Below, one piece after another: positions 1-64,000 of a stretch of 64,000 bases of DNA. A program made the translations under genes and the position numbers. Each line of letters opens with the position of its first letter. Within the stretch, counting starts at the first letter, position 1. Under the pieces are notes generated by a model. The model searched no databases and was not told the DNA's origin. It saw only the letters and a program-made list of their open reading frames with translations. This DNA comes from a virus: positions 1 through 64,000 of IMG/VR virus record IMGVR_UViG_3300017917_000321. One strand, written 5' to 3'.

Positions 1-2
1 CT

Positions 3-3000
3 CCAGACGGATTAACAGCAAATCCTAGTTTAAAATTATACAGGGGACAAACTTATAGATTTGAAATTGATTGCCCTGGCCAACCTATGGCTATCGCTAT
101 CAGTAGAACATTTACTCCTGGTAATGCTGTAGTTGTTGCTGGTCGTGAAGGTATACGCGGCGAAGGGCTTTTTGATGCTAAGTTATACGGCAATGATTAT
201 GATCTAGGTGATTATATTGTTTTGCCAGACAGCGGATCTGTAACATTTAATGCTGATGAAAATGTTTCTACACTATACCCTGATGGCATTCGTCGCTTAG
301 GAGAAGCCGGCGAAGAAATAGCCAACGTCTATATCGAAAAGGGTATAATTGAATTTACTATTCCGTTAAATGCTCCTGATCGCTTGTACTACATTTCTAA
401 AAATGATATCGATGTTAGTGGACTAATTAGAATCTATGACATTGAAGAAAATACATTCTTAAATGTTGAAGAAGAAATTTTAGGTAAGAAAACATATAAG
501 AGCGCGAATGGTGTTGAATTTACTAACGGACTTAAAGTAGAATTTTTAGGCACAGTGTTGCCTGAAATTTATAATCAAGGCTATTGGTATGTAGAAGGTG
601 TAGGTGATAAGATTAGATTGATTGAAGAAAAAGATCTAATTATTCCTGCGGCTTATACAGCAGACCTTAATGTTCCTTTTGATACAGAAGGTTTTGATAC
701 TCTGCCATTTAGTGATTCTGCATCTTACGCAAAGGAAAAGGACTATATTGTTATCAATCGTGCCAGTAAGGATAGAAATCCTTGGAGTAGATATAACAAA
801 TGGATTCACAAAGATGTATTGATTAAGACTGCTGAATATAATAAGATAGCATTTGATATCGATGAAAATTTGCGAGCAAAGCGTCCAATTATTGAATTTG
901 AAGCAGGCCTAAAACTGTATAACTATGGCGTGTTTGCTAAGAAGGACGTTGATATTGTTGACTATTATACCACTGATGTATTTTCAACAATTGAAGGTAG
1001 CCTGGGATATAATATTGACGGCATTGATGTAGCAGACGGCATGCGTATCTTATTTGTAGCAGATACTGACAAGCTAGTAAGAGGAAAAATTTATCAAGTA
1101 AAGTTTGTAACTATTGGTAGTACAAGACAGATCAGCTTGATAGAAACTGCTGACTCTGAGCCTCAGAATTTAGAAACTGTATTTGTTATTAATGGTAATA
1201 AGTTTGGCGGAAAAACATTCCACTTCCATGAAACGTCATGGGTGTTAGCACAAGAAAAAACAAAAAGAAATCAAGCACCATTGTTTGATATGTTTGATCC
1301 TGTTGGAATAAATTACGCAAACAATACTAATTACGGAGCATCAACATTTAAAGGAACAAAAATATTTTCTTACAAAGAAGGTACTGGAACCGTTGACGCC
1401 GAATTAGGTTTCCCACTAACTTACAAAAATATTCAAAACAGCGGAGATATTGAATTCAGTTTTAATCTGTTGTCTGATACATTTACCTATCAAACAGAAA
1501 CTGACATCGTATCTGTTTCAACTTCAACCGGAAACTTAAAAAAGTATTTTGATAGAACAAATTTTGTTTATGTAAATGGCTGGTCGAAGAATCCAACAAT
1601 ATCTAAACAAAAGGTCATTAGACAATATGTTTCAACAGTAGTAGATAATAACAATTTTCAAATTGATGTCTATAATAGAGCTGCATTTTTAACAGATCTA
1701 AAGGTTAATGTATTTGTCAATAATCAATTTAAAAAACCAGAAGTTGACTACACTTTAGATAGAATTAACGAAAAAGTTTTCGTAAGATTCTTTACTGACC
1801 TAGCAGAAAACTCAAATGTTATAATAAAGACACATTCTTCGCAGGCGAAGAATGAAAACGGCTGGTATGATTTTCCTATTAATTTAGAAAGAAATCCTCT
1901 TAACGAAGATATTTCGTCATTTACTTTTGGTGAAGTATTAGATCATGTTGATAGCATGATTGAAGATATTTACGGGTTTGACGGAGCATTTCCAGGAACA
2001 AGTAATTTGAGAGATCTAGGTGATCTTGATATTTACGGAAAACGTTTTGTAAAACACAGCGGTCCTGTTAACTTACCGTTATATCATGTAACTAACAGAA
2101 CTTACAATATAGTAAAAGCATTAGAATTTAGCAGAAGAGAATATGCGAGATTTAAAAGAATCTTTATAGAAACTGCTACAAACTTTGGTTATGATGGTGT
2201 ATATAAGACCCACGTTGATTTAATTTTAAATGAAATAAACAAAGATAAGATAAAATCACAACCGTTCTATTTCTCTGACATGATTAACTGGGGGAATGAA
2301 TCTAATATAATAGAATACGAAATTCTAGATGCAAGAAATCCATATTATGCACTTAGCCAGACCTTTAATTTAAATTCTCTATCTCAGAGATCTGTAAATG
2401 TCTATCTAAACGATAATCAGTTAGTGCATGGGAAAGATTATACATTCAATGATGAAGGATTTCTTGTTTTAAACAGTTACCAACAGGACGGAGATATCTT
2501 AAGAATTTATGAGTCTGATTCGACTGACGGTTCTTTCATACCTCCTACACCAACAAAGTTAGGTCTGTATCCTTCATATGTTCCTCAACTAATCATAGAC
2601 GATACATTTGTAGCAACAGAACCCACTGTTAACGGTCCTTGGAAGGTTTATGGAGAAGAAGAGTCTTCCGGACGAATTGGTTGGTTTTATCCTGTGTATA
2701 CCAGCAGACGATCTGCACAACAAGCTGATTCTGCAAATACTGCAAAGCAATTAGTCTTAGCCGGTTGTAACAGAGTGTTTTATATTCCAGCTAATACTGG
2801 AATAGAATACGGTCCTGACAATGTAGAACTAGAAGAGTATCCAGTTGGCGTTGCGCTAATAAGAGGACACGATGGAAGTTTTGTAAAGGCATTTAAAGAC
2901 TATAGAGACAATCTGCTGTTGGATCTAGAAAAGAGAATCTTTAACAATATTAAGATATCCTATGATAATACGCTTCTTGATTTTTATGATTTTGTTCCTG

Positions 3001-6000
3001 GAAAATATAGAAAAACAGAATTTACTAGAAATGAGTTGAATGAATCTTTAAGAAGCAGCTTTGTAGAATGGTTGAATCTTGTTGAAACTGATTTTACTTC
3101 TAATAATTTCTACGACAGAGAAAATCAATTTACCTTTAACTATAGCAGTATGAACAGTATTGTTGATGGTGCTCTATTACCTGGACATTGGAGAGCTGTA
3201 TACAAGGAAATGTTTGATACAGATCGCCCACACAGCCATCCTTGGGAAATTCTCGGATTTTCTAAGAAGCCGTCCTGGTGGAATGAAGTATATGGCCCAG
3301 CACCTTATACAGGTAACAACGGTGTAATGTGGGATGATATAGAAAAAGGTATCATAAGAGAACCTGGAAAACAGATTAAAGTAATAGAAAAATTTGCTCG
3401 TCCAGGTTTATCAGGTTATATACCTGTTGACGGCAAAGGACGTTTATTGTCTCCTATTGCCTGTAATATTGCTAAAAACTTTGCTTACAGAACAACTACT
3501 CAAAGTTTTAATTTTGGTGATGAAGCACCAACTGAAACAGCTTGGAGAAGAAGTTCTGAGTATCCATTTGCTTTACTCAAAGCATGGTTAGTAAACCAAC
3601 CTTCTAAAGTAATGGGTCTTGGTTTTGATGTTTCTAGAATTACTAAAAACCTAGTTGGACAATACGTCTATGAGGATACTAATAAGCATTTAGTTCTTGC
3701 AGACCTACAGCTACCAAATACCTATGCAGATACTACTAGAGTACAAACAGCTGGCTTAGTAAACTTTATCTACAATCTCGTAGCAAGTAACATATTAACA
3801 ATATACGACGGATATAAGTCCGATCTAGCTAATATTAGAAATCAGCTAGGATTAAAACTTGCTGGTTTTACTGACAAGAAAAAACTAAAAATTATACTAG
3901 ACAGTAGATCCCCAAAGGCCAGTGAAACTGAAGGCATCTTTGTCCCAGAAGAAAATTATCAAGTTTTCTTGAACACAAGCTCTCCTGTTGAATCAATAGT
4001 TTATAGTGGAGTTATTGTTGAAAAGGCTCCTACCGGATTTATTATTAGAGGTTACAATAACGAAGTACCTTATTTTAAATATTTCCAAGCCCAATCTACA
4101 CAAAACGATATAACGGTCACTGTAGGCGGAATAACCGAAAGTTCAAGTGAGTGGTCTCCGAACAGACGATACTATGCTGGACAACTACTTACTAATAATT
4201 TTAAATATTATCGAGTAGTAAACAATTATACCTCAGGAGCTTCGTTTACTTCAGATAATTTAGCACTACTAAGTGATGTTCCTATAACAGGCGGCAAGAG
4301 AGCTCAGTTTAAGAGAAACTTCTTAAAAACTAGTTATAAAATTCTAACCTACGGTACTAAACTAGCTACATCTCAAGATGTTGTAGATTTTCTTTTAGGT
4401 TATGATGCTTATCTAAAGTATCAAGGATTTAGTTTTGATTATTTTAATAGAGAAACTACGTTTGTTGAAAACTGGGATAACGCAGCAAGAGAATTTTTAT
4501 TCTGGACCACACAAGGTTGGGCATCCGGTACAACGATCGCACTAAGCCCAGGTTCGTCATCTCTTAGCTTAAAAACATCTTATGCAGTTGCAGATGATAT
4601 TTTAGATGCGTTCTACAGCTACGGTGTAACAAAACAAAACGGTGATGCACTTGATAGAAAATATATCAGCATCTACAGAAATAAAAATGATTTTGAAATT
4701 AGACCTAAGAATACCACAGACGGTATCTACGGTGTTTCAATACCTGTAGTACAAAAAGAACATGTTGTAATAGTTGACAACACAACGGTATTTAATGACA
4801 TAATTTATCAACCAGCTACTGGATATAGACAGGAAAGATTAAAAGTTTCTGGTTATAGATCTGATAATTGGACTGGGGGATTAGATATTCCTGGGTTTGT
4901 ATTTGATGATGCTAAAGTTACAGAATGGGAACCATGGCAGGATTATAACGTTGGAGATTTAGTAAAATACAAACAGTTCTACTATGTCGCCATATATCAA
5001 GTTGTTGGATCAGAAGAGTTCAACAGCACCTTCTGGTATAGACTAAACGAAAAACCAGAACCTAAGCTGTACACAAATTTTGATTACAAAATTAATCAAT
5101 TTGCAGATTTCTATGATTTAGACTCTGACAATTTTGATGCTGAACAACAACGTCTTGCACAGCATTTAATAGGTTATCAAAAGAGAGAATACTTAGCTAA
5201 TATTATTAACGACGACATTAGCCAGTATAAATTCTATCAAGGATTTATTCAGGATAAAGGAACAAAAAATGCGATCACTAAGTTATTTGATCCATTAAGC
5301 AGTTCTGACCGTGATAGTTTTGATTTCTACGAAGAGTGGGCAATACAGGTTGGCCGTTACGGAGCAGTTGATAATGTTCAACAGGTTGAATATATTCTTA
5401 ATGAAAAAGATTTTCAAGAATCTCCTCAGCCAGTACAGTTAGTAAATCGTTTACCAACTGAAAAGTTTGACAATATCTATAGAATTAGACCGTTCGAAGT
5501 TTACGATAAGCCTGAAGATTATAATCATGCACCATTCCCAACAACTATCATAGATCCTAACTATCTAATGACCAGTGGTTATGTTCATGAGGATGATGTT
5601 GAATATAAAGCCGGCACGATTGACGATTTAGAAATTACTGATATCAACCAATTGCAGTTAGGACAATATATTTGGTTAACAAGAACTGACAATGACAGTT
5701 GGACAGTATACCAGATTTCTGACAGTGTTGCTAATGTTACGACTCTTGAAGAAACTGGAACATTTACAGAAAACAACAAGCCGATTTTCAAGATTACACT
5801 TGACAGATGGGCAGCTCCGATTCTTAATGCTGGCGATTTGATTGGTATTAAAGGCGCATCAGAATACAGTCTAACAGGTATTTACAGAGTTGATTTTCTA
5901 GATGCTGCTACGGTTAATTTTGTAGCGCCTATTGAAAACGAAATAGGAACATTTGATAATCAAAATTTTGTTCTTGTAAAACTAAGAACTGTACGAGTTG

Positions 6001-9000
6001 ATAATCTTGCAGCTCTTAACAATTTAACTCAAGAAAAAATATACAATAATCAACGTGTTTGGGTCGACGACTATAAGAATAGTGCTTGGGGCGTGTTTGA
6101 AAATTCCCCAGTTTACGGAGCTGTACAGCAGGTTATATCTAATCCAGCATTGTTTGATAGTACAGAACATAGATTCAGTCATTCTATGACTGCTACAGAA
6201 AATAATTATAATGTTTTTGTATCCGCTCCCGGTGACGGTGACGGTGCAGTCTATCATTTTAGACGTACCAAAGATACTAACAACTTAATTCAAGAACCGG
6301 AACTAGCTATTCCTTCAGATCTATACGATCCTCTAAATTCTAAATTTGGAGAAAGTATATCTGTAAGCCCTGACGGCGAATTCTTAGCGGTAGGTATTCC
6401 AGATGCTAGTAAAATTAAAACTAGATTCAAAGGAGACTTTGATCCTACTGTAACTTATAACAAGAATGAAATAGTTCGTTATAGAGAGAGCCTATGGAAA
6501 GCTAACAGAGCAATATTACCAACAACTGCAAGTCAACCGTTCTCCACCTTTGACACTTATGTTCAGTTAGTTAATGAATCAGATACAGATTCAACCGCAA
6601 TACGTCTATTAGTTGCAGGCAATCCTGGATTAGAAAACAGTATCTCTGATCACTTTTTGGTTCGCGCACCTCTAGACATGTATCTAGGAACACAGGCAGG
6701 CGACACTGTTAAGTTAGCTTGGAATCCAAGAAGCTTTGCTTATCCTACGCTAGACGTTTATCAACCTTTTGATAATGAAATTCCTGAACTTTCATCATAC
6801 ATTGAAAATGTACATGAAATTCAAGCAAAAATTGATCATGTTTTCTTTATTGAAACCTTTGTTGGCTTACCGGTTTCCGGAGATCGTGTAACAACTGATA
6901 CAGGATCGGGTATAGTTCACTATGTTGATATCAAAGGTGACAGTGCTGTTGTTTATGTAAAAGATACTAATGGTACCTTTGATCTTTCTGGAGAACTGTA
7001 TATAAATGAAACTGACTTCATTGGTTTCTATTCCGAAGAAGATACTTACAATGCAGCAGATAATCTAGGAGGTTTTTGGTTATTTAAAACCTATAAAATC
7101 GGTGAAGACCCAGAAGGCGGTTATACATCCGAACTAGCAGACGTAGACGGATTTACCTACAATAATAATAGTCGTTGGTTTGATATAGGTCGAGGACTAG
7201 TGTATGTAGACGTTGTTACTTCAGCAAACATAGGCAATCCTGGAAGACCTTTTAATTACTATAATATTCAAGAAGTTATAGCTGCTATAGGCACATACAT
7301 TGCTAATAAGGATCAGGCTAGCTTCATTAGCCAGTTGACATATTTTGGAGATCCTGGTAGAACCTATCTTGTAGATACAGAGGGAGAATATCCATCAGAC
7401 CTATGGGTTGTGCGCGGCGCAAAGGCCTACACCGATACTTTAACAATAGGCGATGATGTACAGTTTAGATTGTACAATCTAGATAACAGAATCATTGATG
7501 TTGCATCAGCAGGTTTCACATATGATATCTTAAACAAAGAGCAAACAGTCTATGATCTATGGGACGGTTATATTGATTTTGAATATACAAGATTTGATGC
7601 TAACGGTGATGTATTTGAACCGGTAATAGGGGACATACTTGAGGATGTACAAACTCCGTTTGACGAATTTGGTGGACTTGCACTAACCAGTGAATCGACT
7701 AGTACAGCTGAGGTTGTTTTCTATCAAAGAAAGTTTAACTCTGTGCGTGTTTATCTTAAGAACAAAGTCGGAGACTGGAAGAAACTCAACAACATCGGTA
7801 GAGTAGAACTACGTAGAAAAGCAAACACTGTTGCTAGAGGACCTGGAGATGTTGATAGAACTATAGGTACTATTAATGACTTTAACAATGATGTTGTGTT
7901 AGGTAGCAGTTTAATTGGTAAGTTAGTAGTATTCCAACATACTGCTGATTTTCCTCTAGTAGAAACTCCTTACATCACAGACGAAGAATATTACTTCTTT
8001 AATGAACTTATAGAAGGTGGTGCAGCACGAGATGAAAACCCACCAAATTCTCTAAACAAGGATTACACACAGGTATACAACATACCCGGTGACGAGTTTG
8101 GCCAAGAAGGTGCTGACGGAGCTGGTGCTGTTGCAATCTTTAATAGAACTAGTAACGGAAGCTATAAGTTGCTAGTACTGCTAGATAGCGAATATTCAGC
8201 AGCTAATAGAAAGTTTGGTCAAAAGGTTAAACTTGTTAAAAACAAGGGACTATACACACTGTTTGTATCCAGTGTTGGAGATACTGCTGATGATTTTGGC
8301 TCTATTGAAATTTTCAAGCACGGATATGAGGACGGCGAAACATTCAAGGGCACCTGGAAAATAACTTCTGATTATCTCAAAGATGATATAGTTCTTTACA
8401 AAGACAATTATTACAAAGCAGTTAAGAACGTCTCATCAGCAGATGCAGCACCTATCTTTAATAGTATCTATTGGAATAAGATTAGCTGGCGTCAAGCTAA
8501 GGATGAAAATTATAGAGGACCTCTCAATACAGTTTATCCTTATAATCTAGGATCTATAGTAAGCTATGACGGCGCTCTATATAGAGCAAAGACTAATATA
8601 GCTGCTGGTGCTACACTTACAGCAACAGATTGGGAAGTGGTTTCTAGTAATGTTGATTATCTAGGATACCTACCAAATAGAACAGGTAACGCATTCTTTG
8701 GCGAAGAAGAATATATTCCTTCGAATACATATATTGAACAGTTTGCTATAGACTTTGAGGTAAGCGCAAGCGGTTCTGTACTAGCAGTGTTAACTAAGGA
8801 AGTTGATTCGGACAGTACTTCTAGAGTTAACATGGTCATCTATAGGCTGTCAGGAGAGCAATACGTTCTTGATCAAACATTAGAACTAGGACGTAATACA
8901 ACTAAGTTAGCAATGAGTCCTCAGGGAAATATTATTGCAGTATCTGAACCGGAAAACGACGAGAAAAAGACTGATCAAGGCAAGGTAGTTGTTTACAGAC

Positions 9001-12000
9001 AAGTAGACGGTGCATTCACTTATGCTCAAACACTGCTTCCTCCTCAGAACGAAGCTTCGGAGAAGTTTGGTTCAAGTATAGCATTCAGCGAAGACAACCT
9101 AGTAGTGTCGAGCCTAAACGGCGACATGAAGATACCAACTACTTTTGATGTAGTAAATAATAATGAAACAACATTTGATAAGGGTTATACTACCTTTAGA
9201 AATGTTATACATGACACCGGTGTAGTCTATATATTTGAAGACATTGAAGACAGTTTAGTGTTTTCAGAATCGTTTAGATATGACAATGCTACAATAAAAT
9301 TTGGTGAAAACTTATTAGCTAATAAGAACCACATCTATGTTGGCATGCAGCAGGTCGGTAATGACAATTACAAAGGTACAATACTCAACTATAGAAAAGC
9401 AAGAAATGCATTTGCTTGGAATAGAACAAGAGAACTTGTACCGCCTGTTGATGTTTCTAAGATTAGAGGAGCTTTCCTCTACAACAGAAGAACAAATCAG
9501 ATCGTAACATACCTTGATTATATTGATCCAATACAAGGAAAGATAGCAGGTCCTGCAGAACAAGAGATCACACACAAAGTTCCCTACGATCCTGCAACTT
9601 ATAATGTTGGAGTATTCACTGGTATTGACAAAGACACATTCTGGGCTGACGAGCATGTAGGCGAAGTTTGGTGGAATATTAAAACATCTCGCTTCACTTA
9701 CCCATATCAGGGTGATATCAAATATCAAAAAGCAAACTGGAACGAACTACAACCAAGAGCATCAGTTGATGTTTATGAATGGGTTGAAAGTAGATTTTTA
9801 CCAAGCCAGTGGGATTCTCTAGCTGATACAGAACAGGCCATTAACGAAGGTATTAGCGGAGTTTCTGTATACGGTGATAACTTATACAGCCAAAAGTTTG
9901 TTTATGATCCTGTTTCTAAAACATTCAGTAATAGATTCTATTTCTGGGTCAGCAAGAAATTAACAGTACCTCAAGTCGAGAACAGATCGATAAGTGTATT
10001 TGATATTGCTAGACTAATTGCAACACCTAGAGAACAAGGATATAGATTTATTAGTTTCTTGGGTGCTGATAGATTCTTACTTAACAACTGCGATTCGTTA
10101 ATTTACAATGACGACATTGTTCTAAACATCAAATATGCTACTGCTGATAATTTAGAACAACAGCTACACAGTGCTTATTATATTATGTCTGAAGGACTTG
10201 CTTCTAGTGAAGTTCATCCAGACATTGAAAGAAAGTGGTGGGACAGCTTGATCGGTTCTGACGAACAAGGTCGAGCTGTTCCAGCCGAAAATCTAACTGT
10301 TAAGCAGAAATATGGTGTACAAAATAGACCTAGACAAGGAATGTTTGTAAACTCTATCGAAGCACTAAAACAGTTTATTGAAAGAGTTAATAGTGTTCTA
10401 ATTGAACAGCCTATTCTTGATGGGTATAATATCGATCCTCTGTTACAGAAAGATCTTAAACCAACAGAAATATCTAGAACATTTGATTCTACTATAGACA
10501 CCCTTGAGGAGTTGTCTTTAGTTAGTACTAATAAAGTTGTACAGGCTGTATTAACACCTGTTATACAAAATGGTCGTATAGTGCGTGTTGATATCGATGA
10601 ACCAGGCAGAGGCTATAAAGTTGCTCCAACATACGATCTAATAGGTCCAGGAGAAGATGCTGAGTTTGATATTACCATAAACAACCTTGGTCAAATTACT
10701 GCTGTAACTATTCTTAACAGCGGTAAGGGCTATGATGGAAACACCAGCCTGCTGGTAAGAAGATACAGTGTATTAGTAAACAGCGACAGTTCAATACACG
10801 GTAAATGGGCAATCTATGCTTGGGATGCAGCAACATCTACTTGGATTAGAACAACCATACAGGGCTATGATGTAACAGCATGGTGGTCATACACAGATTG
10901 GTATGCAGAAGGCTATAATAGCTTTACAAAAGCTGATTACGAATTAGCTATCACTAATGATATTTTTAATGTAAATGATCAATTAGGTGATATTATTAAA
11001 ATACAGAACGTAGGATCTGGAGGTTGGCTACTGTTAGAAAAAACAGGCAGTGAAGATTCTGAAGACTATACTGTAAATTATAAAACAGTAGGAAGACAGA
11101 ATGGAACTATTCAATTCAGCAATGCTTTTTATAATACAACAAGAAACAGCATAGGTTTTGATAATAGAAACTATGATAGTGTTACCTATGACAATGTTCC
11201 TGTAAAAGAATTAAGAATAATTTTAGAAACTATAAAAAATAATATTTTTATTGGCGACTTAAAAGCTGAATACAATAAACTATTCTTTGCTTCGTTACGA
11301 TATATTCTTACAGAGCAAAACTATGTAGATTGGTTCTTTAAGACTAGCTTTATAAAAATCAAACATAACATCGGTAAACTAGAGCAAGATTTAACATTTA
11401 ATACAGATACTCTTTCTAGCTATAGACAGTATGTTGACGAAGTAAAACCATATAAGACTGTAATCAGAGAATTTGTAAGTGCATATGAAGCAGTTGACGG
11501 AACTAATTCGTCAGTTACAGATTTTGACCTTGCACCATATTACAGTTATACTGATAAAAAGAATAAAACAGTTAATGCTATCGTTGCATCAAATTCTATT
11601 GTTTCTGACAATGAAAAATTATTAGAATATCCAAGAAAGCACTGGGTTGAAAATAATGGATATAGTGTAAAAGAAATACGTGTCAAAAACGGCGGTTCTG
11701 GATTTATTTTCAAACCAATAGTTAAACTTGTAGGCGGCGGCGGCACAGGTGCCAAGGCAGAGGCCTATCTCGGTTACGGTAAAGTTACTGCTATTAAGGT
11801 AACTGATCCGGGTAAGAATTATATTACTTCTCCTACTGTTGTTATTGAAGGTTCTCAATTAGATTCAGGAACTCCTGCTACAGCATCAGCTATATTAGGT
11901 AATGGTGTAGTTAGAAGTCCATCGATCAAAATTAAATTTGATAGAACAAGCAAGAATTATTTCATAACAGCACTAGCACAAATTGAAAATTTTGTTGGTG

Positions 12001-14819
12001 AAAGTATTAGAACTACCTTTAACTTAAAATGGCCAATTGATTTACAACCTAAAAATATTAAGGTCTATATTGATGGTGAAGAGCAGTTAAGAAGCTCCTA
12101 TACCTGTTCTAACATAACAAATACAACAGCCGGTTACACTAGAGAACAGGGCAGAATTAAATTTACAGTTCCTCCAGCACAGGATGCTGCTATTAGAATA
12201 GAATACAAGCGTCCTCTGTCTATGCTGTCTGCACCTGATAGAATTAATTTTGCATACAATCCATTAACAGGTATGCTAGGAAAAGACCTAGCACAGCTAA
12301 TGGACGGTATTGATTACGGCGGCGTAGAAATAACCAGCTTTGATTTTGGCGGAACAGCAGGTTGGGATAGCAAGGGTTGGTATACCGATACTTGGGATAC
12401 CTTTGACAATACCTTTGAAGATGATGTGTTTACGTTTGATGGATCAACATCAGCTATTGAGCTTAACGCTCCTTTAGAAGATGGAATGATTTATAATATC
12501 TATCTAAATGGTGTAAGAATTGACGATCCTAATTTTGGAACACCTCAGCAAACTAATCCTAATGCTCTAATGACCACCGTAGTTGGTGATGGTTCTACAG
12601 CCATAATTGATTTTGGTGTATATGATTTTTATGCAAATGACGGCGACGTCATGATTGTAAGAAAGTATACCAGTGATGGTAGCTTTATTCCTGATCCAGA
12701 AAGTTATGATACAGCACTATCAGGTGGAGACATAGCATATTCAACCGCTAAAGGTATTAATGCTGAAGAAATTGTTGTTGATGGTGACGGATTTGTAACA
12801 CCAACAACAAGCAAGGGTCCTGAAGAATTAGTTCCAGGACAGATCATTGATACTCTTGACATTAAAGTTTATTCAAGAAATAGCGGCGGCCAAGGAACTA
12901 TCTATAGTCAGAGTTATATTTTTGATGGAACTGTAACTTATAACCTAGGGGTTGTTCCAGGATCTCGTCCATCGGTATTTGTAAAATTAGACAATGAGCT
13001 ATTAGATGACAGTCAATATACCATTGATTGGGAAAACAATACAGTAACACTAGACATAATAGCTGGACCATATCTAGATACAGAACTGAACATCCTAACA
13101 GTTGAACGCGGTGGTCAGGATATAGTTGATTATGGAAGAATAATTGCTGATGCATCTACTACTGATTACGAATTACCTCGCAAGTATGTTGAAGGTATGA
13201 GCACATTTGTTACTGTAAATGGTATAGAAAAAACAGTAATTCTATATGCTTCTGAAATTACAGGAAATGCATTAATACGATTTACAGACGTACCTGCAGC
13301 CGGTGATATAATTTACTGGACACTATTTAGAACAAATACAACTGTCAATTATAGTGTTATATCAAAAGAAACATTTACAGCAGACGGTATTTCAACAGAA
13401 TTTAACTTGTTGTCAGCTCCGTTCTATGCCGTACCAACTGCATACAATGTAATGGTAAAAGTTGGCAATAGGATTTTAAATCCTGGATATAATATTCAAT
13501 TTGAAATTCCTGCAAACAGACAGAGAGAATTTCCTTTAGAGTCTTTCCAACAACCAGGAAATGCGCTAACTACTGAAAGTATTAATGTTTACTTAAACGG
13601 TGTCCAAATATCTGCTCCTGTGGATTGGAGATTTGATATCTTTAATAGTAGCGTTATCCTTTCTGACAACATAGGAGAAGTTGGTGACAAGCTAGAGATT
13701 TATGTTGTAACAGACGGTGAATATCAACTAAGCGGAACAACACTAACTCTAGTAACTGCTCCTGCTGACGGTGAGATTGTAGAGGTATTTAAATTTAGCA
13801 ATCACAATATTGTAGGAGTTGAACGCATTAACTATGATGTTGTTGCAAGAGACACACTAATAGCCGAAGATATTGATTATGTAACATATAATCGTTTAAC
13901 AGTAGGCGAAATTAAACTAAGAAAACCAGCAGCTGACGTTCAGTATGTTTGGGTAAGTGTAAATGGCGAATTGCTAACACCTAGCGTTGATTACTATCTA
14001 GTTGATAGTAAGACAAAGGTTAGATTAGTAAAAAGACCAGCACAAAATGATGTAATTGATATATTACATTTTACACCAAACGTTTCTCAGCCTAAGTTTG
14101 CGTTTAGGCAGTTTAAAGACATGCTAAACAGAACCCATTATAAGCGTTTAGATGCACCAGTAACGATATTGGCTCAACCATTAAATTCTTATGATTTAAG
14201 AATTGAAGTTGAAGACGGTTCAGTGTTACCAGAGCCTAGCAAGGGGTCTAATCTTCCTGGTATAATCTTCATTAATGGAGAGCGTATCGAGTACCTAGTT
14301 AAAGAAGGCAATACTCTAAGACAACTACGCAGAGGTACACTAGGAACAGGCGTAAAGGATGTACATGCAATTGGTTCAGATGTATATGATCAAAGCGGAC
14401 TAAAGAATATTCCTTATAAGGATGTAACACAGGTACAAAAAGAAGTAGCTGATGGTGCAACTAATACATTTACACTAAACTTTAAGGCAGCATCTGTTAA
14501 CGAGTTTGATGTTTTTGTTGCAGGAAGAAGATTAAGAAAAACAGCAATAGCTGTGTTTAATCCAACACTAGCACTAGATAGTCCAGATGGCGATACTGTA
14601 TCACCTGCTGAATTTACATTAAACAATACAATTAATACAATTACAGGCGCAATTATAAGCAGTCAAGTGGTGCTAGCAGCAACGCCTGGTGCAGATCAAA
14701 CAGTTAATTTTGTAAGAAAAATAGGAAAAGTTTGGAATGAACCAGGACAAAGCCTAGCTAATTCACAGACGGATATAGGACTTTTCTTGAGAGCAGGAAC
14801 AACCAAGCTGCCAGAATAA
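3..14819 (+). CDS. Giant virion structural protein, tail/baseplate fibre type (5' partial)
   Basis: One frame stays open from the left edge to the stop at 14817-14819. The ATG at 87 is internal, because codons 3-86 are also open and read on into it, with a motif like RGQTYRFEIDCPGQP. So more than 4,930 residues are visible and the true start lies outside the window. It is modular. Carbohydrate-binding-like 'W..Y..GD.V.Y...YY.A' units lie near 4140-4220, 4921-5040, 6440-6540, 8345-8430 and 8515-8630. FG-GAP/propeller-like 'FG.S...S..G..LAVG' stretches lie near 6165-6410, 8090-8320 and 9055-9120. Repeated 'VYLNG......DY.' beta units occur near 1700, 2400, 13590 and 13950. Gly-rich 'G.GY..P.V...G' units lie at 10570-10750 and 11690-11890. 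This architecture fits the giant adhesion or tail-fibre proteins of marine T4-like phages. No signal peptide or membrane segment is seen. The exact virion location is inferred. Confidence 0.85.
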   Translation, partial: PDGLTANPSLKLYRGQTYRFEIDCPGQPMAIAISRTFTPGNAVVVAGREGIRGEGLFDAKLYGNDYDLGDYIVLPDSGSVTFNADENVSTLYPDGIRRLGEAGEEIANVYIEKGIIEFTIPLNAPDRLYYISKNDIDVSGLIRIYDIEENTFLNVEEEILGKKTYKSANGVEFTNGLKVEFLGTVLPEIYNQGYWYVEGVGDKIRLIEEKDLIIPAAYTADLNVPFDTEGFDTLPFSDSASYAKEKDYIVINRASKDRNPWSRYNKWIHKDVLIKTAEYNKIAFDIDENLRAKRPIIEFEAGLKLYNYGVFAKKDVDIVDYYTTDVFSTIEGSLGYNIDGIDVADGMRILFVADTDKLVRGKIYQVKFVTIGSTRQISLIETADSEPQNLETVFVINGNKFGGKTFHFHETSWVLAQEKTKRNQAPLFDMFDPVGINYANNTNYGASTFKGTKIFSYKEGTGTVDAELGFPLTYKNIQNSGDIEFSFNLLSDTFTYQTETDIVSVSTSTGNLKKYFDRTNFVYVNGWSKNPTISKQKVIRQYVSTVVDNNNFQIDVYNRAAFLTDLKVNVFVNNQFKKPEVDYTLDRINEKVFVRFFTDLAENSNVIIKTHSSQAKNENGWYDFPINLERNPLNEDISSFTFGEVLDHVDSMIEDIYGFDGAFPGTSNLRDLGDLDIYGKRFVKHSGPVNLPLYHVTNRTYNIVKALEFSRREYARFKRIFIETATNFGYDGVYKTHVDLILNEINKDKIKSQPFYFSDMINWGNESNIIEYEILDARNPYYALSQTFNLNSLSQRSVNVYLNDNQLVHGKDYTFNDEGFLVLNSYQQDGDILRIYESDSTDGSFIPPTPTKLGLYPSYVPQLIIDDTFVATEPTVNGPWKVYGEEESSGRIGWFYPVYTSRRSAQQADSANTAKQLVLAGCNRVFYIPANTGIEYGPDNVELEEYPVGVALIRGHDGSFVKAFKDYRDNLLLDLEKRIFNNIKISYDNTLLDFYDFVPGKYRKTEFTRNELNESLRSSFVEWLNLVETDFTSNNFYDRENQFTFNYSSMNSIVDGALLPGHWRAVYKEMFDTDRPHSHPWEILGFSKKPSWWNEVYGPAPYTGNNGVMWDDIEKGIIREPGKQIKVIEKFARPGLSGYIPVDGKGRLLSPIACNIAKNFAYRTTTQSFNFGDEAPTETAWRRSSEYPFALLKAWLVNQPSKVMGLGFDVSRITKNLVGQYVYEDTNKHLVLADLQLPNTYADTTRVQTAGLVNFIYNLVASNILTIYDGYKSDLANIRNQLGLKLAGFTDKKKLKIILDSRSPKASETEGIFVPEENYQVFLNTSSPVESIVYSGVIVEKAPTGFIIRGYNNEVPYFKYFQAQSTQNDITVTVGGITESSSEWSPNRRYYAGQLLTNNFKYYRVVNNYTSGASFTSDNLALLSDVPITGGKRAQFKRNFLKTSYKILTYGTKLATSQDVVDFLLGYDAYLKYQGFSFDYFNRETTFVENWDNAAREFLFWTTQGWASGTTIALSPGSSSLSLKTSYAVADDILDAFYSYGVTKQNGDALDRKYISIYRNKNDFEIRPKNTTDGIYGVSIPVVQKEHVVIVDNTTVFNDIIYQPATGYRQERLKVSGYRSDNWTGGLDIPGFVFDDAKVTEWEPWQDYNVGDLVKYKQFYYVAIYQVVGSEEFNSTFWYRLNEKPEPKLYTNFDYKINQFADFYDLDSDNFDAEQQRLAQHLIGYQKREYLANIINDDISQYKFYQGFIQDKGTKNAITKLFDPLSSSDRDSFDFYEEWAIQVGRYGAVDNVQQVEYILNEKDFQESPQPVQLVNRLPTEKFDNIYRIRPFEVYDKPEDYNHAPFPTTIIDPNYLMTSGYVHEDDVEYKAGTIDDLEITDINQLQLGQYIWLTRTDNDSWTVYQISDSVANVTTLEETGTFTENNKPIFKITLDRWAAPILNAGDLIGIKGASEYSLTGIYRVDFLDAATVNFVAPIENEIGTFDNQNFVLVKLRTVRVDNLAALNNLTQEKIYNNQRVWVDDYKNSAWGVFENSPVYGAVQQVISNPALFDSTEHRFSHSMTATENNYNVFVSAPGDGDGAVYHFRRTKDTNNLIQEPELAIPSDLYDPLNSKFGESISVSPDGEFLAVGIPDASKIKTRFKGDFDPTVTYNKNEIVRYRESLWKANRAILPTTASQPFSTFDTYVQLVNESDTDSTAIRLLVAGNPGLENSISDHFLVRAPLDMYLGTQAGDTVKLAWNPRSFAYPTLDVYQPFDNEIPELSSYIENVHEIQAKIDHVFFIETFVGLPVSGDRVTTDTGSGIVHYVDIKGDSAVVYVKDTNGTFDLSGELYINETDFIGFYSEEDTYNAADNLGGFWLFKTYKIGEDPEGGYTSELADVDGFTYNNNSRWFDIGRGLVYVDVVTSANIGNPGRPFNYYNIQEVIAAIGTYIANKDQASFISQLTYFGDPGRTYLVDTEGEYPSDLWVVRGAKAYTDTLTIGDDVQFRLYNLDNRIIDVASAGFTYDILNKEQTVYDLWDGYIDFEYTRFDANGDVFEPVIGDILEDVQTPFDEFGGLALTSESTSTAEVVFYQRKFNSVRVYLKNKVGDWKKLNNIGRVELRRKANTVARGPGDVDRTIGTINDFNNDVVLGSSLIGKLVVFQHTADFPLVETPYITDEEYYFFNELIEGGAARDENPPNSLNKDYTQVYNIPGDEFGQEGADGAGAVAIFNRTSNGSYKLLVLLDSEYSAANRKFGQKVKLVKNKGLYTLFVSSVGDTADDFGSIEIFKHGYEDGETFKGTWKITSDYLKDDIVLYKDNYYKAVKNVSSADAAPIFNSIYWNKISWRQAKDENYRGPLNTVYPYNLGSIVSYDGALYRAKTNIAAGATLTATDWEVVSSNVDYLGYLPNRTGNAFFGEEEYIPSNTYIEQFAIDFEVSASGSVLAVLTKEVDSDSTSRVNMVIYRLSGEQYVLDQTLELGRNTTKLAMSPQGNIIAVSEPENDEKKTDQGKVVVYRQVDGAFTYAQTLLPPQNEASEKFGSSIAFSEDNLVVSSLNGDMKIPTTFDVVNNNETTFDKGYTTFRNVIHDTGVVYIFEDIEDSLVFSESFRYDNATIKFGENLLANKNHIYVGMQQVGNDNYKGTILNYRKARNAFAWNRTRELVPPVDVSKIRGAFLYNRRTNQIVTYLDYIDPIQGKIAGPAEQEITHKVPYDPATYNVGVFTGIDKDTFWADEHVGEVWWNIKTSRFTYPYQGDIKYQKANWNELQPRASVDVYEWVESRFLPSQWDSLADTEQAINEGISGVSVYGDNLYSQKFVYDPVSKTFSNRFYFWVSKKLTVPQVENRSISVFDIARLIATPREQGYRFISFLGADRFLLNNCDSLIYNDDIVLNIKYATADNLEQQLHSAYYIMSEGLASSEVHPDIERKWWDSLIGSDEQGRAVPAENLTVKQKYGVQNRPRQGMFVNSIEALKQFIERVNSVLIEQPILDGYNIDPLLQKDLKPTEISRTFDSTIDTLEELSLVSTNKVVQAVLTPVIQNGRIVRVDIDEPGRGYKVAPTYDLIGPGEDAEFDITINNLGQITAVTILNSGKGYDGNTSLLVRRYSVLVNSDSSIHGKWAIYAWDAATSTWIRTTIQGYDVTAWWSYTDWYAEGYNSFTKADYELAITNDIFNVNDQLGDIIKIQNVGSGGWLLLEKTGSEDSEDYTVNYKTVGRQNGTIQFSNAFYNTTRNSIGFDNRNYDSVTYDNVPVKELRIILETIKNNIFIGDLKAEYNKLFFASLRYILTEQNYVDWFFKTSFIKIKHNIGKLEQDLTFNTDTLSSYRQYVDEVKPYKTVIREFVSAYEAVDGTNSSVTDFDLAPYYSYTDKKNKTVNAIVASNSIVSDNEKLLEYPRKHWVENNGYSVKEIRVKNGGSGFIFKPIVKLVGGGGTGAKAEAYLGYGKVTAIKVTDPGKNYITSPTVVIEGSQLDSGTPATASAILGNGVVRSPSIKIKFDRTSKNYFITALAQIENFVGESIRTTFNLKWPIDLQPKNIKVYIDGEEQLRSSYTCSNITNTTAGYTREQGRIKFTVPPAQDAAIRIEYKRPLSMLSAPDRINFAYNPLTGMLGKDLAQLMDGIDYGGVEITSFDFGGTAGWDSKGWYTDTWDTFDNTFEDDVFTFDGSTSAIELNAPLEDGMIYNIYLNGVRIDDPNFGTPQQTNPNALMTTVVGDGSTAIIDFGVYDFYANDGDVMIVRKYTSDGSFIPDPESYDTALSGGDIAYSTAKGINAEEIVVDGDGFVTPTTSKGPEELVPGQIIDTLDIKVYSRNSGGQGTIYSQSYIFDGTVTYNLGVVPGSRPSVFVKLDNELLDDSQYTIDWENNTVTLDIIAGPYLDTELNILTVERGGQDIVDYGRIIADASTTDYELPRKYVEGMSTFVTVNGIEKTVILYASEITGNALIRFTDVPAAGDIIYWTLFRTNTTVNYSVISKETFTADGISTEFNLLSAPFYAVPTAYNVMVKVGNRILNPGYNIQFEIPANRQREFPLESFQQPGNALTTESINVYLNGVQISAPVDWRFDIFNSSVILSDNIGEVGDKLEIYVVTDGEYQLSGTTLTLVTAPADGEIVEVFKFSNHNIVGVERINYDVVARDTLIAEDIDYVTYNRLTVGEIKLRKPAADVQYVWVSVNGELLTPSVDYYLVDSKTKVRLVKRPAQNDVIDILHFTPNVSQPKFAFRQFKDMLNRTHYKRLDAPVTILAQPLNSYDLRIEVEDGSVLPEPSKGSNLPGIIFINGERIEYLVKEGNTLRQLRRGTLGTGVKDVHAIGSDVYDQSGLKNIPYKDVTQVQKEVADGATNTFTLNFKAASVNEFDVFVAGRRLRKTAIAVFNPTLALDSPDGDTVSPAEFTLNNTINTITGAIISSQVVLAATPGADQTVNFVRKIGKVWNEPGQSLANSQTDIGLFLRAGTTKLPE

Positions 14820-14822
14820 ATA
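14815..14822 (+). promoter_or_regulatory. T4-type late promoter (AATAAATA)
   Basis: AATAAATA overlaps the stop codon of the giant protein and ends 29 nt before the ATG at 14852. It differs from the T4 late consensus TATAAATA only at the first base. The spacing matches five other late-promoter/start pairs in this window. Confidence 0.6.
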
Positions 14823-14851
14823 CAGTGTGGAAAAAGGAAACGAGCGAAATT

Positions 14852-15442
14852 ATGCAAGATAACAGCGGAATTTTAGTACAGGGACACATAAAGATATATG
14901 ATCCCCTATCTAAAGAAGTCTACGTCAATAAGCGTAACGCCATACATTACGAAAACATGAGTTTAGCTCTAGCTGAAAGTTTAAGTAATGCAGGGCAAGG
15001 GTTTATCTACGAAATGAGCTTTGGAAATGGAGGAACATCGGTTGACCCCACCGGTATCATAACATACTTGACACCAAACTCAGCGGGCACAAATGCCAGT
15101 CTCTACAACCAAACATATACCAAGGTAGTTGATGATAGATCAGTTAACAATACTGACCCAGCTAGAAATTATCTTGAAACAAGACACGTAAGCGGTACAA
15201 ATTATACTGACATTTTAGTTAGCTGCTTGTTAGATTACGGTGAGCCCGAAGGTCAAGATGCGTTTGATACAGCAAATGACGCCAGCGGTGAATTCGTCTT
15301 TGACGAATTAGGACTAAGAAGTTATTCCCCATCAGGTACAGGTAGACTTATTACGCACGTTATTTTCCACCCCGTACAAAAATCACTGAATAGATTAATC
15401 CAGATTGATTATACTGTTCGCGTACAGAGCTTGTCGGGTTAA
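14852..15442 (+). CDS. Putative virion protein, baseplate/fibre-associated
   Basis: This protein of about 196 residues sits between the giant tail protein and the fibre genes. I chose the ATG at 14852 over the in-frame GTG at 14825: the late-promoter motif ends 29 nt before this ATG, the GTG would lie about where transcription begins, and AAGGAA lies 12 nt upstream. The sequence opens MQDNSGILVQGHIKIYDP and continues with a KRNAIHYENMS segment, a beta-rich middle and an IQIDYTVRVQSLSG end. There are no catalytic motifs, membrane segments or cysteine clusters. I recall related proteins in marine T4-like phages as uncharacterised structural proteins. A baseplate-to-fibre connector role is suggested only by position. 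Confidence 0.6.
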   Translation: MQDNSGILVQGHIKIYDPLSKEVYVNKRNAIHYENMSLALAESLSNAGQGFIYEMSFGNGGTSVDPTGIITYLTPNSAGTNASLYNQTYTKVVDDRSVNNTDPARNYLETRHVSGTNYTDILVSCLLDYGEPEGQDAFDTANDASGEFVFDELGLRSYSPSGTGRLITHVIFHPVQKSLNRLIQIDYTVRVQSLSG

Positions 15443-15453
15443 GGAGCAAATAA

Positions 15454-17508
15454 ATGGCATATGAAGTAAGTTATACAGACAGTGTTAACAAGGGTGTAAT
15501 TGTTGTTGAGGACGCTACTCTCAACACAGAAACATCGATATCACTGCCTGGTAGAAATAACACAGGATATGGTCAAGCAATAGCAGAAAATTTCTTACAT
15601 CTGTTAGAAAATTTTGCTAATACAACTCCTCCCGAACGACCAGTTGAAGGTCAGCTTTGGTATGATAACACTGACGGTGTTGACCAGCTTAAGGTATATG
15701 ATGGAACTACATGGTCTGCTGCGGGCGGCCTAAAGAAATCAACTACTTTACCGTCTGTTGCTAATTCGCTAGCAGGCGATCTATGGGTTAATACAGATGC
15801 ACAGCAGTTGTACCTATTTACAGGCAGTCAATGGATTTTAGTAGGTCCGGATTTCAGCGATGGATTGTTAACTGGAGCAAAAGCTGAGGTTATTGTTGGT
15901 ACCGACGATGTTAGTTACAATGTATTAACAATCAAGATTGAAGATAAAACTGCTGCAATTATCAGTTCTAGAGCATTTACACCAAAAAGTTCTATTCCTG
16001 GATTTAGAACAGGGGTACAAGCCGGTTTTAATATCGCTTCAACACCTATAGTTGGTAGCGAAACTCTCAAGTACTACGGCCTATCAGATAAAGCTGAAAA
16101 TTTAGTTGTAAGCGGAGAATCGATTCCTGCTAGTAATTTCTTAAGAGCAGACGCTGCCTCAACTACTAATTATCAGTTAAAAGTTAAAACTAATGACGGT
16201 TTACAAGTTGGATCTGGTGGACAAATAAACATTAAAGTAGCCGGGGAGTCAGGAGTTATACAACATAATACTCCAGGCGCCAACATTGACTTTGTTTTAA
16301 GAGAAGGTAATACCAACAATACTGTTATGAGAATTGACAGTACACAGAAAGTTGGTATTAACAATACTGCTCCGGACGAAGACCTTGATGTTATAGGTAA
16401 CGTTCAAATTAGTTCTAAGCCAACTGATGCTACTACAGGTGTTTTAAAAATTGAAAGCACTATTAATTCTGATTCAATTAATGAAGGATCGTTAATAGTT
16501 AAAGGTGGCGCTGGCATTGCATTAAATTTAAACGTTGGCGGCAATGTAGATATCGCCGGTGTTCTAGTTACAGGTAATGTAGCACCTGATGCAAACAGTG
16601 AAAGAAACATTGGTAGTCCTACAAACAAATATGACCAAATTTATGCAACAACATTCTTTGGAAACGTACAAGGTAATGTAAGCGGAACAGTAACAGGTCG
16701 TGCAGGATCAGCTGATAAGTTGGCTTCTGCTACAACTTTTGCGGTTGACGGCGATGTAGATTTTAACAGCTTTGCATTTGACGGTCAAACAGGCGGCTCA
16801 ACAAAGACCTTTGATGTAAGAATTCGTAACAGCTTTGTTAGTAATAAAGATGTTATCTATGATGTAGATAACGCAGACGAGATATTAGTAAACAAGGTTA
16901 TTGGTACAACTGGTTTGTACAGAGTTACAAAAAGAAATTTCTTAAAGAGTATTCCATTAATACCGCCAGGATTTATGGGCCCGTACGGGGGATCAGAAGC
17001 ACCCGAAGGTTGGTTACTGTGCGATGGCTCTGAGTTGAGAAAGTCTGATTATCCGTTACTTTGGGCAGCTATAGGCTTTAACTTTAGAGATGCATCATTA
17101 ATCAGTGACGGCGGCGTTAATTATTTTGCTCTTCCTGATCTAAGAGGAAGATTTGCACTAGGTGCAGACAACATGGGAGGCCCAAGCGCAAATAGAGTTA
17201 CTAGTTCAGCAGCTGATGCTGTAGGTAATAGTTCAGGCGAAGAAAGCAAAACTATTGGAATAGAAAATCTACCAGAGCACGAACACGATCTAGAAGGTCC
17301 AAGCGGAACGCAGTATTACGGTATCAGAGTTGGAGCAGGAGCACCATTAGATGAAGCCGCTATAACGCTACCAGTTGAGCCAGGCGGCGGCGGCACACAG
17401 GGGTTTGCTTCAAGCGGCGGCGTCTTAACTACCGCAACACTTGGTACTCCATTAGATGTTATGAACCCATATCTAGTAGTTAACTACATAATTTATACTG
17501 GACAATAA
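15454..17508 (+). CDS. Tail fibre protein with C-terminal tail-collar domain
   Basis: This 684-residue protein is the first of three consecutive fibre genes that share an N-terminal module of about 90 residues: 'GYG.A..ENFL.LLENFAN..PP..P..GQLWYD' followed by 'LKVYDGT.W...GG'. The middle is beta-rich with GNVQGNVSGTVTG-like repeats near residues 405-415. The C-terminus, from about residue 503, is a phage tail-collar domain (PF07484 type), with 'PPGFMGPYGG', 'PEGWLLCDGSEL', 'LPDLRGRFALGAD' and the histidine-containing 'NLPEHEHDL'. T4 gp12 and related short fibres carry this domain, where it contributes to trimerisation and receptor contact. AAGGAG overlaps the preceding stop and serves the ATG at 15454. 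It probably is a distal receptor-facing fibre. Confidence 0.85.
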   Translation: MAYEVSYTDSVNKGVIVVEDATLNTETSISLPGRNNTGYGQAIAENFLHLLENFANTTPPERPVEGQLWYDNTDGVDQLKVYDGTTWSAAGGLKKSTTLPSVANSLAGDLWVNTDAQQLYLFTGSQWILVGPDFSDGLLTGAKAEVIVGTDDVSYNVLTIKIEDKTAAIISSRAFTPKSSIPGFRTGVQAGFNIASTPIVGSETLKYYGLSDKAENLVVSGESIPASNFLRADAASTTNYQLKVKTNDGLQVGSGGQINIKVAGESGVIQHNTPGANIDFVLREGNTNNTVMRIDSTQKVGINNTAPDEDLDVIGNVQISSKPTDATTGVLKIESTINSDSINEGSLIVKGGAGIALNLNVGGNVDIAGVLVTGNVAPDANSERNIGSPTNKYDQIYATTFFGNVQGNVSGTVTGRAGSADKLASATTFAVDGDVDFNSFAFDGQTGGSTKTFDVRIRNSFVSNKDVIYDVDNADEILVNKVIGTTGLYRVTKRNFLKSIPLIPPGFMGPYGGSEAPEGWLLCDGSELRKSDYPLLWAAIGFNFRDASLISDGGVNYFALPDLRGRFALGADNMGGPSANRVTSSAADAVGNSSGEESKTIGIENLPEHEHDLEGPSGTQYYGIRVGAGAPLDEAAITLPVEPGGGGTQGFASSGGVLTTATLGTPLDVMNPYLVVNYIIYTGQ

Positions 17509-17509
17509 G

Positions 17510-19402
17510 ATGAGTTATCAATTAAACAAAACAGACGGAACGATTTTAACAGATCTAATTGACGGTCAAATTGATGTTGAAAGTACTAATCTTACTCTGG
17601 TAGGTAAAAACTATACAGGCTATGGTGAAGCATTCAATGAAAATTTTATTAAACTTTTAGAAAACTTTGCCAATACTGCTGCACCAAGTAATCCTATTGC
17701 TGGACAACTATGGTGGGACACTGCTGAACAGAGATTAAAAGTTTATGACGGCACTGTGTGGAAAGCGTCAGGCGGACCCTATGTTCAAGAAACTAGACCA
17801 CAAATGGTTCAGGGCGATCTTTGGATTGATAACTTAAACAATCAAGTATATGCCTATGATGGCGCTGATACTATTTTAATAGGACCTATCTATACACAGT
17901 CTCAAGGCATAAGCGGTTTTCAAATAGCTAACATTCTTGACACACAAAGTAGATCACGTACTGTGGCTAAGTTTTACATTGGCGGAACTTTAGTCGGTGT
18001 GTTTAGTAATATTGAATTTGAACCGCAGTATTCGCAACGTATAACAAGTTTAATAACTGTTGACAATCCTTCAGGAATTATATACGAAGGATTTAATATT
18101 GTAAATTCTTCTACATTTAAATTCTATGGAACTGCTAGTAGCTCTAATGCTCTTGTTAGCGGAACAGGAACAATTAGAACAGCTGATCAGTTTTTACCAT
18201 CGGACACTGACGGAATTACAGTTGGAACACTGACTATACAAAATTCGGGTGGTTTAACTATTGGTCTTTCACAGAACAACGTACAAAAAGTAGTTGGACC
18301 TCGCTTCTACATTGAAAATCAGTTAAGAGATCACGACATAAGCCTTCGTGTACGCAGTTCACTATACGAGTCTATTATTGTTGATGCGCTGTATATTGAT
18401 GCGTCAGCAGGAAAGATCGGTATATTTACAACTAATAGATTGCCTGAATATACGCTAGATGTTGAAGGTGATTTAAGAGTAACAGGTGATTTAATTGTAC
18501 AAGGTGATACAACTAAGATTGAAGTTGCTACACTACGAGTTGAAGATAAAAATATAGAACTAGCATCATTAAATGATAGCAGTCTAGGTGACGACGCTGT
18601 AGCAGATGGCGCTGGAATTATTGTAAAATCTACCGATGGAGACAAGACTCTAACTTGGGAATTAATAACAGATTCATGGACTTCTAATAAGAGTTTTGAT
18701 CTTTCTGATAATTCTCTAAGTTTTAGCATCGGCGGAAGCGCAAAACTCAACACTGACAGTTTAACAAATATACTGTATGCCGATGATCTTGTTAGAATAG
18801 GTACACTTCAGTTTTTAGATGTTGATAATATTAATATTAACGGTAATACTATCACTAGTAGCTTAGGAATGGTTATTACAGCCGCATCTGGAATTAATAT
18901 AACTGCCGGCGGAAATATTGCTATTCAAGATAGCCAAAAAATTACAGGCCTAGCTGATCCAACTAGTCCTCAGGATGCTGCAACTAAATCCTATGTTGAT
19001 AATGCAACTGTTACAGCACCTGTTGTTTTTAGTTTAGATATTACAGCTTTGGGATCAGGACTAACACTACAATCAAATGTATCAGGATATTTGAATGATT
19101 TGTTTCCTTCAAATCCCGGTAATACAGGAAAATTAGCTAGAATACATACAGTTTCGTATTCAGGAGCAACAGTTAGCGGTATTAACGTAACAGTCACCGA
19201 AACACCAAATATTACAGGTGTTTTATCCGTATCCAGGGTGGCGGTAGATTCTAACGGAACGCAGAACGAATCAGTTATACAGGATATTGTTTCATCAAAT
19301 ACGGCGTCAGGTGTAGCAGTTTTGACGCCGATTAGAGGATTAATGGTTTTTGAGAGCTCAGGTTCCGGGTGGAATCATGTGTCAACGACTGCTTATCCGT
19401 AA
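17510..19402 (+). CDS. Tail fibre protein, shared N-terminal attachment module
   Basis: This 630-residue protein starts one base after the stop of the preceding fibre gene, so the two are translationally coupled. Residues 1-95 repeat the 'NYTGYGEAFNENF..LLENFAN' and 'GQLWWDT....LKVYDGTVW' module. The middle contains 'YTLDVEGDLRVTGDLIVQGD' (about residues 310-335), a typical beta-helical fibre segment, followed by an 'ITGLADPTSPQDAATKSYVDN' type motif near 480-500 that is very common just before the distal end of phage fibres. The last 130 residues have no recognised domain. No tail-collar or Peptidase_G2 motif is present. It is probably a fibre paralogue with a different tip, so the three genes likely share one attachment site on the virion. 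Confidence 0.8.
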   Translation: MSYQLNKTDGTILTDLIDGQIDVESTNLTLVGKNYTGYGEAFNENFIKLLENFANTAAPSNPIAGQLWWDTAEQRLKVYDGTVWKASGGPYVQETRPQMVQGDLWIDNLNNQVYAYDGADTILIGPIYTQSQGISGFQIANILDTQSRSRTVAKFYIGGTLVGVFSNIEFEPQYSQRITSLITVDNPSGIIYEGFNIVNSSTFKFYGTASSSNALVSGTGTIRTADQFLPSDTDGITVGTLTIQNSGGLTIGLSQNNVQKVVGPRFYIENQLRDHDISLRVRSSLYESIIVDALYIDASAGKIGIFTTNRLPEYTLDVEGDLRVTGDLIVQGDTTKIEVATLRVEDKNIELASLNDSSLGDDAVADGAGIIVKSTDGDKTLTWELITDSWTSNKSFDLSDNSLSFSIGGSAKLNTDSLTNILYADDLVRIGTLQFLDVDNININGNTITSSLGMVITAASGINITAGGNIAIQDSQKITGLADPTSPQDAATKSYVDNATVTAPVVFSLDITALGSGLTLQSNVSGYLNDLFPSNPGNTGKLARIHTVSYSGATVSGINVTVTETPNITGVLSVSRVAVDSNGTQNESVIQDIVSSNTASGVAVLTPIRGLMVFESSGSGWNHVSTTAYP

Positions 19403-19407
19403 TTTAC

Positions 19408-19415
19408 GATAAATA
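19408..19415 (+). promoter_or_regulatory. T4-type late promoter (GATAAATA)
   Basis: GATAAATA lies in the 42-base gap between two fibre genes and ends 29 nt before the ATG at 19445. Seven of eight bases match TATAAATA. An AGGGG ribosome-binding sequence follows at 19431-19435. Confidence 0.65.
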
Positions 19416-19444
19416 ACATAAAGCACTATTAGGGGTTATTACAG

Positions 19445-20935
19445 ATGGCTTATCAAATTGATAGATATAATAATACAACACTTACAGTTGTAGAGGATGG
19501 AACCGTAGATCAGACCACTGATCTTAAGTTTATCGGTAAAAACTATGCTGGTTATGGTGAAATTCAAAACGAAAACTTCTTGTTTTTGCTAGAAAACTTC
19601 TCCGGCGCAAATGCTCCTCCAAGAGCACTTAGCGGACAGTTATGGTTTGACAGCGCAAACAGCAAGTTAAAGTTTTACGACGGTGAGCAGTGGAGAACCA
19701 CAGGCGGTTCAGCAGTTGGCACAGTTGAACCTACAGGACTTACTGATGGCGATTTTTGGTGGGATAGTGCTAACGACCAGTTATATGTTTATAATGGTAC
19801 TGATTTTATTTTAATTGGCCCACAAAACGCCGGTGAAGGCGTAACACAGATGATTAGCCGTGAGTTACTTGATTCAGCTAATGCTACAAAAAGTGTTATC
19901 ACAGCTACTATTCAAGACGAAGTAATAGCTATTATAAGCCCAAGTGAATTTACCCTAAACAATACTAACCCTATAGTCGGATTTGATAGAATTAAGAAGG
20001 GTGTGACCCTAGCTTGGACAAAGTTAGCTGACAATGGTGTTACAAATAGTGCAGCAGTAGCAGGTAAAGATTTTAATTTCTGGGGTACAGCTTCTAATGC
20101 AGAAAAGCTAGGCGGTGTTCCAGCATCGAGTTATGTCACAACAGTACCAGGCGAAACCACAGTATTCACTACAGTTGTTCAGTTCCCTGACGACGGTGTA
20201 GCAGTAGGTGATAGCTTAGACTTTAAATTCTATGTTCAGAATGGTGATGAAGGTGTAATTGAAAATCAGACTGGTCTAGGCAGTGAAATCAAGTTTAAGA
20301 CTACCAACGGAACCGGTACACCGATTACTTCTATAGTAATTAACAGTACTGGATTGATGCCAGCTGCTGATAATGTGTTTAATATCGGTGCTTCTGGACT
20401 AAAATTTAATACAGTATATGCTTCATCATTTGATGGCGAAGCTACTAAAGCCGCAACACTTCGAGTAGGTACTAATAATTGGTATGCTGCCAATACAAGT
20501 GCCACGCCTAACACAATAGCAGCTAGAACAGGCGATGGAAATATTGCAGCTAACCTATTCCAAGGTACAGCTACAGCAGCACGTTATGCTGACTTAGCAG
20601 AAAAGTATACAACAGACAAAGAATATCCAGTAGGAACTGTAATGGCTGTCGGCGGCGAAGCCGAAACACGAGCTGCTAAAATAAGCGATATTGCAATTGG
20701 TGTAATATCTGAAAATCCAGCAATTATGATGAACAGCGATGCTGAGGGTCAGTACATAGGTCTAAAAGGTCGTGTTCCTGTTAGGGTGGTTGGACCAGTA
20801 TCAAAAGGTATGCCTGTTTATGCGTATCAAGATGGCGTAGCCTCAACACTAGCATCTAATGGACTAGTAGGTATAGCACTTGAAACAAATAATGCTGAGG
20901 GCGAAAAGCTAGTAGAATGTGTGCTAAAAGTTTAA
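19445..20935 (+). CDS. Tail fibre protein with Peptidase_G2-like C-terminal chaperone domain
   Basis: The 496-residue protein begins with the same N-terminal module as the two upstream fibres ('GKNYAGYGEIQNENFLFLLE', 'GQLWFDS...LKFYDGEQW'). From about residue 378 it carries 'ARYADLAEKY....EYPVGTVM.VGGEAE', then 'VIGVIS.NPA' and 'GLKGRVPVRVVGPVSKGMPV'. These features match the Peptidase_G2/intramolecular chaperone family (PF11962 type), which trimerises fibres and then cuts itself off. It has its own late promoter, and AGGGG lies 9 nt before the ATG. The exact cleavage residue cannot be assigned by eye. Mature fibre would probably be about 380 residues if cleavage occurs near the start of the domain. 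Confidence 0.8.
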   Translation: MAYQIDRYNNTTLTVVEDGTVDQTTDLKFIGKNYAGYGEIQNENFLFLLENFSGANAPPRALSGQLWFDSANSKLKFYDGEQWRTTGGSAVGTVEPTGLTDGDFWWDSANDQLYVYNGTDFILIGPQNAGEGVTQMISRELLDSANATKSVITATIQDEVIAIISPSEFTLNNTNPIVGFDRIKKGVTLAWTKLADNGVTNSAAVAGKDFNFWGTASNAEKLGGVPASSYVTTVPGETTVFTTVVQFPDDGVAVGDSLDFKFYVQNGDEGVIENQTGLGSEIKFKTTNGTGTPITSIVINSTGLMPAADNVFNIGASGLKFNTVYASSFDGEATKAATLRVGTNNWYAANTSATPNTIAARTGDGNIAANLFQGTATAARYADLAEKYTTDKEYPVGTVMAVGGEAETRAAKISDIAIGVISENPAIMMNSDAEGQYIGLKGRVPVRVVGPVSKGMPVYAYQDGVASTLASNGLVGIALETNNAEGEKLVECVLKV

Positions 20936-20944
20936 GGAATCAGC

Positions 20945-21874
20945 ATGGCAGACATAAGCGCAGCAAGACTTAATAACTTACAGTCTAGATTAGAGTTAGT
21001 TTTAGGCAACGGATCTGGTCAAAACGGATACGGGCAAACATTATTAAGTTCACCAGTGTCAAATATAGACGGAAGTCTTATTAGTGCTGCTGACATTAAT
21101 GCTATATATGCCGATATGGTTAAAGCTAGAGTGCATCAAATCGGTGCAGAGCCTACAGAAATCGCCGAATTGATTTCCAACTTAAATATTATTGCTGAAG
21201 ACACAAGTTTTTCTGTTGGTAATGACGGTATTACTTTAGTAGATCCTGATGGATCTAAGAAAGGTATTATCGATTATGAAGTTTTAATGAATACAATTGA
21301 GTCCGATAAGTTTTTAGCTCACAGTTCTCAAGTTACATTAGAAGCAGGTGTAGTAGTTCAAAGAACTGCTCAATGGAACGGTATAGTCTTTACAGAGATT
21401 ACCGTTAATTTTAACAACGCTGATCATCGCAGACACTTTTTTAATACAGGTGGCAGCATACGATTTAGCGGAAATAACAGCGGAGCACTTGCAGACAAAG
21501 GAAAAGATTGGAACTTATTGATGATTGAAATAGGTTCTGTAACTTTTAATTACAACGCAACATTTCCAACTAGCTCGGGTATCGGCTCAGCAATTGGCAA
21601 TTACGGCCTTACAGGATCCTATCAGACGATTTTTACTAAAGTTGGCGGCGGAACCTACAGCGGAGTTTATGCAGGTAACGTCTTCTCTATACAAGCAAGA
21701 GCACCGTCGTCTAATACTATTCAATTTAGAATTGAATTAAACGATGTCTCAATAGATCCTCCAGTAGATAACAACGTTGATGGTCGCTTAATATGCACTT
21801 TGCAGCATGTTAGAGCGACAGGAACAGCAGTTAACGTAGATCAACCAACATACACTGTTGACGTTGCCCTATAA
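20945..21874 (+). CDS. Virion protein, paralogue of the next gene
   Basis: This 309-residue protein has an AAGGAA ribosome-binding site just after the previous stop. The N-terminus 'AARLNNLQSRLELVLG' followed by 'GYGQTL' recurs in the next gene. The C-terminal half contains 'VNFNNADHRRHFFNTGGSIR', 'IGSVTFNYN', 'GSAIGNYGLTGSYQ' and 'YAGNVFSIQA...IQFRIEL'. Each of these blocks has a counterpart in the 21925 gene, so the two are tandem paralogues. No enzyme motif is seen. Related proteins occur in marine T4-like phages and are usually annotated only as hypothetical or structural. Position after the fibres suggests a virion component or fibre-assembly factor. Confidence 0.7.
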   Translation: MADISAARLNNLQSRLELVLGNGSGQNGYGQTLLSSPVSNIDGSLISAADINAIYADMVKARVHQIGAEPTEIAELISNLNIIAEDTSFSVGNDGITLVDPDGSKKGIIDYEVLMNTIESDKFLAHSSQVTLEAGVVVQRTAQWNGIVFTEITVNFNNADHRRHFFNTGGSIRFSGNNSGALADKGKDWNLLMIEIGSVTFNYNATFPTSSGIGSAIGNYGLTGSYQTIFTKVGGGTYSGVYAGNVFSIQARAPSSNTIQFRIELNDVSIDPPVDNNVDGRLICTLQHVRATGTAVNVDQPTYTVDVAL

Positions 21875-21888
21875 TAATTTCTTAGAAA

Positions 21889-21917
21889 CAAGAGTACATA
21901 AATACTCTTGTAGGGGT
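21889..21917 (+). terminator. Hairpin with T run, possible terminator
   Basis: CAAGAGTA (21889-21896) pairs with TACTCTTG (21903-21910) across the 6-base loop CATAAA. It is followed by TAGGGG and then T6. The eight-pair stem and the T run resemble a weak rho-independent terminator, but four G's lie between stem and T run. The loop and stem overlap a late-promoter motif, so the hairpin may have another role. Confidence 0.35.
21897..21904 (+). promoter_or_regulatory. T4-type late promoter (CATAAATA)
   Basis: CATAAATA sits in the loop of the hairpin above and ends 20 nt before the ATG at 21925, shorter than the 29-31 nt seen at other genes. AGGGG lies 9 nt before the ATG. Confidence 0.5.
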
Positions 21918-21924
21918 TTTTTAT

Positions 21925-22914
21925 ATGCCAACGTTAGTTACAGCTACTAGATTTAATAATTTAAGAGGACGAATAGCATCTATTTTAGGTGCTTCTCAGC
22001 TTTCCACTCCTCAGTCTGGCTATGGTCAAACCCTAACTACACCTTCAAATGTTGTTGGTAATTACGCAACCAATCCTACTACTGTAAATCTAGTTGAAAA
22101 CGAACAGTATAGGGATCTTTATATTGATATGGTTCGTGCTAGAATTCATCAAATAGGATCGGCAGCATTTACACAGCAACCTTTTCCTGTAGGAAGTTAT
22201 AATACCAACGGTGCCAGTACCGATAAGGTATTAGATTCTTATATTACAGGTTTAGAAAGTTTAATGACCACAATTGAAACTAATAAGTTTTCTATTTTTG
22301 AGTCTACACAAGCTTCTCTTGAACCTCTAAAAAATGCTGCCGGATTTGCTGTAGTCGGAACTAGAAACGAATTTGGTAACGGACCGTGGAATACTACACT
22401 GTCTTTTATTTTCACTGTAAATTTTACTTCCGAACAAACCCGCAGACAATTTTTTAATGCCGGCGGTCAAGTAAGAATTTCAAGTGCTCAAAGTGGAACT
22501 CAGCCTAATGCAAAAACACAGCGTTGGGCACAGCTATTATCTAATATTGGATCAATATCTTTTGCTGCTAACAGTACTTACAGCACTGTAGGTTACGGAA
22601 CTGGTTCATCTATAGGTAATTATAATTTAACAGGCTCATATCAACTGTTGTATAGGGGTTATGCATCGGTATACACTGGAAACGCATTTGAAGTATATGC
22701 ACTACAAACCAGTGGAACGCAGATACAGTTTAGAGTCTACCTAGCTGATAATCAATCTGAAGGAATTGACGAAGGTGTTTTTGGAAACTTCACTGTAAGT
22801 GCGAATCTTATCCGCCCTGAAGGTACCGCAACTATTAACGGAACTTCGTATACCACTGTTACTATTGCAACTCCACCTGTTGGCACTGTAGTAACCAATC
22901 TCATAGCAATTTAA
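21925..22914 (+). CDS. Virion protein, paralogue of the preceding gene
   Basis: This 329-residue protein shares the plan of its neighbour: an N-terminal 'ATRFNNLRGRIASILGA' and 'GYGQTL', a central 'YIDMVRARIHQIG' segment (the neighbour has 'YADMVKARVHQIG'), and a beta-rich C-terminal half with 'VNFTSEQTRRQFFNAGGQVR', 'IGSISFAAN', 'GSSIGNYNLTGSYQ' and 'YTGNAFEVYAL...IQFRVYL'. It has a longer middle insertion and C-terminal tail. It ends the virion block and is followed by a 10-bp hairpin. No catalytic residues are recognisable. It probably is a virion or fibre-accessory protein that arose by tandem duplication. Confidence 0.7.
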   Translation: MPTLVTATRFNNLRGRIASILGASQLSTPQSGYGQTLTTPSNVVGNYATNPTTVNLVENEQYRDLYIDMVRARIHQIGSAAFTQQPFPVGSYNTNGASTDKVLDSYITGLESLMTTIETNKFSIFESTQASLEPLKNAAGFAVVGTRNEFGNGPWNTTLSFIFTVNFTSEQTRRQFFNAGGQVRISSAQSGTQPNAKTQRWAQLLSNIGSISFAANSTYSTVGYGTGSSIGNYNLTGSYQLLYRGYASVYTGNAFEVYALQTSGTQIQFRVYLADNQSEGIDEGVFGNFTVSANLIRPEGTATINGTSYTTVTIATPPVGTVVTNLIAI

Positions 22915-22931
22915 TATTGCATTTTTAAGAA

Positions 22932-22959
22932 AATATGCTACACTAATGAGTAGCATATT
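22932..22959 (+). terminator. Hairpin closing the virion operon
   Basis: AATATGCTAC (22932-22941) and GTAGCATATT (22950-22959) form a perfect 10-bp stem with an 8-base loop. It lies 18 nt after the stop of the last virion gene in the longest non-coding gap of the window. Only a short mixed-T tract (CAGTTTC) follows, so it may be a weak terminator or an mRNA 3'-end stabiliser. Confidence 0.5.
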
Positions 22960-22993
22960 CAGTTTCTCACGATTTCAATCCGTAAACTGACTA

Positions 22994-22999
22994 TATAAT
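22994..22999 (+). promoter_or_regulatory. Possible -10 element (TATAAT)
   Basis: A perfect TATAAT lies 20 nt before the GTG start at 23020, directly after the operon-closing hairpin. No good -35 hexamer sits 16-18 nt upstream, so this may be a weak or activator-dependent early/middle promoter. It is plausible mainly because a new operon starts here. Confidence 0.35.
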
Positions 23000-23019
23000 T
23001 AAAATCCTTGGAGGTTCTT

Positions 23020-23373
23020 GTGGACGAAAGATTAGATAAAGCTCTCAAATTCAGCAACTATATGGTTACGCTGAACAATCAAAAAAGAGTAATCAAAGAG
23101 AAATTTTTTGAAGACTTATTATACTTTAACAGTGGTTGCCAATTTACTGTTACAAAAGAATTAATTACGTTTGTTGGATTGCTGATTGATCGCGGCAACG
23201 ATACTGATGTCGTATTAACAGATGATAACGACATACCTGCTAAAATTGGAGATTTAAAATCCTTTTATGCTGACATTTTAAACACTTATTTTACAGCAGC
23301 CAACAATTATCATACCAAGTATGAAGATTTAAGAAAAAATAGATCAGTAGAGAAGCTAGTTAACTATGAATAA
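23020..23373 (+). CDS. Conserved small phage protein, function unknown
   Basis: The protein of about 117 residues starts at GTG 23020, chosen because GGAGG (23010-23014) sits 5 nt before it. The in-frame TTG at 23008 would overlap that site. The sequence is helical and charged: 'DERLDKALKFSNYMVTLNNQ' near the start, a central 'FTVTKELITFVGLLIDRG', and an 'NRSVEKLVNYE' end. I recall similar proteins in marine T4-like cyanophages, uncharacterised. There are no membrane segments and no cysteine pairs. It overlaps the following glycosyltransferase-like gene by 8 bases and heads the enzyme operon. Confidence 0.65.
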   Translation: MDERLDKALKFSNYMVTLNNQKRVIKEKFFEDLLYFNSGCQFTVTKELITFVGLLIDRGNDTDVVLTDDNDIPAKIGDLKSFYADILNTYFTAANNYHTKYEDLRKNRSVEKLVNYE

Positions 23374-24223
23374 AACACGAGGTGTTGTTTTATTTGCTCG
23401 AAATAATGGCAGGCTTGATTATGTTAAGCAGGCTGTGTTTTTAGCAAAAAGAATAAAAGAATACTTAGATTTACCTACCACGGTTATTACAGATAGTTTT
23501 AACTATCTACAATCAAATTTTGATGTTTCTGTATTTGATAAAATTATTCAAGTTGAGTACATGGAAACAAAAAATAATAGAGCATTTTTTGACGGATCTC
23601 TTTCTCATAAAACTGCTCCTTTTAAGAATGACATGCGCGATGGCGTATACAATTGGTCACCATATGACGAAACACTGTTAATGGATACTGATTATATTAT
23701 TTGCAATGATCTTTTACTAAAGTGTTTTGATATGCAGCACGATCTCATGTTGTTTAAGGAATCGTATGACCTAGCAGATCATAGAGACCATACTGAATTT
23801 GAACATATAAGTGATTATACGATTGATTTTTATTGGGCTACTGTAGTTTTCTTCAGAAAGACCCCGGAGAATGAAGTATTCTTTGATTTAATTAGACATA
23901 TTAAGCAAGAATGGAATCATTACAGAAGATTGTATCAGGTTGAATCTAGTCTTTTTAGGAATGACTTTGCTTTTAGTATAGCAGTTCATATTATGAATGG
24001 TTTTGCAAAAGGCTCTTTTGTAGCACCTCTCCCAGGCAAGCATCTATACACCACTGATAGAGATGTTTTACAGAGATTAGACAACGATTCTATGATTTTT
24101 TTAGTAGAGAAAAAAGATCACTTAGGCGAATATACTATGCTTAAGACAGAAAAACAAAATGTGCATGTTATGAACAAGTTTAGTCTTGAACGTATTATTG
24201 ATGCGGAAATGAAAAATGTCTAA
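23366..24223 (+). CDS. GT-A-fold glycosyltransferase-like protein
   Basis: The 285-residue protein opens with a Rossmann-like strand 'GVVLFARNNGRLDYVKQAVF' and has the metal-binding-like 'ETLLMDTDYII' (DTD at residues 107-109), the hallmark of GT-A transferases of the GT8/GT2 type that bind nucleotide sugars through Mn2+. The C-terminal 'ESSLFRNDFAFSIAVHIMNG' resembles the acceptor-side segment of such enzymes. The next gene has the same plan and is a clear paralogue. No signal peptide or membrane anchor is visible, so it would act in the cytoplasm of the infected cell. Donor and acceptor cannot be told from sequence. It overlaps both neighbours by 8 bases. Confidence 0.6.
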   Translation: MNKTRGVVLFARNNGRLDYVKQAVFLAKRIKEYLDLPTTVITDSFNYLQSNFDVSVFDKIIQVEYMETKNNRAFFDGSLSHKTAPFKNDMRDGVYNWSPYDETLLMDTDYIICNDLLLKCFDMQHDLMLFKESYDLADHRDHTEFEHISDYTIDFYWATVVFFRKTPENEVFFDLIRHIKQEWNHYRRLYQVESSLFRNDFAFSIAVHIMNGFAKGSFVAPLPGKHLYTTDRDVLQRLDNDSMIFLVEKKDHLGEYTMLKTEKQNVHVMNKFSLERIIDAEMKNV

Positions 24224-25055
24224 AGGAATCTTAGTTTTAGCTCAAAATAACTCAACTGTTGATTACGTTGAGCAAGCCTGCCTATTAGCAATGAGCTTAA
24301 AGGTTACTAACCCTAACACAGATATTAGTATAGTTACAGATGACGCAGTTCCTGACGTGTACAAACATCTATTTGATAAAATAATTCCTATTCCTTTTAA
24401 TGATGATGCAGCTTCAGTTGACTGGAAGATTGAGAACAGATGGAAACTATATCATGCTACACCATATGATCAGACAATGGTGTTAGATACAGATATGCTT
24501 GTGTTACAGGATATAACAAGTTGGTGGAAATTTTTAGAAAACTATAAGTTATATTTTACATCTAAGGTATTTACATACCGAGGTGAAGTAGTTACTAGTG
24601 ACTATTATAGAAAAGCATTTACAGCCAACAATCTTCCTAATCTATACAGCGGCCTTCACTATTTTGAAAAAAGTGATCTAGCATTAGAATTTTATACTTG
24701 GCTAGAACTTGTTATGCAAAACTGGGAATTATTTTACGGAATGTATGTAAAAGAAAACTATCCTGGTCGTGTTAGCGTTGATGTAAGCGCAGCGATTGTT
24801 GCTAAAATTTTAGATTGCGACGAATCAATAACTAACAAGTATGCAAGTTTTCCTACATTTACTCACATGAAGCCTTATATTCAAAATTGGAATAGAACTC
24901 CTGAAAAATGGCAAGATTGTCTCGGAGTATATATTAATCGAAACTGTGAAATTAAAATTGGAAATTTTTCTCAGTCTGGTATATTGCACTACACTGAAAA
25001 AGACTTCGTTACTCCTGAAATTATAGAAAGATATAGGAATTACCTTCATGTCTAA
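24216..25055 (+). CDS. GT-A-fold glycosyltransferase-like protein, paralogue of preceding gene
   Basis: The 279-residue protein begins 'GILVLAQNNSTVDYVEQA', matching the start of the previous protein block for block, and carries 'DQTMVLDTDMLVLQDI' with DTD at residues 91-93. The middle has 'NLYSGLHYFEKSDLALEFY', a typical acceptor-facing region. Both residues of the DxD motif are intact, so it is likely an active nucleotide-sugar-dependent transferase. The tandem pair probably comes from a duplication. Substrates are unknown. Confidence 0.6.
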   Translation: MSKGILVLAQNNSTVDYVEQACLLAMSLKVTNPNTDISIVTDDAVPDVYKHLFDKIIPIPFNDDAASVDWKIENRWKLYHATPYDQTMVLDTDMLVLQDITSWWKFLENYKLYFTSKVFTYRGEVVTSDYYRKAFTANNLPNLYSGLHYFEKSDLALEFYTWLELVMQNWELFYGMYVKENYPGRVSVDVSAAIVAKILDCDESITNKYASFPTFTHMKPYIQNWNRTPEKWQDCLGVYINRNCEIKIGNFSQSGILHYTEKDFVTPEIIERYRNYLHV

Positions 25056-26433
25056 TTTTTCTGACTTCTTAAAATCCTTAAACATTGAGGTAACAGTATC
25101 AAGTGTTTCTTATGTTTACTATGATCCTCTTACAGGAAAAATAGTAAAAATAGCAAATAAACTAGATCCGGATGATACGCTTGCAACACTAGAAGTTCAG
25201 CATGACAGTGTTGCTGAAATTATTAACGGTACAAAGAGTTCTGAGAACTTTATTGTTGAATATGATGTTGCATTAAAGCAACTAGCACTTAGAGAAATAA
25301 CATACGAAGAACATCTTACCAAGATTGAGTCTCGACTTCATCGGTTACCAGTTGTTAGAACAACAACAGATGAAGCAGGAGATAAATCGTCAATTATTTT
25401 TGACAATATCTATGACGGAGTTGAAGTTTTTTTATGGACTTCCGGTAGTAGACATTTTAAGGATAGTTTAGTTTGGTATAAAAACAATGTTTATAAACTA
25501 TTGGAAAATATTGAGTCTGTTAAATTTGATACAACCAAATCAGAATTATTTGTAGCAAACGTTTCTCTACCAGATATTAAAAGTGTAAATCATTTCGTTG
25601 AATATAAAACAAGTTTTGACCCCATATATGAAGGAATTCATGTTGATGTTTGGTATAGAGAATTGCCACATTTCAAGGGTCAACACGTTTGGGCACATAA
25701 TACTGTTTATAGATACAAATTAGACGTAGCAGAAAATGAGCCTTTTGACTTAGAGTATCTTGATATTATTGAAGAAAACGTTTTTCTTTATGCTGATTCA
25801 AACAAGTATTTGAGTTTTGTTTCTATTTTATCTCCCGGAGATAAGATACTGGATAACAATAAATTATACCTGTTTGTGGACAAGAAGTTAAATGTTAATC
25901 CAAATGAAAAGTCTATATTATTCTATTCATCTAGATACGAAGGTTTATATTATGATGAAATTGCAAATAGACTTACAAAATTTTCATTCATAGAACGTAA
26001 TAACAAATTAACTGCTAAGTCAGAAGTCTTAGATGATGAAGTTGTGTTAACACCGAGCGTACATATCTCTAATGGACAAAAGGTATTAATTGGAAAATCA
26101 CTGTATCAGGCAAACACTCTAGATGAAAGAGATATTGACGTAAACGTTGTTCAAAATAATTTAATAGGCTGCTGGGAAATATATCTTGGAAGAAAAACAA
26201 AGAAAAGCCTTGAGATGATAAATTATATAGGTCATGATATTTTATATTTTAGTGTAACTGCTAAACATGACCCTAATGTTCTTTATAGAACTATGGATTT
26301 TTCTTTAACTAAATTATTAGCTAATAAGGTCCAAAGATATCCGTATCAGTACAAATGGGAAAGCGATCGCACCGACGTAAGTGTGTATACCGCAAAGTTT
26401 TTTGAAACCTATTCACATGAGATTTTAGAATGA
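25048..26433 (+). CDS. Putative virion-associated protein with two binding-type repeats
   Basis: This 461-residue protein has no enzyme motif. It starts 'VSYVYYDPLTGKIVKI...D' and carries two similar segments, residues 121-150 ('YDGVEVFLW...HFKDSLVWYKNNVYK') and 193-222 ('YEGIHVDVW...HFKGQHVWAHNTVY'). These resemble the 'Y..G..V.Y...YY.A' units of the giant tail protein, so it may be a small virion or glycan-binding protein rather than an enzyme. A third, weaker unit may lie near residues 338-362. It overlaps the neighbours by 8 and 4 bases inside a glycosyltransferase run. Function is unknown. Confidence 0.5.
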   Translation: MSNFSDFLKSLNIEVTVSSVSYVYYDPLTGKIVKIANKLDPDDTLATLEVQHDSVAEIINGTKSSENFIVEYDVALKQLALREITYEEHLTKIESRLHRLPVVRTTTDEAGDKSSIIFDNIYDGVEVFLWTSGSRHFKDSLVWYKNNVYKLLENIESVKFDTTKSELFVANVSLPDIKSVNHFVEYKTSFDPIYEGIHVDVWYRELPHFKGQHVWAHNTVYRYKLDVAENEPFDLEYLDIIEENVFLYADSNKYLSFVSILSPGDKILDNNKLYLFVDKKLNVNPNEKSILFYSSRYEGLYYDEIANRLTKFSFIERNNKLTAKSEVLDDEVVLTPSVHISNGQKVLIGKSLYQANTLDERDIDVNVVQNNLIGCWEIYLGRKTKKSLEMINYIGHDILYFSVTAKHDPNVLYRTMDFSLTKLLANKVQRYPYQYKWESDRTDVSVYTAKFFETYSHEILE

Positions 26434-27350
26434 GCAAGATTAAAGTTGTTGACTATGACATCATATACCTTAGCTATGATGAACCTAATGCAGAAAAAAA
26501 TTACGCAGACCTCTGTAAAAAGATTCCGTGGGCTAAACGTGTACACGGTGTTAAAGGCAGTGATGCTGCACACAAAGCCTGCGCTAGGCTAAGTGAAACT
26601 GATAGATTTATTACTGTTGACGGTGATAATACTGTCAGAGAAGAATTTTTAAATCAAGAAATTGATTTTAAAGAGCATCATGATCTTACTAATTGTGTGA
26701 TTAGTTGGAGCGGCAGAAATGTTATCAACGGACTAATGTACGGTAATGGCGGATTGAAATGTTGGCCAAAAGAATTTGTGTTAAACATGAAAACGCATGA
26801 AGCAGCAGATCCCAAAAACAAACATGCTCAGGTAGATTTTTGTTGGGATGTGCAGTATATACAAATGAACAGTTGCTATTCAGATGTACACAACAATGCT
26901 AATCCTGCACAGGCATGGAGAGCAGGATTCCGCGAAGGTGTTAAGCTAGCTCTTGATAGAGGAATTAAACCCACAAAAGAAGAGTTTTTAAAAAACCATT
27001 GGCGTTGTTTGCATTGGCTCTATATATGGACTATGGTAGGCGCCGATGTTGAGTACGGCAAATGGGCAATACTAGGAGCCAGAGAAGGTCTTTTTAAAAC
27101 AATGCTTACTGACTGGGATTATGTTAACGTTCGCGATTTCGAATATCTAAACGATTTATGGTCAAAAGAATTTGAAGGCATGGACGAAGATGTAATGGAT
27201 GCTAGAATTAAATTCCTTGGCCGAGAACTCAGCGAAAATCTAAATGTTCCTATAGGTGAAATACTCTCACCAGATCAAAGTAAGTTTTTTAAAACAGTAT
27301 ACGAGCATCCTGCTAGAACAGATCATCAGAGATTTATTGAACGGCTATGA
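26430..27350 (+). CDS. Glycosyltransferase-like protein (DGD motif)
   Basis: The 306-residue protein opens 'YDIIYLSYDEPNAEKNYADL', has 'RVHGVKGSDAAHKACA' and then 'RFITVDGDNTV' with DGD at 64-66, the expected place for a GT-A metal-binding motif. The 40131 gene has the same order of blocks ('ISYNEPNAESNW', 'RIDGVKGIHQAH', 'VVDADAQ'), so the two are paralogues. The C-terminal 'NPAQAWRAGFREGVKLAL' block is also shared with that gene ('DPFNTWRSAFRECVKL'). Proteins with this start are, as I recall, common in marine T4-like phages. The transferred group is unknown. The start ATG overlaps the upstream stop as ATGA. Confidence 0.55.
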   Translation: MSKIKVVDYDIIYLSYDEPNAEKNYADLCKKIPWAKRVHGVKGSDAAHKACARLSETDRFITVDGDNTVREEFLNQEIDFKEHHDLTNCVISWSGRNVINGLMYGNGGLKCWPKEFVLNMKTHEAADPKNKHAQVDFCWDVQYIQMNSCYSDVHNNANPAQAWRAGFREGVKLALDRGIKPTKEEFLKNHWRCLHWLYIWTMVGADVEYGKWAILGAREGLFKTMLTDWDYVNVRDFEYLNDLWSKEFEGMDEDVMDARIKFLGRELSENLNVPIGEILSPDQSKFFKTVYEHPARTDHQRFIERL

Positions 27351-28585
27351 AAAAGCAGGATAAGTTGCGCACACTATTATATCTTGAATATGAGCCTGAT
27401 CAAATTTTTTATATAAACGGGTTTAAAAAAGATTTAATAATAAATTTTTTAACAGACGGCTGGGAACCGACCGGCTTATATGCGCTATGGTCTGACTTTG
27501 ATCAAATTTTTAAAAAAACTACTGCAATACCTGAATCTGAAAAATTCTTTTATCCAATAGCTATTAGTCGATGGGAAGTTTCTGAAATTTTTAATCAGAT
27601 AACAATCAGTAAAAAGATAATTAAAAAGGTCAAGCAAGGCCAGTGCAAAATTCTACTTATATGTCCCTTTGAAGGTTGGACATGGTCTTGGTGGGATAAC
27701 CTAGCCTTCATTTTAAAGACAAAATTTGAACTTGACAATGAGCATATTGTTTTTCTTTCAGCTAACTATTTCCCACACAAAACTTTTAAAACAATAGTTT
27801 TTAATACCTGGGAAAAGCAAATATTTTCTAATTATTCAACATACGAGCATTACGAAAGAAGTGTAAAAGCAATAGAGACACCTAGATCAAATAAATTCAT
27901 ATGTTTAAATAGGCGTCCTTCAATTCATAGATACGCAGTTGTTTCGAGTTTATTTGATAATAGAGATCAGGGAATTTTAACCTGCGCCTTAAAAGGAAGT
28001 TATAGTGACTGGTATCAAAATTGGGTAGAAGAAAATTTCTTAAATGAGTATCCGGAACTTTCAGACAAATACAAGAAAGAAATTAAACCCAGTCTTCCTT
28101 TGACATATAATGATAATATTAATCCAGAAGTCGATAACCCTGCTGCTAACGAATGGGGTAATGTAGAAAAATATTATTCAAGCTATCTTTATATTGTTAC
28201 TGAGACTTTCTTTGAAAATAAAGCACAGGGTCAGGATACTCTATTTCTAAGCGAAAAGATTTTTAAACCTATAATATTTTTTCAGCCATTTGTAGCATTT
28301 GCAAGACCTGGCACTCTTAGATTAATGCAAGATCTAGGTTATAAAACATTCGGTGAGTTTATTGACGAGACTTACGATTTGATTGACGACGATAAAGAAA
28401 GATTGTATAAAGCAGTTGATAGTGTTAAAAAGTTTATCAGTCTATCAAATGAAGAATTAAGAAATACAATGATTAAAATGGCACCAATTTTTAATCATAA
28501 TTATAATGTCCTAAAACAGAATTGGGAATACAAGATTTATGACAAACTTAAAAACGATTTATATAGCTGTTTGCACGGAGAATAA
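27347..28585 (+). CDS. Putative glycosyltransferase, fucosyltransferase-like C-terminus
   Basis: This 412-residue protein has a central 'SNKFICLNRRPSIHRYAVVS' block and a C-terminal block near residues 295-325 ('FLSEKIFKPIIFFQPFVAFA', then 'RPGTL'). The 'EK..KP...PF' pattern resembles the donor-binding end of alpha-1,3-fucosyltransferases (GT10) and of a broader phage family. The 38317 gene carries both blocks in the same order ('LSLNRNKRAHRAMLVS', 'LTEKTLNSVYGASFPILL'). Assignment as a glycosyltransferase rests on this pattern and on the neighbouring transferases. No membrane segments are evident. It is coupled upstream by an ATGA overlap. Confidence 0.45.
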   Translation: MKKQDKLRTLLYLEYEPDQIFYINGFKKDLIINFLTDGWEPTGLYALWSDFDQIFKKTTAIPESEKFFYPIAISRWEVSEIFNQITISKKIIKKVKQGQCKILLICPFEGWTWSWWDNLAFILKTKFELDNEHIVFLSANYFPHKTFKTIVFNTWEKQIFSNYSTYEHYERSVKAIETPRSNKFICLNRRPSIHRYAVVSSLFDNRDQGILTCALKGSYSDWYQNWVEENFLNEYPELSDKYKKEIKPSLPLTYNDNINPEVDNPAANEWGNVEKYYSSYLYIVTETFFENKAQGQDTLFLSEKIFKPIIFFQPFVAFARPGTLRLMQDLGYKTFGEFIDETYDLIDDDKERLYKAVDSVKKFISLSNEELRNTMIKMAPIFNHNYNVLKQNWEYKIYDKLKNDLYSCLHGE

Positions 28586-28588
28586 TTA

Positions 28589-29857
28589 ATGTCTCATCTT
28601 TTTGAAAAACTTAGAAACTCAAAAACATTCTGTATCATGCCATGGATTCACTGTGCAACACAGACTAATGGTGCTGTGCAGTTATGCTGTGTGGCTTCTC
28701 CTATTAAAGAATTAAATCTAAACAATATGACATGGGATGAAGTATGGAACAGTGAACAGTATAAAGATGCAAGATTAAAAATGCTATCAGACGAAAAGGT
28801 TTCTTATTGTACGAATTGTTATAAGGAAGAAGCAGCAGGAATTAAAAGCCATAGACAGAATGAAAACGAAGTCTGGGCAAATAATTGGAGTCCTATTAAA
28901 TTACATGAGTTAAGGAAAATTGTTGCTGACACAAACGATGACGGTTCTATTGATAGCGGTATTGTTAGTGTTGACTTTAGACTAGGAAATACCTGTAATT
29001 TACAGTGTGTAATGTGCAGGCCTCATGACAGCAGCAAATGGTTAAATGATTCAAAATTCCTTGCTGAAAATCTAACAAGCGAAGCTAAATGGGACTGGAA
29101 ACACAAAAGTAACATTGTTATAGAACAATTTGAATGGTATAAGAATCAAAAATTTTGGGATAGCTTTTATGAATCTGCGCATAATATTAGAGATCTAATA
29201 TTCGGCGGCGGAGAACCTATACTCATCAAACAGCATAAAGAACTTATCAAACATCTTGTTAAGATCGATCATGCTAAAAATGTTGAAATTCGTTATCATA
29301 CTAACGGAACAATGTTGGATGAAGAATTGTTGGAACTATGGACACACTTTAAGAAAGCTCATATCATGGTGAGCCTAGATGCTCATCAAGACCTAAACAG
29401 TTACATTCGTTATCCTGCCAAGTGGGAAGATATAGAAAAGCATCTAAGAATCTATGATAATACAACTGGCGGTGATATTATACTAGATATCAATTGTACT
29501 GTACAGGCTCTTAATGTAAATTATCTGCCAGAGTTTGCAGAATGGATCTGGGCCCAAGATTATAAGAAGATTGGTAAGAGAACACTGTCATCTCCGTTCC
29601 ATACAGCAACACTGCACTGGCCAAAGTATCTATGCACCAAGGTTTTGCCACTAGAATCAAAAAAACGTGTGGCTGAAAAGTTAAACACATTCATGGCTAA
29701 GCATCCTAATAATCCAGAGATACAAAAATGGTCTGCAATCGTAGATTTTATGATGAGTGAAGACTGGTCTGACATGCTGGATCAAACAAAAGACTATCTC
29801 AGAATGCTGGATAAAATTAGACCTGTGCAATTTCCTGAAATATACAAACTGTTATAA
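28589..29857 (+). CDS. Radical SAM protein with N-terminal twitch domain (rSAM 1)
   Basis: The 422-residue protein carries the radical SAM [4Fe-4S] motif CNLQCVMC (C136, C140, C143) and 'FGGGEP' near residue 205, the SAM-binding GGE motif. Upstream is a twitch-type auxiliary cluster region: 'FCIMPWIHCATQTNG', CC at 33-34 and 'YCTNCYKEE' (C74, C77). This matches the twitch-domain radical SAM family (N-terminal twitch type), whose substrates are mostly unknown. The family is related to SPASM/twitch enzymes that modify peptides or small molecules. It has 2 or more paralogues here with the same order of motifs. It follows two glycosyltransferase-like genes and is followed by an SGNH protein 2 bases later. 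Confidence 0.85.
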   Translation: MSHLFEKLRNSKTFCIMPWIHCATQTNGAVQLCCVASPIKELNLNNMTWDEVWNSEQYKDARLKMLSDEKVSYCTNCYKEEAAGIKSHRQNENEVWANNWSPIKLHELRKIVADTNDDGSIDSGIVSVDFRLGNTCNLQCVMCRPHDSSKWLNDSKFLAENLTSEAKWDWKHKSNIVIEQFEWYKNQKFWDSFYESAHNIRDLIFGGGEPILIKQHKELIKHLVKIDHAKNVEIRYHTNGTMLDEELLELWTHFKKAHIMVSLDAHQDLNSYIRYPAKWEDIEKHLRIYDNTTGGDIILDINCTVQALNVNYLPEFAEWIWAQDYKKIGKRTLSSPFHTATLHWPKYLCTKVLPLESKKRVAEKLNTFMAKHPNNPEIQKWSAIVDFMMSEDWSDMLDQTKDYLRMLDKIRPVQFPEIYKLL

Positions 29858-29859
29858 GA

Positions 29860-30633
29860 ATGAAATATCTAGTAACATCTGGTTGTAGTTTTTCTGATAA
29901 TCACGGTATGCGCTGGCCGCATTATCTAGCTGAAGCGTTAAACCTACAGCTATTTAATAGGGGTCAGGGTAGCTCGGGTAATCATTGGATAGCTAAATCT
30001 TCTATATATCAAACTCAGTTATTACTGGATAAGGGAATCGACCCTAACGATATAATGGTTGCTGTTATGTGGTCTGGTATTGATAGAAAAGATTGTTTTA
30101 TTGATACTGAGACAATTAACTATGAAAGGCTAATTAACAACCTCAACGATCATCCTAATCCTGTTAATTTCTTAGACAATGAACCTAACGTAAGAAATAA
30201 ACACAGCCTACCAACAGCTGATGGATATTTGTCAGGTTCTGCTAGCTGTACTTTTGCAAACGAAAATATTAATAAATTTAAAAAAGATCTAGTGTTGAGA
30301 TATTTTTCTCCGCAAGCTCTTGCTATCGAATCTTATGAAAACTTTTTAAGATTACAATGGTTTTGTAAAAGTGTAGGGGTGCGATTAATTAATCAAACTT
30401 TTATGGAAATAATGAAATTTCCTACAGGTAATATTTTAACAAAAGATTATTATAGAAATATAACACCGCTTTACAATATGATTGATTTCAATCAATGGAT
30501 ATTTTGGAATCAAACTCAAGGTATATACGAATACTGTAGAGATAATAATTTAACCTTTTATGAAGATAAGATACATCCGTCAGAAGAATCACATTATAAA
30601 TATGTTTATGATTTTTTACGGAAAAAATTATAA
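29860..30633 (+). CDS. SGNH/GDSL hydrolase-like protein 1
   Basis: The 257-residue protein starts 'MKYLVTSGCSFSDNHGMRWP'. GCSFS corresponds to block I of SGNH hydrolases with nucleophile Ser10, 'GQGSSGNHW' at 35-43 gives the Gly and Asn oxyanion blocks, and 'DKIHPSEESHY' near the C-terminus carries the DxxH catalytic pair. These enzymes are esterases, often removing or transferring O-acetyl groups on glycans. There is no signal peptide. Two more SGNH-like proteins occur in this window. A late promoter for the next gene lies inside its 3' end (30595-30602). Confidence 0.65.
   Translation: MKYLVTSGCSFSDNHGMRWPHYLAEALNLQLFNRGQGSSGNHWIAKSSIYQTQLLLDKGIDPNDIMVAVMWSGIDRKDCFIDTETINYERLINNLNDHPNPVNFLDNEPNVRNKHSLPTADGYLSGSASCTFANENINKFKKDLVLRYFSPQALAIESYENFLRLQWFCKSVGVRLINQTFMEIMKFPTGNILTKDYYRNITPLYNMIDFNQWIFWNQTQGIYEYCRDNNLTFYEDKIHPSEESHYKYVYDFLRKKL
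30595..30602 (+). promoter_or_regulatory. T4 late promoter, exact consensus TATAAATA
   Basis: TATAAATA, identical to the T4 late consensus, lies inside the 3' end of the upstream gene (codons for H-Y-K-Y) and ends 30 nt before the ATG at 30633. The spacing matches the other late promoter/start pairs in this window. Confidence 0.6.
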
Positions 30634-31373
30634 TGAAAAAAAATAATCATAATCTAGTTGTATTTGGAGATAGTTGGGGTCGAGGAGCATGGACTTTACC
30701 TGATGAAACTACCTTACATTCAACGCAGGGAGATAATTATTTTTCTGAAAAATGGCAAGAACATTTTAACAGCGTTGAGAATTTTTCCAAAGGCGGATCA
30801 TCTAATTCGAACTCTCTAATTTCATTAATGGATTATCTTCAAACAGAAACAACATTGAGTTTAAGAGAAAATAAAAAGAAAATATTAGTTATTCAAACAG
30901 AGCCAATGAGAGATGTAATACCTCAAATAAATTTTGGTAATGTTAGTCCTTATTATCCAATATTTAAAGACTCTGATTACAAGGCATTTAACGAAACTCT
31001 AATTAATTTTTTCTATTTTAATTTAAATGAAATTGGAAAGAAATTTAAAACACGTATTAATTTAACAGGCGGCTGTTCAGATGTTAATATTTCTTTAGCC
31101 AGACAGTATGCTTATATAAATGTTTGCTGCGAATCATTTTACAGTCTTATTGATACAACGCACACACCAACAATATTTTCAGTTACCCATGATGTTTCGA
31201 AAGCCATGCAGAAAATGACAAAATCAAATATCTTTGTAGTTGATAGTATTGCCAAGAAGCAAGGGATACAGAGTGAATATCAACGAGATGTATTTGGCTA
31301 CGGTCTTGATAATCATCCATCTAGAAAAGGTATTGACATTTGGATCTCTCATATGTCAAAAAACATAAAATAA
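30633..31373 (+). CDS. SGNH/GDSL hydrolase-like protein 2
   Basis: The 246-residue protein has 'VVFGDSWGRGAW' (nucleophile Ser14 in GDSWG), 'NFSKGGSSNSNSL' near 52-63 for the Gly/Asn blocks, and 'LDNHPSRKGIDIW' near 230 with the DxxH pair. All SGNH blocks are present. It is a paralogue in plan of the preceding protein but much diverged. The gene has its own late promoter and starts on the last base of the preceding stop. It probably acts as a glycan or lipid esterase or acyltransferase in the cytoplasm. Substrate unknown. An 81-base AT-rich gap follows, in which I see no clear promoter or terminator. Confidence 0.65.
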   Translation: MKKNNHNLVVFGDSWGRGAWTLPDETTLHSTQGDNYFSEKWQEHFNSVENFSKGGSSNSNSLISLMDYLQTETTLSLRENKKKILVIQTEPMRDVIPQINFGNVSPYYPIFKDSDYKAFNETLINFFYFNLNEIGKKFKTRINLTGGCSDVNISLARQYAYINVCCESFYSLIDTTHTPTIFSVTHDVSKAMQKMTKSNIFVVDSIAKKQGIQSEYQRDVFGYGLDNHPSRKGIDIWISHMSKNIK

Positions 31374-31454
31374 AAATTTATTGTATTCTACGGTATTTCA
31401 GAAGTATCGATCTTTAGAAAAGTAATCATTAAATAAAAGAACAAGGACTAAAAA

Positions 31455-32675
31455 ATGAAAATAGCAATGATTGGTTGTGGTAAACTTGGCTTGCCGTGTG
31501 CAGAAGTTATGGGTAAACATTATGACATAGTTGGATATGATATAATCAAAGATCCGGCTGCTGAAATACCTATGTTAGATTCTATTCAAGAAGCAGTGAA
31601 CAGACGAGATCTTATTTTCGTTGCAGTCCCAACACCACATGATCCTGAATACGGCGGCAGTAAACCAATTGCTGAAATGCCTCCAAAAGATTTTGATTAT
31701 AGTATTGTTCAGCAAGTGCTAGAAGAAATAAATCGGTATGTAAACAAGAATCAGCTGGTTGTATTAATTTCAACAGTTCTTCCAGGAACAGTGCGAGCCC
31801 ATCTTGCCCCTAAAATAACTAATGCGCGATTCATTTATAACCCATACCTTATTGCTATGGGCTCTGTTAAATGGGATATGGTAAATCCAGAATGCCTAAT
31901 CATCGGAACAGAAGACGGCAACAGAACAGGCGATGCTGGTTTACTCATAGATTTTTATAAACCTATAATGGAGAATGATCCGCAGATCAATGTAGGCACA
32001 TGGGACGAAGCTGAAGCCATTAAGATTTTTTACAATACGTTCATTTCTGCCAAAATTGGCCTTGTTAATATGATTCAAGACGTTGCTGAAAAAAATGGTA
32101 ATATCAATGTTGATGTAGTAACAGATGCGCTTAAGGCAGCTACACAGCGTATTACAGGACCTAGATACTTAACAGCAGGTATGGGAGATGCTGGCGCATG
32201 TCATCCTAGAGATAATATTGCACTACGCTATCTAGCGGAACGTTTGGATCTAGGCTATGATTTATTCCACGCTATTATGCACAGCAGAGATCGACAGGCT
32301 AAAAACATGGCGCTTAAACTTGTTGCATTAGCTAAAGAACATCAACTACCAGTTGTAATTCACGGTCGTGCATACAAGCCATATGTACCTTATACCATCG
32401 GTAGCTACTCTGAATTAGTTGGTCACTTTGTTGAAGCAGAAGGTGTTGAAGTATTTTATGCAGATCCACTAACTGATGATTCATGGTCAGGTCGCGCAGT
32501 AATATTAATGGCACATAATCCTGCTATTACTTATTTTGGAACTGGAGTTGATATTAAACCAGAACAGTTTTATTTTTATATTGAGCCAGGCAGCGTTATA
32601 CTAGACCCCTGGAGAACAATAAATGATATTCCTGGTTGCACTGTTATTCATTACGGCAATACTCGACTTCAATGA
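31455..32675 (+). CDS. UDP-glucose/GDP-mannose dehydrogenase family protein
   Basis: The 406-residue protein starts 'MKIAMIGCGKLGLPCAEVMG', an NAD-binding GxGxLG motif, followed by 'VAVPTP' (57-62) and 'STVLPGT' (106-112), classic for nucleotide-sugar dehydrogenases. The catalytic cysteine lies in 'GACHPRDNIAL' (C249), corresponding to the usual GGSCFPKD. Glu187, Lys190 and Asn194 sit where the family places its catalytic helix. Such enzymes oxidise a UDP- or GDP-hexose twice to the uronic acid, a precursor of acidic surface polysaccharides. AAGGA precedes the ATG. It is about the usual length and looks intact. It would supply an activated sugar acid to the neighbouring transferases. Confidence 0.85.
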   Translation: MKIAMIGCGKLGLPCAEVMGKHYDIVGYDIIKDPAAEIPMLDSIQEAVNRRDLIFVAVPTPHDPEYGGSKPIAEMPPKDFDYSIVQQVLEEINRYVNKNQLVVLISTVLPGTVRAHLAPKITNARFIYNPYLIAMGSVKWDMVNPECLIIGTEDGNRTGDAGLLIDFYKPIMENDPQINVGTWDEAEAIKIFYNTFISAKIGLVNMIQDVAEKNGNINVDVVTDALKAATQRITGPRYLTAGMGDAGACHPRDNIALRYLAERLDLGYDLFHAIMHSRDRQAKNMALKLVALAKEHQLPVVIHGRAYKPYVPYTIGSYSELVGHFVEAEGVEVFYADPLTDDSWSGRAVILMAHNPAITYFGTGVDIKPEQFYFYIEPGSVILDPWRTINDIPGCTVIHYGNTRLQ

Positions 32676-33775
32676 GCAAGCAAAACACTTTTTGTAAAGC
32701 ACTTAGTAACGCTGTAAGTTTTAGAATACCAGGCGAGTCTAATTCTTTAACTTTTAATCCTTGCTGTTTATACGATCATTACTTACCCTTTCATCCAACC
32801 TACTATAAAAAGCATAGAGAAATTTTTATTAATGCAGATCAAGATTTCCTACCAGGTTGCAGTAAGTGTAAGCTAAAAGAAAAAACACACAAAGGACAAA
32901 GCCATCGAGCATTTAATAATAAAGACATACCCGATGGTATAGGAAGTGATATACACAAGCTAGAAATAGTTTTAGATACTACTTGTAATGCAGCCTGTAT
33001 ACAATGTGGAACGTATCAAAGCAGTCTATGGCGCAACGAAGTTGCTAACAGAGATAAAAACTATCAACATATACAACCGGAAACACAGATTGATTCTAAG
33101 ATCGATTTAATCCAGTCTAGTGTAGATTTTTCCACAGTAAAAGAATTTCACTTCTGGGGAGGTGAACCGTTATTAACAGACACTCATTTAAAATTTTTAA
33201 ACAGGATAGAAAATCCGTCTGATGTTGTTATTCGCTACACTACTAACGGAAGTATTTTTCCAGATGACGATGTTTTAAAGTTATGGGAAAAATTTAAAGA
33301 AGTAAAGATTGGTCTAAGCGCAGACGGAATTGGTGATAGATTTCATTATATACGATGGCCCTTAAAATGGGACAAGTGGGCTAGAAACGTTATTCGTTTT
33401 AGAGACGAAGCGCCTTCAAATGTTGATTATCATATTAATTGCTGCGTTATACCTTTGAATGCGCTCTACATACTAGAGCTAGTTGAATGGTTAGATAATA
33501 ATTTTGATGTTCATCAAAGAGGCGCCTATGCAGGACGAAAAATTAATTGTAACTTTATAAGAGGCGAAGGAACTCTTGATATCGGTTGCTCACCTATGAG
33601 TTTGCGTGAAGAAATATGGAAACTATTAGGTGAAGATCATGCTGTAAGCAAAATATTAAAAGAACTTCCTGTTATGGATCCTCAACACATGCTACGTCAT
33701 ATCAATGAATGGGATCCAATTAGAAAATTAAACTGGAGAGAAACTTTTCCAGATGTTGTGAGACATTTTGAATGA
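32672..33775 (+). CDS. Radical SAM protein with N-terminal twitch-like domain (rSAM 2)
   Basis: Starting at ATG 32672 (ATGA overlap with the dehydrogenase stop; an in-frame TTG at 32636 would overlap further), the protein has about 367 residues. The rSAM motif is CNAACIQC (C105, C109, C112) and 'WGGEPLL' gives the GGE motif. N-terminal cysteines C8, CC 31-32 and 'CSKCK' (C63, C66) form the twitch-type set. It shares with the other twitch members a downstream 'RYTTNG' and 'KIGLSADGIGD...YIRWP' segment. No precursor peptide lies next to it. Function unknown; the coupling to the dehydrogenase gene suggests a role in the same pathway. Confidence 0.8.
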   Translation: MSKQNTFCKALSNAVSFRIPGESNSLTFNPCCLYDHYLPFHPTYYKKHREIFINADQDFLPGCSKCKLKEKTHKGQSHRAFNNKDIPDGIGSDIHKLEIVLDTTCNAACIQCGTYQSSLWRNEVANRDKNYQHIQPETQIDSKIDLIQSSVDFSTVKEFHFWGGEPLLTDTHLKFLNRIENPSDVVIRYTTNGSIFPDDDVLKLWEKFKEVKIGLSADGIGDRFHYIRWPLKWDKWARNVIRFRDEAPSNVDYHINCCVIPLNALYILELVEWLDNNFDVHQRGAYAGRKINCNFIRGEGTLDIGCSPMSLREEIWKLLGEDHAVSKILKELPVMDPQHMLRHINEWDPIRKLNWRETFPDVVRHFE

Positions 33776-34377
33776 TTGATCAACCTAGTTTAGCAATACT
33801 AATTGACTGCTGGCACATGGGGTCAAAAGCATCTGTTTCAGAAGTTGTATATTCTAACATCATAAATTTTTTAGAAACTAATCAAAATATTAAAACAGTT
33901 GCACTAGCTTCATATAACTGTAAGAATGAATTTTTATCAAATAGACTCTGGTACAATAATTATAGAGATTTTTTTGATAATGAAAAAAACTCTAGGAAAA
34001 TTAGAGATCTAGCAGTAGTTCACAATGTACATAGGCATCAAGATAACAGATTTCCAAATGAATATACAGATCCAATGATATTGAATTATCAAAATGATAG
34101 TCAGTATCAGATAGCCATGTGGTGGGGATGGGAATTGGAATATTATCTATCGCTCAACCCGCATATAAAAAATATTTACGTTTTAGGACTAGCCTGGGAT
34201 CAATGTGTGAAAATACGTCCCTTGGGTTACGAAGCACTAAGCGAAATCCCTAACATAAATGTCTTGACAAAAGTAGATTGTTCTGCTAATATGAATGCTT
34301 CAGCTGTGGAATTAGATTCTAATCCTAATTGGCAGAAAATAGAAGAAAAAATTTATTGTCTAAAATATGCTAAATGA
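33772..34377 (+). CDS. Isochorismatase-like hydrolase (putative)
   Basis: The 201-residue protein begins 'SLAILIDCWHMGSKASVSEV', where D12 follows a hydrophobic strand as in cysteine hydrolases of the isochorismatase fold. 'NIYVLGLAWDQCVKIRPLGY' (C145) resembles the catalytic 'GLATDxCVxxTA' of that family. Length fits the family (about 180-210). A lysine between them that could complete the triad is not obvious. So the fold is plausible but activity is uncertain. It overlaps the rSAM 2 stop by 4 bases and the PP-loop gene by 11 bases, so it is translationally coupled to both. Confidence 0.45.
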   Translation: MIDQPSLAILIDCWHMGSKASVSEVVYSNIINFLETNQNIKTVALASYNCKNEFLSNRLWYNNYRDFFDNEKNSRKIRDLAVVHNVHRHQDNRFPNEYTDPMILNYQNDSQYQIAMWWGWELEYYLSLNPHIKNIYVLGLAWDQCVKIRPLGYEALSEIPNINVLTKVDCSANMNASAVELDSNPNWQKIEEKIYCLKYAK

Positions 34378-35491
34378 TAGACTGGGATATTATCGTGTAG
34401 GATGGAAAAAGTTCTATAATAAAACTCTAGCTCTGCTAGAGAGCAATAAGACTGGCTATAAGATCGATTGGGTTTTTAACAACGACATTTACGGTAAAAT
34501 TGATTGGACATTACCAGTTTTAGAATCTCTAGATTTATTATATGCTCTGCGAGCTAGACAGCTTAGAGAAAAATATGACTATCTTGTTTTGTACTTCAGC
34601 GGTGGCGCAGACAGTACTAATATTTTAAAAACATTTATAGATAACAATATTTTTCTAGATGAAATTGTAATGCAATGGCCTGAGCCTCAAGTAAAGCAAT
34701 ATTCTGATGTTAACGATAAAAGTAATCTAAATATCTACAGTGAAATTAAGTACCAAGCAGTACCTACATTAAACAATTTAAATTTACATCCTAATACTAA
34801 GATTAGATATCAGGATTTTGCTAAACCCCTGTTAGATTTGCTAGCAAAGGACAATTGGTTTGATGAAATGCCTATGGGAACAAATATTAGTCCTTCGGGG
34901 ATTGGTAGACAGATATCACAAGTGACCGAACCGCATATTCTTAATTTGTGTATGCAGGGTAAATCGTGCGCACAGATACTAGGTGTTGATAAGCCATTGG
35001 TTCACTCTAACGGTTCTGATTACTTTGCATATTTTTCAGATGTATCAGCTATGCATTCTCCACCGGTAGATTATACGATGGGCGATATTTTTAATAATTT
35101 GTATCATACAGAATTCTTTTATTGGACACCTGATCTACCAAATATTGTTGTTAAACAGGCACAACTGATTAAAGCATACTGCGAAACTAGCTCAACAGCT
35201 AAAGCTCAAATTATGAGCTCGATGAAAAAACACATCGGAACATTTAGACCATTATTACATTCTATAATTTATTCGCCCGATTTGAAAATTGAATGGGACC
35301 CAGAAAAACCAAACTCTGCTGTAGTTAGACCTATGGACGAATGGTTTTGGAAGTCTGCATCAAAAACTCAGATCGGCAATTATCTATCTGTAATTGACTA
35401 TATAAAGAAAAACTCAAGCTCTGAATATATGATAGATAATAATATTGAGAATGGCTTGGCCGCCCATACAACCGGCTTTTATAAACTTTAA
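34367..35491 (+). CDS. PP-loop ATP-pyrophosphatase domain protein 1
   Basis: The 374-residue protein has 'LVLYFSGGADSTNILKTFID', the SGGxDS PP-loop (residues 78-83) of N-type ATP pyrophosphatases such as asparagine synthetase and tRNA-thiolation enzymes. These adenylate a carboxylate or carbonyl, releasing pyrophosphate. There is no N-terminal glutaminase domain, so the nitrogen or sulfur source would be separate. The rest is not recognisable. A second SGGxDS protein occurs 3 kb downstream. The two diverge outside the loop but share length and position of the motif. It may activate an acid for amidation or thiolation. Confidence 0.6.
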   Translation: MLNDRLGYYRVGWKKFYNKTLALLESNKTGYKIDWVFNNDIYGKIDWTLPVLESLDLLYALRARQLREKYDYLVLYFSGGADSTNILKTFIDNNIFLDEIVMQWPEPQVKQYSDVNDKSNLNIYSEIKYQAVPTLNNLNLHPNTKIRYQDFAKPLLDLLAKDNWFDEMPMGTNISPSGIGRQISQVTEPHILNLCMQGKSCAQILGVDKPLVHSNGSDYFAYFSDVSAMHSPPVDYTMGDIFNNLYHTEFFYWTPDLPNIVVKQAQLIKAYCETSSTAKAQIMSSMKKHIGTFRPLLHSIIYSPDLKIEWDPEKPNSAVVRPMDEWFWKSASKTQIGNYLSVIDYIKKNSSSEYMIDNNIENGLAAHTTGFYKL

Positions 35492-35504
35492 GAGGAGAAT
35501 GACA

Positions 35505-35954
35505 TTGGAAAAGATGAACGAAGTACAAAAGAGAAGTATAGCAAAAGCAATAACAGCACGAGTAATGTTTACATGCAGCCACTTGGTTAACGGATTTATA
35601 GTAACAGGGTCTCTGGTGTTGGGCGCACAAATCGTAGGTGTGGCAGCAGTTGTGAATCTTTTGTTATTTTGGTTACACGAACGTGCATGGAATTTCTTTC
35701 AGTTTAATAGAAAGCCCAAGGATGGTTTAATGTTCCTTGACGGACATCCTAGAACAGTTAGTAAGTCAGTAACATGGAGAGCAGTAATTACTGCAAATAA
35801 TTTCCTTATTCCATATCTACTAACAGGCTCATGGCAGACTGCTGCGGCATTCTTAACAATCGCAACTGTAATGAATATTGTGCTTTATTATGTACACGAA
35901 CGAGTCTGGAATAGATTTGCCTGGGGCAAAACAGCAGAACCGCAGCCTGTTTAA
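35505..35954 (+). CDS. DUF2061-type small membrane protein, two repeats
   Basis: The protein of about 149 residues contains two copies of the DUF2061 unit (residues about 11-63 and 85-137), each a pair of hydrophobic helices ending in 'HERAW' or 'HERVW'. It is thus likely a small inner-membrane protein with up to four segments. I place the start at TTG 35505, 7 nt after AGAGGAG. The alternatives are ATG 35499, only one base from that site, and ATG 35514. DUF2061 proteins have no known enzyme activity. It lies between a PP-loop gene and a nitronate-monooxygenase-like gene. The function is unknown. Confidence 0.7.
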   Translation: MEKMNEVQKRSIAKAITARVMFTCSHLVNGFIVTGSLVLGAQIVGVAAVVNLLLFWLHERAWNFFQFNRKPKDGLMFLDGHPRTVSKSVTWRAVITANNFLIPYLLTGSWQTAAAFLTIATVMNIVLYYVHERVWNRFAWGKTAEPQPV

Positions 35955-36816
35955 TTCTCGCTACCCTATAGTAGCAGCATTAATGAATCAGGTGTCTGAG
36001 GAGACCCTAGCTATTGCAATAAGCAAGGCTGGGGGATTCCCTAGCATTAGCGGTTATTGTTATGATTCAGACAATGGTATTATTAATGCTTTACACTGCT
36101 TTGTTGATGCAACAGGCAGCTCCGATCTCATTTTAGGTGTAGACGAACGATCTTTACTTAACGAAAAGCTAGTTAATACTATAAAAGATTTACAGATCTC
36201 TCATCTATTAAGATATGAAAATGAAGACCCTGCAATATCTGATACTGTTAGAAAAGAATGGCGCGGTATAACTGATAAACTTCTTAACGAATTGTCCTGT
36301 CGAAGAATACAACTAAGGGATAATTTTAATGAAATTAAAGTTAGAAATGCGATCTATTTTATAAAAGGCAATGACGGCGCTGGCCGCCCTGGAGCAGCTT
36401 CAACTAGAGAGCTGTTTGACTATCACAGAGAAAAAACACCCGAAGCATTACTAGTACCTACGGGAGGCATAGGAACTGCTGCACAGGTCAAGTACTATTT
36501 AGAATCAGGTGCAGTAGCAGTTGGATGCGGTACGATTTTTGCAGCGGCTGAAGAAAGCGTATTAAGCCAGCAAACAAAAGAACGTATTATAGCATCGACT
36601 AACAAGGATCTTTCTAGGGTTGACCCTAGATTAAACCAACTCGGGCTAGTCTTTAACAAGCTATCATTAGATAATCTCAATAATACAGCTTCTTTAAAAG
36701 AGGGCATAAAGTCTTCAAAAAACGGATTAATTTTTGCAGGACATGCAGTAGAGCATATTAATAGTATAGAACCTGTAAACGTAATTTTACACAGGCTAAT
36801 GAACTATTCTAGATAA
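35890..36816 (+). CDS. Nitronate monooxygenase-like FMN TIM-barrel protein (start uncertain)
   Basis: Up to about 308 residues. 'RYPIVAALMNQVS....IAISKAGGFPSISG' resembles the first FMN-barrel strand of nitronate monooxygenases, and 'VPTGGIGTAAQVKYYLESGA' with 'AVGCGTIF' matches the phosphate-binding end of the barrel. 'GRPGAAS' fits the loop before it. The start is a puzzle. The ATG at 35890 needs a 65-base overlap with the DUF2061 gene, the ATG at 35983 removes the first strand, and neither has a Shine-Dalgarno sequence. The frame is +1 relative to the upstream gene. Such enzymes oxidise nitronates or similar carbanions using FMN. Identity is probable, substrate unknown. Confidence 0.6.
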   Translation: MYTNESGIDLPGAKQQNRSLFNSRYPIVAALMNQVSEETLAIAISKAGGFPSISGYCYDSDNGIINALHCFVDATGSSDLILGVDERSLLNEKLVNTIKDLQISHLLRYENEDPAISDTVRKEWRGITDKLLNELSCRRIQLRDNFNEIKVRNAIYFIKGNDGAGRPGAASTRELFDYHREKTPEALLVPTGGIGTAAQVKYYLESGAVAVGCGTIFAAAEESVLSQQTKERIIASTNKDLSRVDPRLNQLGLVFNKLSLDNLNNTASLKEGIKSSKNGLIFAGHAVEHINSIEPVNVILHRLMNYSR

Positions 36817-36819
36817 ATA
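36812..36819 (+). promoter_or_regulatory. T4-type late promoter (GATAAATA)
   Basis: GATAAATA overlaps the stop codon of the nitronate-monooxygenase-like gene and ends 31 nt before the ATG at 36851, which has AAAGGA 9 nt upstream. Confidence 0.65.
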
Positions 36820-36850
36820 TTAGAACAACAGTATTTTAAAGGATACAATC

Positions 36851-37123
36851 ATGAGTTTCAGAATACAAACTAAAAAAGAAAGACTAAGCCCAGATGTGCC
36901 TTGGTATCAGTTTTCAGCGGCATATAGAACAGCTATTACACAGCACAACGGCTCAATTTCTATAGAGGAACCCGATAATCTTACAACTGTAACAACATTG
37001 ACTTTTGCTGACGAAGCTGCATACAATGCATTTGTAGCAGACCCGGTAGTTGTTAAAGAGTTTGCAGATCACGCAGCATACAACAATTTTGCTAAAATTG
37101 AAAAGAAATCAAGAGAACTCTAA
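36851..37123 (+). CDS. Small conserved phage protein, late-expressed
   Basis: The 90-residue protein has its own late promoter and a good AAAGGA site. It reads 'MSFRIQTKKERLSPDVPWYQ', then a short strand 'VTTLTFADEAAYNAFVADP' and a basic tail. The spacing of aromatic and acidic residues in the C-terminal half resembles a small ferredoxin-like (Dabb/ABM-type) unit, but this is weak. I recall similar small proteins in T4-like cyanophages, uncharacterised. There are no cysteines, so it is not an obvious cysteine-rich radical SAM substrate. Being late and small, it could be a minor virion or accessory protein. Confidence 0.65.
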   Translation: MSFRIQTKKERLSPDVPWYQFSAAYRTAITQHNGSISIEEPDNLTTVTTLTFADEAAYNAFVADPVVVKEFADHAAYNNFAKIEKKSREL

Positions 37124-37129
37124 GGTTGA

Positions 37130-38320
37130 ATGCTAGAAAAGTTCATCTATGTAGAACAGACTAAGAATCAGTTGCCTCTAATGGCAACTGATTTTTATTA
37201 TATAAACCCTTTGATGTTACTGCATACATCAGAGCATAGAAATGAAATATTATCTAGTCTAGACAAAGATCTTAAATCGGATATACTTTTTGGTGTACAC
37301 TTTTTAGGACCAGTGTATCCAAGATTCAATAGAGAAAACTATTTCTACAAAGTTTCTCAAAATCCAATATATAGCTTTTTACCAAATCTACAGATTAAAA
37401 GAAAGCTAGACTTTTCATCTATAACTGATTCTAGGGCTTTAGAATTAGAGTCTAAGTTAGATAGATTTAAAAATGTATATCTATTTTGGAGCGGCGGGAT
37501 AGATTCTACTGTAATACTCGTTTCTATACTAAAGAATTGGCAAAAGCAAAGTTTAGAAAAATTAATAGTTGTTCTAAATTCTTATAGTATAGAAGAAAAT
37601 CAACAGATGTATGAACAGTTCATACATAACAAAATATCTACAGTATCAACTGATAAATTCTTTTCGGGAGAAGTAAATTTTTCTCACGACAATCTTTATG
37701 TAGACGGAAATGCTGCTGACACACTTTCTGCTACTATAATGTTTTATGAATTTGAAAAACGTTTCCCAAACTATTACCTAAAGCCATGGAAGCAGAACAT
37801 TGACATTCTAATTAAATTTTTTAGTGAGTATGAGGATGTCAACTATGGTCAATATATGTATAAAAAAGTAGTAAGGTCTTTAATATACAATAAGTTTGAA
37901 GTCGAGACTATTTTTGATTTTCTTTGGTGGATGGGCTTTAATTGGATACACGATAGAAATCTACACTGTGTATTATGGCAGTATACTCCGTGCTTTTTTG
38001 CAGATCCTAATATAAGTGTAAAACGGTTCCTTGAAGAAAATATGTTTCAGTGGTTCAACAGCAATGATTATCAGGACTGGAGAGTTGCTGCTGTAGGAAC
38101 AGATGAAATTATAGGAAATACTGTAGCTGAACATAAATTGGCATTTAAAAAATACATATTTGAATTTAATAGAGATAGTGATTATTTCCTCTATAAAGAT
38201 AAAGTAGCATCAACACCTAAAAACGAAACCAAAAGCAGCCATATTATCTTGTGCGGCATTGACACAGACTATAATTACTATTATAGACATGCTCATGAGA
38301 AGATATGGCCGCCTAAATGA
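37130..38320 (+). CDS. PP-loop ATP-pyrophosphatase domain protein 2
   Basis: The 396-residue protein has 'VYLFWSGGIDSTVILVSILK' with SGGIDS at 121-126, the N-type PP-loop. The flanking region predicts an asparagine-synthetase-like or tRNA-modification-like ATPase without a glutaminase domain. The N-terminal 115 residues and the long C-terminal part ('FNWIHDRNLHCVLWQYTPCF') are not recognised. Like the 34367 protein it may activate a carbonyl acceptor. The start has AAGG 5 bases upstream. It overlaps the next gene by 4 bases (ATGA). Confidence 0.6.
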   Translation: MLEKFIYVEQTKNQLPLMATDFYYINPLMLLHTSEHRNEILSSLDKDLKSDILFGVHFLGPVYPRFNRENYFYKVSQNPIYSFLPNLQIKRKLDFSSITDSRALELESKLDRFKNVYLFWSGGIDSTVILVSILKNWQKQSLEKLIVVLNSYSIEENQQMYEQFIHNKISTVSTDKFFSGEVNFSHDNLYVDGNAADTLSATIMFYEFEKRFPNYYLKPWKQNIDILIKFFSEYEDVNYGQYMYKKVVRSLIYNKFEVETIFDFLWWMGFNWIHDRNLHCVLWQYTPCFFADPNISVKRFLEENMFQWFNSNDYQDWRVAAVGTDEIIGNTVAEHKLAFKKYIFEFNRDSDYFLYKDKVASTPKNETKSSHIILCGIDTDYNYYYRHAHEKIWPPK

Positions 38321-39519
38321 TTATCTTAAAACGTCCTCCTGGCGATTCTTTTACTTTTCGATTGTTCGTTGAATTAACTTCAAAAGTAAAACGCCCTAAA
38401 GATTCAATATACATATGGTCAGCTGCAATAGACCCGCATTACACGGGTTGGTCAGCTGCAATAGATCCTGTATACATTGGTCAGCGTCCTGACGAAAATG
38501 GTTATCAACACGAAACTGAGTTGTATTATAGAAGTCAGTTAACTAACGCAATTAAATCAGATCTAGTAATATTAGGAATTAAAGATCATTTAACATCCGG
38601 AGATTTTAATTTTTGGAATAACAAATTGCCCACTATAGTTGAATATGTTTCAACTATGGTAGATTTTTACAGTGATAAGAAGTTTATAATTTTAACCTCT
38701 GTAGAAAATTTAGAAAAGTATCTAGTAAACCCGAATGTTAAAATTGTACCCTGGGGAGGGGACATAACAAATCATCAACGGGAATATCAAAAACTAGAAC
38801 CTGTATTAGCTAAAAATCTCAACAGCTCGTATACTTTTTTAAGTCTTAATAGAAACAAACGAGCTCATCGAGCTATGTTAGTATCATATCTATATGCTTT
38901 AAACATACAAGACAGTGGTTTGATATCCTGTATGTTTAAAGATAAAATTGACGATCTATTTTCTTACACCAACTGGACAGTATCTCGTCCTGAATTATAT
39001 GTAGAAGGGTTTCAAAAATTTAAATCTTCTACACTGTTGCTCAATGATGATTTTCAAATCTATGACAATTATAACAATGACAACGTTTCTAATTTTAGAA
39101 ACAAATTAAGTAACTATTACAGAGATACATTTGTAGAAATCATATCCGAAACAAGCTACACTGAATACTGTTTTAATCTCACAGAAAAAACATTAAACAG
39201 TGTCTATGGAGCATCATTCCCTATTTTATTATGCAGCAAAGGCAGTCTTCAATTTTTAAGAAATATGGGTTTGGATGTATTTGATGACATTATTGATCAC
39301 AGCTACGACACTATTGACGATCCTGCTGTACGATTAGAAACGGCCATAAACAATAATTTAGAATTACTAACCAATAATGCTAGGACCAAACAACTGTGGA
39401 TTCAAAATATTGATAGGTTTAAAAATAACATTGACTTTTGTCAAAAAAGAATGTATAATTACTACAATTCAAGATCTATAGATCTATTTGATGAGATAAT
39501 TAATGACCCAAACTTTTAA
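38317..39519 (+). CDS. Putative glycosyltransferase, fucosyltransferase-like C-terminus (paralogue)
   Basis: The 400-residue protein shares blocks with the 27347 protein: 'YTFLSLNRNKRAHRAMLVSY' (central), then 'TEKTLNSVYGASFPILLCSK' near residues 289-308 and 'RNMGLDVFDDIIDHSYD'. This order resembles GT10-like transferases. The amino-terminal third differs and contains a tandem 11-residue duplication 'WSAAIDPHYTG/WSAAIDPVYIG' at residues 34-55. No membrane segment is evident. Identity as a glycosyltransferase is tentative. It lies in a second copy of a GT-like/GT-like/radical SAM arrangement, with a sulfotransferase-like gene inserted. Confidence 0.45.
   Translation: MIILKRPPGDSFTFRLFVELTSKVKRPKDSIYIWSAAIDPHYTGWSAAIDPVYIGQRPDENGYQHETELYYRSQLTNAIKSDLVILGIKDHLTSGDFNFWNNKLPTIVEYVSTMVDFYSDKKFIILTSVENLEKYLVNPNVKIVPWGGDITNHQREYQKLEPVLAKNLNSSYTFLSLNRNKRAHRAMLVSYLYALNIQDSGLISCMFKDKIDDLFSYTNWTVSRPELYVEGFQKFKSSTLLLNDDFQIYDNYNNDNVSNFRNKLSNYYRDTFVEIISETSYTEYCFNLTEKTLNSVYGASFPILLCSKGSLQFLRNMGLDVFDDIIDHSYDTIDDPAVRLETAINNNLELLTNNARTKQLWIQNIDRFKNNIDFCQKRMYNYYNSRSIDLFDEIINDPNF
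38416..38481 (+). repeat. Tandem 33-bp duplication in coding sequence
   Basis: Two adjacent 33-base units (38416-38448 and 38449-38481) begin with the identical 17 bases TGGTCAGCTGCAATAGA and then diverge. They encode WSAAIDPHYTG and WSAAIDPVYIG. It looks like a fairly recent in-frame duplication near the N-terminus of the GT-like protein. Confidence 0.85.
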
Positions 39520-40120
39520 AACTGATGATTCTTTTTTTACAGTAGTAATGCCTACAAGATGTCCTATAAGATTCTGGGATGTTTTCAAATGGGTAGAAGA
39601 AGATGCTAATGCTAAATTTAGATTCATACGAGATTTTGAAATAGAACAAGGCCGTCTACCTTTAAGAGAAGTTGAAGAAATTTATCCAGGCGTTAAAACG
39701 ATTGGCATAGTAGTTAATCCTTGGGCTAGGGCTGCGTGGTCTTATGCTATGTCTATAGATCCGCCTGAAGGATATCCAGGTGTTGAGCAGATACAAAAAC
39801 AATTTGAAGGATTAGATTTTTCTTCGTTTGATACGTACATATCTAGTATACTACATTGTACCTCAATATCAAATAAGTATCATCCAACTGTAACACAATC
39901 TTCTTGGTTAACGCACGGCGAGAAAAATGTAGATTTTTTACTAAGAGCAGAAACTGTAAATCAAGATTTTAAACAGATACAAGATTATTTTTGTACAGAT
40001 AGGTCATTAGGAGTAGAAGATTTTAATTTTGATTATAGACCATACTATTCGGAAATCAGTAAAGGAATAATTGAACAAATTTTTATTGAAGATATAAATC
40101 GTTATGGATACACCTTTTAA
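39503..40120 (+). CDS. Sulfotransferase-like protein (putative)
   Basis: The 205-residue protein has 'TIGIVVNPWARAAWSYAMSI' (66-85), which resembles the '3'-PSB' block 'RNPYDRLVSAY' of PAPS-dependent sulfotransferases, then 'FLLRAETVNQDFKQI' like the second substrate-side block, and a C-terminal 'IFIEDINRYGYTF' like the family's 'YxxDxxxFGY' end. The N-terminal 5'-PSB region ('FFTVVMPTRCPIRFWDVFK') is degenerate. PAPS is the family's sulfate donor; acceptors are typically sugars. It is cytoplasmic. It overlaps the preceding gene by 17 bases. An inserted late promoter for the next gene lies at 40093. The call is moderate because the motifs are divergent. Confidence 0.5.
   Translation: MTQTFKTDDSFFTVVMPTRCPIRFWDVFKWVEEDANAKFRFIRDFEIEQGRLPLREVEEIYPGVKTIGIVVNPWARAAWSYAMSIDPPEGYPGVEQIQKQFEGLDFSSFDTYISSILHCTSISNKYHPTVTQSSWLTHGEKNVDFLLRAETVNQDFKQIQDYFCTDRSLGVEDFNFDYRPYYSEISKGIIEQIFIEDINRYGYTF
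40093..40100 (+). promoter_or_regulatory. Probable T4-type late promoter (TATAAATC)
   Basis: TATAAATC matches the late consensus at seven of eight positions and ends exactly 30 nt before the ATG at 40131. It lies inside the end of the sulfotransferase-like gene. AAGGA precedes the ATG by 7 nt. The spacing is the main reason for accepting it. Confidence 0.4.
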
Positions 40121-40130
40121 GGATTGATAT

Positions 40131-40814
40131 ATGTATGACATAGTATTCATAAGTTATAATGAACCTAATGCAGAGTCTAATTGGAAATTGCTCAAAGATA
40201 AATTTCCAATGGCTAAAAGAATAGATGGAGTTAAGGGCATACATCAAGCACACATAGCCGCAGCAAAAAAATGTTTTACTAAAATGTTTTGGGTAGTTGA
40301 TGCTGACGCACAAATACTACCATCTTTTATCTTTGATTACGAACCTAACGAATGGGACTTAGAAACAGTTCACGTATGGCGCAGTAAAAATCCAGTTAAC
40401 GACTTAGAATATGGCTACGGAGGTGTAAAATTATTACCTAGGCTACTAACTTTAGAAGTTGATGTTTCTCAGACTGACATGACCACTAGTATTTCGAAAA
40501 ACTTTAAAGCTATGTCAGATGTTTCAAATATTACAGCATTTAATACTGATCCGTTTAATACTTGGAGAAGTGCGTTTAGAGAATGTGTTAAACTGTCAAG
40601 TAAAATTATAAGAGAACAAAACAACGAGGAAACAGACCAACGTCTCTATGCGTGGTGCAATAAAGGTATTGACAGACCATTTGGAGATTATTCTATTCAC
40701 GGTGCTAACATTGGCCGTGCTTATGGTACTAAAAACATTAATAATCCAAATGAACTAAAGAAGATAAACGATTTTGATTGGTTGTATGAGCAATTTTCAG
40801 AATATACCGTTTGA
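40131..40814 (+). CDS. Glycosyltransferase-like protein, paralogue of the 26430 gene
   Basis: The 227-residue protein starts 'YDIVFISYNEPNAESNWKLL', repeats 'RIDGVKGIHQAHIAAAK' and carries 'FWVVDADAQILPS' with DAD at 57-59, the GT-A metal-binding motif. It is shorter than the 26430 protein (306) and lacks part of that protein's extension. Its end overlaps the radical SAM start by 29 bases. Because both paralogues precede a radical SAM gene in similar gene blocks, they may have been duplicated together. Donor and acceptor unknown. Confidence 0.55.
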   Translation: MYDIVFISYNEPNAESNWKLLKDKFPMAKRIDGVKGIHQAHIAAAKKCFTKMFWVVDADAQILPSFIFDYEPNEWDLETVHVWRSKNPVNDLEYGYGGVKLLPRLLTLEVDVSQTDMTTSISKNFKAMSDVSNITAFNTDPFNTWRSAFRECVKLSSKIIREQNNEETDQRLYAWCNKGIDRPFGDYSIHGANIGRAYGTKNINNPNELKKINDFDWLYEQFSEYTV

Positions 40815-41784
40815 TAAGATTGTACACTTTGGACAAAAGACGCTCTTAGAGCGTCGTTTGTTTACTGTCTCTTGGATACTGGCTAGATTCTGTAATTATA
40901 ATTGTTCGTATTGCTGGCCTTATGCTCGTAGTGATACACCTGATCATCGCAGTTTTGAAACTTATACCAAGACTATTGATGAGATAAAGCGTCAAGCTAG
41001 AGAAAATGGTTTTACTGATTTTCATTTTAGTTTCAGCGGTGGCGAACCGACTGCGTATAAACAGTTTGGTGAACTTATAGAGCATTATGCAAGCGACCAA
41101 GAGCCGGCATATCAGAGCATACACATGACAACTAATCTAAGTCCTGGCAGCAAATGGTGGGACAAGTGGTTAACAGTTACTGATCATCTACAGCGTCGTA
41201 GTATTACTGCAAGTTTCCATGCTGAATTTGCTAAGGAACAGGAATTTGGAGACAAGTGTCTTCAATTAATTAATAACGGAGTTCTTCTCACAGTTAATCA
41301 GGTAATGGTTCCTGAGCGATTTGACGAATACTATGATAGATGCAAGCGATTGTTTGATAGGGGCATTAACGTAACATTAAAACCTCAGAGTGATCCCACT
41401 GCTAGTTTTGTTGTCAGCGGTTATACACAAGAACAGTTAAACATACTTCAAACAGGATTTCCTCAACACATCGATGGAGAGGAACAGACTCAAATAGAAC
41501 TAACAGACGATCAAGGTAATAAGTACTACATGGATCAAGCTGAGCGTTTTAATGCTTTTGGGTTTAATAAGTTTAAGGGATGGTTGTGTAACAGCGGCTA
41601 TCAAAGTTGTATTATTAGAGAACCGGACGGCGAAGTAAAACGCAGTTATAGTTGCAGGGATGAGCCTTTAGGTACAATAGATACAGGGTTTAAATTATTT
41701 AAAACTCCTATCCCTTGCAAAACAGAAACATGTGTATCGAGTGCAGACAGTAAAATTCCTAAGATGAAAATATGTACAAATTAG
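40786..41784 (+). CDS. Radical SAM protein, short type (rSAM 3)
   Basis: About 332 residues from ATG 40786. The upstream in-frame TTG 40774 is a weaker choice. The rSAM cluster is CNYNCSYC (C36, C40, C43), followed by 'FSFSGGEPTAYKQF' (GGEP at 85-88). C-terminal cysteines 'WLCNSGYQSC', 'SYSCRD' and 'CKTETC' suggest a SPASM-like auxiliary-cluster region. 'CNYNCSYC' plus 'SGGEP' is shared by three other proteins here (44646 and 46314 are the closest). There is no N-terminal twitch domain. Such proteins usually modify peptides or small molecules; the substrate is unknown. Confidence 0.85.
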   Translation: MSNFQNIPFDKIVHFGQKTLLERRLFTVSWILARFCNYNCSYCWPYARSDTPDHRSFETYTKTIDEIKRQARENGFTDFHFSFSGGEPTAYKQFGELIEHYASDQEPAYQSIHMTTNLSPGSKWWDKWLTVTDHLQRRSITASFHAEFAKEQEFGDKCLQLINNGVLLTVNQVMVPERFDEYYDRCKRLFDRGINVTLKPQSDPTASFVVSGYTQEQLNILQTGFPQHIDGEEQTQIELTDDQGNKYYMDQAERFNAFGFNKFKGWLCNSGYQSCIIREPDGEVKRSYSCRDEPLGTIDTGFKLFKTPIPCKTETCVSSADSKIPKMKICTN

Positions 41785-42758
41785 AAGATATAAAATCAAT
41801 TCATTTAGAAGTGACATCAAAGTGTCAGGCTAGATGTCCTATGTGTCCACGTAGAATACATGGAGGACCTCTCTTAACAGGTTTAGAACTTGAAGAAATT
41901 GATTTAGATACATTTAAAAAATGGTTCAGTGATGACTTTATTTGTCAGCTAGGTCACTTAATGATGTGTGGAAATCTAGGAGATCCTATTATTGCTAAAG
42001 ATACACTGGCGATTTTTCAACATTTAAGATCCGTTAACCCTAATATCATACTTCACATGCACACTAACGGAAGTGCTAGATCAAAAGACTGGTGGGAAAA
42101 ACTTGCAGAAGCAGGTGTTGAGGTTACATTTGGTATTGATGGAATGGAAGATACGCACAGTCTCTATAGAATAGATACCGACTGGAATAAAATTATAGAA
42201 AACGCAAAGGCATTCATTGCGGCCGGCGGATCGGCTCAGTGGCACATGTTAGTATTCGAACACAATGAGCATCAAGTACATCTTTGCCAACAGGTCAGCA
42301 GAGCATTAGGATTTAAATCATTCTCATCTAAGCACACTACTAGATTTAAACAAGGAAAGTTTGATGCTGTAGATGAAAATTATAAAGTAACACATACTCT
42401 TTATCCATCAAAGAAAAGCGTTGAAATGATTGTTCCTGCAAAGATAGCACAAGAAGAATCTTTGCCAACTATAACTTGTAAAGCAAAAGAAGAAAATCAG
42501 TTATATGTTAGTGCTACAGGATATGTAACGCCCTGTTGTTGGTTAGATTTAGAATGGTTGCCAGATTTTAGTGATTCTAAAATTGATTATAAGATTAAAA
42601 TTAATCAGTCCCCTAACCTGCATAATATGTCATTTAAAGAAATCTTTGACAGCAATTATTTTAATAAAATTCAGGGATGTTGGACTAACTCGGGTTTAAG
42701 AGAATGCTCTAAGCAGTGTGGTAGTTTTGATAAGTTGAAAGAACAGTTTGAAAGATGA
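41772..42758 (+). CDS. Radical SAM protein with SPASM-like tail (rSAM 4)
   Basis: The 328-residue protein opens 'IKSIHLEVTSKCQARCPMCP' (CQARCPMC: C18, C22, C25). The GGE motif is changed to 'GNLGDPI' at 67-72. This variant is common in a particular phage/bacterial family. The C-terminus has 'TITCKAKEENQ', 'PCCW' and 'ECSKQCG', consistent with a SPASM-like auxiliary-cluster domain. It overlaps the preceding rSAM by 13 bases and the methyltransferase by 4, so the three genes form a coupled group. Substrate unknown. Confidence 0.85.
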   Translation: MYKLEDIKSIHLEVTSKCQARCPMCPRRIHGGPLLTGLELEEIDLDTFKKWFSDDFICQLGHLMMCGNLGDPIIAKDTLAIFQHLRSVNPNIILHMHTNGSARSKDWWEKLAEAGVEVTFGIDGMEDTHSLYRIDTDWNKIIENAKAFIAAGGSAQWHMLVFEHNEHQVHLCQQVSRALGFKSFSSKHTTRFKQGKFDAVDENYKVTHTLYPSKKSVEMIVPAKIAQEESLPTITCKAKEENQLYVSATGYVTPCCWLDLEWLPDFSDSKIDYKIKINQSPNLHNMSFKEIFDSNYFNKIQGCWTNSGLRECSKQCGSFDKLKEQFER

Positions 42759-43357
42759 AAGTAGATATACAAGATGTTTTATTTTGGATGGACGCTATCC
42801 GTAATAGCGAGGATCGGTATCGCACCTTAGAAAGTTTCTGGAAGGGGCAAGTTAACAGTAAAATTTGGTTAATTGAAAACTTATCTAAGTTTGTTATGAC
42901 TAATACTAATAATACTATAATAATTCATGGCGGATGGAACGGTGTTCTAGCTAGCTTACTCTTTAATAGTGACATTGGCATTAAACACATCACTAGTTTA
43001 GACATTGATCCAACGTGTGAGCAAATAGCATGTACTGTAAACAAGCGTCAAGAGATCGAAGGAAGATTTAATGCTGTAACTGCTGATATGTCAGATTATG
43101 AATATAATGCTGACATTGTAATCAACACTAGTTGTGAACATATTACCCACGGAGCATATCTTAGATGGTTAGATCTGGTTCCTAAGAGTTCTTTAATTGT
43201 AATTCAAAGTAACAATTATTCTGAATTAGAAGAACATATTAATTGTGCTACTAATCTTAATGATTTTATTAAACAATCTAAATTAAATGTGTTGTTCTCT
43301 GCAGAATTAAAATTACCTAAATACGACAGGTATATGATTATTGGGAATAAGAAATGA
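42755..43357 (+). CDS. Class I SAM-dependent methyltransferase
   Basis: The 200-residue protein has a Rossmann-type SAM site: strand and loop 'TIIIHGGWNGVLASLL' (HGGWNG at 58-63) and an acidic second strand 'SLDIDP' (D83, D85). The N-terminal 'EDRYRTLESFWKGQVNSKIW' is a conserved block that, as I recall, also occurs in T4-like cyanophage methyltransferases. Neighbours on both sides are radical SAM genes, with four-base ATGA overlaps. Methylation could act on sugars, peptides or cofactors. The substrate is not shown by the sequence. Confidence 0.7.
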   Translation: MKVDIQDVLFWMDAIRNSEDRYRTLESFWKGQVNSKIWLIENLSKFVMTNTNNTIIIHGGWNGVLASLLFNSDIGIKHITSLDIDPTCEQIACTVNKRQEIEGRFNAVTADMSDYEYNADIVINTSCEHITHGAYLRWLDLVPKSSLIVIQSNNYSELEEHINCATNLNDFIKQSKLNVLFSAELKLPKYDRYMIIGNKK

Positions 43358-44649
43358 GCAAAACATTTTGCCCATTACCGTGGATACATCTTGCAACACG
43401 ACCCAACGGTGATGTGCGAGTTTGCTGTACTGCTAATGCTAGCGGCGCTGGAATAGTAGATAGTAAAGAAGAAGGTTTGGTTAAACAAGATGGCATAACA
43501 ATGAACCTTCGTGATCATACCATTGAAGAAGTATGGAATTCTCAGCAGATGAAGTATACTAGACTTCAGATGTTGCGAGGAGAGATTCCCGAAAGCTGCA
43601 AGAAATGCTTTGTAGAAGAATCGAACGGTATTGACAGCAAACGAATATGGGAAACAAAAGTATGGCAAGAGAGATTAGATCTTGAAAGCATAGTTGAACA
43701 AACTAAAGCTGACGGGAGTCTTCCTGTTAACATTCCTTATTTTGATCTTAGATTAGGAAATCTATGCCAACTAAAATGTATAATGTGCAGTCCTCATGAT
43801 AGTAGTTCGTGGATAAAGGATTGGAAGATACAATATCCGAAGTACAAAAATATAGAACTAAAGAAAGACCAAACTTGGAGTTTAGACTTTGATTATACTT
43901 GGTATAAGAAAGGTTCTTTCTTAGAATCAATGAAAGCACAAGCCAGCTCCATTAAAGAATTATATTTTGCAGGTGGTGAACCTTTATTAATACCTGAACA
44001 TTATAACATTTTAGAGTTTATGGTTAACAGTGGTAATGCAAGACACTGTGTATTAAGATATAATTCAAACGGCTTAGAAATTTCTGAAAGATTGCTGTAC
44101 TTGTGGAATCAATTTAAACAGGTCAAATTTAATTTTAGTGTAGATGCGTATGGAGATAAGAATGATTATATTCGTTATCCATCTAAGTGGAAAGACATCG
44201 AAACAAATTTACGTCTATTAGACAACACAGGTGATAATGTAGTAGTTAACCTGGCATGTGCAGTACAAGCTCTTAATGTATTATATATTGATGAATTAGC
44301 CGGGTGGAAATTGAATAACGGTTTTAAAAAAATCAATCTAGCACCCTACGGTGCAGGAATTATAGGACTTCATTTAGTCTATCTACCTAGTTATTTAAAT
44401 ATTCGTGTGTTGCCAATGGAATTAAAACAGATGGCAGCAGATAGAATAACACGTTTTATAAAGACAATTAATACAGACGAATTTTCAAATAACTCGTATG
44501 GTCGTCAACGGTGGGAAGGTATTATTAAGTATATGATGGAAGAAGATTGGTCTAACAAGTTACCGTCTCTTGTTGAATACTTAAATGTAACTGATGCAAA
44601 TAGAGGCACAGATTTTAGAAAAACTTTTGTAGAGTTGGGTAGATTATGA
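43354..44649 (+). CDS. Radical SAM protein with N-terminal twitch domain (rSAM 5)
   Basis: The 431-residue protein starts 'MSKTFCPLPWIHLATRPNGD' with CC at 24-25 and 'SCKKCFVEESNGI' (C82, C85), the twitch set, then CQLKCIMC (C138, C142, C145), then 'LYFAGGEPLLI'. It is very like rSAM 1 (28589), sharing 'RLGN.CxLxC.MC.PHDSS.W', 'FSVDAYGDKNDYIRYP' and 'CAVQALNVLYI'. The pair looks like a duplication of about 15 kb separation. It is coupled by ATGA overlaps to the methyltransferase and the next radical SAM gene. Confidence 0.85.
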   Translation: MSKTFCPLPWIHLATRPNGDVRVCCTANASGAGIVDSKEEGLVKQDGITMNLRDHTIEEVWNSQQMKYTRLQMLRGEIPESCKKCFVEESNGIDSKRIWETKVWQERLDLESIVEQTKADGSLPVNIPYFDLRLGNLCQLKCIMCSPHDSSSWIKDWKIQYPKYKNIELKKDQTWSLDFDYTWYKKGSFLESMKAQASSIKELYFAGGEPLLIPEHYNILEFMVNSGNARHCVLRYNSNGLEISERLLYLWNQFKQVKFNFSVDAYGDKNDYIRYPSKWKDIETNLRLLDNTGDNVVVNLACAVQALNVLYIDELAGWKLNNGFKKINLAPYGAGIIGLHLVYLPSYLNIRVLPMELKQMAADRITRFIKTINTDEFSNNSYGRQRWEGIIKYMMEEDWSNKLPSLVEYLNVTDANRGTDFRKTFVELGRL

Positions 44650-45632
44650 AAATAATTAAGATCGATTCTAATGTTTCAAAAGATCGCTTAAGAATTGAAT
44701 TATTTTTAAGCAATGTTTGTAATTACAAGTGTTGGTATTGCTTTCCTGGTAGTAACACAGGAACGCATCCGTGGCCTGATTTAGATCTAATAAAAGAAAA
44801 TCTCAGCCACGTTATTGAATATTATAAGACCAACTTAAATAAAAAACAGATTTATCTACACATCATCGGCGGCGAACCAACGCTCTGGAAAAACTTTGGA
44901 GAATTTGTAAAATTCTTTAAAGAAACACACAACTGTTTAATTAGCATATCAACAAACGGTTCTAGAACCTTAAGATGGTGGAATGAATATGGACATTATA
45001 TAGATCAAGTAATGTTAAGTTGCCACCATGAATACGTGGATACAGCACACACAATTGAAGTAGCATCTATTCTATACAAAAAAAGGATTGACCTAGTGGC
45101 GTTAGTACTGATGGATCCTTCTGCATGGGACAAGTGCGTAGAAATTATTCAGCAGCTAGAAACCAGCAAGTATAAATGGCCTATAGCTGCAATGGAAGTT
45201 CATCACGAAACACTGAAATACACTGAAGATCAAAAAGAATTTCTAAAAAATTATAAAAGTCCTAGATCAAATCTTTGGTATAAAATACGCAGTTCTAAAA
45301 TAACTCATCCGCTACCCACAGTTACATTTGAAGATGGTAGTAAAAAACAAGTAGACCAAAATTATTTGTCTCTTAATAACCTTAATAAGTTTTATGGCTG
45401 GGAATGTAACTTAGGTATTGACACACTGTATATTGAAAAAAGCGGATACATGCAGGGAGCGTGTGGACAACCTTTATATAATTTAGATTTTAAGTATAAT
45501 ATTTTTGATACAGACTTCAAGGAAAAATTCTCACCAGCTATTGTGCCTGTTATCTGTAAGAAAACAGGGTCGTGCGGATGTCAACCTGAAACGAATGCCA
45601 GAAAACAAAACGTTCTAGCATTAAAAAGATAA
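44646..45632 (+). CDS. Radical SAM protein, short type (rSAM 6)
   Basis: The 328-residue protein has CNYKCWYC (C25, C29, C32) and 'YLHIIGGEPTLWKNFGEF' (GGEP near 77-80). The middle part 'YIDQVMLSCHHEYVDTAHTI' and the C-terminal 'GWECNLGIDTLYIEKSG', 'ACGQP' and 'GSCGCQPET' include cysteines suitable for an auxiliary cluster. Its closest relative here is rSAM 7 (46314), with the same 'LGIDTLYIEKSG'/'GGIDSLHVSAWG' motif. No twitch domain at the N-terminus. Substrate unknown. Confidence 0.85.
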   Translation: MKIIKIDSNVSKDRLRIELFLSNVCNYKCWYCFPGSNTGTHPWPDLDLIKENLSHVIEYYKTNLNKKQIYLHIIGGEPTLWKNFGEFVKFFKETHNCLISISTNGSRTLRWWNEYGHYIDQVMLSCHHEYVDTAHTIEVASILYKKRIDLVALVLMDPSAWDKCVEIIQQLETSKYKWPIAAMEVHHETLKYTEDQKEFLKNYKSPRSNLWYKIRSSKITHPLPTVTFEDGSKKQVDQNYLSLNNLNKFYGWECNLGIDTLYIEKSGYMQGACGQPLYNLDFKYNIFDTDFKEKFSPAIVPVICKKTGSCGCQPETNARKQNVLALKR

Positions 45633-45660
45633 TATACAACACGAATAGAAGGAAACCGCA

Positions 45661-46317
45661 ATGACTAACGAAGAAATTACCAGAGCTTGTTTATACAACA
45701 GTCTAGCTAACCTCGGTGATGTTGTTAAGCTCAAATGGAAGTTTGATCCATATGAAGTAGAAAGACAGATAGAACAATTTAAAGATAACTGGTGTCCTTA
45801 CAACGTAAAAAAGGACACTGTTAACAATAGATGGGGATTACCTGTAACTAGTCACAGCGGTGATGTAATAGATAATTATCATTTAAACAGTTTTGGCTAC
45901 ATGCAAAAATATCATAGTGTAGAAATGAAGGAAGAAAATTTTACTACACCTACACAAGTATATCATGCAATACCTGGGATAAGAAATTTAGTAGATGTAT
46001 TTCGACCTGACATAGGTAGGGTACATCTTTTGAGAGTGGACAAGGGAGGTTTCTTTCCTCCGCATAGAGATTTTCATGGAGCTGCTCCGGAGTATTTTAG
46101 ACTGTTAGCTGTGTTTGGTCGTTGCAGTCCTGAGAATTATGTTCAATTGATCGACGGTAAAGCAGTGTATCCTGAACCGGGCTGGGTCTATTTTATTAAC
46201 TTTCAAAAGGATCACAGTGTGTTTAGCTTTAGCGATAACTTGCATTCTTTAATACTAACAGTTAAGTTGAATGAACGCACACATTCACTTATTATGAACA
46301 ACACAATGGCCGAATGA
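45661..46317 (+). CDS. 2-Oxoglutarate/Fe(II) oxygenase, Asp/Asn-hydroxylase type (2OG-1)
   Basis: The 218-residue protein has 'FFPPHRDFHG' (H135, D137) and 'FQKDHSVFSF' (H185), the HxD...H iron triad. The cupin core strand 'RVHLLRVDKGG' precedes it. The usual Arg for 2OG is not clear after H185. It has AAGGAAA 7-8 nt upstream of the ATG. It sits between radical SAM genes in the same operon. These enzymes hydroxylate amino acid side chains or small molecules using O2 and 2-oxoglutarate. Six further domains of this kind lie downstream. Confidence 0.65.
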   Translation: MTNEEITRACLYNSLANLGDVVKLKWKFDPYEVERQIEQFKDNWCPYNVKKDTVNNRWGLPVTSHSGDVIDNYHLNSFGYMQKYHSVEMKEENFTTPTQVYHAIPGIRNLVDVFRPDIGRVHLLRVDKGGFFPPHRDFHGAAPEYFRLLAVFGRCSPENYVQLIDGKAVYPEPGWVYFINFQKDHSVFSFSDNLHSLILTVKLNERTHSLIMNNTMAE

Positions 46318-47222
46318 AAATAACTTACCTTAACCCGGAAAAAGAAAATTGGTTTCTAGTTACCTGGGATATTTCAAACAAATGTAATTACCGTTGTTCC
46401 TATTGTCCTGATTTTTTACATGACGGATCTTCAGGTTGGCCAGACTTTGAAAAGGTAACTAGATTTGTTGATACACTTAACGAACAATATCCTGATAAAA
46501 AGATCTGCTTTCGCTTTAGCGGCGGAGAGCCTACATACTGGAAAAGATTTGATGAGCTTGGGAAGTATATAAAGGCGAAAGGAAATTATTTTTCTTTTTT
46601 AACTAATGGTAGTCAAACTGTTGAATATTTTCAAAATATAAAAGATCATACTGACGGTGTTATTATCAGTTATCATTCTGAATTTGCAGAAACACAACAT
46701 ATAATTGATGTAGCTAATACGCTGTCTTGTCCTGTATCAATTAATCTAATGCTGGTTCCTGAAAAATTTGACACTGTTGTTGATATAGCTAAACAAATAT
46801 ACGAAAATAGCAATGCAGCAATATGGCCTAAAGTAATTCTAACCAAGACAGGCGATCTAGGTCTTACTAACGAACCTAAAATTTATACCGAAGAACAACA
46901 GCATTTAATAAAACATTGGCCCTATTTTAGAAAATTAGATGAGACTAAAATACACAGAGGCGGAATAGCACTCAATGATAAACCTATTACTGCTAATGAA
47001 ATTATTTTAACAGGTCTTAACAAGTACTCTGGCTGGAAATGCTACGGCGGCATAGATAGTCTTCATGTATCGGCTTGGGGAGAAGTTTACAGATCCGATT
47101 GTAAACAAAATAAAATTGGACATATAGATAATTTTATTAGACCAACTGAGCCTACGGTATGCTCTAAACAGATCTGTGGTTGTTTAAGCGATCTATATCT
47201 TAGAAAAGAATTAGAAATCTAA
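46314..47222 (+). CDS. Radical SAM protein, short type (rSAM 7)
   Basis: The 302-residue protein has CNYRCSYC (C24, C28, C31) and 'CFRFSGGEPTYWKRF' (GGEP near 73-76). The C-terminus contains 'GWKCYGGIDSLHVSAWGEVY', 'SDCKQNK' and 'CSKQICGC', SPASM-like cysteines. It is the last + strand gene of this operon and overlaps the opposing propeller gene tail-to-tail by 12 bases. Start by ATGA overlap with the oxygenase gene. It is the closest relative of rSAM 6. Substrate unknown. Confidence 0.85.
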   Translation: MKITYLNPEKENWFLVTWDISNKCNYRCSYCPDFLHDGSSGWPDFEKVTRFVDTLNEQYPDKKICFRFSGGEPTYWKRFDELGKYIKAKGNYFSFLTNGSQTVEYFQNIKDHTDGVIISYHSEFAETQHIIDVANTLSCPVSINLMLVPEKFDTVVDIAKQIYENSNAAIWPKVILTKTGDLGLTNEPKIYTEEQQHLIKHWPYFRKLDETKIHRGGIALNDKPITANEIILTGLNKYSGWKCYGGIDSLHVSAWGEVYRSDCKQNKIGHIDNFIRPTEPTVCSKQICGCLSDLYLRKELEI

Positions 47223-48362
47223 AACAGATTTGTAATTTAAATCTTTATCAAACTCTAGTATTGACTGTGACTTATCTTTTAAGTTATAGGATATTGCGTA
47301 CATCTTATCTTTGAATAACAGAGGTCTTCCTAACATTGTATCATCAAAGTATAATTTCTTTTCAACAGTTCCTTCCCGACTTACCTTAATAATAGGGCAA
47401 CTTGGGCTTCCGCCTGGAAAGAAAAATGCAGATCCTTTGTAAGAAATACCAGACCTATATCTATATTTGCCGCCATGTGCAATACCTATATCAAATTGTT
47501 TAATATCTTTTGTGTTAACGTCAAACACTATACCAAGATTGCTGTCATAACAGAACTCGTCACCATAGGGTACGCCTATAATTTTATCTTCAACTAGTGT
47601 AGCAACATTATACTTTTTAGCAAAGTCGTGACCGTGCAAGGGATAGGACTTAAATTCTTTAGTATTAGTGTTAAATTCTATTACTTCATTAAGGCCTGCT
47701 GTTTCGCCAAAAGGTAATGCGTATAAAATATCACCCACTGCTACAACATCTGTATACTTTCTTGTAACAGATGGATTTATATTAGGTATAGGGTATGTTT
47801 CTAATTTAGTTCCATCAAAGCTAACAAGATTAAGGTATCCCTCTGTATCACTTCTAGGCATACTCCAGTAACGGCCATTTGAGAACGCACAGCCCATGTG
47901 CAATTTAACATGTTCCTGCTTATTAAAACTTATTGCATGAACTGTATCATTTTTAATATATAGCCCATAGCTAGTATCTTCATAACCTAACGGGAAGCTA
48001 AACGCAGTCTCGCCATCAGATGCTACACTATAGAATTGACCCTTCCCTGTATTATCTATTTTATGATATATGGGAGTCTTATCTTTTAATTGAACAACGA
48101 TATTAAAATCATCCCATATGCCGTAAGGTACTAACCAAAGACTATCTTTTACTGTAACAACAGCATTAGTCTTACTAGTTACCGGTGGAAGATCAAGATC
48201 TATATATTCGACACTAGTTCCATTCCATACAAGTATTTTACTATAGTCTTTGCACAACTCTGTTGCAAAAGGAGGACTAACAATATTACCTTGATACTCT
48301 GCTAGTATCAAATGTCTTATTTCTGCTTCGTGGTAGAAGTCTGCAAATGCTTTATAGGCCAT
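47211..48362 (-). CDS. Eight-repeat beta-propeller protein, downstream copy
   Basis: The 383-residue protein consists of about eight units of the form 'KYxxVxxVxDxIYxxPxGxxxxxxVIxFDxxT', for example 'RKYTDVVAVGDILYALPFGE' and 'KKYNVATLVEDKIIGVPYGD'. This predicts a beta-propeller. There is no signal peptide and no catalytic motif. It starts by an 11-base overlap with the stop of the upstream paralogue, so both are made together. It may be a scaffold, a ligand-binding protein or a virion component. The function is unknown. Confidence 0.65.
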   Translation of the reverse strand: MAYKAFADFYHEAEIRHLILAEYQGNIVSPPFATELCKDYSKILVWNGTSVEYIDLDLPPVTSKTNAVVTVKDSLWLVPYGIWDDFNIVVQLKDKTPIYHKIDNTGKGQFYSVASDGETAFSFPLGYEDTSYGLYIKNDTVHAISFNKQEHVKLHMGCAFSNGRYWSMPRSDTEGYLNLVSFDGTKLETYPIPNINPSVTRKYTDVVAVGDILYALPFGETAGLNEVIEFNTNTKEFKSYPLHGHDFAKKYNVATLVEDKIIGVPYGDEFCYDSNLGIVFDVNTKDIKQFDIGIAHGGKYRYRSGISYKGSAFFFPGGSPSCPIIKVSREGTVEKKLYFDDTMLGRPLLFKDKMYAISYNLKDKSQSILEFDKDLNYKSVLDF

Positions 48363-49581
48363 TTAGATCAATCTCTTTAATAACTGTTTCTGTTAGTGTG
48401 TCGAAAACTAGTACGGTTTGAAAGCTATCACTTTGACCATAAGGCATAGCAAAAATCTTATCATCAACTATTACACTAGCATTATATTTTTCTATTGTTG
48501 TGTTATCTGTAAAATGTTTACTTACATCTACACTGTAAAAACTATCATCAGCAGTATTCACAACAAGTATTTCTGCAAGATCGCCTTGACTTTTCCAATT
48601 TTCAAAAGGTTCACAAACACAACCGCCCCTGGGTATCCAATAGATTTTTCCTTTGCTATTTTCCCAACCTGTAAAATATTTTTTACTTTCTTTACCTAGA
48701 TTTACATTAACAGTTTTCCATTGGTCAGTGTTAGCGTCGATGATTAACATTTCACTCCATGACTCTTCATGACCTGCAGGAGGACAATACACTTTACCAT
48801 TTTTAGATACTGTATGACTGTAATATTTTCTCGAAGTTGCCTTTATTCCGGTACGCTCTGAGCTCCAGTTTGTTCCATTAAATTTTAACATTACGTCAAA
48901 GTTATCATTTTCACTATAAGGAGGTGCATACAATTTATTTCCTACCTGTGCCATAGTCGTATACTTTTTATTTGTTATAAACTTTTGGTCATCATAATCT
49001 TTCCACAGATTAGAAAAATCATTTAATTCATAACTAAAATCTCGACAATCTAGTTTTATAACATAGGGAAAATATGGAGGATCACAACGTTCTCCTCTTG
49101 GGACGCCGTAGATAAAATCACCTACAATTTTACTAGTATGCCATTTCTTCTGATCATTTATTGGACAGCGTATATGTTTGTAGAAAAGTTCTTTTGTGTA
49201 TACATCGTATGACAATGCATAATCAAATTCTTCAAATTCACCGTAAGGTAATGCTACAACCTTATTGCCCCATCTATGAGATGCTATGTATTTTCCTTTT
49301 TGTGGTAATGGAACGGATATCTGCTTTACTTCGTCAGTGTCTGTGTTAAGTACAATAATGCTAGTTTCGTTATAAGGAAAGAAAACAATAAAATTATCTA
49401 TTACAGTACCGTACTGCCATTTTTCAAAACTATCATCAACTGATAATTTTATTTTTGTAATTTCATAAGTATTAGGATTAATTTTAAGCATATAATCTAA
49501 ACTCTCTTTGAGGCCGTACGGCGGCACATAGATCATATTATTATTTCCTAGTGTAGGAAAACTAAATGCTTGCGGGGTCAA
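48352..49581 (-). CDS. Eight-repeat beta-propeller protein, upstream copy
   Basis: About 409 residues from TTG 49581. GGAG at 49588-49591 sits 6 nt before it. The in-frame TTG 49593 overlaps that site and is less likely. Eight 'KWxxxxxVGDFIYxxPxGExxxxxxxIKLD'-type repeats are visible, with 'MIYVPPYG', 'VVALPYGE', 'IYGVPRGE', 'LYAPPYSE', 'VYCPPAGH', 'IYWIPRGG' and 'IFAMPYGQ' marking equivalent strands. It is paralogous to the next gene on this strand. It overlaps the APH-like kinase gene by 20 bases. It is likely a propeller with a ligand or protein-binding role. Confidence 0.65.
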   Translation of the reverse strand: MTPQAFSFPTLGNNNMIYVPPYGLKESLDYMLKINPNTYEITKIKLSVDDSFEKWQYGTVIDNFIVFFPYNETSIIVLNTDTDEVKQISVPLPQKGKYIASHRWGNKVVALPYGEFEEFDYALSYDVYTKELFYKHIRCPINDQKKWHTSKIVGDFIYGVPRGERCDPPYFPYVIKLDCRDFSYELNDFSNLWKDYDDQKFITNKKYTTMAQVGNKLYAPPYSENDNFDVMLKFNGTNWSSERTGIKATSRKYYSHTVSKNGKVYCPPAGHEESWSEMLIIDANTDQWKTVNVNLGKESKKYFTGWENSKGKIYWIPRGGCVCEPFENWKSQGDLAEILVVNTADDSFYSVDVSKHFTDNTTIEKYNASVIVDDKIFAMPYGQSDSFQTVLVFDTLTETVIKEIDLNGL

Positions 49582-50017
49582 ATTTATCTCCAAAGGCTGA
49601 TTTTAGATCAGATAACAACTTGTTTTGTACATCCTCGTAGGAATAGATTCCTACATTATCCCAATCAATCAAAAACATTTCCTCACCGTCAACTATTATA
49701 TTACTAAGCACCCAATCATAGTGTGCATACGGTGAAGTTTTCTTTATATTTTCTAAACAGAACTCATAAACTTTTTTTATAAATTCTTTTGTATGTTCTA
49801 GTTTGCTAGCTTCTATGCCACTAATCTTCTTGAAATCAATCCACATAGAATTATCTGTCCAGCCGTATCTTAAAATATATTCTGGCCAGATTCCTTTCAT
49901 TATACTGACATGTTTTTCTAGAGTCTGAACATCTTTAAAGTCCCAGGTCTTTCTGTAACAATCTTCAAGTTCAAAAACTTTTCTTTTCTTTTCAGGTGTT
50001 GATTTAACTAAGACCAT
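49562..50017 (-). CDS. Small APH-like phosphotransferase
   Basis: The 151-residue protein ends with 'YAHYDWVLSNIIVDG' (H99, D101, N106) and 'FLIDWDNVGIY' (D118, D120), matching the HxDxxxxN catalytic loop and IDW metal-binding motif of aminoglycoside/choline-kinase-type phosphotransferases. It is much shorter than the usual 250-300 residues and lacks a clear N-lobe. 'MVLVKSTPEKKRKVFELEDCY' contains the likely N-terminal lysines. I recall close relatives in marine T4-like phages. Acceptor unknown. It overlaps the rSAM 8 gene by 14 bases and the propeller gene by 20. Confidence 0.65.
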   Translation of the reverse strand: MVLVKSTPEKKRKVFELEDCYRKTWDFKDVQTLEKHVSIMKGIWPEYILRYGWTDNSMWIDFKKISGIEASKLEHTKEFIKKVYEFCLENIKKTSPYAHYDWVLSNIIVDGEEMFLIDWDNVGIYSYEDVQNKLLSDLKSAFGDKFDPASI

Positions 50018-51044
50018 ATGCAGCAGCTACCTCCGGCAAGTAATCTTTAATACTAACTTTCCTCCAACTATCTAGTGCAGTTATTCTCTGTTTAAAGAGT
50101 TCAATCGCAGCAGGGTTTGCAGGAGCCGACGACCACATTCTAATATTTTTAGATTGATAGTTGTCTTTTAGACTTTGCGGTGCGTTTTTGCAATTGAGCC
50201 AATCCGGAGTATTTAAAATGTTTTCGTAATATCCGAAATTATTTTTGTCAGCATATTCTTCAATCTCATTTGTAAATGTAGCATTGAGCACACTTATAGT
50301 TGGTGTTAAATCTACTTTGCAGAAATCTGCATAGCGTTTAGCATTTTCGTGTATTTGATCCCACTTGCTCCCGTAGCGTATATAATCAATGCGCCTATCA
50401 ACTGCGTCAAGGCTAAGTGCCATTAAGACTTTATCAAATTTTCTAAGAATCTTTTCAAGCTTCGGATTCCATATAGTACAGTTAGTGTTAAAGCGAAGAG
50501 CAACACTTCTATCTAAACGTTCTAAAAATTCAGGAAGGTGCTTAACCATCATCGGTTCGCCACCTGTTAGATACACTTCTTTAATATCAGCAGTTTCTAT
50601 TCTTTGAAAAGTTTCTTCAGTAGCCCAGTTAAAATTAGGAATTTCTAAAATACTATATAGGGGTTGTACTCCTGCTTTGTGCATGTCTATTGCTTCTTCT
50701 GCAATACTGCTACTGCTCATGTTCCAGCAGCTTAAACACTTTAAATTACAACTGTTTCCAAATCTGAGATCAAAGTGGCTAAGACCTGGTCCATAAACTC
50801 TTGGCTTTTGACGTTGACTTTGAATGCCTTTAGCTTCTAAATTCCTGCAAGGTTCGCATGCCGCAGGCCAAACATCATTGTTCAATTGTTCCCTGATTTT
50901 AACATGAAACTCGCTGTCATGCCATTCTTGTGGAGTATGTGTAAAGATAGTTTCTTTATTTTCTGGTTCCAAACTAGCACAGCACAGACGATACTGACCG
51001 TCACTTCGTATACAAATTTGGTGTTCTAGATATTTACATTTCAT
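50004..51044 (-). CDS. Radical SAM protein with N-terminal twitch-like domain (rSAM 8)
   Basis: The 346-residue protein has CNLKCLSC (C99, C103, C106), 'VYLTGGEPMMV' and the N-terminal cysteines 'CKYLEHQIC', CC 21-22 and 'CEPCR' (C63, C66), the twitch set. The upstream sigma70-like promoter at 51059-51087 drives it and the three downstream genes on this strand. The start ATG is at 51044; a strong Shine-Dalgarno is not visible (AGAG at 8 nt). It is the only radical SAM gene on the minus strand. Substrate unknown. Confidence 0.85.
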   Translation of the reverse strand: MKCKYLEHQICIRSDGQYRLCCASLEPENKETIFTHTPQEWHDSEFHVKIREQLNNDVWPAACEPCRNLEAKGIQSQRQKPRVYGPGLSHFDLRFGNSCNLKCLSCWNMSSSSIAEEAIDMHKAGVQPLYSILEIPNFNWATEETFQRIETADIKEVYLTGGEPMMVKHLPEFLERLDRSVALRFNTNCTIWNPKLEKILRKFDKVLMALSLDAVDRRIDYIRYGSKWDQIHENAKRYADFCKVDLTPTISVLNATFTNEIEEYADKNNFGYYENILNTPDWLNCKNAPQSLKDNYQSKNIRMWSSAPANPAAIELFKQRITALDSWRKVSIKDYLPEVAAAYGLS

Positions 51045-51058
51045 GAGTAACTCTGGCT

Positions 51059-51087
51059 ATTATATGCTAACATAAATATTTAGTAAA
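51059..51087 (-). promoter_or_regulatory. Sigma70-like promoter for the minus-strand operon
   Basis: Read on the minus strand, TTTACT (51087-51082) and a perfect TATAAT (51064-51059) are separated by 17 bases. It lies 14 bases before the rSAM 8 start. This resembles a host-type early promoter. Its spacer overlaps the late promoter on the other strand. Confidence 0.6.
51071..51078 (+). promoter_or_regulatory. T4-type late promoter (CATAAATA)
   Basis: CATAAATA lies between two divergent radical SAM genes and ends 36 nt before the ATG at 51115, slightly longer than the 29-31 nt spacing elsewhere. It falls in the spacer of the opposing sigma70-like promoter. Confidence 0.55.
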
Positions 51088-51114
51088 GGGTAACACCTAA
51101 GGTTCAATTATAGA

Positions 51115-52314
51115 ATGACTGTTGATAACAATACAAGTAAAAAATGCATACTTCCGTGGATTCATCTTAATGTTGAAACCAATGGTGATGTGTATCCCTG
51201 TTGTCAAGCAGACTTATCATTGCCGGCCCTTGGAAATTTAAATAAAAACACAGTTTCTGAGATACGAAACAGCGATAAATTTATTCAATTACGGCAGCAA
51301 ATGATAGATGGAATCGAACCTTCCTATTGTAGGGGCTGTTATGATAGAGAAAAACAATTTCCGGCATCAATGCAGAGCAAGCGTGTTAGAGAAAATAAGC
51401 AGTGGGAGAAGCTTTGGTCCTTAACTGATACTCCTACAGTAGGCGATCATATTTTTTATCTTGATGTAAGATACAGTAATGTATGTAATTTCAAATGTAG
51501 ATCTTGTGATCCTAGCGGAAGTCATTCTATTGCAGCTGAACAACAAAAGCTAGGGTTAAGTTCTGATGATTCTATTATTAGACGATTTGATTCTAGATCA
51601 ATATTTAAAGCAATAGATAATAATATATCTAATTTAGAAGAAATTTATTTTGTAGGCGGTGAACCGTTATTAATGGAAGAGCATTACATTCTTTTAGATA
51701 AATTAATAGCCGCAGGAAATACTTCAGTTAGGCTAAGATACAACACTAATCTAAGTAGGTTTGATTTTAAATCAAAAAATGTTTTAGAATACTGGAGTAA
51801 TTTTGATTCGATTTTAGTGAATGCAAGTTTAGATCATTACGGAAATAAATTAGAGTACATTCGTAACGGAGCAGACTGGAATATAATACAGCAAAATTTA
51901 AAAGATTTAAAGAATATACCTTCTGTAAAATTGCAAATACACTGGCTAATGTCGGTCTTTAATGCAACAGATATATTTGAAATATTTGATTATTATGTTT
52001 CTAATAACTTTATAAATGAAGAAGATTTTTTCTTAAATGTTTTACTTGATCCATATTATTACTGTATACAGACGTTGCATCCTACTCTAAAAATAGTAGT
52101 TAATGGTCAGATTGATTTACTTTTAGAAAAGTATAAAAACATAAACGAATTTTTAAGAACAAATCTGGAACAAATTAAATATCACATGAATGCGGTTAAT
52201 GCATGGGACATTCACAAAGACAGATTTATAAAAATAACTTCTTTACTAGATAATGCTAGAAATGAAAATTTTAAAGAAACTTTCCCTCAGTTAAAGGTAC
52301 AAATAGATGGATAA
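51115..52314 (+). CDS. Radical SAM protein with N-terminal twitch domain (rSAM 9)
   Basis: The 399-residue protein has 'CILPWIHLNVETNGDVYPCC' (C11, C29, C30) and 'YCRGCYDREK' (C72, C75), then CNFKCRSC (C124, C128, C131) and 'IYFVGGEPLLMEEH'. It has the full twitch-type plan of rSAM 1 and 5 but with fewer shared blocks, so it may be an older paralogue. It overlaps the 2OG-2 oxygenase gene by 8 bases, which suggests they act in one pathway. Substrate unknown. Confidence 0.85.
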   Translation: MTVDNNTSKKCILPWIHLNVETNGDVYPCCQADLSLPALGNLNKNTVSEIRNSDKFIQLRQQMIDGIEPSYCRGCYDREKQFPASMQSKRVRENKQWEKLWSLTDTPTVGDHIFYLDVRYSNVCNFKCRSCDPSGSHSIAAEQQKLGLSSDDSIIRRFDSRSIFKAIDNNISNLEEIYFVGGEPLLMEEHYILLDKLIAAGNTSVRLRYNTNLSRFDFKSKNVLEYWSNFDSILVNASLDHYGNKLEYIRNGADWNIIQQNLKDLKNIPSVKLQIHWLMSVFNATDIFEIFDYYVSNNFINEEDFFLNVLLDPYYYCIQTLHPTLKIVVNGQIDLLLEKYKNINEFLRTNLEQIKYHMNAVNAWDIHKDRFIKITSLLDNARNENFKETFPQLKVQIDG

Positions 52315-53026
52315 CACACATAAAGAAATACTTGAAAGATTTTGGAATGAAAATTCTAAACCTATTGAGTATAGATACCCTGATTTTTTTGATCCTAAAT
52401 GGACAGTGATGGAATCAGGATGGCCCTGTTTTAAATTGAGCATTTTTGATAATCAACCTTGGAAAGAAATGCACAAAGAAGCTGAACAGTTACTTGATAG
52501 TTTTCATCCACATAGAGAAGACTATGGTAATGGTTGGAAAAGTTTAACAATACATGGTCTAGATGAAGATACACAAAGTCTAGGACAGTATGGCAATGAT
52601 CGAAATAAGACGCTCGGCGAATTAGAGTGGACATGGGTAGCTGATAAGTGTCCTACAGTTAAAAAGTTTTTAACGGATGTGTGGCCTGCAGAATTTTTAA
52701 ACAGAGTAAGATTTATGCTCTTAGAACCAGGTGGTTATATACTACCTCATCAAGACAGACCTGATAGCCAAAAGCGTTTAAGTGTTTGTAACATTAGTTT
52801 GAATAATCCTGAGGGTTGTGAATTTCTTTTTAAAGGACACGGTAAAGTTCCCTTTAGTGATCAGGGTAGTGCCTTTTTAATGGATATATCAAATGTGCAT
52901 TCTGTATGGAATAGAAGTAACACTCCTAGACTGCATATGATTATACATTATGAGCTAGGGCATAGAATCAGAGACTTCTTTTATGTACTGCGCAGTAGCT
53001 ATTACACTAACAGAGGTGCAAAATGA
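52307..53026 (+). CDS. 2OG/Fe(II) oxygenase, Asp/Asn-hydroxylase type (2OG-2)
   Basis: The 239-residue protein has 'RVRFMLLEPGGYILPHQDRP' (H148, D150), 'NVHSVWNRSNTPRLHMIIHY' (H198, R208), the full iron triad and 2OG-binding Arg of the aspartyl/asparaginyl hydroxylase-like family. The N-terminal 120 residues are acidic and not recognised. Length fits the family. It probably is an active oxygenase on a peptide or small molecule. It is coupled to rSAM 9 by overlap and to the next gene by ATGA. Confidence 0.75.
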   Translation: MDNTHKEILERFWNENSKPIEYRYPDFFDPKWTVMESGWPCFKLSIFDNQPWKEMHKEAEQLLDSFHPHREDYGNGWKSLTIHGLDEDTQSLGQYGNDRNKTLGELEWTWVADKCPTVKKFLTDVWPAEFLNRVRFMLLEPGGYILPHQDRPDSQKRLSVCNISLNNPEGCEFLFKGHGKVPFSDQGSAFLMDISNVHSVWNRSNTPRLHMIIHYELGHRIRDFFYVLRSSYYTNRGAK

Positions 53027-54504
53027 GAGATTGGAATAGCATTACATATGATAGATATCTTGATCATTACAAGCTAGATATTCCTGTTGGCTTAGGCATA
53101 CTAGATATTTCTAGAGACATTGATAGTGAGTTCGTAAGAAAAAGATCTTTCGATATGACCTTTTGGATGACCAATCAAAGTCTAAAGATGGGATATGGTA
53201 CCTATCGAGGATTTAATGATAAAGTAGAAGATATCTTAGAGGAAAGTCTATCTAAAGGTGATCATATTTGTATTATACAGTGCCAAGGTATGATGAGTCT
53301 TAGACTTGCACACATTATTTCAACTAGCGTTAATTACTTTAAACAAAATCCTGATAAGTTTGTGATAGGTCATATAATGGCTCGCAAGGGCCGTTATCCT
53401 GGAATACATAGACAGATGCTTATTGTAAATTTAAAAGTTTGGGAAAAGTTAGGTAAGCCACCTTATTTAGAGCAGGGGTTCTTTTGGGATAGAAAACGAG
53501 AGTACTGTAATTTTGAAGTCAGTGAAAATAAAATTGCAGCAGAATATACACCAGACTGGATAGGACCAAAAGAAGGTACATCTAAATTTGATAATACAGA
53601 AGATGGTGCTAATTGGGTTCACATAGCATTATCTAATGGGATAGTTATAGAAAATTTAAATCTTGAAATGAGAGAATGCAAGTGTTTCTTGTACCCCTAC
53701 GAAGATACTGCACAGTTAGAAAAAGTATGGAATAATCTTCAACAGGAAGAAGAAGTAGACAAACTTAAAAATTACAGTGCAAGAACATGGATGAGAAAAC
53801 TTGCCTATCAAGAATTTATTGAAAAGGATAGGGTCTATGCGTTTAATACTGAAAGACTAAGTGCTGACGGTGTTAGAAGTGATGGTCCAGTAGATCATTT
53901 GTTTAGTGCAGCAGCCGGTTTCAAACCTTTAGCATTATTAAGGAATAATAAGTTTCATGAAGGTACTACTGTACACTATTTTGATTGGTGTCGCGCAAGT
54001 TTAGACTTTAAGAAACATGTATTAGAAACATGGGACGGTTATGATTTTCATAAGTGGTTGCTAGAGAATGATGGTAAGTATAACCTATCCAGTACTTACA
54101 GAGGTAACTACGAAGAATTCTGGAGATTAGAACTAACCAAAGAATTCGGGTCTGCTGATCAGTTTAAAGAATTATGGGATCGTTATAGAAAATTAGAACA
54201 TCATTTCCATGTAATTGATATAGTTAGTGAGCCTGAAAAACTCTTTAACATAATTAATCAGACTACAGGTAATAGAGTACTTTGGACAACTAATATTTGG
54301 GCTAGTATGCAATTACACTGGAACGTTGAAATTGATGAACTAGAACAAAAATGGTTAAAGTTTCAGAGTCTAATACCTGAAGGTCTAGCAATCTACGGTC
54401 AAGACTACTTAGCTAGGGATATACAGCGTAGAGTAAGACATAAATTAGATTACACACACCCGCGGTATGTTAGTACTAATAAATATGTACAACAATGGGG
54501 GTAG
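53023..54504 (+). CDS. Large conserved phage protein, function unknown
   Basis: The 493-residue protein is not recognised. Its N-terminal half contains 'ICIIQCQGMMSLRLAHIIST' and 'FVIGHIMARKGRYPGIHRQM', reminiscent of glycosyltransferase-like proteins, and the C-terminal half has 'FSAAAGFKPLALLRNNKFHE' and 'VHYFDWCRASLDFKKHVLET', a block I recall from cyanophage proteins. 'RVLWTTNIWASMQLHW' near the end resembles a nucleotide- or cofactor-binding strand. No clear motif for catalysis. It may be a bifunctional transferase, but this is speculative. It lies between two oxygenases. Confidence 0.5.
   Translation: MRDWNSITYDRYLDHYKLDIPVGLGILDISRDIDSEFVRKRSFDMTFWMTNQSLKMGYGTYRGFNDKVEDILEESLSKGDHICIIQCQGMMSLRLAHIISTSVNYFKQNPDKFVIGHIMARKGRYPGIHRQMLIVNLKVWEKLGKPPYLEQGFFWDRKREYCNFEVSENKIAAEYTPDWIGPKEGTSKFDNTEDGANWVHIALSNGIVIENLNLEMRECKCFLYPYEDTAQLEKVWNNLQQEEEVDKLKNYSARTWMRKLAYQEFIEKDRVYAFNTERLSADGVRSDGPVDHLFSAAAGFKPLALLRNNKFHEGTTVHYFDWCRASLDFKKHVLETWDGYDFHKWLLENDGKYNLSSTYRGNYEEFWRLELTKEFGSADQFKELWDRYRKLEHHFHVIDIVSEPEKLFNIINQTTGNRVLWTTNIWASMQLHWNVEIDELEQKWLKFQSLIPEGLAIYGQDYLARDIQRRVRHKLDYTHPRYVSTNKYVQQWG
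54478..54485 (+). promoter_or_regulatory. Possible T4-type late promoter (AATAAATA)
   Basis: AATAAATA, the same octamer as at 14815, lies within the preceding coding end (codons for T-N-K-Y) and ends 22 nt before the ATG at 54508. The shorter gap resembles that at 21925. It may be chance in an AT-rich sequence. Confidence 0.35.
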
Positions 54505-54507
54505 ACA

Positions 54508-55239
54508 ATGTACGGTCGCGTAATCAAAAACTATGATCCAATTAATCATGGCATAACTAAACACTTTTTGTATGAAACTAATGACTGGGATCTTATTGAA
54601 TTAAACTATAACGTAGATGTTGAACGTTTACAAGACTGGTGGAAGACCGTTCTAAAGAACTACGAGAACATGGTTTTTGATTTTAACAAGCACTACCAGT
54701 CTTTAGAATTAGAAAAAAGCAAAGAGATGGTAGAACAGGGCTACTGCGGATACTATTGCGGCCCGATTGACGGAGTCACACTAGCATGGCCCGAAGAAAA
54801 ATACGAAGCATTGCCTCCGCCTGTACAAGCCAACTTAGAAAAGTATCCAGAGGTCAACAGAGAAACTTTCTTTGATGACGCTACGCTATTACCTAAGTTA
54901 AGATTTGGATACTTTGACGAACTAATTAATGAACTAGGAGAAGATAGTTTCAGGCAAGCGATTGTTACTAGACATCATCCTGGAATGTATATTAGGCAGC
55001 ATAGAGACAGTAAGGTTTTAAAACTGCATATACCTATCGAGTCTCACGAAAATGCTTTCTTCCATTTTGGCGAAAATAAGGAACATGGCAAATATCATTT
55101 AAAGCCTGGAAAAGTTTACATACTTAACACAGGTGACTGGCATGGTACAACCAATGAGACTGATATTTTTAGATCTCATATTATAACAAGAATTGCAGAT
55201 TGGCATATACTAAAGGTAATTGGGATGACTAATGACTAA
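54508..55239 (+). CDS. 2OG/Fe(II) oxygenase, Asp/Asn-hydroxylase type (2OG-3)
   Basis: The 243-residue protein has 'GMYIRQHRDSKVLKLHIPIE' (H165, D167) and 'NTGDWHGTTNETDIFRSHII' (H212, R222), a complete triad with the Arg ten residues later. 'AFFHFGEN' and 'LKPGKVYILNTGDWH' are family blocks. The N-terminal half is unique. It overlaps the next gene by 8 bases. The spacing of H and Arg is the same as in the next gene, so these are close paralogues. Substrate unknown. Confidence 0.8.
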   Translation: MYGRVIKNYDPINHGITKHFLYETNDWDLIELNYNVDVERLQDWWKTVLKNYENMVFDFNKHYQSLELEKSKEMVEQGYCGYYCGPIDGVTLAWPEEKYEALPPPVQANLEKYPEVNRETFFDDATLLPKLRFGYFDELINELGEDSFRQAIVTRHHPGMYIRQHRDSKVLKLHIPIESHENAFFHFGENKEHGKYHLKPGKVYILNTGDWHGTTNETDIFRSHIITRIADWHILKVIGMTND

Positions 55240-55894
55240 GGTGATGAAAAGGTATATAGAGCAGTACGAGCCTATTGATTTAGGTTTTACTATTATGCCT
55301 TGGATACCTGTAGATGTACAAGCCATAAGAGAATGGTACACTGATTTAGAAAAAAATTACAGTGATTGGAAATTTGTAATAGGTGAAAATCATCATGTTT
55401 GGAAAATGCCTATCTCTGACCCCACAGGAGAGACAGGTCATATTTTGCCTGATGATGCATTTTATTATACTCTGTGTTGGAATGGAGATGAACCTGGACC
55501 AAAACCCTTTGAACAAGGTTGTGCAAAACCTGAGTACAGAGATGATGACAATGACGAATTAAATCCTAGACAGTGTTTTAATGGCTATGCATTAGATTTT
55601 GTAAAACAACTTCCGGTTAGAAGTAAGAAATGGTTAATAACAGGCCACACACCGGGAACTAAATTAATAACACATCAAGATGCTACCGATAAAATAAGAG
55701 TACACATTCCTATATACACTAATGAAGATAGTAACTGGACAATTAACGGTGAAGAATATCACATGGAGCCTGGGTGGGCATATCTAGTTAATACAACACT
55801 GCCACACAGTGTAGAAAATAAAGGTTCAACTAACAGAATACATTTATACGGTAAAGTATGGACTGATGATGTAAGGAAAGTATTGTGCGTGTAG
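55232..55894 (+). CDS. 2OG/Fe(II) oxygenase, Asp/Asn-hydroxylase type (2OG-4)
   Basis: The 220-residue protein has 'GHTPGTKLITHQDATDKIRV' (H148, D150) and 'VNTTLPHSVENKGSTNRIHL' (H192, R202), the iron and 2OG ligands. 'WTINGEEYHMEPGWAYLVNT' matches the core strands. It is paralogous to the previous and to the 56901 protein, sharing 'TGHTPGT' and 'LVNTTLPH'. It overlaps the next gene (SDR-like) by 10 bases. Substrate unknown. Confidence 0.8.
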   Translation: MTKVMKRYIEQYEPIDLGFTIMPWIPVDVQAIREWYTDLEKNYSDWKFVIGENHHVWKMPISDPTGETGHILPDDAFYYTLCWNGDEPGPKPFEQGCAKPEYRDDDNDELNPRQCFNGYALDFVKQLPVRSKKWLITGHTPGTKLITHQDATDKIRVHIPIYTNEDSNWTINGEEYHMEPGWAYLVNTTLPHSVENKGSTNRIHLYGKVWTDDVRKVLCV

Positions 55895-56466
55895 TAATAA
55901 CAGGATCTAAAAAATCTAACACACCTGGACATGTAATGAATGGTTGGATGCATGATTATTTTGAAGATCATGAGATTATAACTATTTCTAAATCTAACGG
56001 TTATGACTTTTACACCGATTATGATAGGATATTAGAAGTAGCAAAGACGGCAGACATTTTCGTTAATAGTGCTGCCGTAGACAAATTTCAAATTAAATTT
56101 TTTCAAGACTTATATGGTCATGTACCTAAGATAATTTCTTTAGGAAGTATTGCAGCAGATTTTAGCGATGCACTTAATGATTTTTATCCAAAGATGAAAA
56201 AAGAGTTAAAGACAAAGCATAAGTTTTTACCTTTAACAAATCTTAATGTTTCTAGCGATATCTTGCATATTACTTTAACAGAGGTAGAAAATATAGAAGA
56301 ACATATTCAGGGTATGACCTACAATCAACTTAAAAGAATTTTAGATTTTTGGTTTGAAAATCCTTTCTTCACTAATATAGATTTAAAATACTTCACAGAA
56401 ACATACACTGACTCTGATAAGCTATCTAAAATACAGAGAGTGCTAGCACACTATGAAAATAAATAG
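55885..56466 (+). CDS. Small SDR-like NAD(P)-dependent protein
   Basis: Starts at GTG 55885 with AAGGA 7 nt upstream. The 193-residue protein opens 'MRVVITGSKKSNTPGHVMNG' (nucleotide-binding start), has 'NSAA' at 61-64 in place of NNAG, 'IISLGSIA' (S88) and 'YPKMKKELK' (Y101, K105), which fits the SDR Ser-Tyr-Lys triad. It is shorter than the usual 250 residues and the glycine motif is loose, so cofactor binding may be weakened. It probably is a reductase or dehydrogenase for a small carbonyl. Coupled by 10-14-base overlaps to its neighbours. Confidence 0.6.
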   Translation: MRVVITGSKKSNTPGHVMNGWMHDYFEDHEIITISKSNGYDFYTDYDRILEVAKTADIFVNSAAVDKFQIKFFQDLYGHVPKIISLGSIAADFSDALNDFYPKMKKELKTKHKFLPLTNLNVSSDILHITLTEVENIEEHIQGMTYNQLKRILDFWFENPFFTNIDLKYFTETYTDSDKLSKIQRVLAHYENK

Positions 56467-56914
56467 AATTTCTCAAGCAAACTTTAAATCCTTAATGGAG
56501 CAACAGAATATTACAGACCAAACCGTAGATAGCTCTAACGATTTCTATATCTGCTTAAATTCCACAGGATGGATACACAGTATCCCTTATTTTAAAGAAG
56601 AACACGCAAATGTAATCAATCTATATTTTGACGATGTTGAGTCATCAGGTCCAAAAGAGATACAATGGTTTGGCGGAGAAACAAAAATCATTGATGCAAT
56701 AGCAATGAACGAAAGTCAAGCAGAACAGCTAGTTAGGTTTATTTCTACAATACCTTCCGATGCTATTGTTTATATTTATTGTGCTAAAGGAAAGTCACGC
56801 TCGAGAGCTGTTGAAGATTTTATACTGAGCATTGAAACTAATATTGATACTATATCTGAAGGATCTAATCAACATGTTTATAAAAGTTTAAGAGAAGCCT
56901 ATGCTAGACTTTAA
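56453..56914 (+). CDS. Tyrosine/dual-specificity phosphatase-like protein
   Basis: The 153-residue protein contains 'IVYIYCAKGKSRSRAVEDF' with C110 and R116, the CX5R signature of cysteine phosphatases. The usual His before Cys is Tyr109. Acidic residues 60-61 ('YFDDVES') may provide the general acid. The size fits small dual-specificity phosphatases. I recall relatives in marine T4-like phages with this exact plan. It may remove phosphate from proteins, sugars or nucleotides. The start ATG overlaps the SDR gene by 14 bases. Confidence 0.7.
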   Translation: MKINRISQANFKSLMEQQNITDQTVDSSNDFYICLNSTGWIHSIPYFKEEHANVINLYFDDVESSGPKEIQWFGGETKIIDAIAMNESQAEQLVRFISTIPSDAIVYIYCAKGKSRSRAVEDFILSIETNIDTISEGSNQHVYKSLREAYARL

Positions 56915-58082
56915 AATTAAAGAATTACCTAACATAAAGTTTTCACATACAGCACTACTCAATTATTATAATGAAGTAGTGCAAAATTATCAACATCTAA
57001 AATGGACACCGGCAGGTATTGATACTTTAAATCACAAAGTTGGCGGAGTTTATAGTTGGGCAATACAAAGTAACTTAAAGGACCCTTCGAAGCCCTGTCC
57101 TCCTTACGACATTAAAAACGACGTTGACATACATCCTAACAATGATTTTAAAGTCCCAACAGAACTAATTTTTGGATTTGGAAAAATAGTAGTTGAAGCG
57201 TTTCCTGAAGTTAGACAAACTGTTATAAGCGCACATCCTCCTGGAACAGTAATCGGTGAACACATAGATAATGATGAATTTGTAAAAATACATATACCTA
57301 TTAAAGCTAATAATAACAGCTTCTTTGTATTTGGCGATGAGAAATACAATTTAGAAGAAGGCAAGGCGTATCTTATTAATACAACACTACCTCATGGCAC
57401 TACAAACGAAGGTGATACAGATAGAATACATTTAATTTTTAAATTTCCAATTGAACTAGTTGATACTGTATTATCTACTGATTGGATACTTGATCCTAGC
57501 TTCATTGATTTTGATCTTTTAGAGATAAAAAATTTAGAGTTTGATTTTAACGAACTTGTTGATTACTATAATACAATTAAGCAAGACTATCAATATCTTA
57601 AATGGACAATGCCAGACATTCCTAAAACAAACCTAGGTGGTCTTTACGGATTTGGAATTTTAACAAACAAAGACAATCCTGACGACCCTACCGATCCTCC
57701 GGGAATACGTACGGATAAGAAAAAATTTGAACCTTTGATTAAACCTACAAAGATGCTAACAGGATTTGCTAAGAAGATCTACGAAAAGATTCCGTATCTA
57801 GAGGAATTGGTAATAACAGGTCATCCTGCTAACAGCGGTATCCCACCGCATATTGATAAGGATGAGCATATTCGTATACACTTACCTATTTTTGCTAATG
57901 ACAGATCATATTTTATGATAAACGGAAATGAGTATGTGTTAGAGCCCACTAAGGTATATCTAGTTAACACAAAAAGGATACATACTACTATAAACAGTGG
58001 AAATGAAGATAGAATACATCTACATTTTAAAATACCGATTGGTAAAATAGACTACTTTTTAAAGACCGGAGTAAAACTATGA
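56901..58082 (+). CDS. Tandem two-domain 2OG/Fe(II) oxygenase (2OG-5)
   Basis: The 393-residue protein is an internal duplication. Domain 1 has 'GEHIDND' (H121, D123), 'LPHGTTNEGDTDRIHLIF' (H165, R175). Domain 2 has 'PPHIDKD' (H317, D319) and 'IHTTINSGNEDRIHLHF' (H361, R371). Both triads and Args are intact, and the two halves share 'QxLKWT' and 'VYLVNT'-type blocks. The tandem likely acts twice on one substrate or on two sites. It lies immediately before the halogenase gene, with ATGA overlap, which suggests a linked hydroxylation/halogenation step. Confidence 0.8.
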   Translation: MLDFKIKELPNIKFSHTALLNYYNEVVQNYQHLKWTPAGIDTLNHKVGGVYSWAIQSNLKDPSKPCPPYDIKNDVDIHPNNDFKVPTELIFGFGKIVVEAFPEVRQTVISAHPPGTVIGEHIDNDEFVKIHIPIKANNNSFFVFGDEKYNLEEGKAYLINTTLPHGTTNEGDTDRIHLIFKFPIELVDTVLSTDWILDPSFIDFDLLEIKNLEFDFNELVDYYNTIKQDYQYLKWTMPDIPKTNLGGLYGFGILTNKDNPDDPTDPPGIRTDKKKFEPLIKPTKMLTGFAKKIYEKIPYLEELVITGHPANSGIPPHIDKDEHIRIHLPIFANDRSYFMINGNEYVLEPTKVYLVNTKRIHTTINSGNEDRIHLHFKIPIGKIDYFLKTGVKL

Positions 58083-59317
58083 AAATAGCAGTTGTTGGTG
58101 GTGGTACAGCAGGTTGGATGGCTGCTGCATATCTAAGTAAAACATTCGATGTTACGATTATCGAAAGTGCAGATATACCTATTGTGGGTGTAGGAGAAAG
58201 CACACTTCCTATTGTTAAGAAGTTTTGCGATGATTTAGGACTTGACGAAGCAGATTGGATGCCATTATGTCAAGCAGAATACAAGCTAGGTATTAGACAT
58301 GAAGGTTGGAAAAAGGATCGAAAAGATCCTTGGTGGCATTGGTTCTTATATGACAGAAACAAAGATAGCGAAATGCTCAAGCACGTAGAAAATCATACAG
58401 TACCCCCTAGCGGTAGTTATGCTTATCACGTAGATGCTATGAAATTTGGTTCAGCAGTAATGAAGCCTGTTGCCCTTAAAAACGGAGCCAAACATTTAAT
58501 AGATACTGTTGAAGATGTAGCGTTAAATGCTGATGGAGAGATTGACCATTTATTGTTAAAAAATAACGGTCCTAAATGTTTTGACCTTTATGTTGATGCA
58601 ACAGGATTTGCAAAAGTTCTAGCAAAGAAAGTGGGAATAAACTATCTTCCATACGAACATTTAATCAATGACAGTGCTGTGGCCTGTCCTCAAGAACCTG
58701 CACCTATTCAGAATAGATACACTATTACTAGGACTATGAACCACGGTTGGATGTGGGAAATTGCACTACAGAATCGTAGAGGCGCAGGTTATGTTTTTAG
58801 CAGTAAACACTGTTCAGACGAAGAAGCGATTGAAGAATACCTACAGTATTTTCCAAACTCGGATAGATCGAAACTGCGTGTTATAAAATTCAAACCTGAG
58901 TATGCAGAAAATCCATTCTACAAAAATGTAGCAACAGTTGGTATGAGCTGCGGATTCATTGAACCTTTAGAAGCTAATAGTATATGGATGATATCTTATA
59001 ATGTATTGGGACTTTATAGATGTTTAACAGAGGGAAAGTCTTTTGATACATTTAATAGAGCCTTTAGAAAAACCAGTTTTGAAATGTATGATTTTATCCT
59101 AAGTCATTATACACTGTCTGATAGAGATCATACAGACTACTGGAGATACTATAAGGATCTAGAACAGAAGATTAATACTAGAGATAGAGTTAAAGAAAAG
59201 AGTAAACTAATGGATGTAGAACTAGGAAGACATCCTGGGATATTCTATCCCTACAGTTGGTGGACTAAAGACAAATACTTTAATCAAGACGCCACGCTTT
59301 ATACTCAGGAACATTAA
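58079..59317 (+). CDS. Flavin-dependent (tryptophan) halogenase
   Basis: The 412-residue protein starts 'MKIAVVGGGTAGWMAAAYLS' (FAD-binding GxGxxG at 7-12), has 'VGVGESTLP' (36-44), 'EYKLGIRHEGW' where K69 aligns with the catalytic lysine of the family, and 'HGWMWEIAL' near residue 222 as the WxWxIP motif with Ala for Pro. 'GFIEPLEANSIWMI' is the conserved C-terminal block. It is shorter than the usual 510-540 residues. Such enzymes use FADH2, O2 and halide to chlorinate, brominate or iodinate aromatic groups; cyanophage halogenases of this family (VirX1) are known. A flavin reductase is not seen in the window. Overlaps the next minus-strand gene tail-to-tail by 38 bases. Confidence 0.85.
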   Translation: MKIAVVGGGTAGWMAAAYLSKTFDVTIIESADIPIVGVGESTLPIVKKFCDDLGLDEADWMPLCQAEYKLGIRHEGWKKDRKDPWWHWFLYDRNKDSEMLKHVENHTVPPSGSYAYHVDAMKFGSAVMKPVALKNGAKHLIDTVEDVALNADGEIDHLLLKNNGPKCFDLYVDATGFAKVLAKKVGINYLPYEHLINDSAVACPQEPAPIQNRYTITRTMNHGWMWEIALQNRRGAGYVFSSKHCSDEEAIEEYLQYFPNSDRSKLRVIKFKPEYAENPFYKNVATVGMSCGFIEPLEANSIWMISYNVLGLYRCLTEGKSFDTFNRAFRKTSFEMYDFILSHYTLSDRDHTDYWRYYKDLEQKINTRDRVKEKSKLMDVELGRHPGIFYPYSWWTKDKYFNQDATLYTQEH

Positions 59318-59879
59318 CACGCCATAGCTTTTGCTTGGTGTACATGTACTCAAAGTTGTCATCGACTAGCGTAAAGATTCCAGTCCTAGCTACCCTAGGA
59401 ACCATGTTTTCATTCATGCGTTGACTCTTGCCGTTGGTTGATGACTTTTCTATATTAGTTGTGAAATAAAATTCAGCAACTGGATTAATATTAGTAATAA
59501 AATCAATCTGCATATTTAGAACTTCCATTAGCTGATAGCTGGCTCTAAAACTATGCTGACCAGTGGTGTATCCTGGTAGCGTTGCTCCTCTATAGAATAC
59601 TCTATATGCATTTGTATTCAGTTCTTTCATAGAATGAACACCGCATAAATTAAAAATAATATCTTTGTCTACATCGTACCCTACAAAAAACTGTCCATGA
59701 GGCATCTTCATTTTTTCTAAATTTATTGCCTTAAATGAACTGTTATTATAGTAACCTAATGAGTCGCATCTATTACAAAAATCTTGCAACTTATTATGAT
59801 CACTATCTTGGAGGAGTCTAAACAGAATATTAGAATTCATTCTTCCATGTTGTTCTATTTGCTTCTTGTCTTCTACCAT
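59280..59879 (-). CDS. Conserved protein, possibly GNAT-like
   Basis: The 199-residue protein has no clear catalytic motif. 'GQFFVGYDVDKDIIFNLCGV' and 'RVARTGIFTLVDDNFEYMYT' might form beta strands of a GNAT-type acetyltransferase, which would fit the neighbouring ANL gene, but the acetyl-CoA loop (Q/RxxGxG/A) is not visible. The start is ATG 59879, overlapping the ANL gene by 50 bases; ATG 59840 is an alternative. It is on the minus strand, opposing the halogenase gene. The function is unknown. Confidence 0.5.
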   Translation of the reverse strand: MVEDKKQIEQHGRMNSNILFRLLQDSDHNKLQDFCNRCDSLGYYNNSSFKAINLEKMKMPHGQFFVGYDVDKDIIFNLCGVHSMKELNTNAYRVFYRGATLPGYTTGQHSFRASYQLMEVLNMQIDFITNINPVAEFYFTTNIEKSSTNGKSQRMNENMVPRVARTGIFTLVDDNFEYMYTKQKLWRVNVPEYKAWRLD

Positions 59880-60501
59880 AAAACTCTAACGTATTCATGT
59901 CAAAAATATCACCAGTTGATCGACCATTGATAATGCATTCGGCTAATTGAGATGTAGCACTAACAGGCATAAACATTATGTGCTCATCTTTAGCCAGTGT
60001 AGACATGTCAAACTTTGTTGAATTGTATCCTACTAGTATAGGAGGAGGGTACTCGGTCATACCATACCAATTAGCAACTATCTGTACACCGTGATTTCTA
60101 AATGTGTCAATAAACTCCTGAGTAATTTTATTACTACCTGTGACCATGTATCTTACACAGCTCATGTCTAACTGTGCAAATCCTTTGGTCTTTTTTAGTA
60201 ATTCAAAGTGTCTCGGTATAAGACTAATAAAAGTAGGCTGTACTTCTTTAAACAGTTCAATGTATGAGTACGCATTAAATGCAGCAGTGCATAGGTGTGC
60301 GCCACTTAGCATTGCTGGATAAGCAGTTATTGTATAGTGTGCTATGGTGTTAGATGGAAACACATCTAACACTCTATCCTCTGGTCCTAGTTTGCTTTCT
60401 TTAATAGAGCGTAATGCGTAGGACTTCATTCTTTCCCAACTGTGGTTTACCTTTTTAGGTTCATCTGTACTGCCTGACGTGAATAGAGTAATACCGCTCA
60501 T
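59830..60501 (-). CDS. Miniature ANL-type (AMP-binding) adenylation protein
   Basis: The 223-residue protein has 'LFTSGSTDEPKKVNHSW' (the ATP-binding P-loop, TSGST at 8-12), 'NWYGMTEYPPP' (A5, YGMTE 146-150) and 'STGDIFD' (A7-like, 196-201), then ends soon after 'YGRR' (A8). So it has only the core of the N-terminal domain of an acyl-CoA synthetase or adenylation domain (normally about 500 residues) and lacks the mobile C-terminal lid with Lys A10. It may adenylate an acid alone or act with a partner. Start/stop overlap with the upstream gene is TAATG. Confidence 0.7.
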   Translation of the reverse strand: MSGITLFTSGSTDEPKKVNHSWERMKSYALRSIKESKLGPEDRVLDVFPSNTIAHYTITAYPAMLSGAHLCTAAFNAYSYIELFKEVQPTFISLIPRHFELLKKTKGFAQLDMSCVRYMVTGSNKITQEFIDTFRNHGVQIVANWYGMTEYPPPILVGYNSTKFDMSTLAKDEHIMFMPVSATSQLAECIINGRSTGDIFDMNTLEFYGRRQEANRTTWKNEF

Positions 60502-61322
60502 TACAAATCCTTTAGTATTTCGTTAGCTGTGTGTAAATGCACACCTGTGCCAGGATGGGCAGAGATGTTATTATTTTGTTTCATTACATCACGGGCGTAA
60601 CGTTCGCTAACATTATATATGTTTAAGCTGTCCATGTCAATGCTTTTAAGGTTGAAATCCTGTACAAATTTGTCGTCTGGATAATAGGATAGTTCAATTA
60701 ATTTACAGCCTAGGCTTTTACAAAACTCTCTAAGCATTGTTGAATAACACTGTGCTTCTTTTAGCAAAAAGTCTGTGTTCGTTAATAAATTGTATGCATC
60801 AATATACGTTGGATACTCAAGTGGAATATGTTTTCCCGAGAATGTTAGAGATTTGTCATTATCAAAAAATGTATATCCATGAATTGGGGGGTATTCAAAA
60901 ATGCATATTTTTGGAGTAGTAAATTTTTTTATGTAATTAAAAAATGAATACACCTGTAGTTTAATACTAAAGGTAGGTCCTGCATAGTTAATGTAATCAA
61001 AATTTAAACGATCTGCAATGATATCAGAAAATCTTTTTTCTTCTGGTATGCCTATCCCCATGGCATAACTAGTACCTGACACATAGACAAGGTTTGATGA
61101 TAACGTGTCTAACTCTTTAGTCATACGCAATCCGTGAGAATTAAAATTATATACAACCGGAGTATCTTTATACATCCAATCATCAGGCATATATTTTAGA
61201 TTTCTTTCAAACAGATCTTCTCTATCAGGACCGTAAAACCGGTAAGACCCCGGCTTCATGCTGTCATGAGTATACGGCCAATCCTGAACGTTGTATAGTT
61301 GTACTGTGTTTAACTTAGACAT
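60501..61322 (-). CDS. SGNH hydrolase-like protein 3
   Basis: The 273-residue protein has 'NLVYVSGTSYAMGIGIPEEK' where GTSYAMG (83-89, S85) is the SGNH block I, 'YINYAGPTFSIK' as block II, and near the end 'NNNISAHPGTGVHLHTANEI' with a His in the expected block V place. An Asn block III is not evident. It lies in the minus operon with the mini-ANL gene and overlaps the oxygenase gene by 8 bases. It may be an acyl-transferase or esterase acting with the adenylation module, or on glycans. Confidence 0.55.
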   Translation of the reverse strand: MSKLNTVQLYNVQDWPYTHDSMKPGSYRFYGPDREDLFERNLKYMPDDWMYKDTPVVYNFNSHGLRMTKELDTLSSNLVYVSGTSYAMGIGIPEEKRFSDIIADRLNFDYINYAGPTFSIKLQVYSFFNYIKKFTTPKICIFEYPPIHGYTFFDNDKSLTFSGKHIPLEYPTYIDAYNLLTNTDFLLKEAQCYSTMLREFCKSLGCKLIELSYYPDDKFVQDFNLKSIDMDSLNIYNVSERYARDVMKQNNNISAHPGTGVHLHTANEILKDL

Positions 61323-62046
61323 CGGTTGGCTTGAATTTAAAGAGAGACTCTAAATCTTCCTTTTTAGGAGTTCCGTAAAGTATTACCCAATCATCTCCTT
61401 CGTGATTAATAACAGAATGAAATACTGCTGTGTTTACAAGATATACTTTTCCAGGTTGTAGTATGTATTCTCTTTCAGCAGTATGACCAAAATACCATAC
61501 GCAGTTTTCATGTATCTGAAGGTTCATGTGCATGCGAGCAATAACATTAGGATAAGGCACGTCTACATGTAAGTGCAGTCCTGATCCTTCTGGTATAACT
61601 GTTACTCGCATGTTTAGTAGATACTGTGCTGCCTTGTTGTATAGCTTTTCAAATGCACCAAATTTATACTTTGATAAAATTGGATTAGATTGATCGCTAA
61701 AATTAGGATCACCAATTTCTGGATACAACTCTTTATTTGCTATGAAACTAAAAGGAAGAGGGTCGTAGCGTTCTTTTGACCAATTTAACAACCACCAATA
61801 AGTGGGGTTACCGCTATCGAATGATGGATCGGCAGCTTGCCATCGCCTCACCATATTCGAATCATAATATTTTTCGTATTCCTTACTTACTACAAATTTA
61901 GCTGATTGTAAATTGAGTTTGACCTGTTGGTACCATTCTAACAGACCTGTGTGATCTACGCTAAAAGGCAACTCGATAATATCCCAATCTATATTTTGCA
62001 GATCGGAAGTCTTTAAATTTTCAATGTCTGTTATATATCGCTGCAT
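61315..62046 (-). CDS. 2OG/Fe(II) oxygenase-like protein (2OG-6)
   Basis: The 243-residue protein (ATG at 62046 chosen, as the TTG at 62064 lies within the T tract of the terminator) has 'GSGLHLHVDVPYP' (H160, D162), 'VYLVNTAVFHSVINHEGDDW' (H210). The Arg that binds 2-oxoglutarate in the other members is not found here (GDDWVILY in place of xDRIHL), so it may use a different residue or be altered. No Shine-Dalgarno is seen. It probably belongs to the same family, with changed cofactor binding. Confidence 0.65.
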   Translation of the reverse strand: MQRYITDIENLKTSDLQNIDWDIIELPFSVDHTGLLEWYQQVKLNLQSAKFVVSKEYEKYYDSNMVRRWQAADPSFDSGNPTYWWLLNWSKERYDPLPFSFIANKELYPEIGDPNFSDQSNPILSKYKFGAFEKLYNKAAQYLLNMRVTVIPEGSGLHLHVDVPYPNVIARMHMNLQIHENCVWYFGHTAEREYILQPGKVYLVNTAVFHSVINHEGDDWVILYGTPKKEDLESLFKFKPTDV

Positions 62047-62060
62047 GCAGTATTTAACAG

Positions 62061-62095
62061 TCAAAAAAAATGGCCTAACTAAATTAGGCCATTTT
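62061..62095 (-). terminator. Rho-independent terminator after the Mtd-like fibre gene
   Basis: A perfect 12-bp stem (62067-62078 with 62084-62095, loop CTAAA) is followed on the minus strand by a run of eight T's. It lies 18 bases after the stop of the 62113 gene. On the plus strand the stem is followed only by T4, so it acts mainly for the minus strand. Confidence 0.85.
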
Positions 62096-62112
62096 CGTAT
62101 TAGTTATAATTA

Positions 62113-63348
62113 TTATCCTAGTACAACCCAAGCTGTACCATTGTAACCTTTAAATTCGTTAGTTGTGCTATCAAAGACAATCCAACCTGCTTCCGGACTT
62201 GATGGCAAACTACCTGTTGCGTATCCAGTTGCTTTAAATACTGGAGCAGTAAATACACCGGCTGTGCTAAATGTTGCCTTCTTAAATGCTGCTGGATTTG
62301 GTCCATTTGGCATAGTTAGTTCCATAAGTGACTGAGGTGCAGTTGATACACCGTCACTTGGAGTTACTAGTTTAACATTGATAAGACCTAGTGTAGCAGA
62401 TATAGTTCCTACTGGGGTAAGTGCTAGACCGTTGAATCTTATATTACCTGCACTATCTCCTGAATCAAGAGCAACAGTACTAACTGTGCTGCTTGAAATA
62501 GCATTTAATACTAAGTGAGGACCATTTTGTCCGTTACTAGAAGAATCAATTCTAATGCCAGGATCTGTATAAGGATTGACACATACTAGTGCTGGACCAA
62601 CCGGTCCACCTATACCATTAATTTCGACACTACCTAATGAACTAGTAATAGTATCATTAACAATTGAAATTACTCCATTGGAAAGAATTCTATTAGTTCC
62701 GTCAACTAAAATAGTACTATCTTCACCTGCTACAGAACCTTTAAATGTTCCGTAGTGCTCGTCATTATTGCCATTGACTAAAAGTCTGCCATGTATTGAC
62801 GAAATATTACCTGTTACATTGCCTGTTACATTGCCTGTTACATTGCCTGTTACATTACCAGTTACATTACCAGTTAAGTTGCCAGTGACATTGCCACTAA
62901 CATCACCAGTTACATTACCAGTTAGATCTCCAAAGAAATCTGCATACATGCGTTGATTATAACTGTCAACAAGTATAGCAACACCGTCTGGTGTCCTAAC
63001 TGATCCTAAAAATACTCTGGTATCACTATTTAGAACAGGATCACCGACAGAGTCTTCAAGATCTATATAATAGCTGCCGCCGGGTGTTGTTGGTGATGAT
63101 TCTGGCGAAGCAATCCAGTCAGTACCGTCATAACGTAGAACATCACCTTCTTGCGGTGTAAGTGTTAGATCAACATCGGAAAGATCGTCTAGTCCGTACA
63201 CAGCTCCTGTGTTAACTAGTATTCCGCCTATAGTAGTACCGTCACCAATCCATAAACGTTTGGTATCAGTTGTGTAGATAAGCTCGCCTTCAGCAGGCGT
63301 TATCAGCTGGCGCTGTGTATCTGTTCCGCGTCTAAGACGTAATGCCAT
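62113..63348 (-). CDS. Tail fibre protein with Mtd-like N-terminal domain and GNVT repeats
   Basis: About 411 residues from ATG 63348, which follows GGGAG by 10 nt. The TTG at 63363 is unlikely. The start 'MALRLRRGTDTQRQLITPAE' and 'GELIYTTDTKRLWIGDGTT' match the N-terminal domain of the major tropism determinant and other phage fibre proteins. Residues about 140-180 hold ten 4-residue units, mainly GNVT, coded by a 12-bp tandem repeat. The C-terminus 'GWIVFDSTTNEFKGYNGTAW' is a typical fibre end. It has a T4-type late promoter and terminator, so it forms its own unit. A fibre or tail decoration role is probable. Confidence 0.8.
   Translation of the reverse strand: MALRLRRGTDTQRQLITPAEGELIYTTDTKRLWIGDGTTIGGILVNTGAVYGLDDLSDVDLTLTPQEGDVLRYDGTDWIASPESSPTTPGGSYYIDLEDSVGDPVLNSDTRVFLGSVRTPDGVAILVDSYNQRMYADFFGDLTGNVTGDVSGNVTGNLTGNVTGNVTGNVTGNVTGNVTGNISSIHGRLLVNGNNDEHYGTFKGSVAGEDSTILVDGTNRILSNGVISIVNDTITSSLGSVEINGIGGPVGPALVCVNPYTDPGIRIDSSSNGQNGPHLVLNAISSSTVSTVALDSGDSAGNIRFNGLALTPVGTISATLGLINVKLVTPSDGVSTAPQSLMELTMPNGPNPAAFKKATFSTAGVFTAPVFKATGYATGSLPSSPEAGWIVFDSTTNEFKGYNGTAWVVLG
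62807..62926 (-). repeat. Ten-unit 12-bp tandem repeat in the Mtd-like fibre gene
   Basis: Ten 12-base units run from 62807 to 62926; the three at 62819-62854 are identical (TTGCCTGTTACA), with others differing by a few bases. They encode GNVT-type units of a fibre shaft. Such arrays change length easily. Confidence 0.9.
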
Positions 63349-63379
63349 TCGAGTAACTCCCAATATACTTTATTACAAG

Positions 63380-63387
63380 TATTTATG
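63380..63387 (-). promoter_or_regulatory. T4-type late promoter (CATAAATA, minus strand)
   Basis: CATAAATA on the minus strand ends 31 nt before the ATG at 63348. It partly overlaps a 6-bp hairpin (ATGCCT, loop AAA, AGGCAT) that directly follows the stop of the upstream gene. Confidence 0.65.
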
Positions 63388-63399
63388 CCTTTTAGGCAT

Positions 63400-63711
63400 T
63401 TACTTAGGGCGTTTCATAAAGCGTTTTGTACGCTCTTGTACGTCTTTTTTGACCTTTTGCGTATTAAGATTAAAGTCCACGCTCTCAATAAGTTCGTCGT
63501 GTTCTTTGAAGAATTCGTCTAGAATTTCTTCTACAGCTTCTAACGTAGTACCGCGGCGTCTACGCAGATCAATATTCCACTGTCTACCGTCTTTAAAATG
63601 TACGTTTACACCCTGCAAATACTCAATAGGTATAGCTTTAATTTCTACATCTTCAAATATTTCGGGCCAGTGATCAATAATTTCTTGCGGTAATTTGTTG
63701 TTTTTAGGCAC
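63400..63711 (-). CDS. Small conserved phage protein, function unknown
   Basis: The 103-residue protein is basic and acidic in blocks: 'LPQEIIDHWPEIFEDVEIKA', 'VHFKDGRQWNIDLRRRRGTT' and a helical, lysine-rich end 'VKKDVQERTKRFMKR'. I recall a related protein in marine T4-like phages as uncharacterised. No membrane segments or cysteines. It overlaps the next gene upstream by 8 bases, so the two are coupled. It may bind nucleic acid or a partner; no function can be given. Confidence 0.6.
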   Translation of the reverse strand: MPKNNKLPQEIIDHWPEIFEDVEIKAIPIEYLQGVNVHFKDGRQWNIDLRRRRGTTLEAVEEILDEFFKEHDELIESVDFNLNTQKVKKDVQERTKRFMKRPK

Positions 63712-64000
63712 TTGGTTCAGATGACTTTTTCTTGGTAGGAGATAGCTTTTCAGCTTCTTCTCTTAGACGCTTGGCTTCTTTATAGAGCCTATCAGCATCA
63801 CTACGATATTTAGCCGCAAGGGCATCATCTGAAAGTGGTTGTTCGTTACTTGCAAATGCTTCAAAAGTTTCTGGAGTAGCAGCCGCAACTGGAGCAGCTT
63901 TTGGTGCTTCATTAACATTAGCTGGCTTTACTGCTAGATCAGCTACCGAAACACCTTTTTGCTGAGCAACCATCTCATTTAGTTCTTTAAGAGAAATGGT
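63704..64000 (-). CDS. Small charged protein, 5' partial at the right edge
   Basis: The ATG at 63973 is followed by 89 residues, but the frame stays open to the edge (codons for TISLKELNE come before it), so the gene probably starts outside the window. It has an Ala/Pro-rich middle and a C-terminal helical stretch 'ADRLYKEAKRLREEAEKL' of coiled-coil type. The function is unknown. It is coupled with the downstream gene by an 8-base overlap. Confidence 0.55.
   Translation of the reverse strand, partial: TISLKELNEMVAQQKGVSVADLAVKPANVNEAPKAAPVAAATPETFEAFASNEQPLSDDALAAKYRSDADRLYKEAKRLREEAEKLSPTKKKSSEPSA

What the first reader, a model, noticed from the sequence alone, without database searches (positions are those of the whole stretch)
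23020..62046. Candidate phage chemical tailoring island
Between the fibre genes and the Mtd-like gene lie nine radical SAM proteins, seven HxD...H oxygenase domains, a flavin halogenase, a mini adenylation protein, three SGNH proteins, a sulfotransferase-like protein, a UDP-sugar dehydrogenase, two PP-loop ATPases, a methyltransferase and about six glycosyltransferase-like proteins, mostly with overlapping starts. This mix looks like a biosynthetic or decoration pathway. Possible targets are the fibres or giant tail protein, host surface glycan, or a small molecule used during infection. Which of these applies is not shown by the sequence.
Basis: inference. Interest (0 to 1): 0.85.

Follow-up and report, generated by a model that had tools for sequence, protein, structure and literature searches.

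The report
Jumbo-phage fibre-side chemical tailoring island
Next to its tail-fibre genes, a large uncultured aquatic virus of bacteria carries about 40 genes for enzymes that build, attach and chemically remodel something, most likely sugars or protein parts on the virus particle; the core of this set is kept in the same order in dozens of related viruses, but what it decorates is not yet known.

Summary
Nine radical SAM proteins (all with intact CxxxCxxC), seven HxD oxygenase domains, a flavin halogenase, a 223-aa mini-adenylation protein, a UDP-sugar dehydrogenase and several DxD glycosyltransferase-like proteins lie between the fibre genes and an Mtd_N-type fibre gene; 19 of 25 consecutive genes overlap or abut. 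The window is part of an 89-kb IMG/VR fragment of a jumbo phage distantly related to Phosso, Atu_ph07 and PA5oct.

The island is not random cargo. A core (GTc2-rSAM-MT-rSAM-rSAM-rSAM / kinase-like-rSAM / oxygenase-u493) keeps order and strand in most of 92 loci (44 clusters at 93% identity); the span from fibres to Mtd_N is colinear in two distant genomes. The unknown core protein u493 was not found in 50,697 phage records or 84,980 prokaryote genomes. An optional block (KEL1/2, OX4, OX56, GNAT, AMP) comes and goes together; the halogenase is a variable accessory.

Best reading: a cytosolic pathway making and tailoring a glycan or other modification for virion fibre/tail proteins. Host-surface modification is the main rival. 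Closest known: the pelagimyophage host recognition cluster. In cultured relatives the same slot holds another rSAM operon, beside a protein with an invariant C-terminal (CHxS)3-RxRR tail.

The parts
15454..22914 (+). fibre-type genes (684, 630, 496, 309, 329 aa) forming the left boundary; Collar and Peptidase_G2 domains; colinear in G005 and G009
23008..23373 (+). h121, small conserved protein directly after the fibres
   Evidence: conserved in G005, G009, L118
23366..24223 (+). GTa, glycosyltransferase-like, DxD (MDTDY)
   Evidence: no Pfam hit
24216..25055 (+). GTb, glycosyltransferase-like, DxD (LDTDM)
   Evidence: no Pfam hit
25048..26433 (+). u461, unknown, size-variable; counterparts in G005 and G009
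26430..27350 (+). GTc1, glycosyltransferase-like (VDGD), 50-53% identical in G005, G009, L118
27347..28585 (+). GTd1, putative glycosyltransferase (inference from sequence); relatives in several islands
28589..29857 (+). rS1, N_Twi radical SAM (NF033640, 367.8 bits)
29860..30633 (+). SGNH1 (DUF6071, 27.8 bits)
30633..31373 (+). SGNH2, motif only
   Evidence: no Pfam hit
31455..32675 (+). UDP-sugar dehydrogenase
   Evidence: PF00984, PF03721
32636..33775 (+). rS2, N_Twi radical SAM (182.9 bits)
33772..34377 (+). u201, unknown
   Evidence: no hit
34367..35491 (+). PP-loop-like protein 1, motif only
   Evidence: no Pfam hit; 90% identical relative in L010
35445..35954 (+). DUF2061 membrane protein, the only clear membrane protein of the island
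35878..36816 (+). nitronate monooxygenase/IMPDH-type protein
   Evidence: PF03060
37130..38320 (+). PP-loop protein 2 (weak ATP_bind_3)
38317..39519 (+). GTd2, putative glycosyltransferase
   Evidence: inference; relatives
39503..40120 (+). sulfotransferase-like, by sequence inspection only
   Evidence: no Pfam hit
40131..40814 (+). GTc2, glycosyltransferase-like (VDAD); left end of the conserved core; fused to a second GT-like unit in some relatives
40774..41784 (+). rS3, radical SAM, core
41772..42758 (+). rS4, radical SAM with C-terminal SPASM, core
42755..43357 (+). MT, methyltransferase-like (sequence inspection), core
   Evidence: no Pfam hit; conserved
43354..44649 (+). rS5, N_Twi radical SAM (410.8 bits), core
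44646..45632 (+). rS6, radical SAM, frequent shell gene
45661..46317 (+). OX1, HxD oxygenase-like, co-varies with the KEL/AMP block
46314..47222 (+). rS7, radical SAM, core
47211..48362 (-). KEL1, beta-propeller paralogue of KEL2, optional block
48352..49593 (-). KEL2, predicted beta-propeller (pLDDT 86.2), optional block
49562..50017 (-). KIN, 151-aa kinase C-lobe-like protein (HxDWxxSN, DWDN invariant or nearly so), core
50004..51044 (-). rS8, N_Twi radical SAM (216 bits), core
51115..52314 (+). rS9, N_Twi radical SAM (334.4 bits)
52307..53026 (+). OX2, Asp/Asn-hydroxylase-type oxygenase (69-74% identity across the alignment), core
53023..54504 (+). u493, core protein of unknown family; model weakly suggests GT-A plus methyltransferase-like halves
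54508..55239 (+). OX3 oxygenase
55232..55894 (+). OX4 oxygenase, optional block
55885..56466 (+). SDR-like protein, sequence inspection
   Evidence: no Pfam hit; relatives
56453..56914 (+). small phosphatase-like protein (CAKGKSR)
   Evidence: no Pfam hit
56901..58082 (+). OX5-OX6, tandem oxygenase domains, optional block
58079..59317 (+). flavin-dependent halogenase, variable accessory
59280..59879 (-). GNAT-like protein (weak), always beside AMP where both are seen, optional block
59830..60501 (-). mini-adenylation protein (SGST..PK, YGMTE, TGD kept; N-terminal subdomain and C-terminal lid missing), optional block
60501..61322 (-). SGNH3, motif only
   Evidence: no Pfam hit; relatives
61315..62064 (-). 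OX7 oxygenase
62113..63363 (-). fibre-type protein with Mtd_N domain, right boundary

Best explanation
A resident, mostly vertically inherited module of a clade of aquatic jumbo phages makes and tailors a chemical modification of the phage's own fibre/tail proteins in the cytosol before assembly. Proposed steps, all inferred: the UDP-sugar dehydrogenase and related genes supply activated (uronic) sugars; the DxD glycosyltransferases encoded next to the fibres (GTa, GTb, GTc1, GTc2, possibly u493) put them on a protein; core radical SAM enzymes, the methyltransferase-like protein and OX2 remodel the sugar or the polypeptide; the optional oxygenase/GNAT/adenylation/propeller block adds hydroxyl and acyl groups; the halogenase is a lineage-specific finish. 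Shown: enzyme classes with intact catalytic motifs, tight linkage, conserved order and strand, position between fibre genes and a virion-type gene, near absence of membrane steps. Not shown: substrate, product, any activity.
For: Catalytic motifs intact in 9/9 rSAM and conserved in oxygenases, halogenase, AMP, KIN. Core order and strand kept in most of 92 u493-bearing loci, 44 clusters at 93% identity, with 51-74% identity of u493. Whole span fibres > h121 > GTa > GTb > u461 > GTc1 > rSAM > UDPGDH > GTc2 ... > u493 colinear in a 268-kb and a 157-kb record, with the Mtd_N/s103 and downstream right flank seen in the second and, for the first, in locus L061. GTa/GTb/GTc1 sit at the fibre boundary also in a more distant phage-like contig (L118). 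All but one of the island proteins lack clear membrane segments. Non-contiguous block KEL1/KEL2 and GNAT/AMP always together: 29 both, 5 neither, 0 mixed. In cultured relatives Phosso and Atu_ph07 the slot after the orthologous giant protein, w14825 orthologue (54.6%) and fibre holds another rSAM + cupin operon.
Against: No substrate identified; no virion proteomics. Where Mtd_N is replaced by other proteins (L040-L044) the core persists, so that protein is not the obligate target. Presence/absence of the optional block rests on only 1-2 independent changes, so its phylogenetic support is weak. Glycosyltransferase labels rest on motifs and a low-confidence fold. Published authors read a similar island as host O-chain modification (PMC7029224).
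Confidence: 0.48

Rival explanations
1. Host-surface glycan modification: the enzymes alter the host's LPS/O-chain or other envelope glycan during infection, for example to block superinfection or free progeny.
For: UDP-sugar dehydrogenases, nucleotidyl- and glycosyltransferases, a cytidylyltransferase and an epimerase are encoded; this is the interpretation given for pelagimyophage host recognition clusters (PMC7029224); some Asp/Arg_Hydrox relatives (LpxO) hydroxylate lipid A (own knowledge).
Against: No flippase, polymerase, ligase or lipid-linked initiating transferase found; only DUF2061 is clearly membrane-bound. Fixed position beside fibre genes and strong conservation fit a virion target better; does not explain why the cultured relatives' slot holds rSAM/cupin genes beside a tail-bearing protein.
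Confidence: 0.22
2. Small molecule or peptide (RiPP-like) made during infection, acting on the host or competitors.
For: Halogenase, mini-adenylation protein, SPASM/twitch rSAM and oxygenases resemble natural-product tailoring enzymes.
Against: No carrier protein, condensation domain, exporter or recognisable precursor found; adenylation protein lacks its N-terminal and lid parts; no CHxS-type tail in any window-type locus; halogenase variable.
Confidence: 0.13
3. DNA hypermodification cluster.
For: The record encodes GTP cyclohydrolase I and a QueE-like weak rSAM hit outside the island; some phage DNA hypermodification clusters contain glycosyltransferases (title cited in PMC12619734; own knowledge).
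Against: None of the Pfam hits in the island is a DNA-base enzyme (TET/JBP, thymidylate-synthase-like, DNA methylase); the position is with fibres, not with replication genes.
Confidence: 0.05
4. A passive hypervariable gene-accumulation site without joint function.
For: Shell genes differ between lineages; halogenase shows 8 inferred changes.
Against: Core order and strand conserved over 44 clusters; catalytic residues kept; u493, OX2, rS5 under strong conservation.
Confidence: 0.06

Closest known systems
Host recognition cluster (HRC) of pelagimyophages and cyanomyophages (PMC7029224)
   Same: Large island in the structural region with tail fibres, several glycosyltransferases, UDP-glucose 6-dehydrogenase and radical SAM cassettes
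   Different: There defined between VrlC and gp14 and described as non-syntenic/hypervariable; here the core is colinear over a broad clade, the right flank is Mtd_N-s103-DUF2201/MoxR-type genes, and the u493/KIN/N_Twi/propeller/mini-AMP core is not mentioned in the passages read
T4-like TARA_ERS488813_N000010 with 12 radical SAM genes (PMC5332604)
   Same: Phage genome very rich in rSAM genes
   Different: Discussed there as Fe-S metabolism; linkage to fibres or tailoring enzymes not described in the passages read
VirX1, cyanophage Syn10 flavin-dependent halogenase (PDB 6qgm; PMC8407142)
   Same: Same family of viral flavin halogenase, 198 bits to the profile
   Different: VirX1 is 531 aa, ours 412 aa; its native substrate is not given in the passages read
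N_Twi_rSAM, NF033640 (twitch domain-containing radical SAM protein)
   Same: Five of nine rSAM proteins exceed its 170-bit cut-off
   Different: The NCBIfam model gives a domain architecture, no function
Virion glycosylation of mycobacteriophages (Freeman 2023, as cited in PMC12619734)
   Same: Phage glycosyltransferases decorating capsid and tail tube proteins
   Different: No radical SAM/oxygenase/halogenase tailoring known to me there; primary paper not held
rSAM-cupin-2OG operon with (CHxS)3-RxRR tail protein in jumbo phages Phosso, Atu_ph07, SURPRISE13/FLC, DT01 (found here)
   Same: Same class of enzymes; in Phosso and Atu_ph07 the same slot after the fibre genes
   Different: rSAM sequences only distantly related to the window's; no glycosyltransferase recognised; has a clear candidate substrate tail that the window lacks

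Membership tests
Pelagimyophage host recognition cluster | tail fibres plus glycosyltransferases, UDP-Glc dehydrogenase and rSAM in one island | tested here: met
   definition from PMC7029224
Pelagimyophage host recognition cluster | bounded by VrlC and neck protein gp14 | tested here: inconclusive
   left flank is a 4910-aa virion-type protein (not tested as VrlC); the right flank runs Mtd_N, s103, DUF2201, MoxR with no gp14 recognised
Pelagimyophage host recognition cluster | non-syntenic, hypervariable content | tested here: not met
   core colinear in 44 clusters; shell genes do vary
Flavin-dependent tryptophan-type halogenase | Pfam Trp_halogenase above cut-off | tested here: met
   303 bits vs cut-off 21
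Flavin-dependent tryptophan-type halogenase | GxGxxG and the presumed catalytic lysine | tested here: met
   GGGTAG and invariant K69 in alignment A2; equivalence to K79 of characterised enzymes by inspection
Flavin-dependent tryptophan-type halogenase | WxWxIP motif | tested here: not met
   WMWEIA, last residue differs
N_Twi_rSAM (NF033640) | score above 170 bits | tested here: met
   28589, 32636, 43354, 50004, 51115: 367.8, 182.9, 410.8, 216, 334.4
RiPP biosynthetic cluster | precursor with conserved core beside the maturase | tested here: not met
   none recognised in the window; no CHxS tail in window-type loci. Other kinds of core cannot be excluded
O-antigen/LPS assembly cluster | membrane flippase, polymerase or ligase | tested here: not met
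DNA hypermodification cluster | DNA-base enzymes (TET/JBP, TS-like, DNA methylase) in the cluster | tested here: not met
   no such Pfam hit
Adenylation (AMP-binding) enzyme | core motifs SGSTxxPK, YGxTE, TGD | tested here: met
Adenylation (AMP-binding) enzyme | N-terminal subdomain and C-terminal lid | tested here: not met
   223 aa; profile positions 168-330 of 384 only
Mtd / diversity-generating retroelement | reverse transcriptase and template/variable repeats | not tested
   only the Mtd_N domain was found

The most novel reading that the evidence does not exclude
The core is a previously undescribed virion-maturation pathway in which radical SAM, 2-oxoglutarate-type oxygenase and, in some lineages, halogenation chemistry is applied to glycosylated or bare fibre/tail proteins; it is one branch of a wider habit of jumbo phages of placing rSAM maturases beside their fibres, the other branch being maturation of a (CHxS)n-RxRR C-terminal tail. 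Phage particles would then display enzymatically cross-linked, hydroxylated or glycan-tailored surfaces.
Probability: 0.27. Interest if true: 0.87.

Novelty: new variant of a known kind. Interest (0 to 1): 0.64.

Why it matters
If right, jumbo phages chemically finish their adhesins with radical enzymes, a layer of host recognition and shielding that gene-level fibre comparisons would miss. The core is widespread in aquatic IMG/VR contigs and absent from the cultured-phage collection, which may be why it was overlooked. The operons found in cultured relatives make the general idea (rSAM maturation of tail-region proteins) testable by mass spectrometry now, and the island is a source of unusual enzymes: a mini-adenylation protein, a one-lobe kinase-like protein, tandem oxygenases and a short flavin halogenase.

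Tried and rejected
Megablast against phages: nothing. PHROGs: no family for most core proteins. PDB sequence search: no relative for u493, KEL2 or GTc2; weak GNAT and proline hydroxylase hits. u493 fold: no match at E<=0.001; top matches a PBCV-1 glycosyltransferase (E 2.4e-3) and an rRNA methyltransferase (E 2.7e-3), mean pLDDT 72.9, treated as a hint only. KEL2 fold: a beta-propeller matching many functions, not informative on role. Bacterial source: u493 profile found none in genome contigs (pattern-based, so distant forms could be missed); the rS5 profile gave two loci, one of them phage-like (L118 read). Search for a CHxS tail or analogous tail in the window: none. Sign test for the co-varying block: only 1-2 independent pairs, so not significant.


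Full report
1. What was checked. The window is bases 1-64000 of an 89,086-base linear IMG/VR virus record; the rest was read as L001 and L002. Its B-family DNA polymerase is closest to jumbo phages Phosso, PA5oct and Atu_ph07 (46-50% identity), so this is very likely a fragment of a jumbo phage. No close relative is in the phage collection.

2. The observation. Pfam, NCBIfam and motif checks confirm the tailoring-enzyme content. All nine rSAM proteins keep CxxxCxxC; five exceed the cut-off of NF033640 (twitch-first rSAM). Seven oxygenase domains keep HxD. The halogenase scores 303 bits and its profile matches solved tryptophan halogenases and VirX1. The 'Mtd-like' gene has the Mtd_N domain only.

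3. It is a conserved module. Searching IMG/VR with the halogenase, rS5 and the u493 profile gave 4, 31 and 108 relatives. Laying window proteins onto these loci shows one repeated order: GTc2, rS3, MT, rS4, rS5, OX1, rS7 on one strand; KEL1, KEL2, KIN, rS8 on the other; then OX2, u493, more oxygenases, often a halogenase; then GNAT, AMP and, in many, Mtd_N on the opposite strand. 92 loci with a near-complete u493 form 44 clusters at 93% identity. In larger records the rSAM genes are concentrated there; for example in the 356-kb record 9 of 10 matches lie within about 49 kb. In the 268-kb G005 and 157-kb G009 records the left part is colinear from the fibre genes through h121, GTa, GTb, u461 and GTc1 onward, and in G009 the right flank (s103, L001 orthologues) follows. 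A phage-like contig binned in a gammaproteobacterial MAG (L118) keeps fibre-h121-GTa-GTb-x-GTc1-rSAM.

4. Phage-specific. u493 and rS3 had no tblastn match in 50,697 phage records, rS5 only weak Vibrio phage matches. The u493 profile found nothing in 84,980 prokaryote species genomes, within the limits of a pattern-seeded scan.

5. Core and optional block. KEL1/KEL2 and GNAT/AMP, which are separated by core genes, are both present in 29 clusters and both absent in 5, never split; OX4 and OX1 mostly follow. On the u493 tree this needs 2-3 changes, and only 1-2 independent pairs exist, so the association is suggestive and not statistically established. The halogenase needs 8 changes and is an accessory.

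6. What it works on. Shown: apart from DUF2061, no island protein has a clear membrane segment (one borderline, PPl2); no assembly or export genes were recognised. The island lies beside fibre genes in all genomes where the flank is available. Unannotated shell genes in other lineages look like sugar-nucleotide genes (nucleotidyltransferase, HAD phosphatase, SDR, second UDP-sugar dehydrogenase, by inspection). Inferred: a nucleotide-sugar-fed, cytosolic modification of virion fibre/tail proteins, then tailored. Mtd_N itself is replaced in some lineages that keep the core, so it is not the obligate target. The u493 model hints at a glycosyltransferase plus methyltransferase protein, at low confidence. 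KEL2 is a confident beta-propeller of unknown role.

7. The same slot in cultured relatives. Phosso and Atu_ph07 encode, next to the fibre, the w14825 orthologue and a giant virion protein, an operon: cupin, rSAM, a roughly 300-aa protein, more rSAM. The protein after the first rSAM ends in DYCHTSCHASCHSSRSRR (Phosso) or DFCHSSCHASCHNSRSRR (Atu_ph07). Burkholderia phage SURPRISE13 and Pseudomonas phage DT01, reached through their rSAM, have cupin-rSAM-tail protein operons with 2OG oxygenases, ending CHSSCHTSCHGSRGRR and CHTSCHTSCHSARGRR. An IMG/VR scan found 362 relatives of that rSAM; of 84 loci read (80 IMG/VR plus the four cultured ones; L132 is Atu_ph07 itself), 75 carry such a tail. Among 26 tail proteins below 60% identity, mean identity is 0.28 in the body and 0.73 in the tail. 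No NCBIfam family fits; the weak best is FibroRumin, a Cys-rich rSAM-modified RiPP, at E 0.009 for one of five. This looks like an rSAM substrate on a tail-region protein. It is a separate system from the window's, which has no such tail, but it supports the idea that fibre-side rSAM genes in jumbo phages act on the phage's own proteins.

8. Compared with the known. The nearest published thing is the host recognition cluster of pelagimyophages (PMC7029224): fibres, glycosyltransferases, UDP-glucose dehydrogenase and rSAM cassettes, about 44.6 kb, read there as O-chain modification. This island shares the content but fails the hypervariable criterion for its core. Hence a new variant of a known kind. 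rSAM richness of a T4-like marine genome was noted before (PMC5332604).

9. Verdict. Observation confirmed; decoration pathway supported; target open, with virion proteins favoured (0.48) over host surface (0.22), small molecule (0.13), passive accumulation (0.06) and DNA (0.05).

Noticed in passing
L127:32415-33335(-), L129:25119-26009(-), L130:16060-16620(+), L131:13025-13561(+) and loci L132-L211: Proteins in fibre-side rSAM/cupin/2OG operons of jumbo phages end in an almost invariant (CHxS)3-RxRR tail while their bodies are hardly alike (0.28 vs 0.73 mean identity, 26 proteins). Probably a RiPP-like rSAM substrate on a tail-region protein; apparently undescribed.
   Followed up: partly
L201:9096-9653(+): Expanded tail with five repeats, CHCSCHSSCHSSCHSSCHSSRARR; weak NCBIfam match to FibroRumin (E 0.009).
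   Followed up: no
L154, L189, L205 and similar loci: A second tail type ends CHSNCHGSCHGS(I/L) without the RGRR end.
   Followed up: no
L001:7598-8335(-), 6352-7224(-), 13852-15384(-): GTP cyclohydrolase I (Pfam) and a QueE-like weak rSAM hit; a possible TGT/DpdA-like protein (no Pfam hit). Suggests 7-deazaguanine chemistry outside the island.
   Followed up: partly
L001:16477-18417(-): Adjacent cytidylyltransferase, UDP-sugar dehydrogenase and epimerase genes, a second sugar-nucleotide cassette about 18 kb beyond the island.
   Followed up: partly
window 59830-60501(-): Natural mini-adenylation protein that keeps A3, A5 and A7 type motifs in 223 aa, conserved in 12 aligned relatives.
   Followed up: partly
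window 49562-50017(-): 151-aa protein with only a kinase C-lobe-like catalytic motif (HxDWxxSN ... DWDN), conserved in the core.
   Followed up: partly
L109:424-1263(+), 2564-3685(+): Shell genes in one lineage look like porphobilinogen deaminase and a class III aminotransferase (by inspection).
   Followed up: no
L012, L028, L032 (GTc2 region): Two GTc-like units fused in one 505-584-aa protein; in the window the homologous units GTc1 and GTc2 are separate genes about 13 kb apart.
   Followed up: no
window 36851-37120(+): 90-aa conserved ORF in the largest gap of the island, with AAYNAF/AAYNNF repeats; unknown.
   Followed up: no

What the first reader, a model, noticed from the sequence alone, without database searches (positions are those of the whole stretch)
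58079..59317. Short flavin-dependent halogenase next to a two-domain hydroxylase
The halogenase has the FAD site and the lysine in EYKLGIRHEGW, but WMWEIA in place of WxWxIP and only 412 residues. A cyanophage halogenase with iodination activity is known (VirX1), so a broad or unusual halide preference is possible. The preceding oxygenase gene overlaps it by four bases. No flavin reductase gene is visible in the window.
Basis: partly seen in the sequence, partly recalled or inferred. Interest (0 to 1): 0.7.

Follow-up and report, generated by a model that had tools for sequence, protein, structure and literature searches.

The report
Swappable short halogenase in phage cassette
A large uncultured phage carries an unusually short but apparently intact halogen-adding enzyme that, in related phages, is cleanly swapped for different versions or missing altogether inside an otherwise constant set of chemistry genes beside the tail fibres, which suggests that it fine-tunes a surface or small molecule in the contest between phage and host.

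Summary
ORF 58079-59317 (412 aa) is a flavin-dependent halogenase (FDH): Pfam PF04820 E 4e-90; AF2 model pLDDT 94.5; structural Z 47.9 to SttH. FAD motif, catalytic Lys69, Glu298 and both WxW tryptophans are intact. It is under purifying selection and overlaps a real two-domain Asp/Asn-hydroxylase-type gene by four bases. It is short because the lid loop and C-terminus are cut down. It belongs to a phage-only clade (335-415 aa, support 100/97) without VirX1, so the VirX1 analogy gives no support for an iodide preference.

The slot holds diverged short FDHs, a long FDH, an unrelated membrane gene, or nothing. In one contig pair the flanking DNA is about 97-100% identical while the halogenases share 44%: a nearly gene-precise swap. 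Swapped alleles keep the catalytic core and differ most in the C-terminal substrate end.

Best reading: a dispensable, exchangeable tailoring halogenase for an aromatic group on the cassette's product, probably surface-related. Substrate and halide are unknown. New variant of a known kind.

The parts
58079..59317 (+). Short flavin-dependent halogenase, 412 aa; catalytic Lys69, Glu298; GGGTAGW FAD motif 7-13; GWMWEIA 223-229; H87-x-F89; EPLEA 295-299
56901..58082 (+). Two-domain Asp/Asn beta-hydroxylase-type 2OG oxygenase (PF05118); H121xD123..H165..R175 and H317xD319..H361..R371 invariant in 8 aligned proteins; overlaps the halogenase by 4 bases
56453..56914 (+). Cassette gene of unknown family (phrog_5614), kept in nearly all cassettes
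55885..56466 (+). Gene of unknown family, cassette-variable (44% relative in L022)
55232..55894 (+). PF05118 oxygenase, 66-79% identity across most cassettes
54508..55239 (+). PF05118 oxygenase
53023..54504 (+). Conserved 493-aa cassette protein of unknown family (no Pfam match at threshold, no PDB match)
52307..53026 (+). PF05118 oxygenase, first gene of the conserved block (70-77% identity)
59280..59879 (-). GNAT-like cassette gene converging on the halogenase 3' end; weak profile match to a GNAT acetyltransferase structure (E 1.3e-4)
59830..60501 (-). Truncated AMP-ligase: core motifs TSGSTxEPK and NWYGMTE kept, N-terminal part and C-terminal lid absent; conserved in the cassettes
60501..61322 (-). 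Variable cassette gene of unknown family; swapped between cassettes like the halogenase (40-43% in otherwise about 90-100% identical pairs)
61315..62064 (-). PF05118 oxygenase, more divergent (about 30%), not in every cassette
62113..63363 (-). Fibre protein with Mtd_N (major tropism determinant N-terminal) domain at the edge of the cassette

Best explanation
The gene encodes a working flavin-dependent halogenase of a short, phage-only clade. It acts as an optional, exchangeable tailoring step of a conserved oxygenase cassette. Steps inferred from the FDH family: host-made FADH2 binds the Rossmann site and reacts with O2; halide attacks the C4a-hydroperoxide; hypohalous acid travels to Lys69/Glu298; it then halogenates an electron-rich aromatic ring held by His87/Phe89, and in this allele perhaps also by Trp394/Trp395. 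The lid loop and C-terminal pocket are cut down and the free-tryptophan signature (Trp4 motif) is missing, so the substrate is predicted not to be free tryptophan but an aromatic group, possibly on a larger molecule, made or oxidised by the cassette. Because the slot is replaced gene-precisely by other halogenases, or left empty, while the rest of the cassette stays nearly constant beside tail-fibre genes, the step is dispensable and probably diversifying. It most likely alters a product exposed at a host-phage interface (host envelope, virion or secreted molecule). Shown here: family, intact catalytic residues, predicted fold, purifying selection, clade, conserved cassette, slot exchange. Inferred: activity, substrate class, purpose. 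Unknown: halide and exact substrate.
For: Family and residues. Fold: AF2 model pLDDT 94.5, pTM 0.92; Foldseek best PyrH E 8e-38, TMq 0.84; VIA Z 47.9 to SttH over 400 residues, rmsd 2.5. Short clade: lid region 33 residues and C-terminal tail 56 here, against 53-88 and usually 85-125 in most long phage FDHs; none of 80 bacterial relatives retrieved was under 478 aa; clade support 100/97. Purifying selection: dN/dS 0.02-0.17, though dS is near saturation in the comparisons with the window. Cassette in 25 contigs counting the window; slot: 18 short FDH, 3 long FDH, 4 without FDH. Swap: L004/L019 flanks about 97-100% DNA identity, drop starting at the start codon and ending near the stop, halogenases 44%. 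Alleles A and B share 51-58% in the FAD/catalytic blocks and 16% in the C-terminus. The L109 slot holds a DUF2061 membrane gene; L119, L120 and L122 show no remnant. Host-recognition islands of T4-like phages with radical SAM and LPS-type genes are described (PMC7029224).
Against: No activity, substrate or product is known for any member of the short clade. The Ser of the proposed Fx.Px.Sx.G motif is Ala in the whole clade, although EPLEA also occurs in 36 of 80 bacterial FDHs (a pattern-biased set) and 58 of 129 phage FDHs. WxWxIP lacks its proline. The model's C-terminal helices still align out to PrnA residue 474, so the pocket may be less open than length suggests. Surface exposure of the product is inferred from location and exchange only.
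Confidence: 0.6

Rival explanations
1. The cassette makes a free halogenated secondary metabolite (an inhibitor or signal) during infection; the halogenase is a pathway enzyme of that metabolite rather than a surface decorator.
For: A 10-gene halogenase plus 2OG-oxygenase cluster in jumbo cyanophage S-SSM6a was predicted to make a halogenated amino acid/sugar metabolite (PMC7824862). The cassette has an AMP-ligase-like and a GNAT-like gene and several oxygenases.
Against: No carrier protein, condensation or export gene was recognised among the ORFs scanned with Pfam; the AMP-ligase is truncated; the cassette is flanked by virion and fibre genes.
Confidence: 0.25
2. The halogenase modifies Tyr, Trp or His residues of a virion protein, such as the adjacent Mtd_N fibre.
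For: Fibre genes lie on both sides of the island. Peptide-modifying FDHs exist (SrpI, MibH; PMC10858898). PF05118 includes peptide aspartyl/asparaginyl hydroxylases, and rSAM/SPASM genes abound.
Against: Halogenase and fibre alleles are not linked: L003/L004 share the halogenase (93%) but not the fibre (52%); L004/L019 share the fibre (91%; L004 fibre cut by the contig end) but not the halogenase (44%). No candidate precursor gene was seen between the tightly packed cassette genes.
Confidence: 0.15
3. The protein has lost halogenation and works as a plain flavin monooxygenase or is catalytically dead.
For: The proline of WxWxIP and the serine of EPLES are replaced, and WxWxIP is thought to prevent monooxygenation (PMC8407142).
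Against: Lys69, Glu298, W224, W226 and the FAD glycines are invariant in the clade; dN/dS is 0.02-0.17; WxWxIP variants occur in known FDHs (PMC8407142).
Confidence: 0.12
4. It is a VirX1-like broad-scope halogenase that prefers iodide.
For: Both are viral FDHs with the same fold (VIA Z 37.9 to 6qgm).
Against: Different clade with strong support, about 29% identity, different Trp2 motif (H-x-F against YPF), shortened lid and C-terminus.
Confidence: 0.08

Closest known systems
Tryptophan-halogenase family FDHs (PrnA, RebH, PyrH, SttH; Pfam PF04820)
   Same: Same fold (Z about 38-48), FAD motif, catalytic Lys/Glu, WxW tryptophans, HxF ring-stacking motif
   Different: About 100 residues shorter; no Trp4 free-tryptophan motif; Pro of WxWxIP and Ser of EPLES replaced
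VirX1 from cyanophage Syn10 (PDB 6qgm)
   Same: Viral FDH, same fold (Z 37.9), lacks Trp4
   Different: Separate clade nearer bacterial FDHs; 530 aa; YPF instead of HxF; sits beside a second FDH (CPUG_00132) rather than in this cassette
S-SSM6a-type jumbo cyanophage cluster with halogenase and 2OG oxygenases (PMC7824862)
   Same: Phage cluster combining an FDH with several 2OG/cupin oxygenases; prediction only
   Different: Its core is carbamoyltransferases and a HemK-like methylase, not recognised among the ORFs scanned here; no slot exchange described there in the passages read
Pelagimyophage/cyanomyophage host recognition cluster (PMC7029224) and the CP220/CPt10 radical-SAM module (PMC2853527)
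   Same: Variable island beside tail fibres with radical SAM and sugar genes; interchangeable module content
   Different: Those reports describe variation of whole islands or modules and no short FDH; here single genes inside a constant cassette are replaced
BrvH / group C FDHs (indole halogenases without Trp4; PMC5945002, PMC8269204)
   Same: Ring-contacting residues kept, free-amino-acid contacts lost
   Different: Full length (about 490-510 aa), bacterial or metagenomic, not in such a cassette

Membership tests
Flavin-dependent halogenase (PF04820) | Profile match above curated cut-off | tested here: met
   303 bits against cut-off 21
Flavin-dependent halogenase (PF04820) | GxGxxG FAD motif | tested here: met
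   G7xG9xxG12 (GGGTAGW), glycines invariant in the clade
Flavin-dependent halogenase (PF04820) | Catalytic Lys (PrnA K79) and Glu (PrnA E346) | tested here: met
   K69 and E298 in all 11 short-clade rows; K69 in all 52 FDHs
Flavin-dependent halogenase (PF04820) | Full WxWxIP motif | tested here: not met
   W224, W226, I228 kept, Pro replaced by Ala; known to vary in FDHs (PMC8407142)
Flavin-dependent halogenase (PF04820) | Fx.Px.Sx.G motif proposed for active FDHs | tested here: not met
   F293, P296 kept; Ser replaced by A299, Gly by S301; the Ala variant is also frequent in other FDHs
Flavin-dependent halogenase (PF04820) | FDH fold | tested here: met
   predicted model
Flavin-dependent halogenase (PF04820) | FADH2/O2/halide-dependent halogenation | not testable with these tools
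   needs an assay
Free-tryptophan halogenase (groups A/B of PMC8269204) | Trp2 HxF | tested here: met
   H87-W88-F89
Free-tryptophan halogenase (groups A/B of PMC8269204) | Trp1 ATIP/ATVP/ATFS | tested here: inconclusive
   S41-T42-L43-P44, similar but not identical
Free-tryptophan halogenase (groups A/B of PMC8269204) | Trp4 motif YYxxF..EF.NFW or YYHG | tested here: not met
   C-terminus reads IFYPYSWWTKDKYF; no match
VirX1-type viral halogenase | Groups with VirX1 in a tree | tested here: not met
   separate clades, 100/97 and 98/97
VirX1-type viral halogenase | Preference for iodide | not testable with these tools
   needs a halide competition assay
Asp/Asn beta-hydroxylase-type oxygenase PF05118 (56901-58082) | Two domains, each with HxD...H metal residues and a candidate 2OG-binding Arg | tested here: met
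   invariant in both domains in 8 aligned proteins; Foldseek hits include AspH and other 2OG/cupin hydroxylases
S-SSM6a-type halogenase cluster | Carbamoyltransferase and HemK-like methylase core | tested here: inconclusive
   none recognised by Pfam in the ORFs scanned; not every window ORF was scanned

The most novel reading that the evidence does not exclude
Phages keep a dedicated halogenation slot: a truncated, phage-only FDH lineage evolves as exchangeable alleles with different substrate ends inside an otherwise fixed oxygenase cassette, and phages thereby vary a halogenated surface or secreted product much as they vary tail fibres.
Probability: 0.25. Interest if true: 0.75.

Novelty: new variant of a known kind. 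Interest (0 to 1): 0.52.

Why it matters
Phage halogenases have been known since early cyanophage genomes and one (VirX1) is a prized biocatalyst, yet no natural substrate of any phage FDH is known in the work read here. This clade offers a natural experiment: near-identical cassettes exist with halogenase A or B, and related ones with none, so comparing their products would reveal what the halogenase acts on. The short alleles are also compact candidates for enzymology. If the slot diversifies a host-phage interface molecule, halogenation would join the list of phage surface-variation strategies.

Tried and rejected
Flavin reductases PF01613, PF03358 and PF00881 were sought in the whole record: none. 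Isolate phages carrying cassette genes: none for the 493-aa protein or the AMP-ligase; only a weak partial match for the two-domain oxygenase. So host and expression are unknown; the DNA polymerase is nearest to jumbo phages such as Atu_ph07 at 45.8% identity, not to cyanophages. Remnants of the halogenase in cassettes that lack it: none convincing. Profile searches for the 493-aa protein and for the variable gene 60501-61322 in PDB and Pfam: nothing convincing. Linkage of halogenase allele with the Mtd fibre allele: not seen. Shortness as decay or frameshift: rejected, since the short form is shared by a whole clade under purifying selection. Halide preference cannot be read from sequence: in BrvH, which favours bromide, the halide site gave no explanation (PMC5945002). 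A first attempt to list PDB alignments for a bacterial FDH failed on coordinates and was repeated. The VirX1 paper itself was not held; VirX1 facts come from PMC8407142 and PMC8269204.

Full report
Observation. It is the only match of its kind in the 89,086-base virus record that holds the window. Pfam PF04820 E 4.2e-90 and PHROG 2928 E 6e-93 identify it as a tryptophan-halogenase-family protein. The FAD motif (GGGTAGW), the Lys of EYKLGIRHEGW (K69), the Glu of EPLE (E298) and both tryptophans of GWMW are present and align with solved and phage FDHs. The upstream gene 56901-58082 has two PF05118 stretches, each with HxD...H...R residues invariant in eight aligned proteins; its model (pLDDT 85.6) gives Foldseek hits that include AspH and other 2OG or cupin hydroxylases. 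The 4-base overlap is conserved in relatives. No gene of three flavin-reductase families is in the record, so FADH2 presumably comes from the host; the record is a fragment.

Why it is short. Against about 130 phage FDHs, the window protein has 33 residues where most others have 53-88 in the region after the catalytic Lys (lid loop), and 56 residues after W355 where most others have 85-125. The 80 bacterial relatives retrieved are 478 aa or longer. The short proteins (335-415 aa) form one clade with 100/97 support: window, L002, L004, L005, L016-L018, L020, L022, L107, L113, L123, L051 and L056 in the tree. VirX1 falls in another group, with the bacterial FDHs (98/97). Syn10 CPUG_00131, annotated 'hypothetical protein', is VirX1 itself (identical to 6qgm); the neighbouring CPUG_00132 is a second FDH. 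A different short lineage (L033, L057, S-MS29) lies far away in the tree, so shortening seems to have happened more than once.

Structure and chemistry. The model has pLDDT 94.5 and pTM 0.92. It matches PyrH (Foldseek E 8e-38, TMq 0.84) and SttH (VIA Z 47.9, rmsd 2.5 over 400 residues), with VirX1 at Z 37.9 and MibH at 37.2. H87-x-F89, the ring-stacking Trp2 motif of tryptophan halogenases (PMC8269204), is invariant in the clade, which supports an aromatic substrate. The Trp4 motif of free-tryptophan halogenases is absent, as in the group C halogenases (PMC8269204). The Pro of WxWxIP and the Ser of EPLES are replaced in the whole clade. The Ala variant is common elsewhere, so it is not by itself a sign of loss. 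dN/dS of 0.02-0.17 shows purifying selection, with the caveat that synonymous sites are close to saturated between the window and its relatives.

The cassette and its slot. Searching with the halogenase and with the two-domain oxygenase gave 25 contigs, counting the window, with the same basic gene order: PF05118 - 493-aa unknown - PF05118 (two or three) - phrog_5614 - two-domain PF05118 - [slot] - and, on the opposite strand, GNAT-like, truncated AMP-ligase, variable gene, PF05118 and Mtd_N fibre. Some contigs deviate in part (L022, L115-L117, L119-L120, L122, L123). The slot holds type A (window and four contigs), B (eight), C (one), D (three), E (one), a long 509-aa FDH (three), or no FDH (four: L109 with a DUF2061 membrane gene; L119, L120 and L122 without any remnant); L121 ends before the slot and is not counted. 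L003 and L005 are practically identical and probably the same phage. Between L004 and L019 the upstream 200-base windows are 91-100% identical (97-100% over most of the length); identity falls at the halogenase start codon and recovers just past its stop, with halogenases at 44% amino-acid identity. The variable gene 60501-61322 shows the same pattern (40%), while the AMP-ligase between them is 98%. L003/L018 repeat this. Types A and B share 58% and 51% identity in the two FAD/catalytic blocks but 16% in the C-terminus, with large gaps. So the exchange leaves the catalytic core and changes the substrate end most.

Interpretation. The cassette persists without the halogenase, so halogenation is an add-on. 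Single-gene replacement between nearly identical genomes, at the edge of fibre genes and in an island rich in radical SAM and hydroxylase genes, resembles the host-recognition clusters of marine T4-like phages (PMC7029224) and the interchangeable modules of Campylobacter phages (PMC2853527). Of the possible targets, the adjacent fibre is weakened because halogenase and fibre alleles are uncoupled. A free metabolite, as proposed for the S-SSM6a cluster (PMC7824862), stays open. I favour an aromatic group on a cassette product that is exposed at the host-phage interface; this last step is inference.

Novelty. Phage FDHs, and FDHs beside 2OG oxygenases, were known. New here, as far as the papers read show, are the short phage-only clade, the conserved cassette, and the gene-precise exchange or absence of the halogenase. 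I rate it a new variant of a known kind. No isolate carries the cassette in the collection searched, so there is no host or expression evidence.

Noticed in passing
window 28589-52314: At least nine radical SAM genes, several with SPASM domains; one (51115-52314) is a 'twitch domain-containing' N_Twi_rSAM, E 1e-99.
   Followed up: partly
window 59830-60501 (-): A conserved 'mini' AMP-ligase of about 220 aa with core adenylation motifs but no N-terminal part or C-terminal lid, overlapping a GNAT-like gene; relatives also lie near a short FDH in L051 and L056.
   Followed up: partly
window 60501-61322 (-): A second exchanged gene (40-43% in otherwise about 90-100% identical cassettes); family unknown, a GTSY motif hints at an SGNH-like enzyme without database support.
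   Followed up: partly
window 53023-54504: A 493-aa protein conserved at 56-70% across cassettes with no Pfam or PDB relative and no match in isolate phages.
   Followed up: partly
L006 8099-8836, L006 6853-7725, L007 1853-3385 (record positions about 70350-79390): GTP cyclohydrolase I (Pfam) plus, by eye only, a QueE-like and a TGT/DpdA-like protein: possible 7-deazaguanine DNA modification. The last two had no Pfam hit at 1e-3.
   Followed up: partly
L007 4478-6418; window 31455-32675: Epimerase, UDP-glucose/GDP-mannose dehydrogenase and cytidylyltransferase genes: a small sugar-nucleotide pathway.
   Followed up: no
window 3-14819: Open frame of more than 4,900 aa related to phrog_10938 virion structural protein, followed by several tail-fibre genes.
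   Followed up: no
L008 (Syn10) 4986-8091: VirX1 (CPUG_00131) is annotated 'hypothetical protein' in HQ634191 and lies directly after a second FDH, CPUG_00132.
   Followed up: yes
L033 4767-5975; L057 9686-10840; L094 (S-MS29) 4001-5164: A second, separate lineage of short FDH-like phage proteins (385-403 aa), so shortening seems to have arisen more than once.
   Followed up: partly
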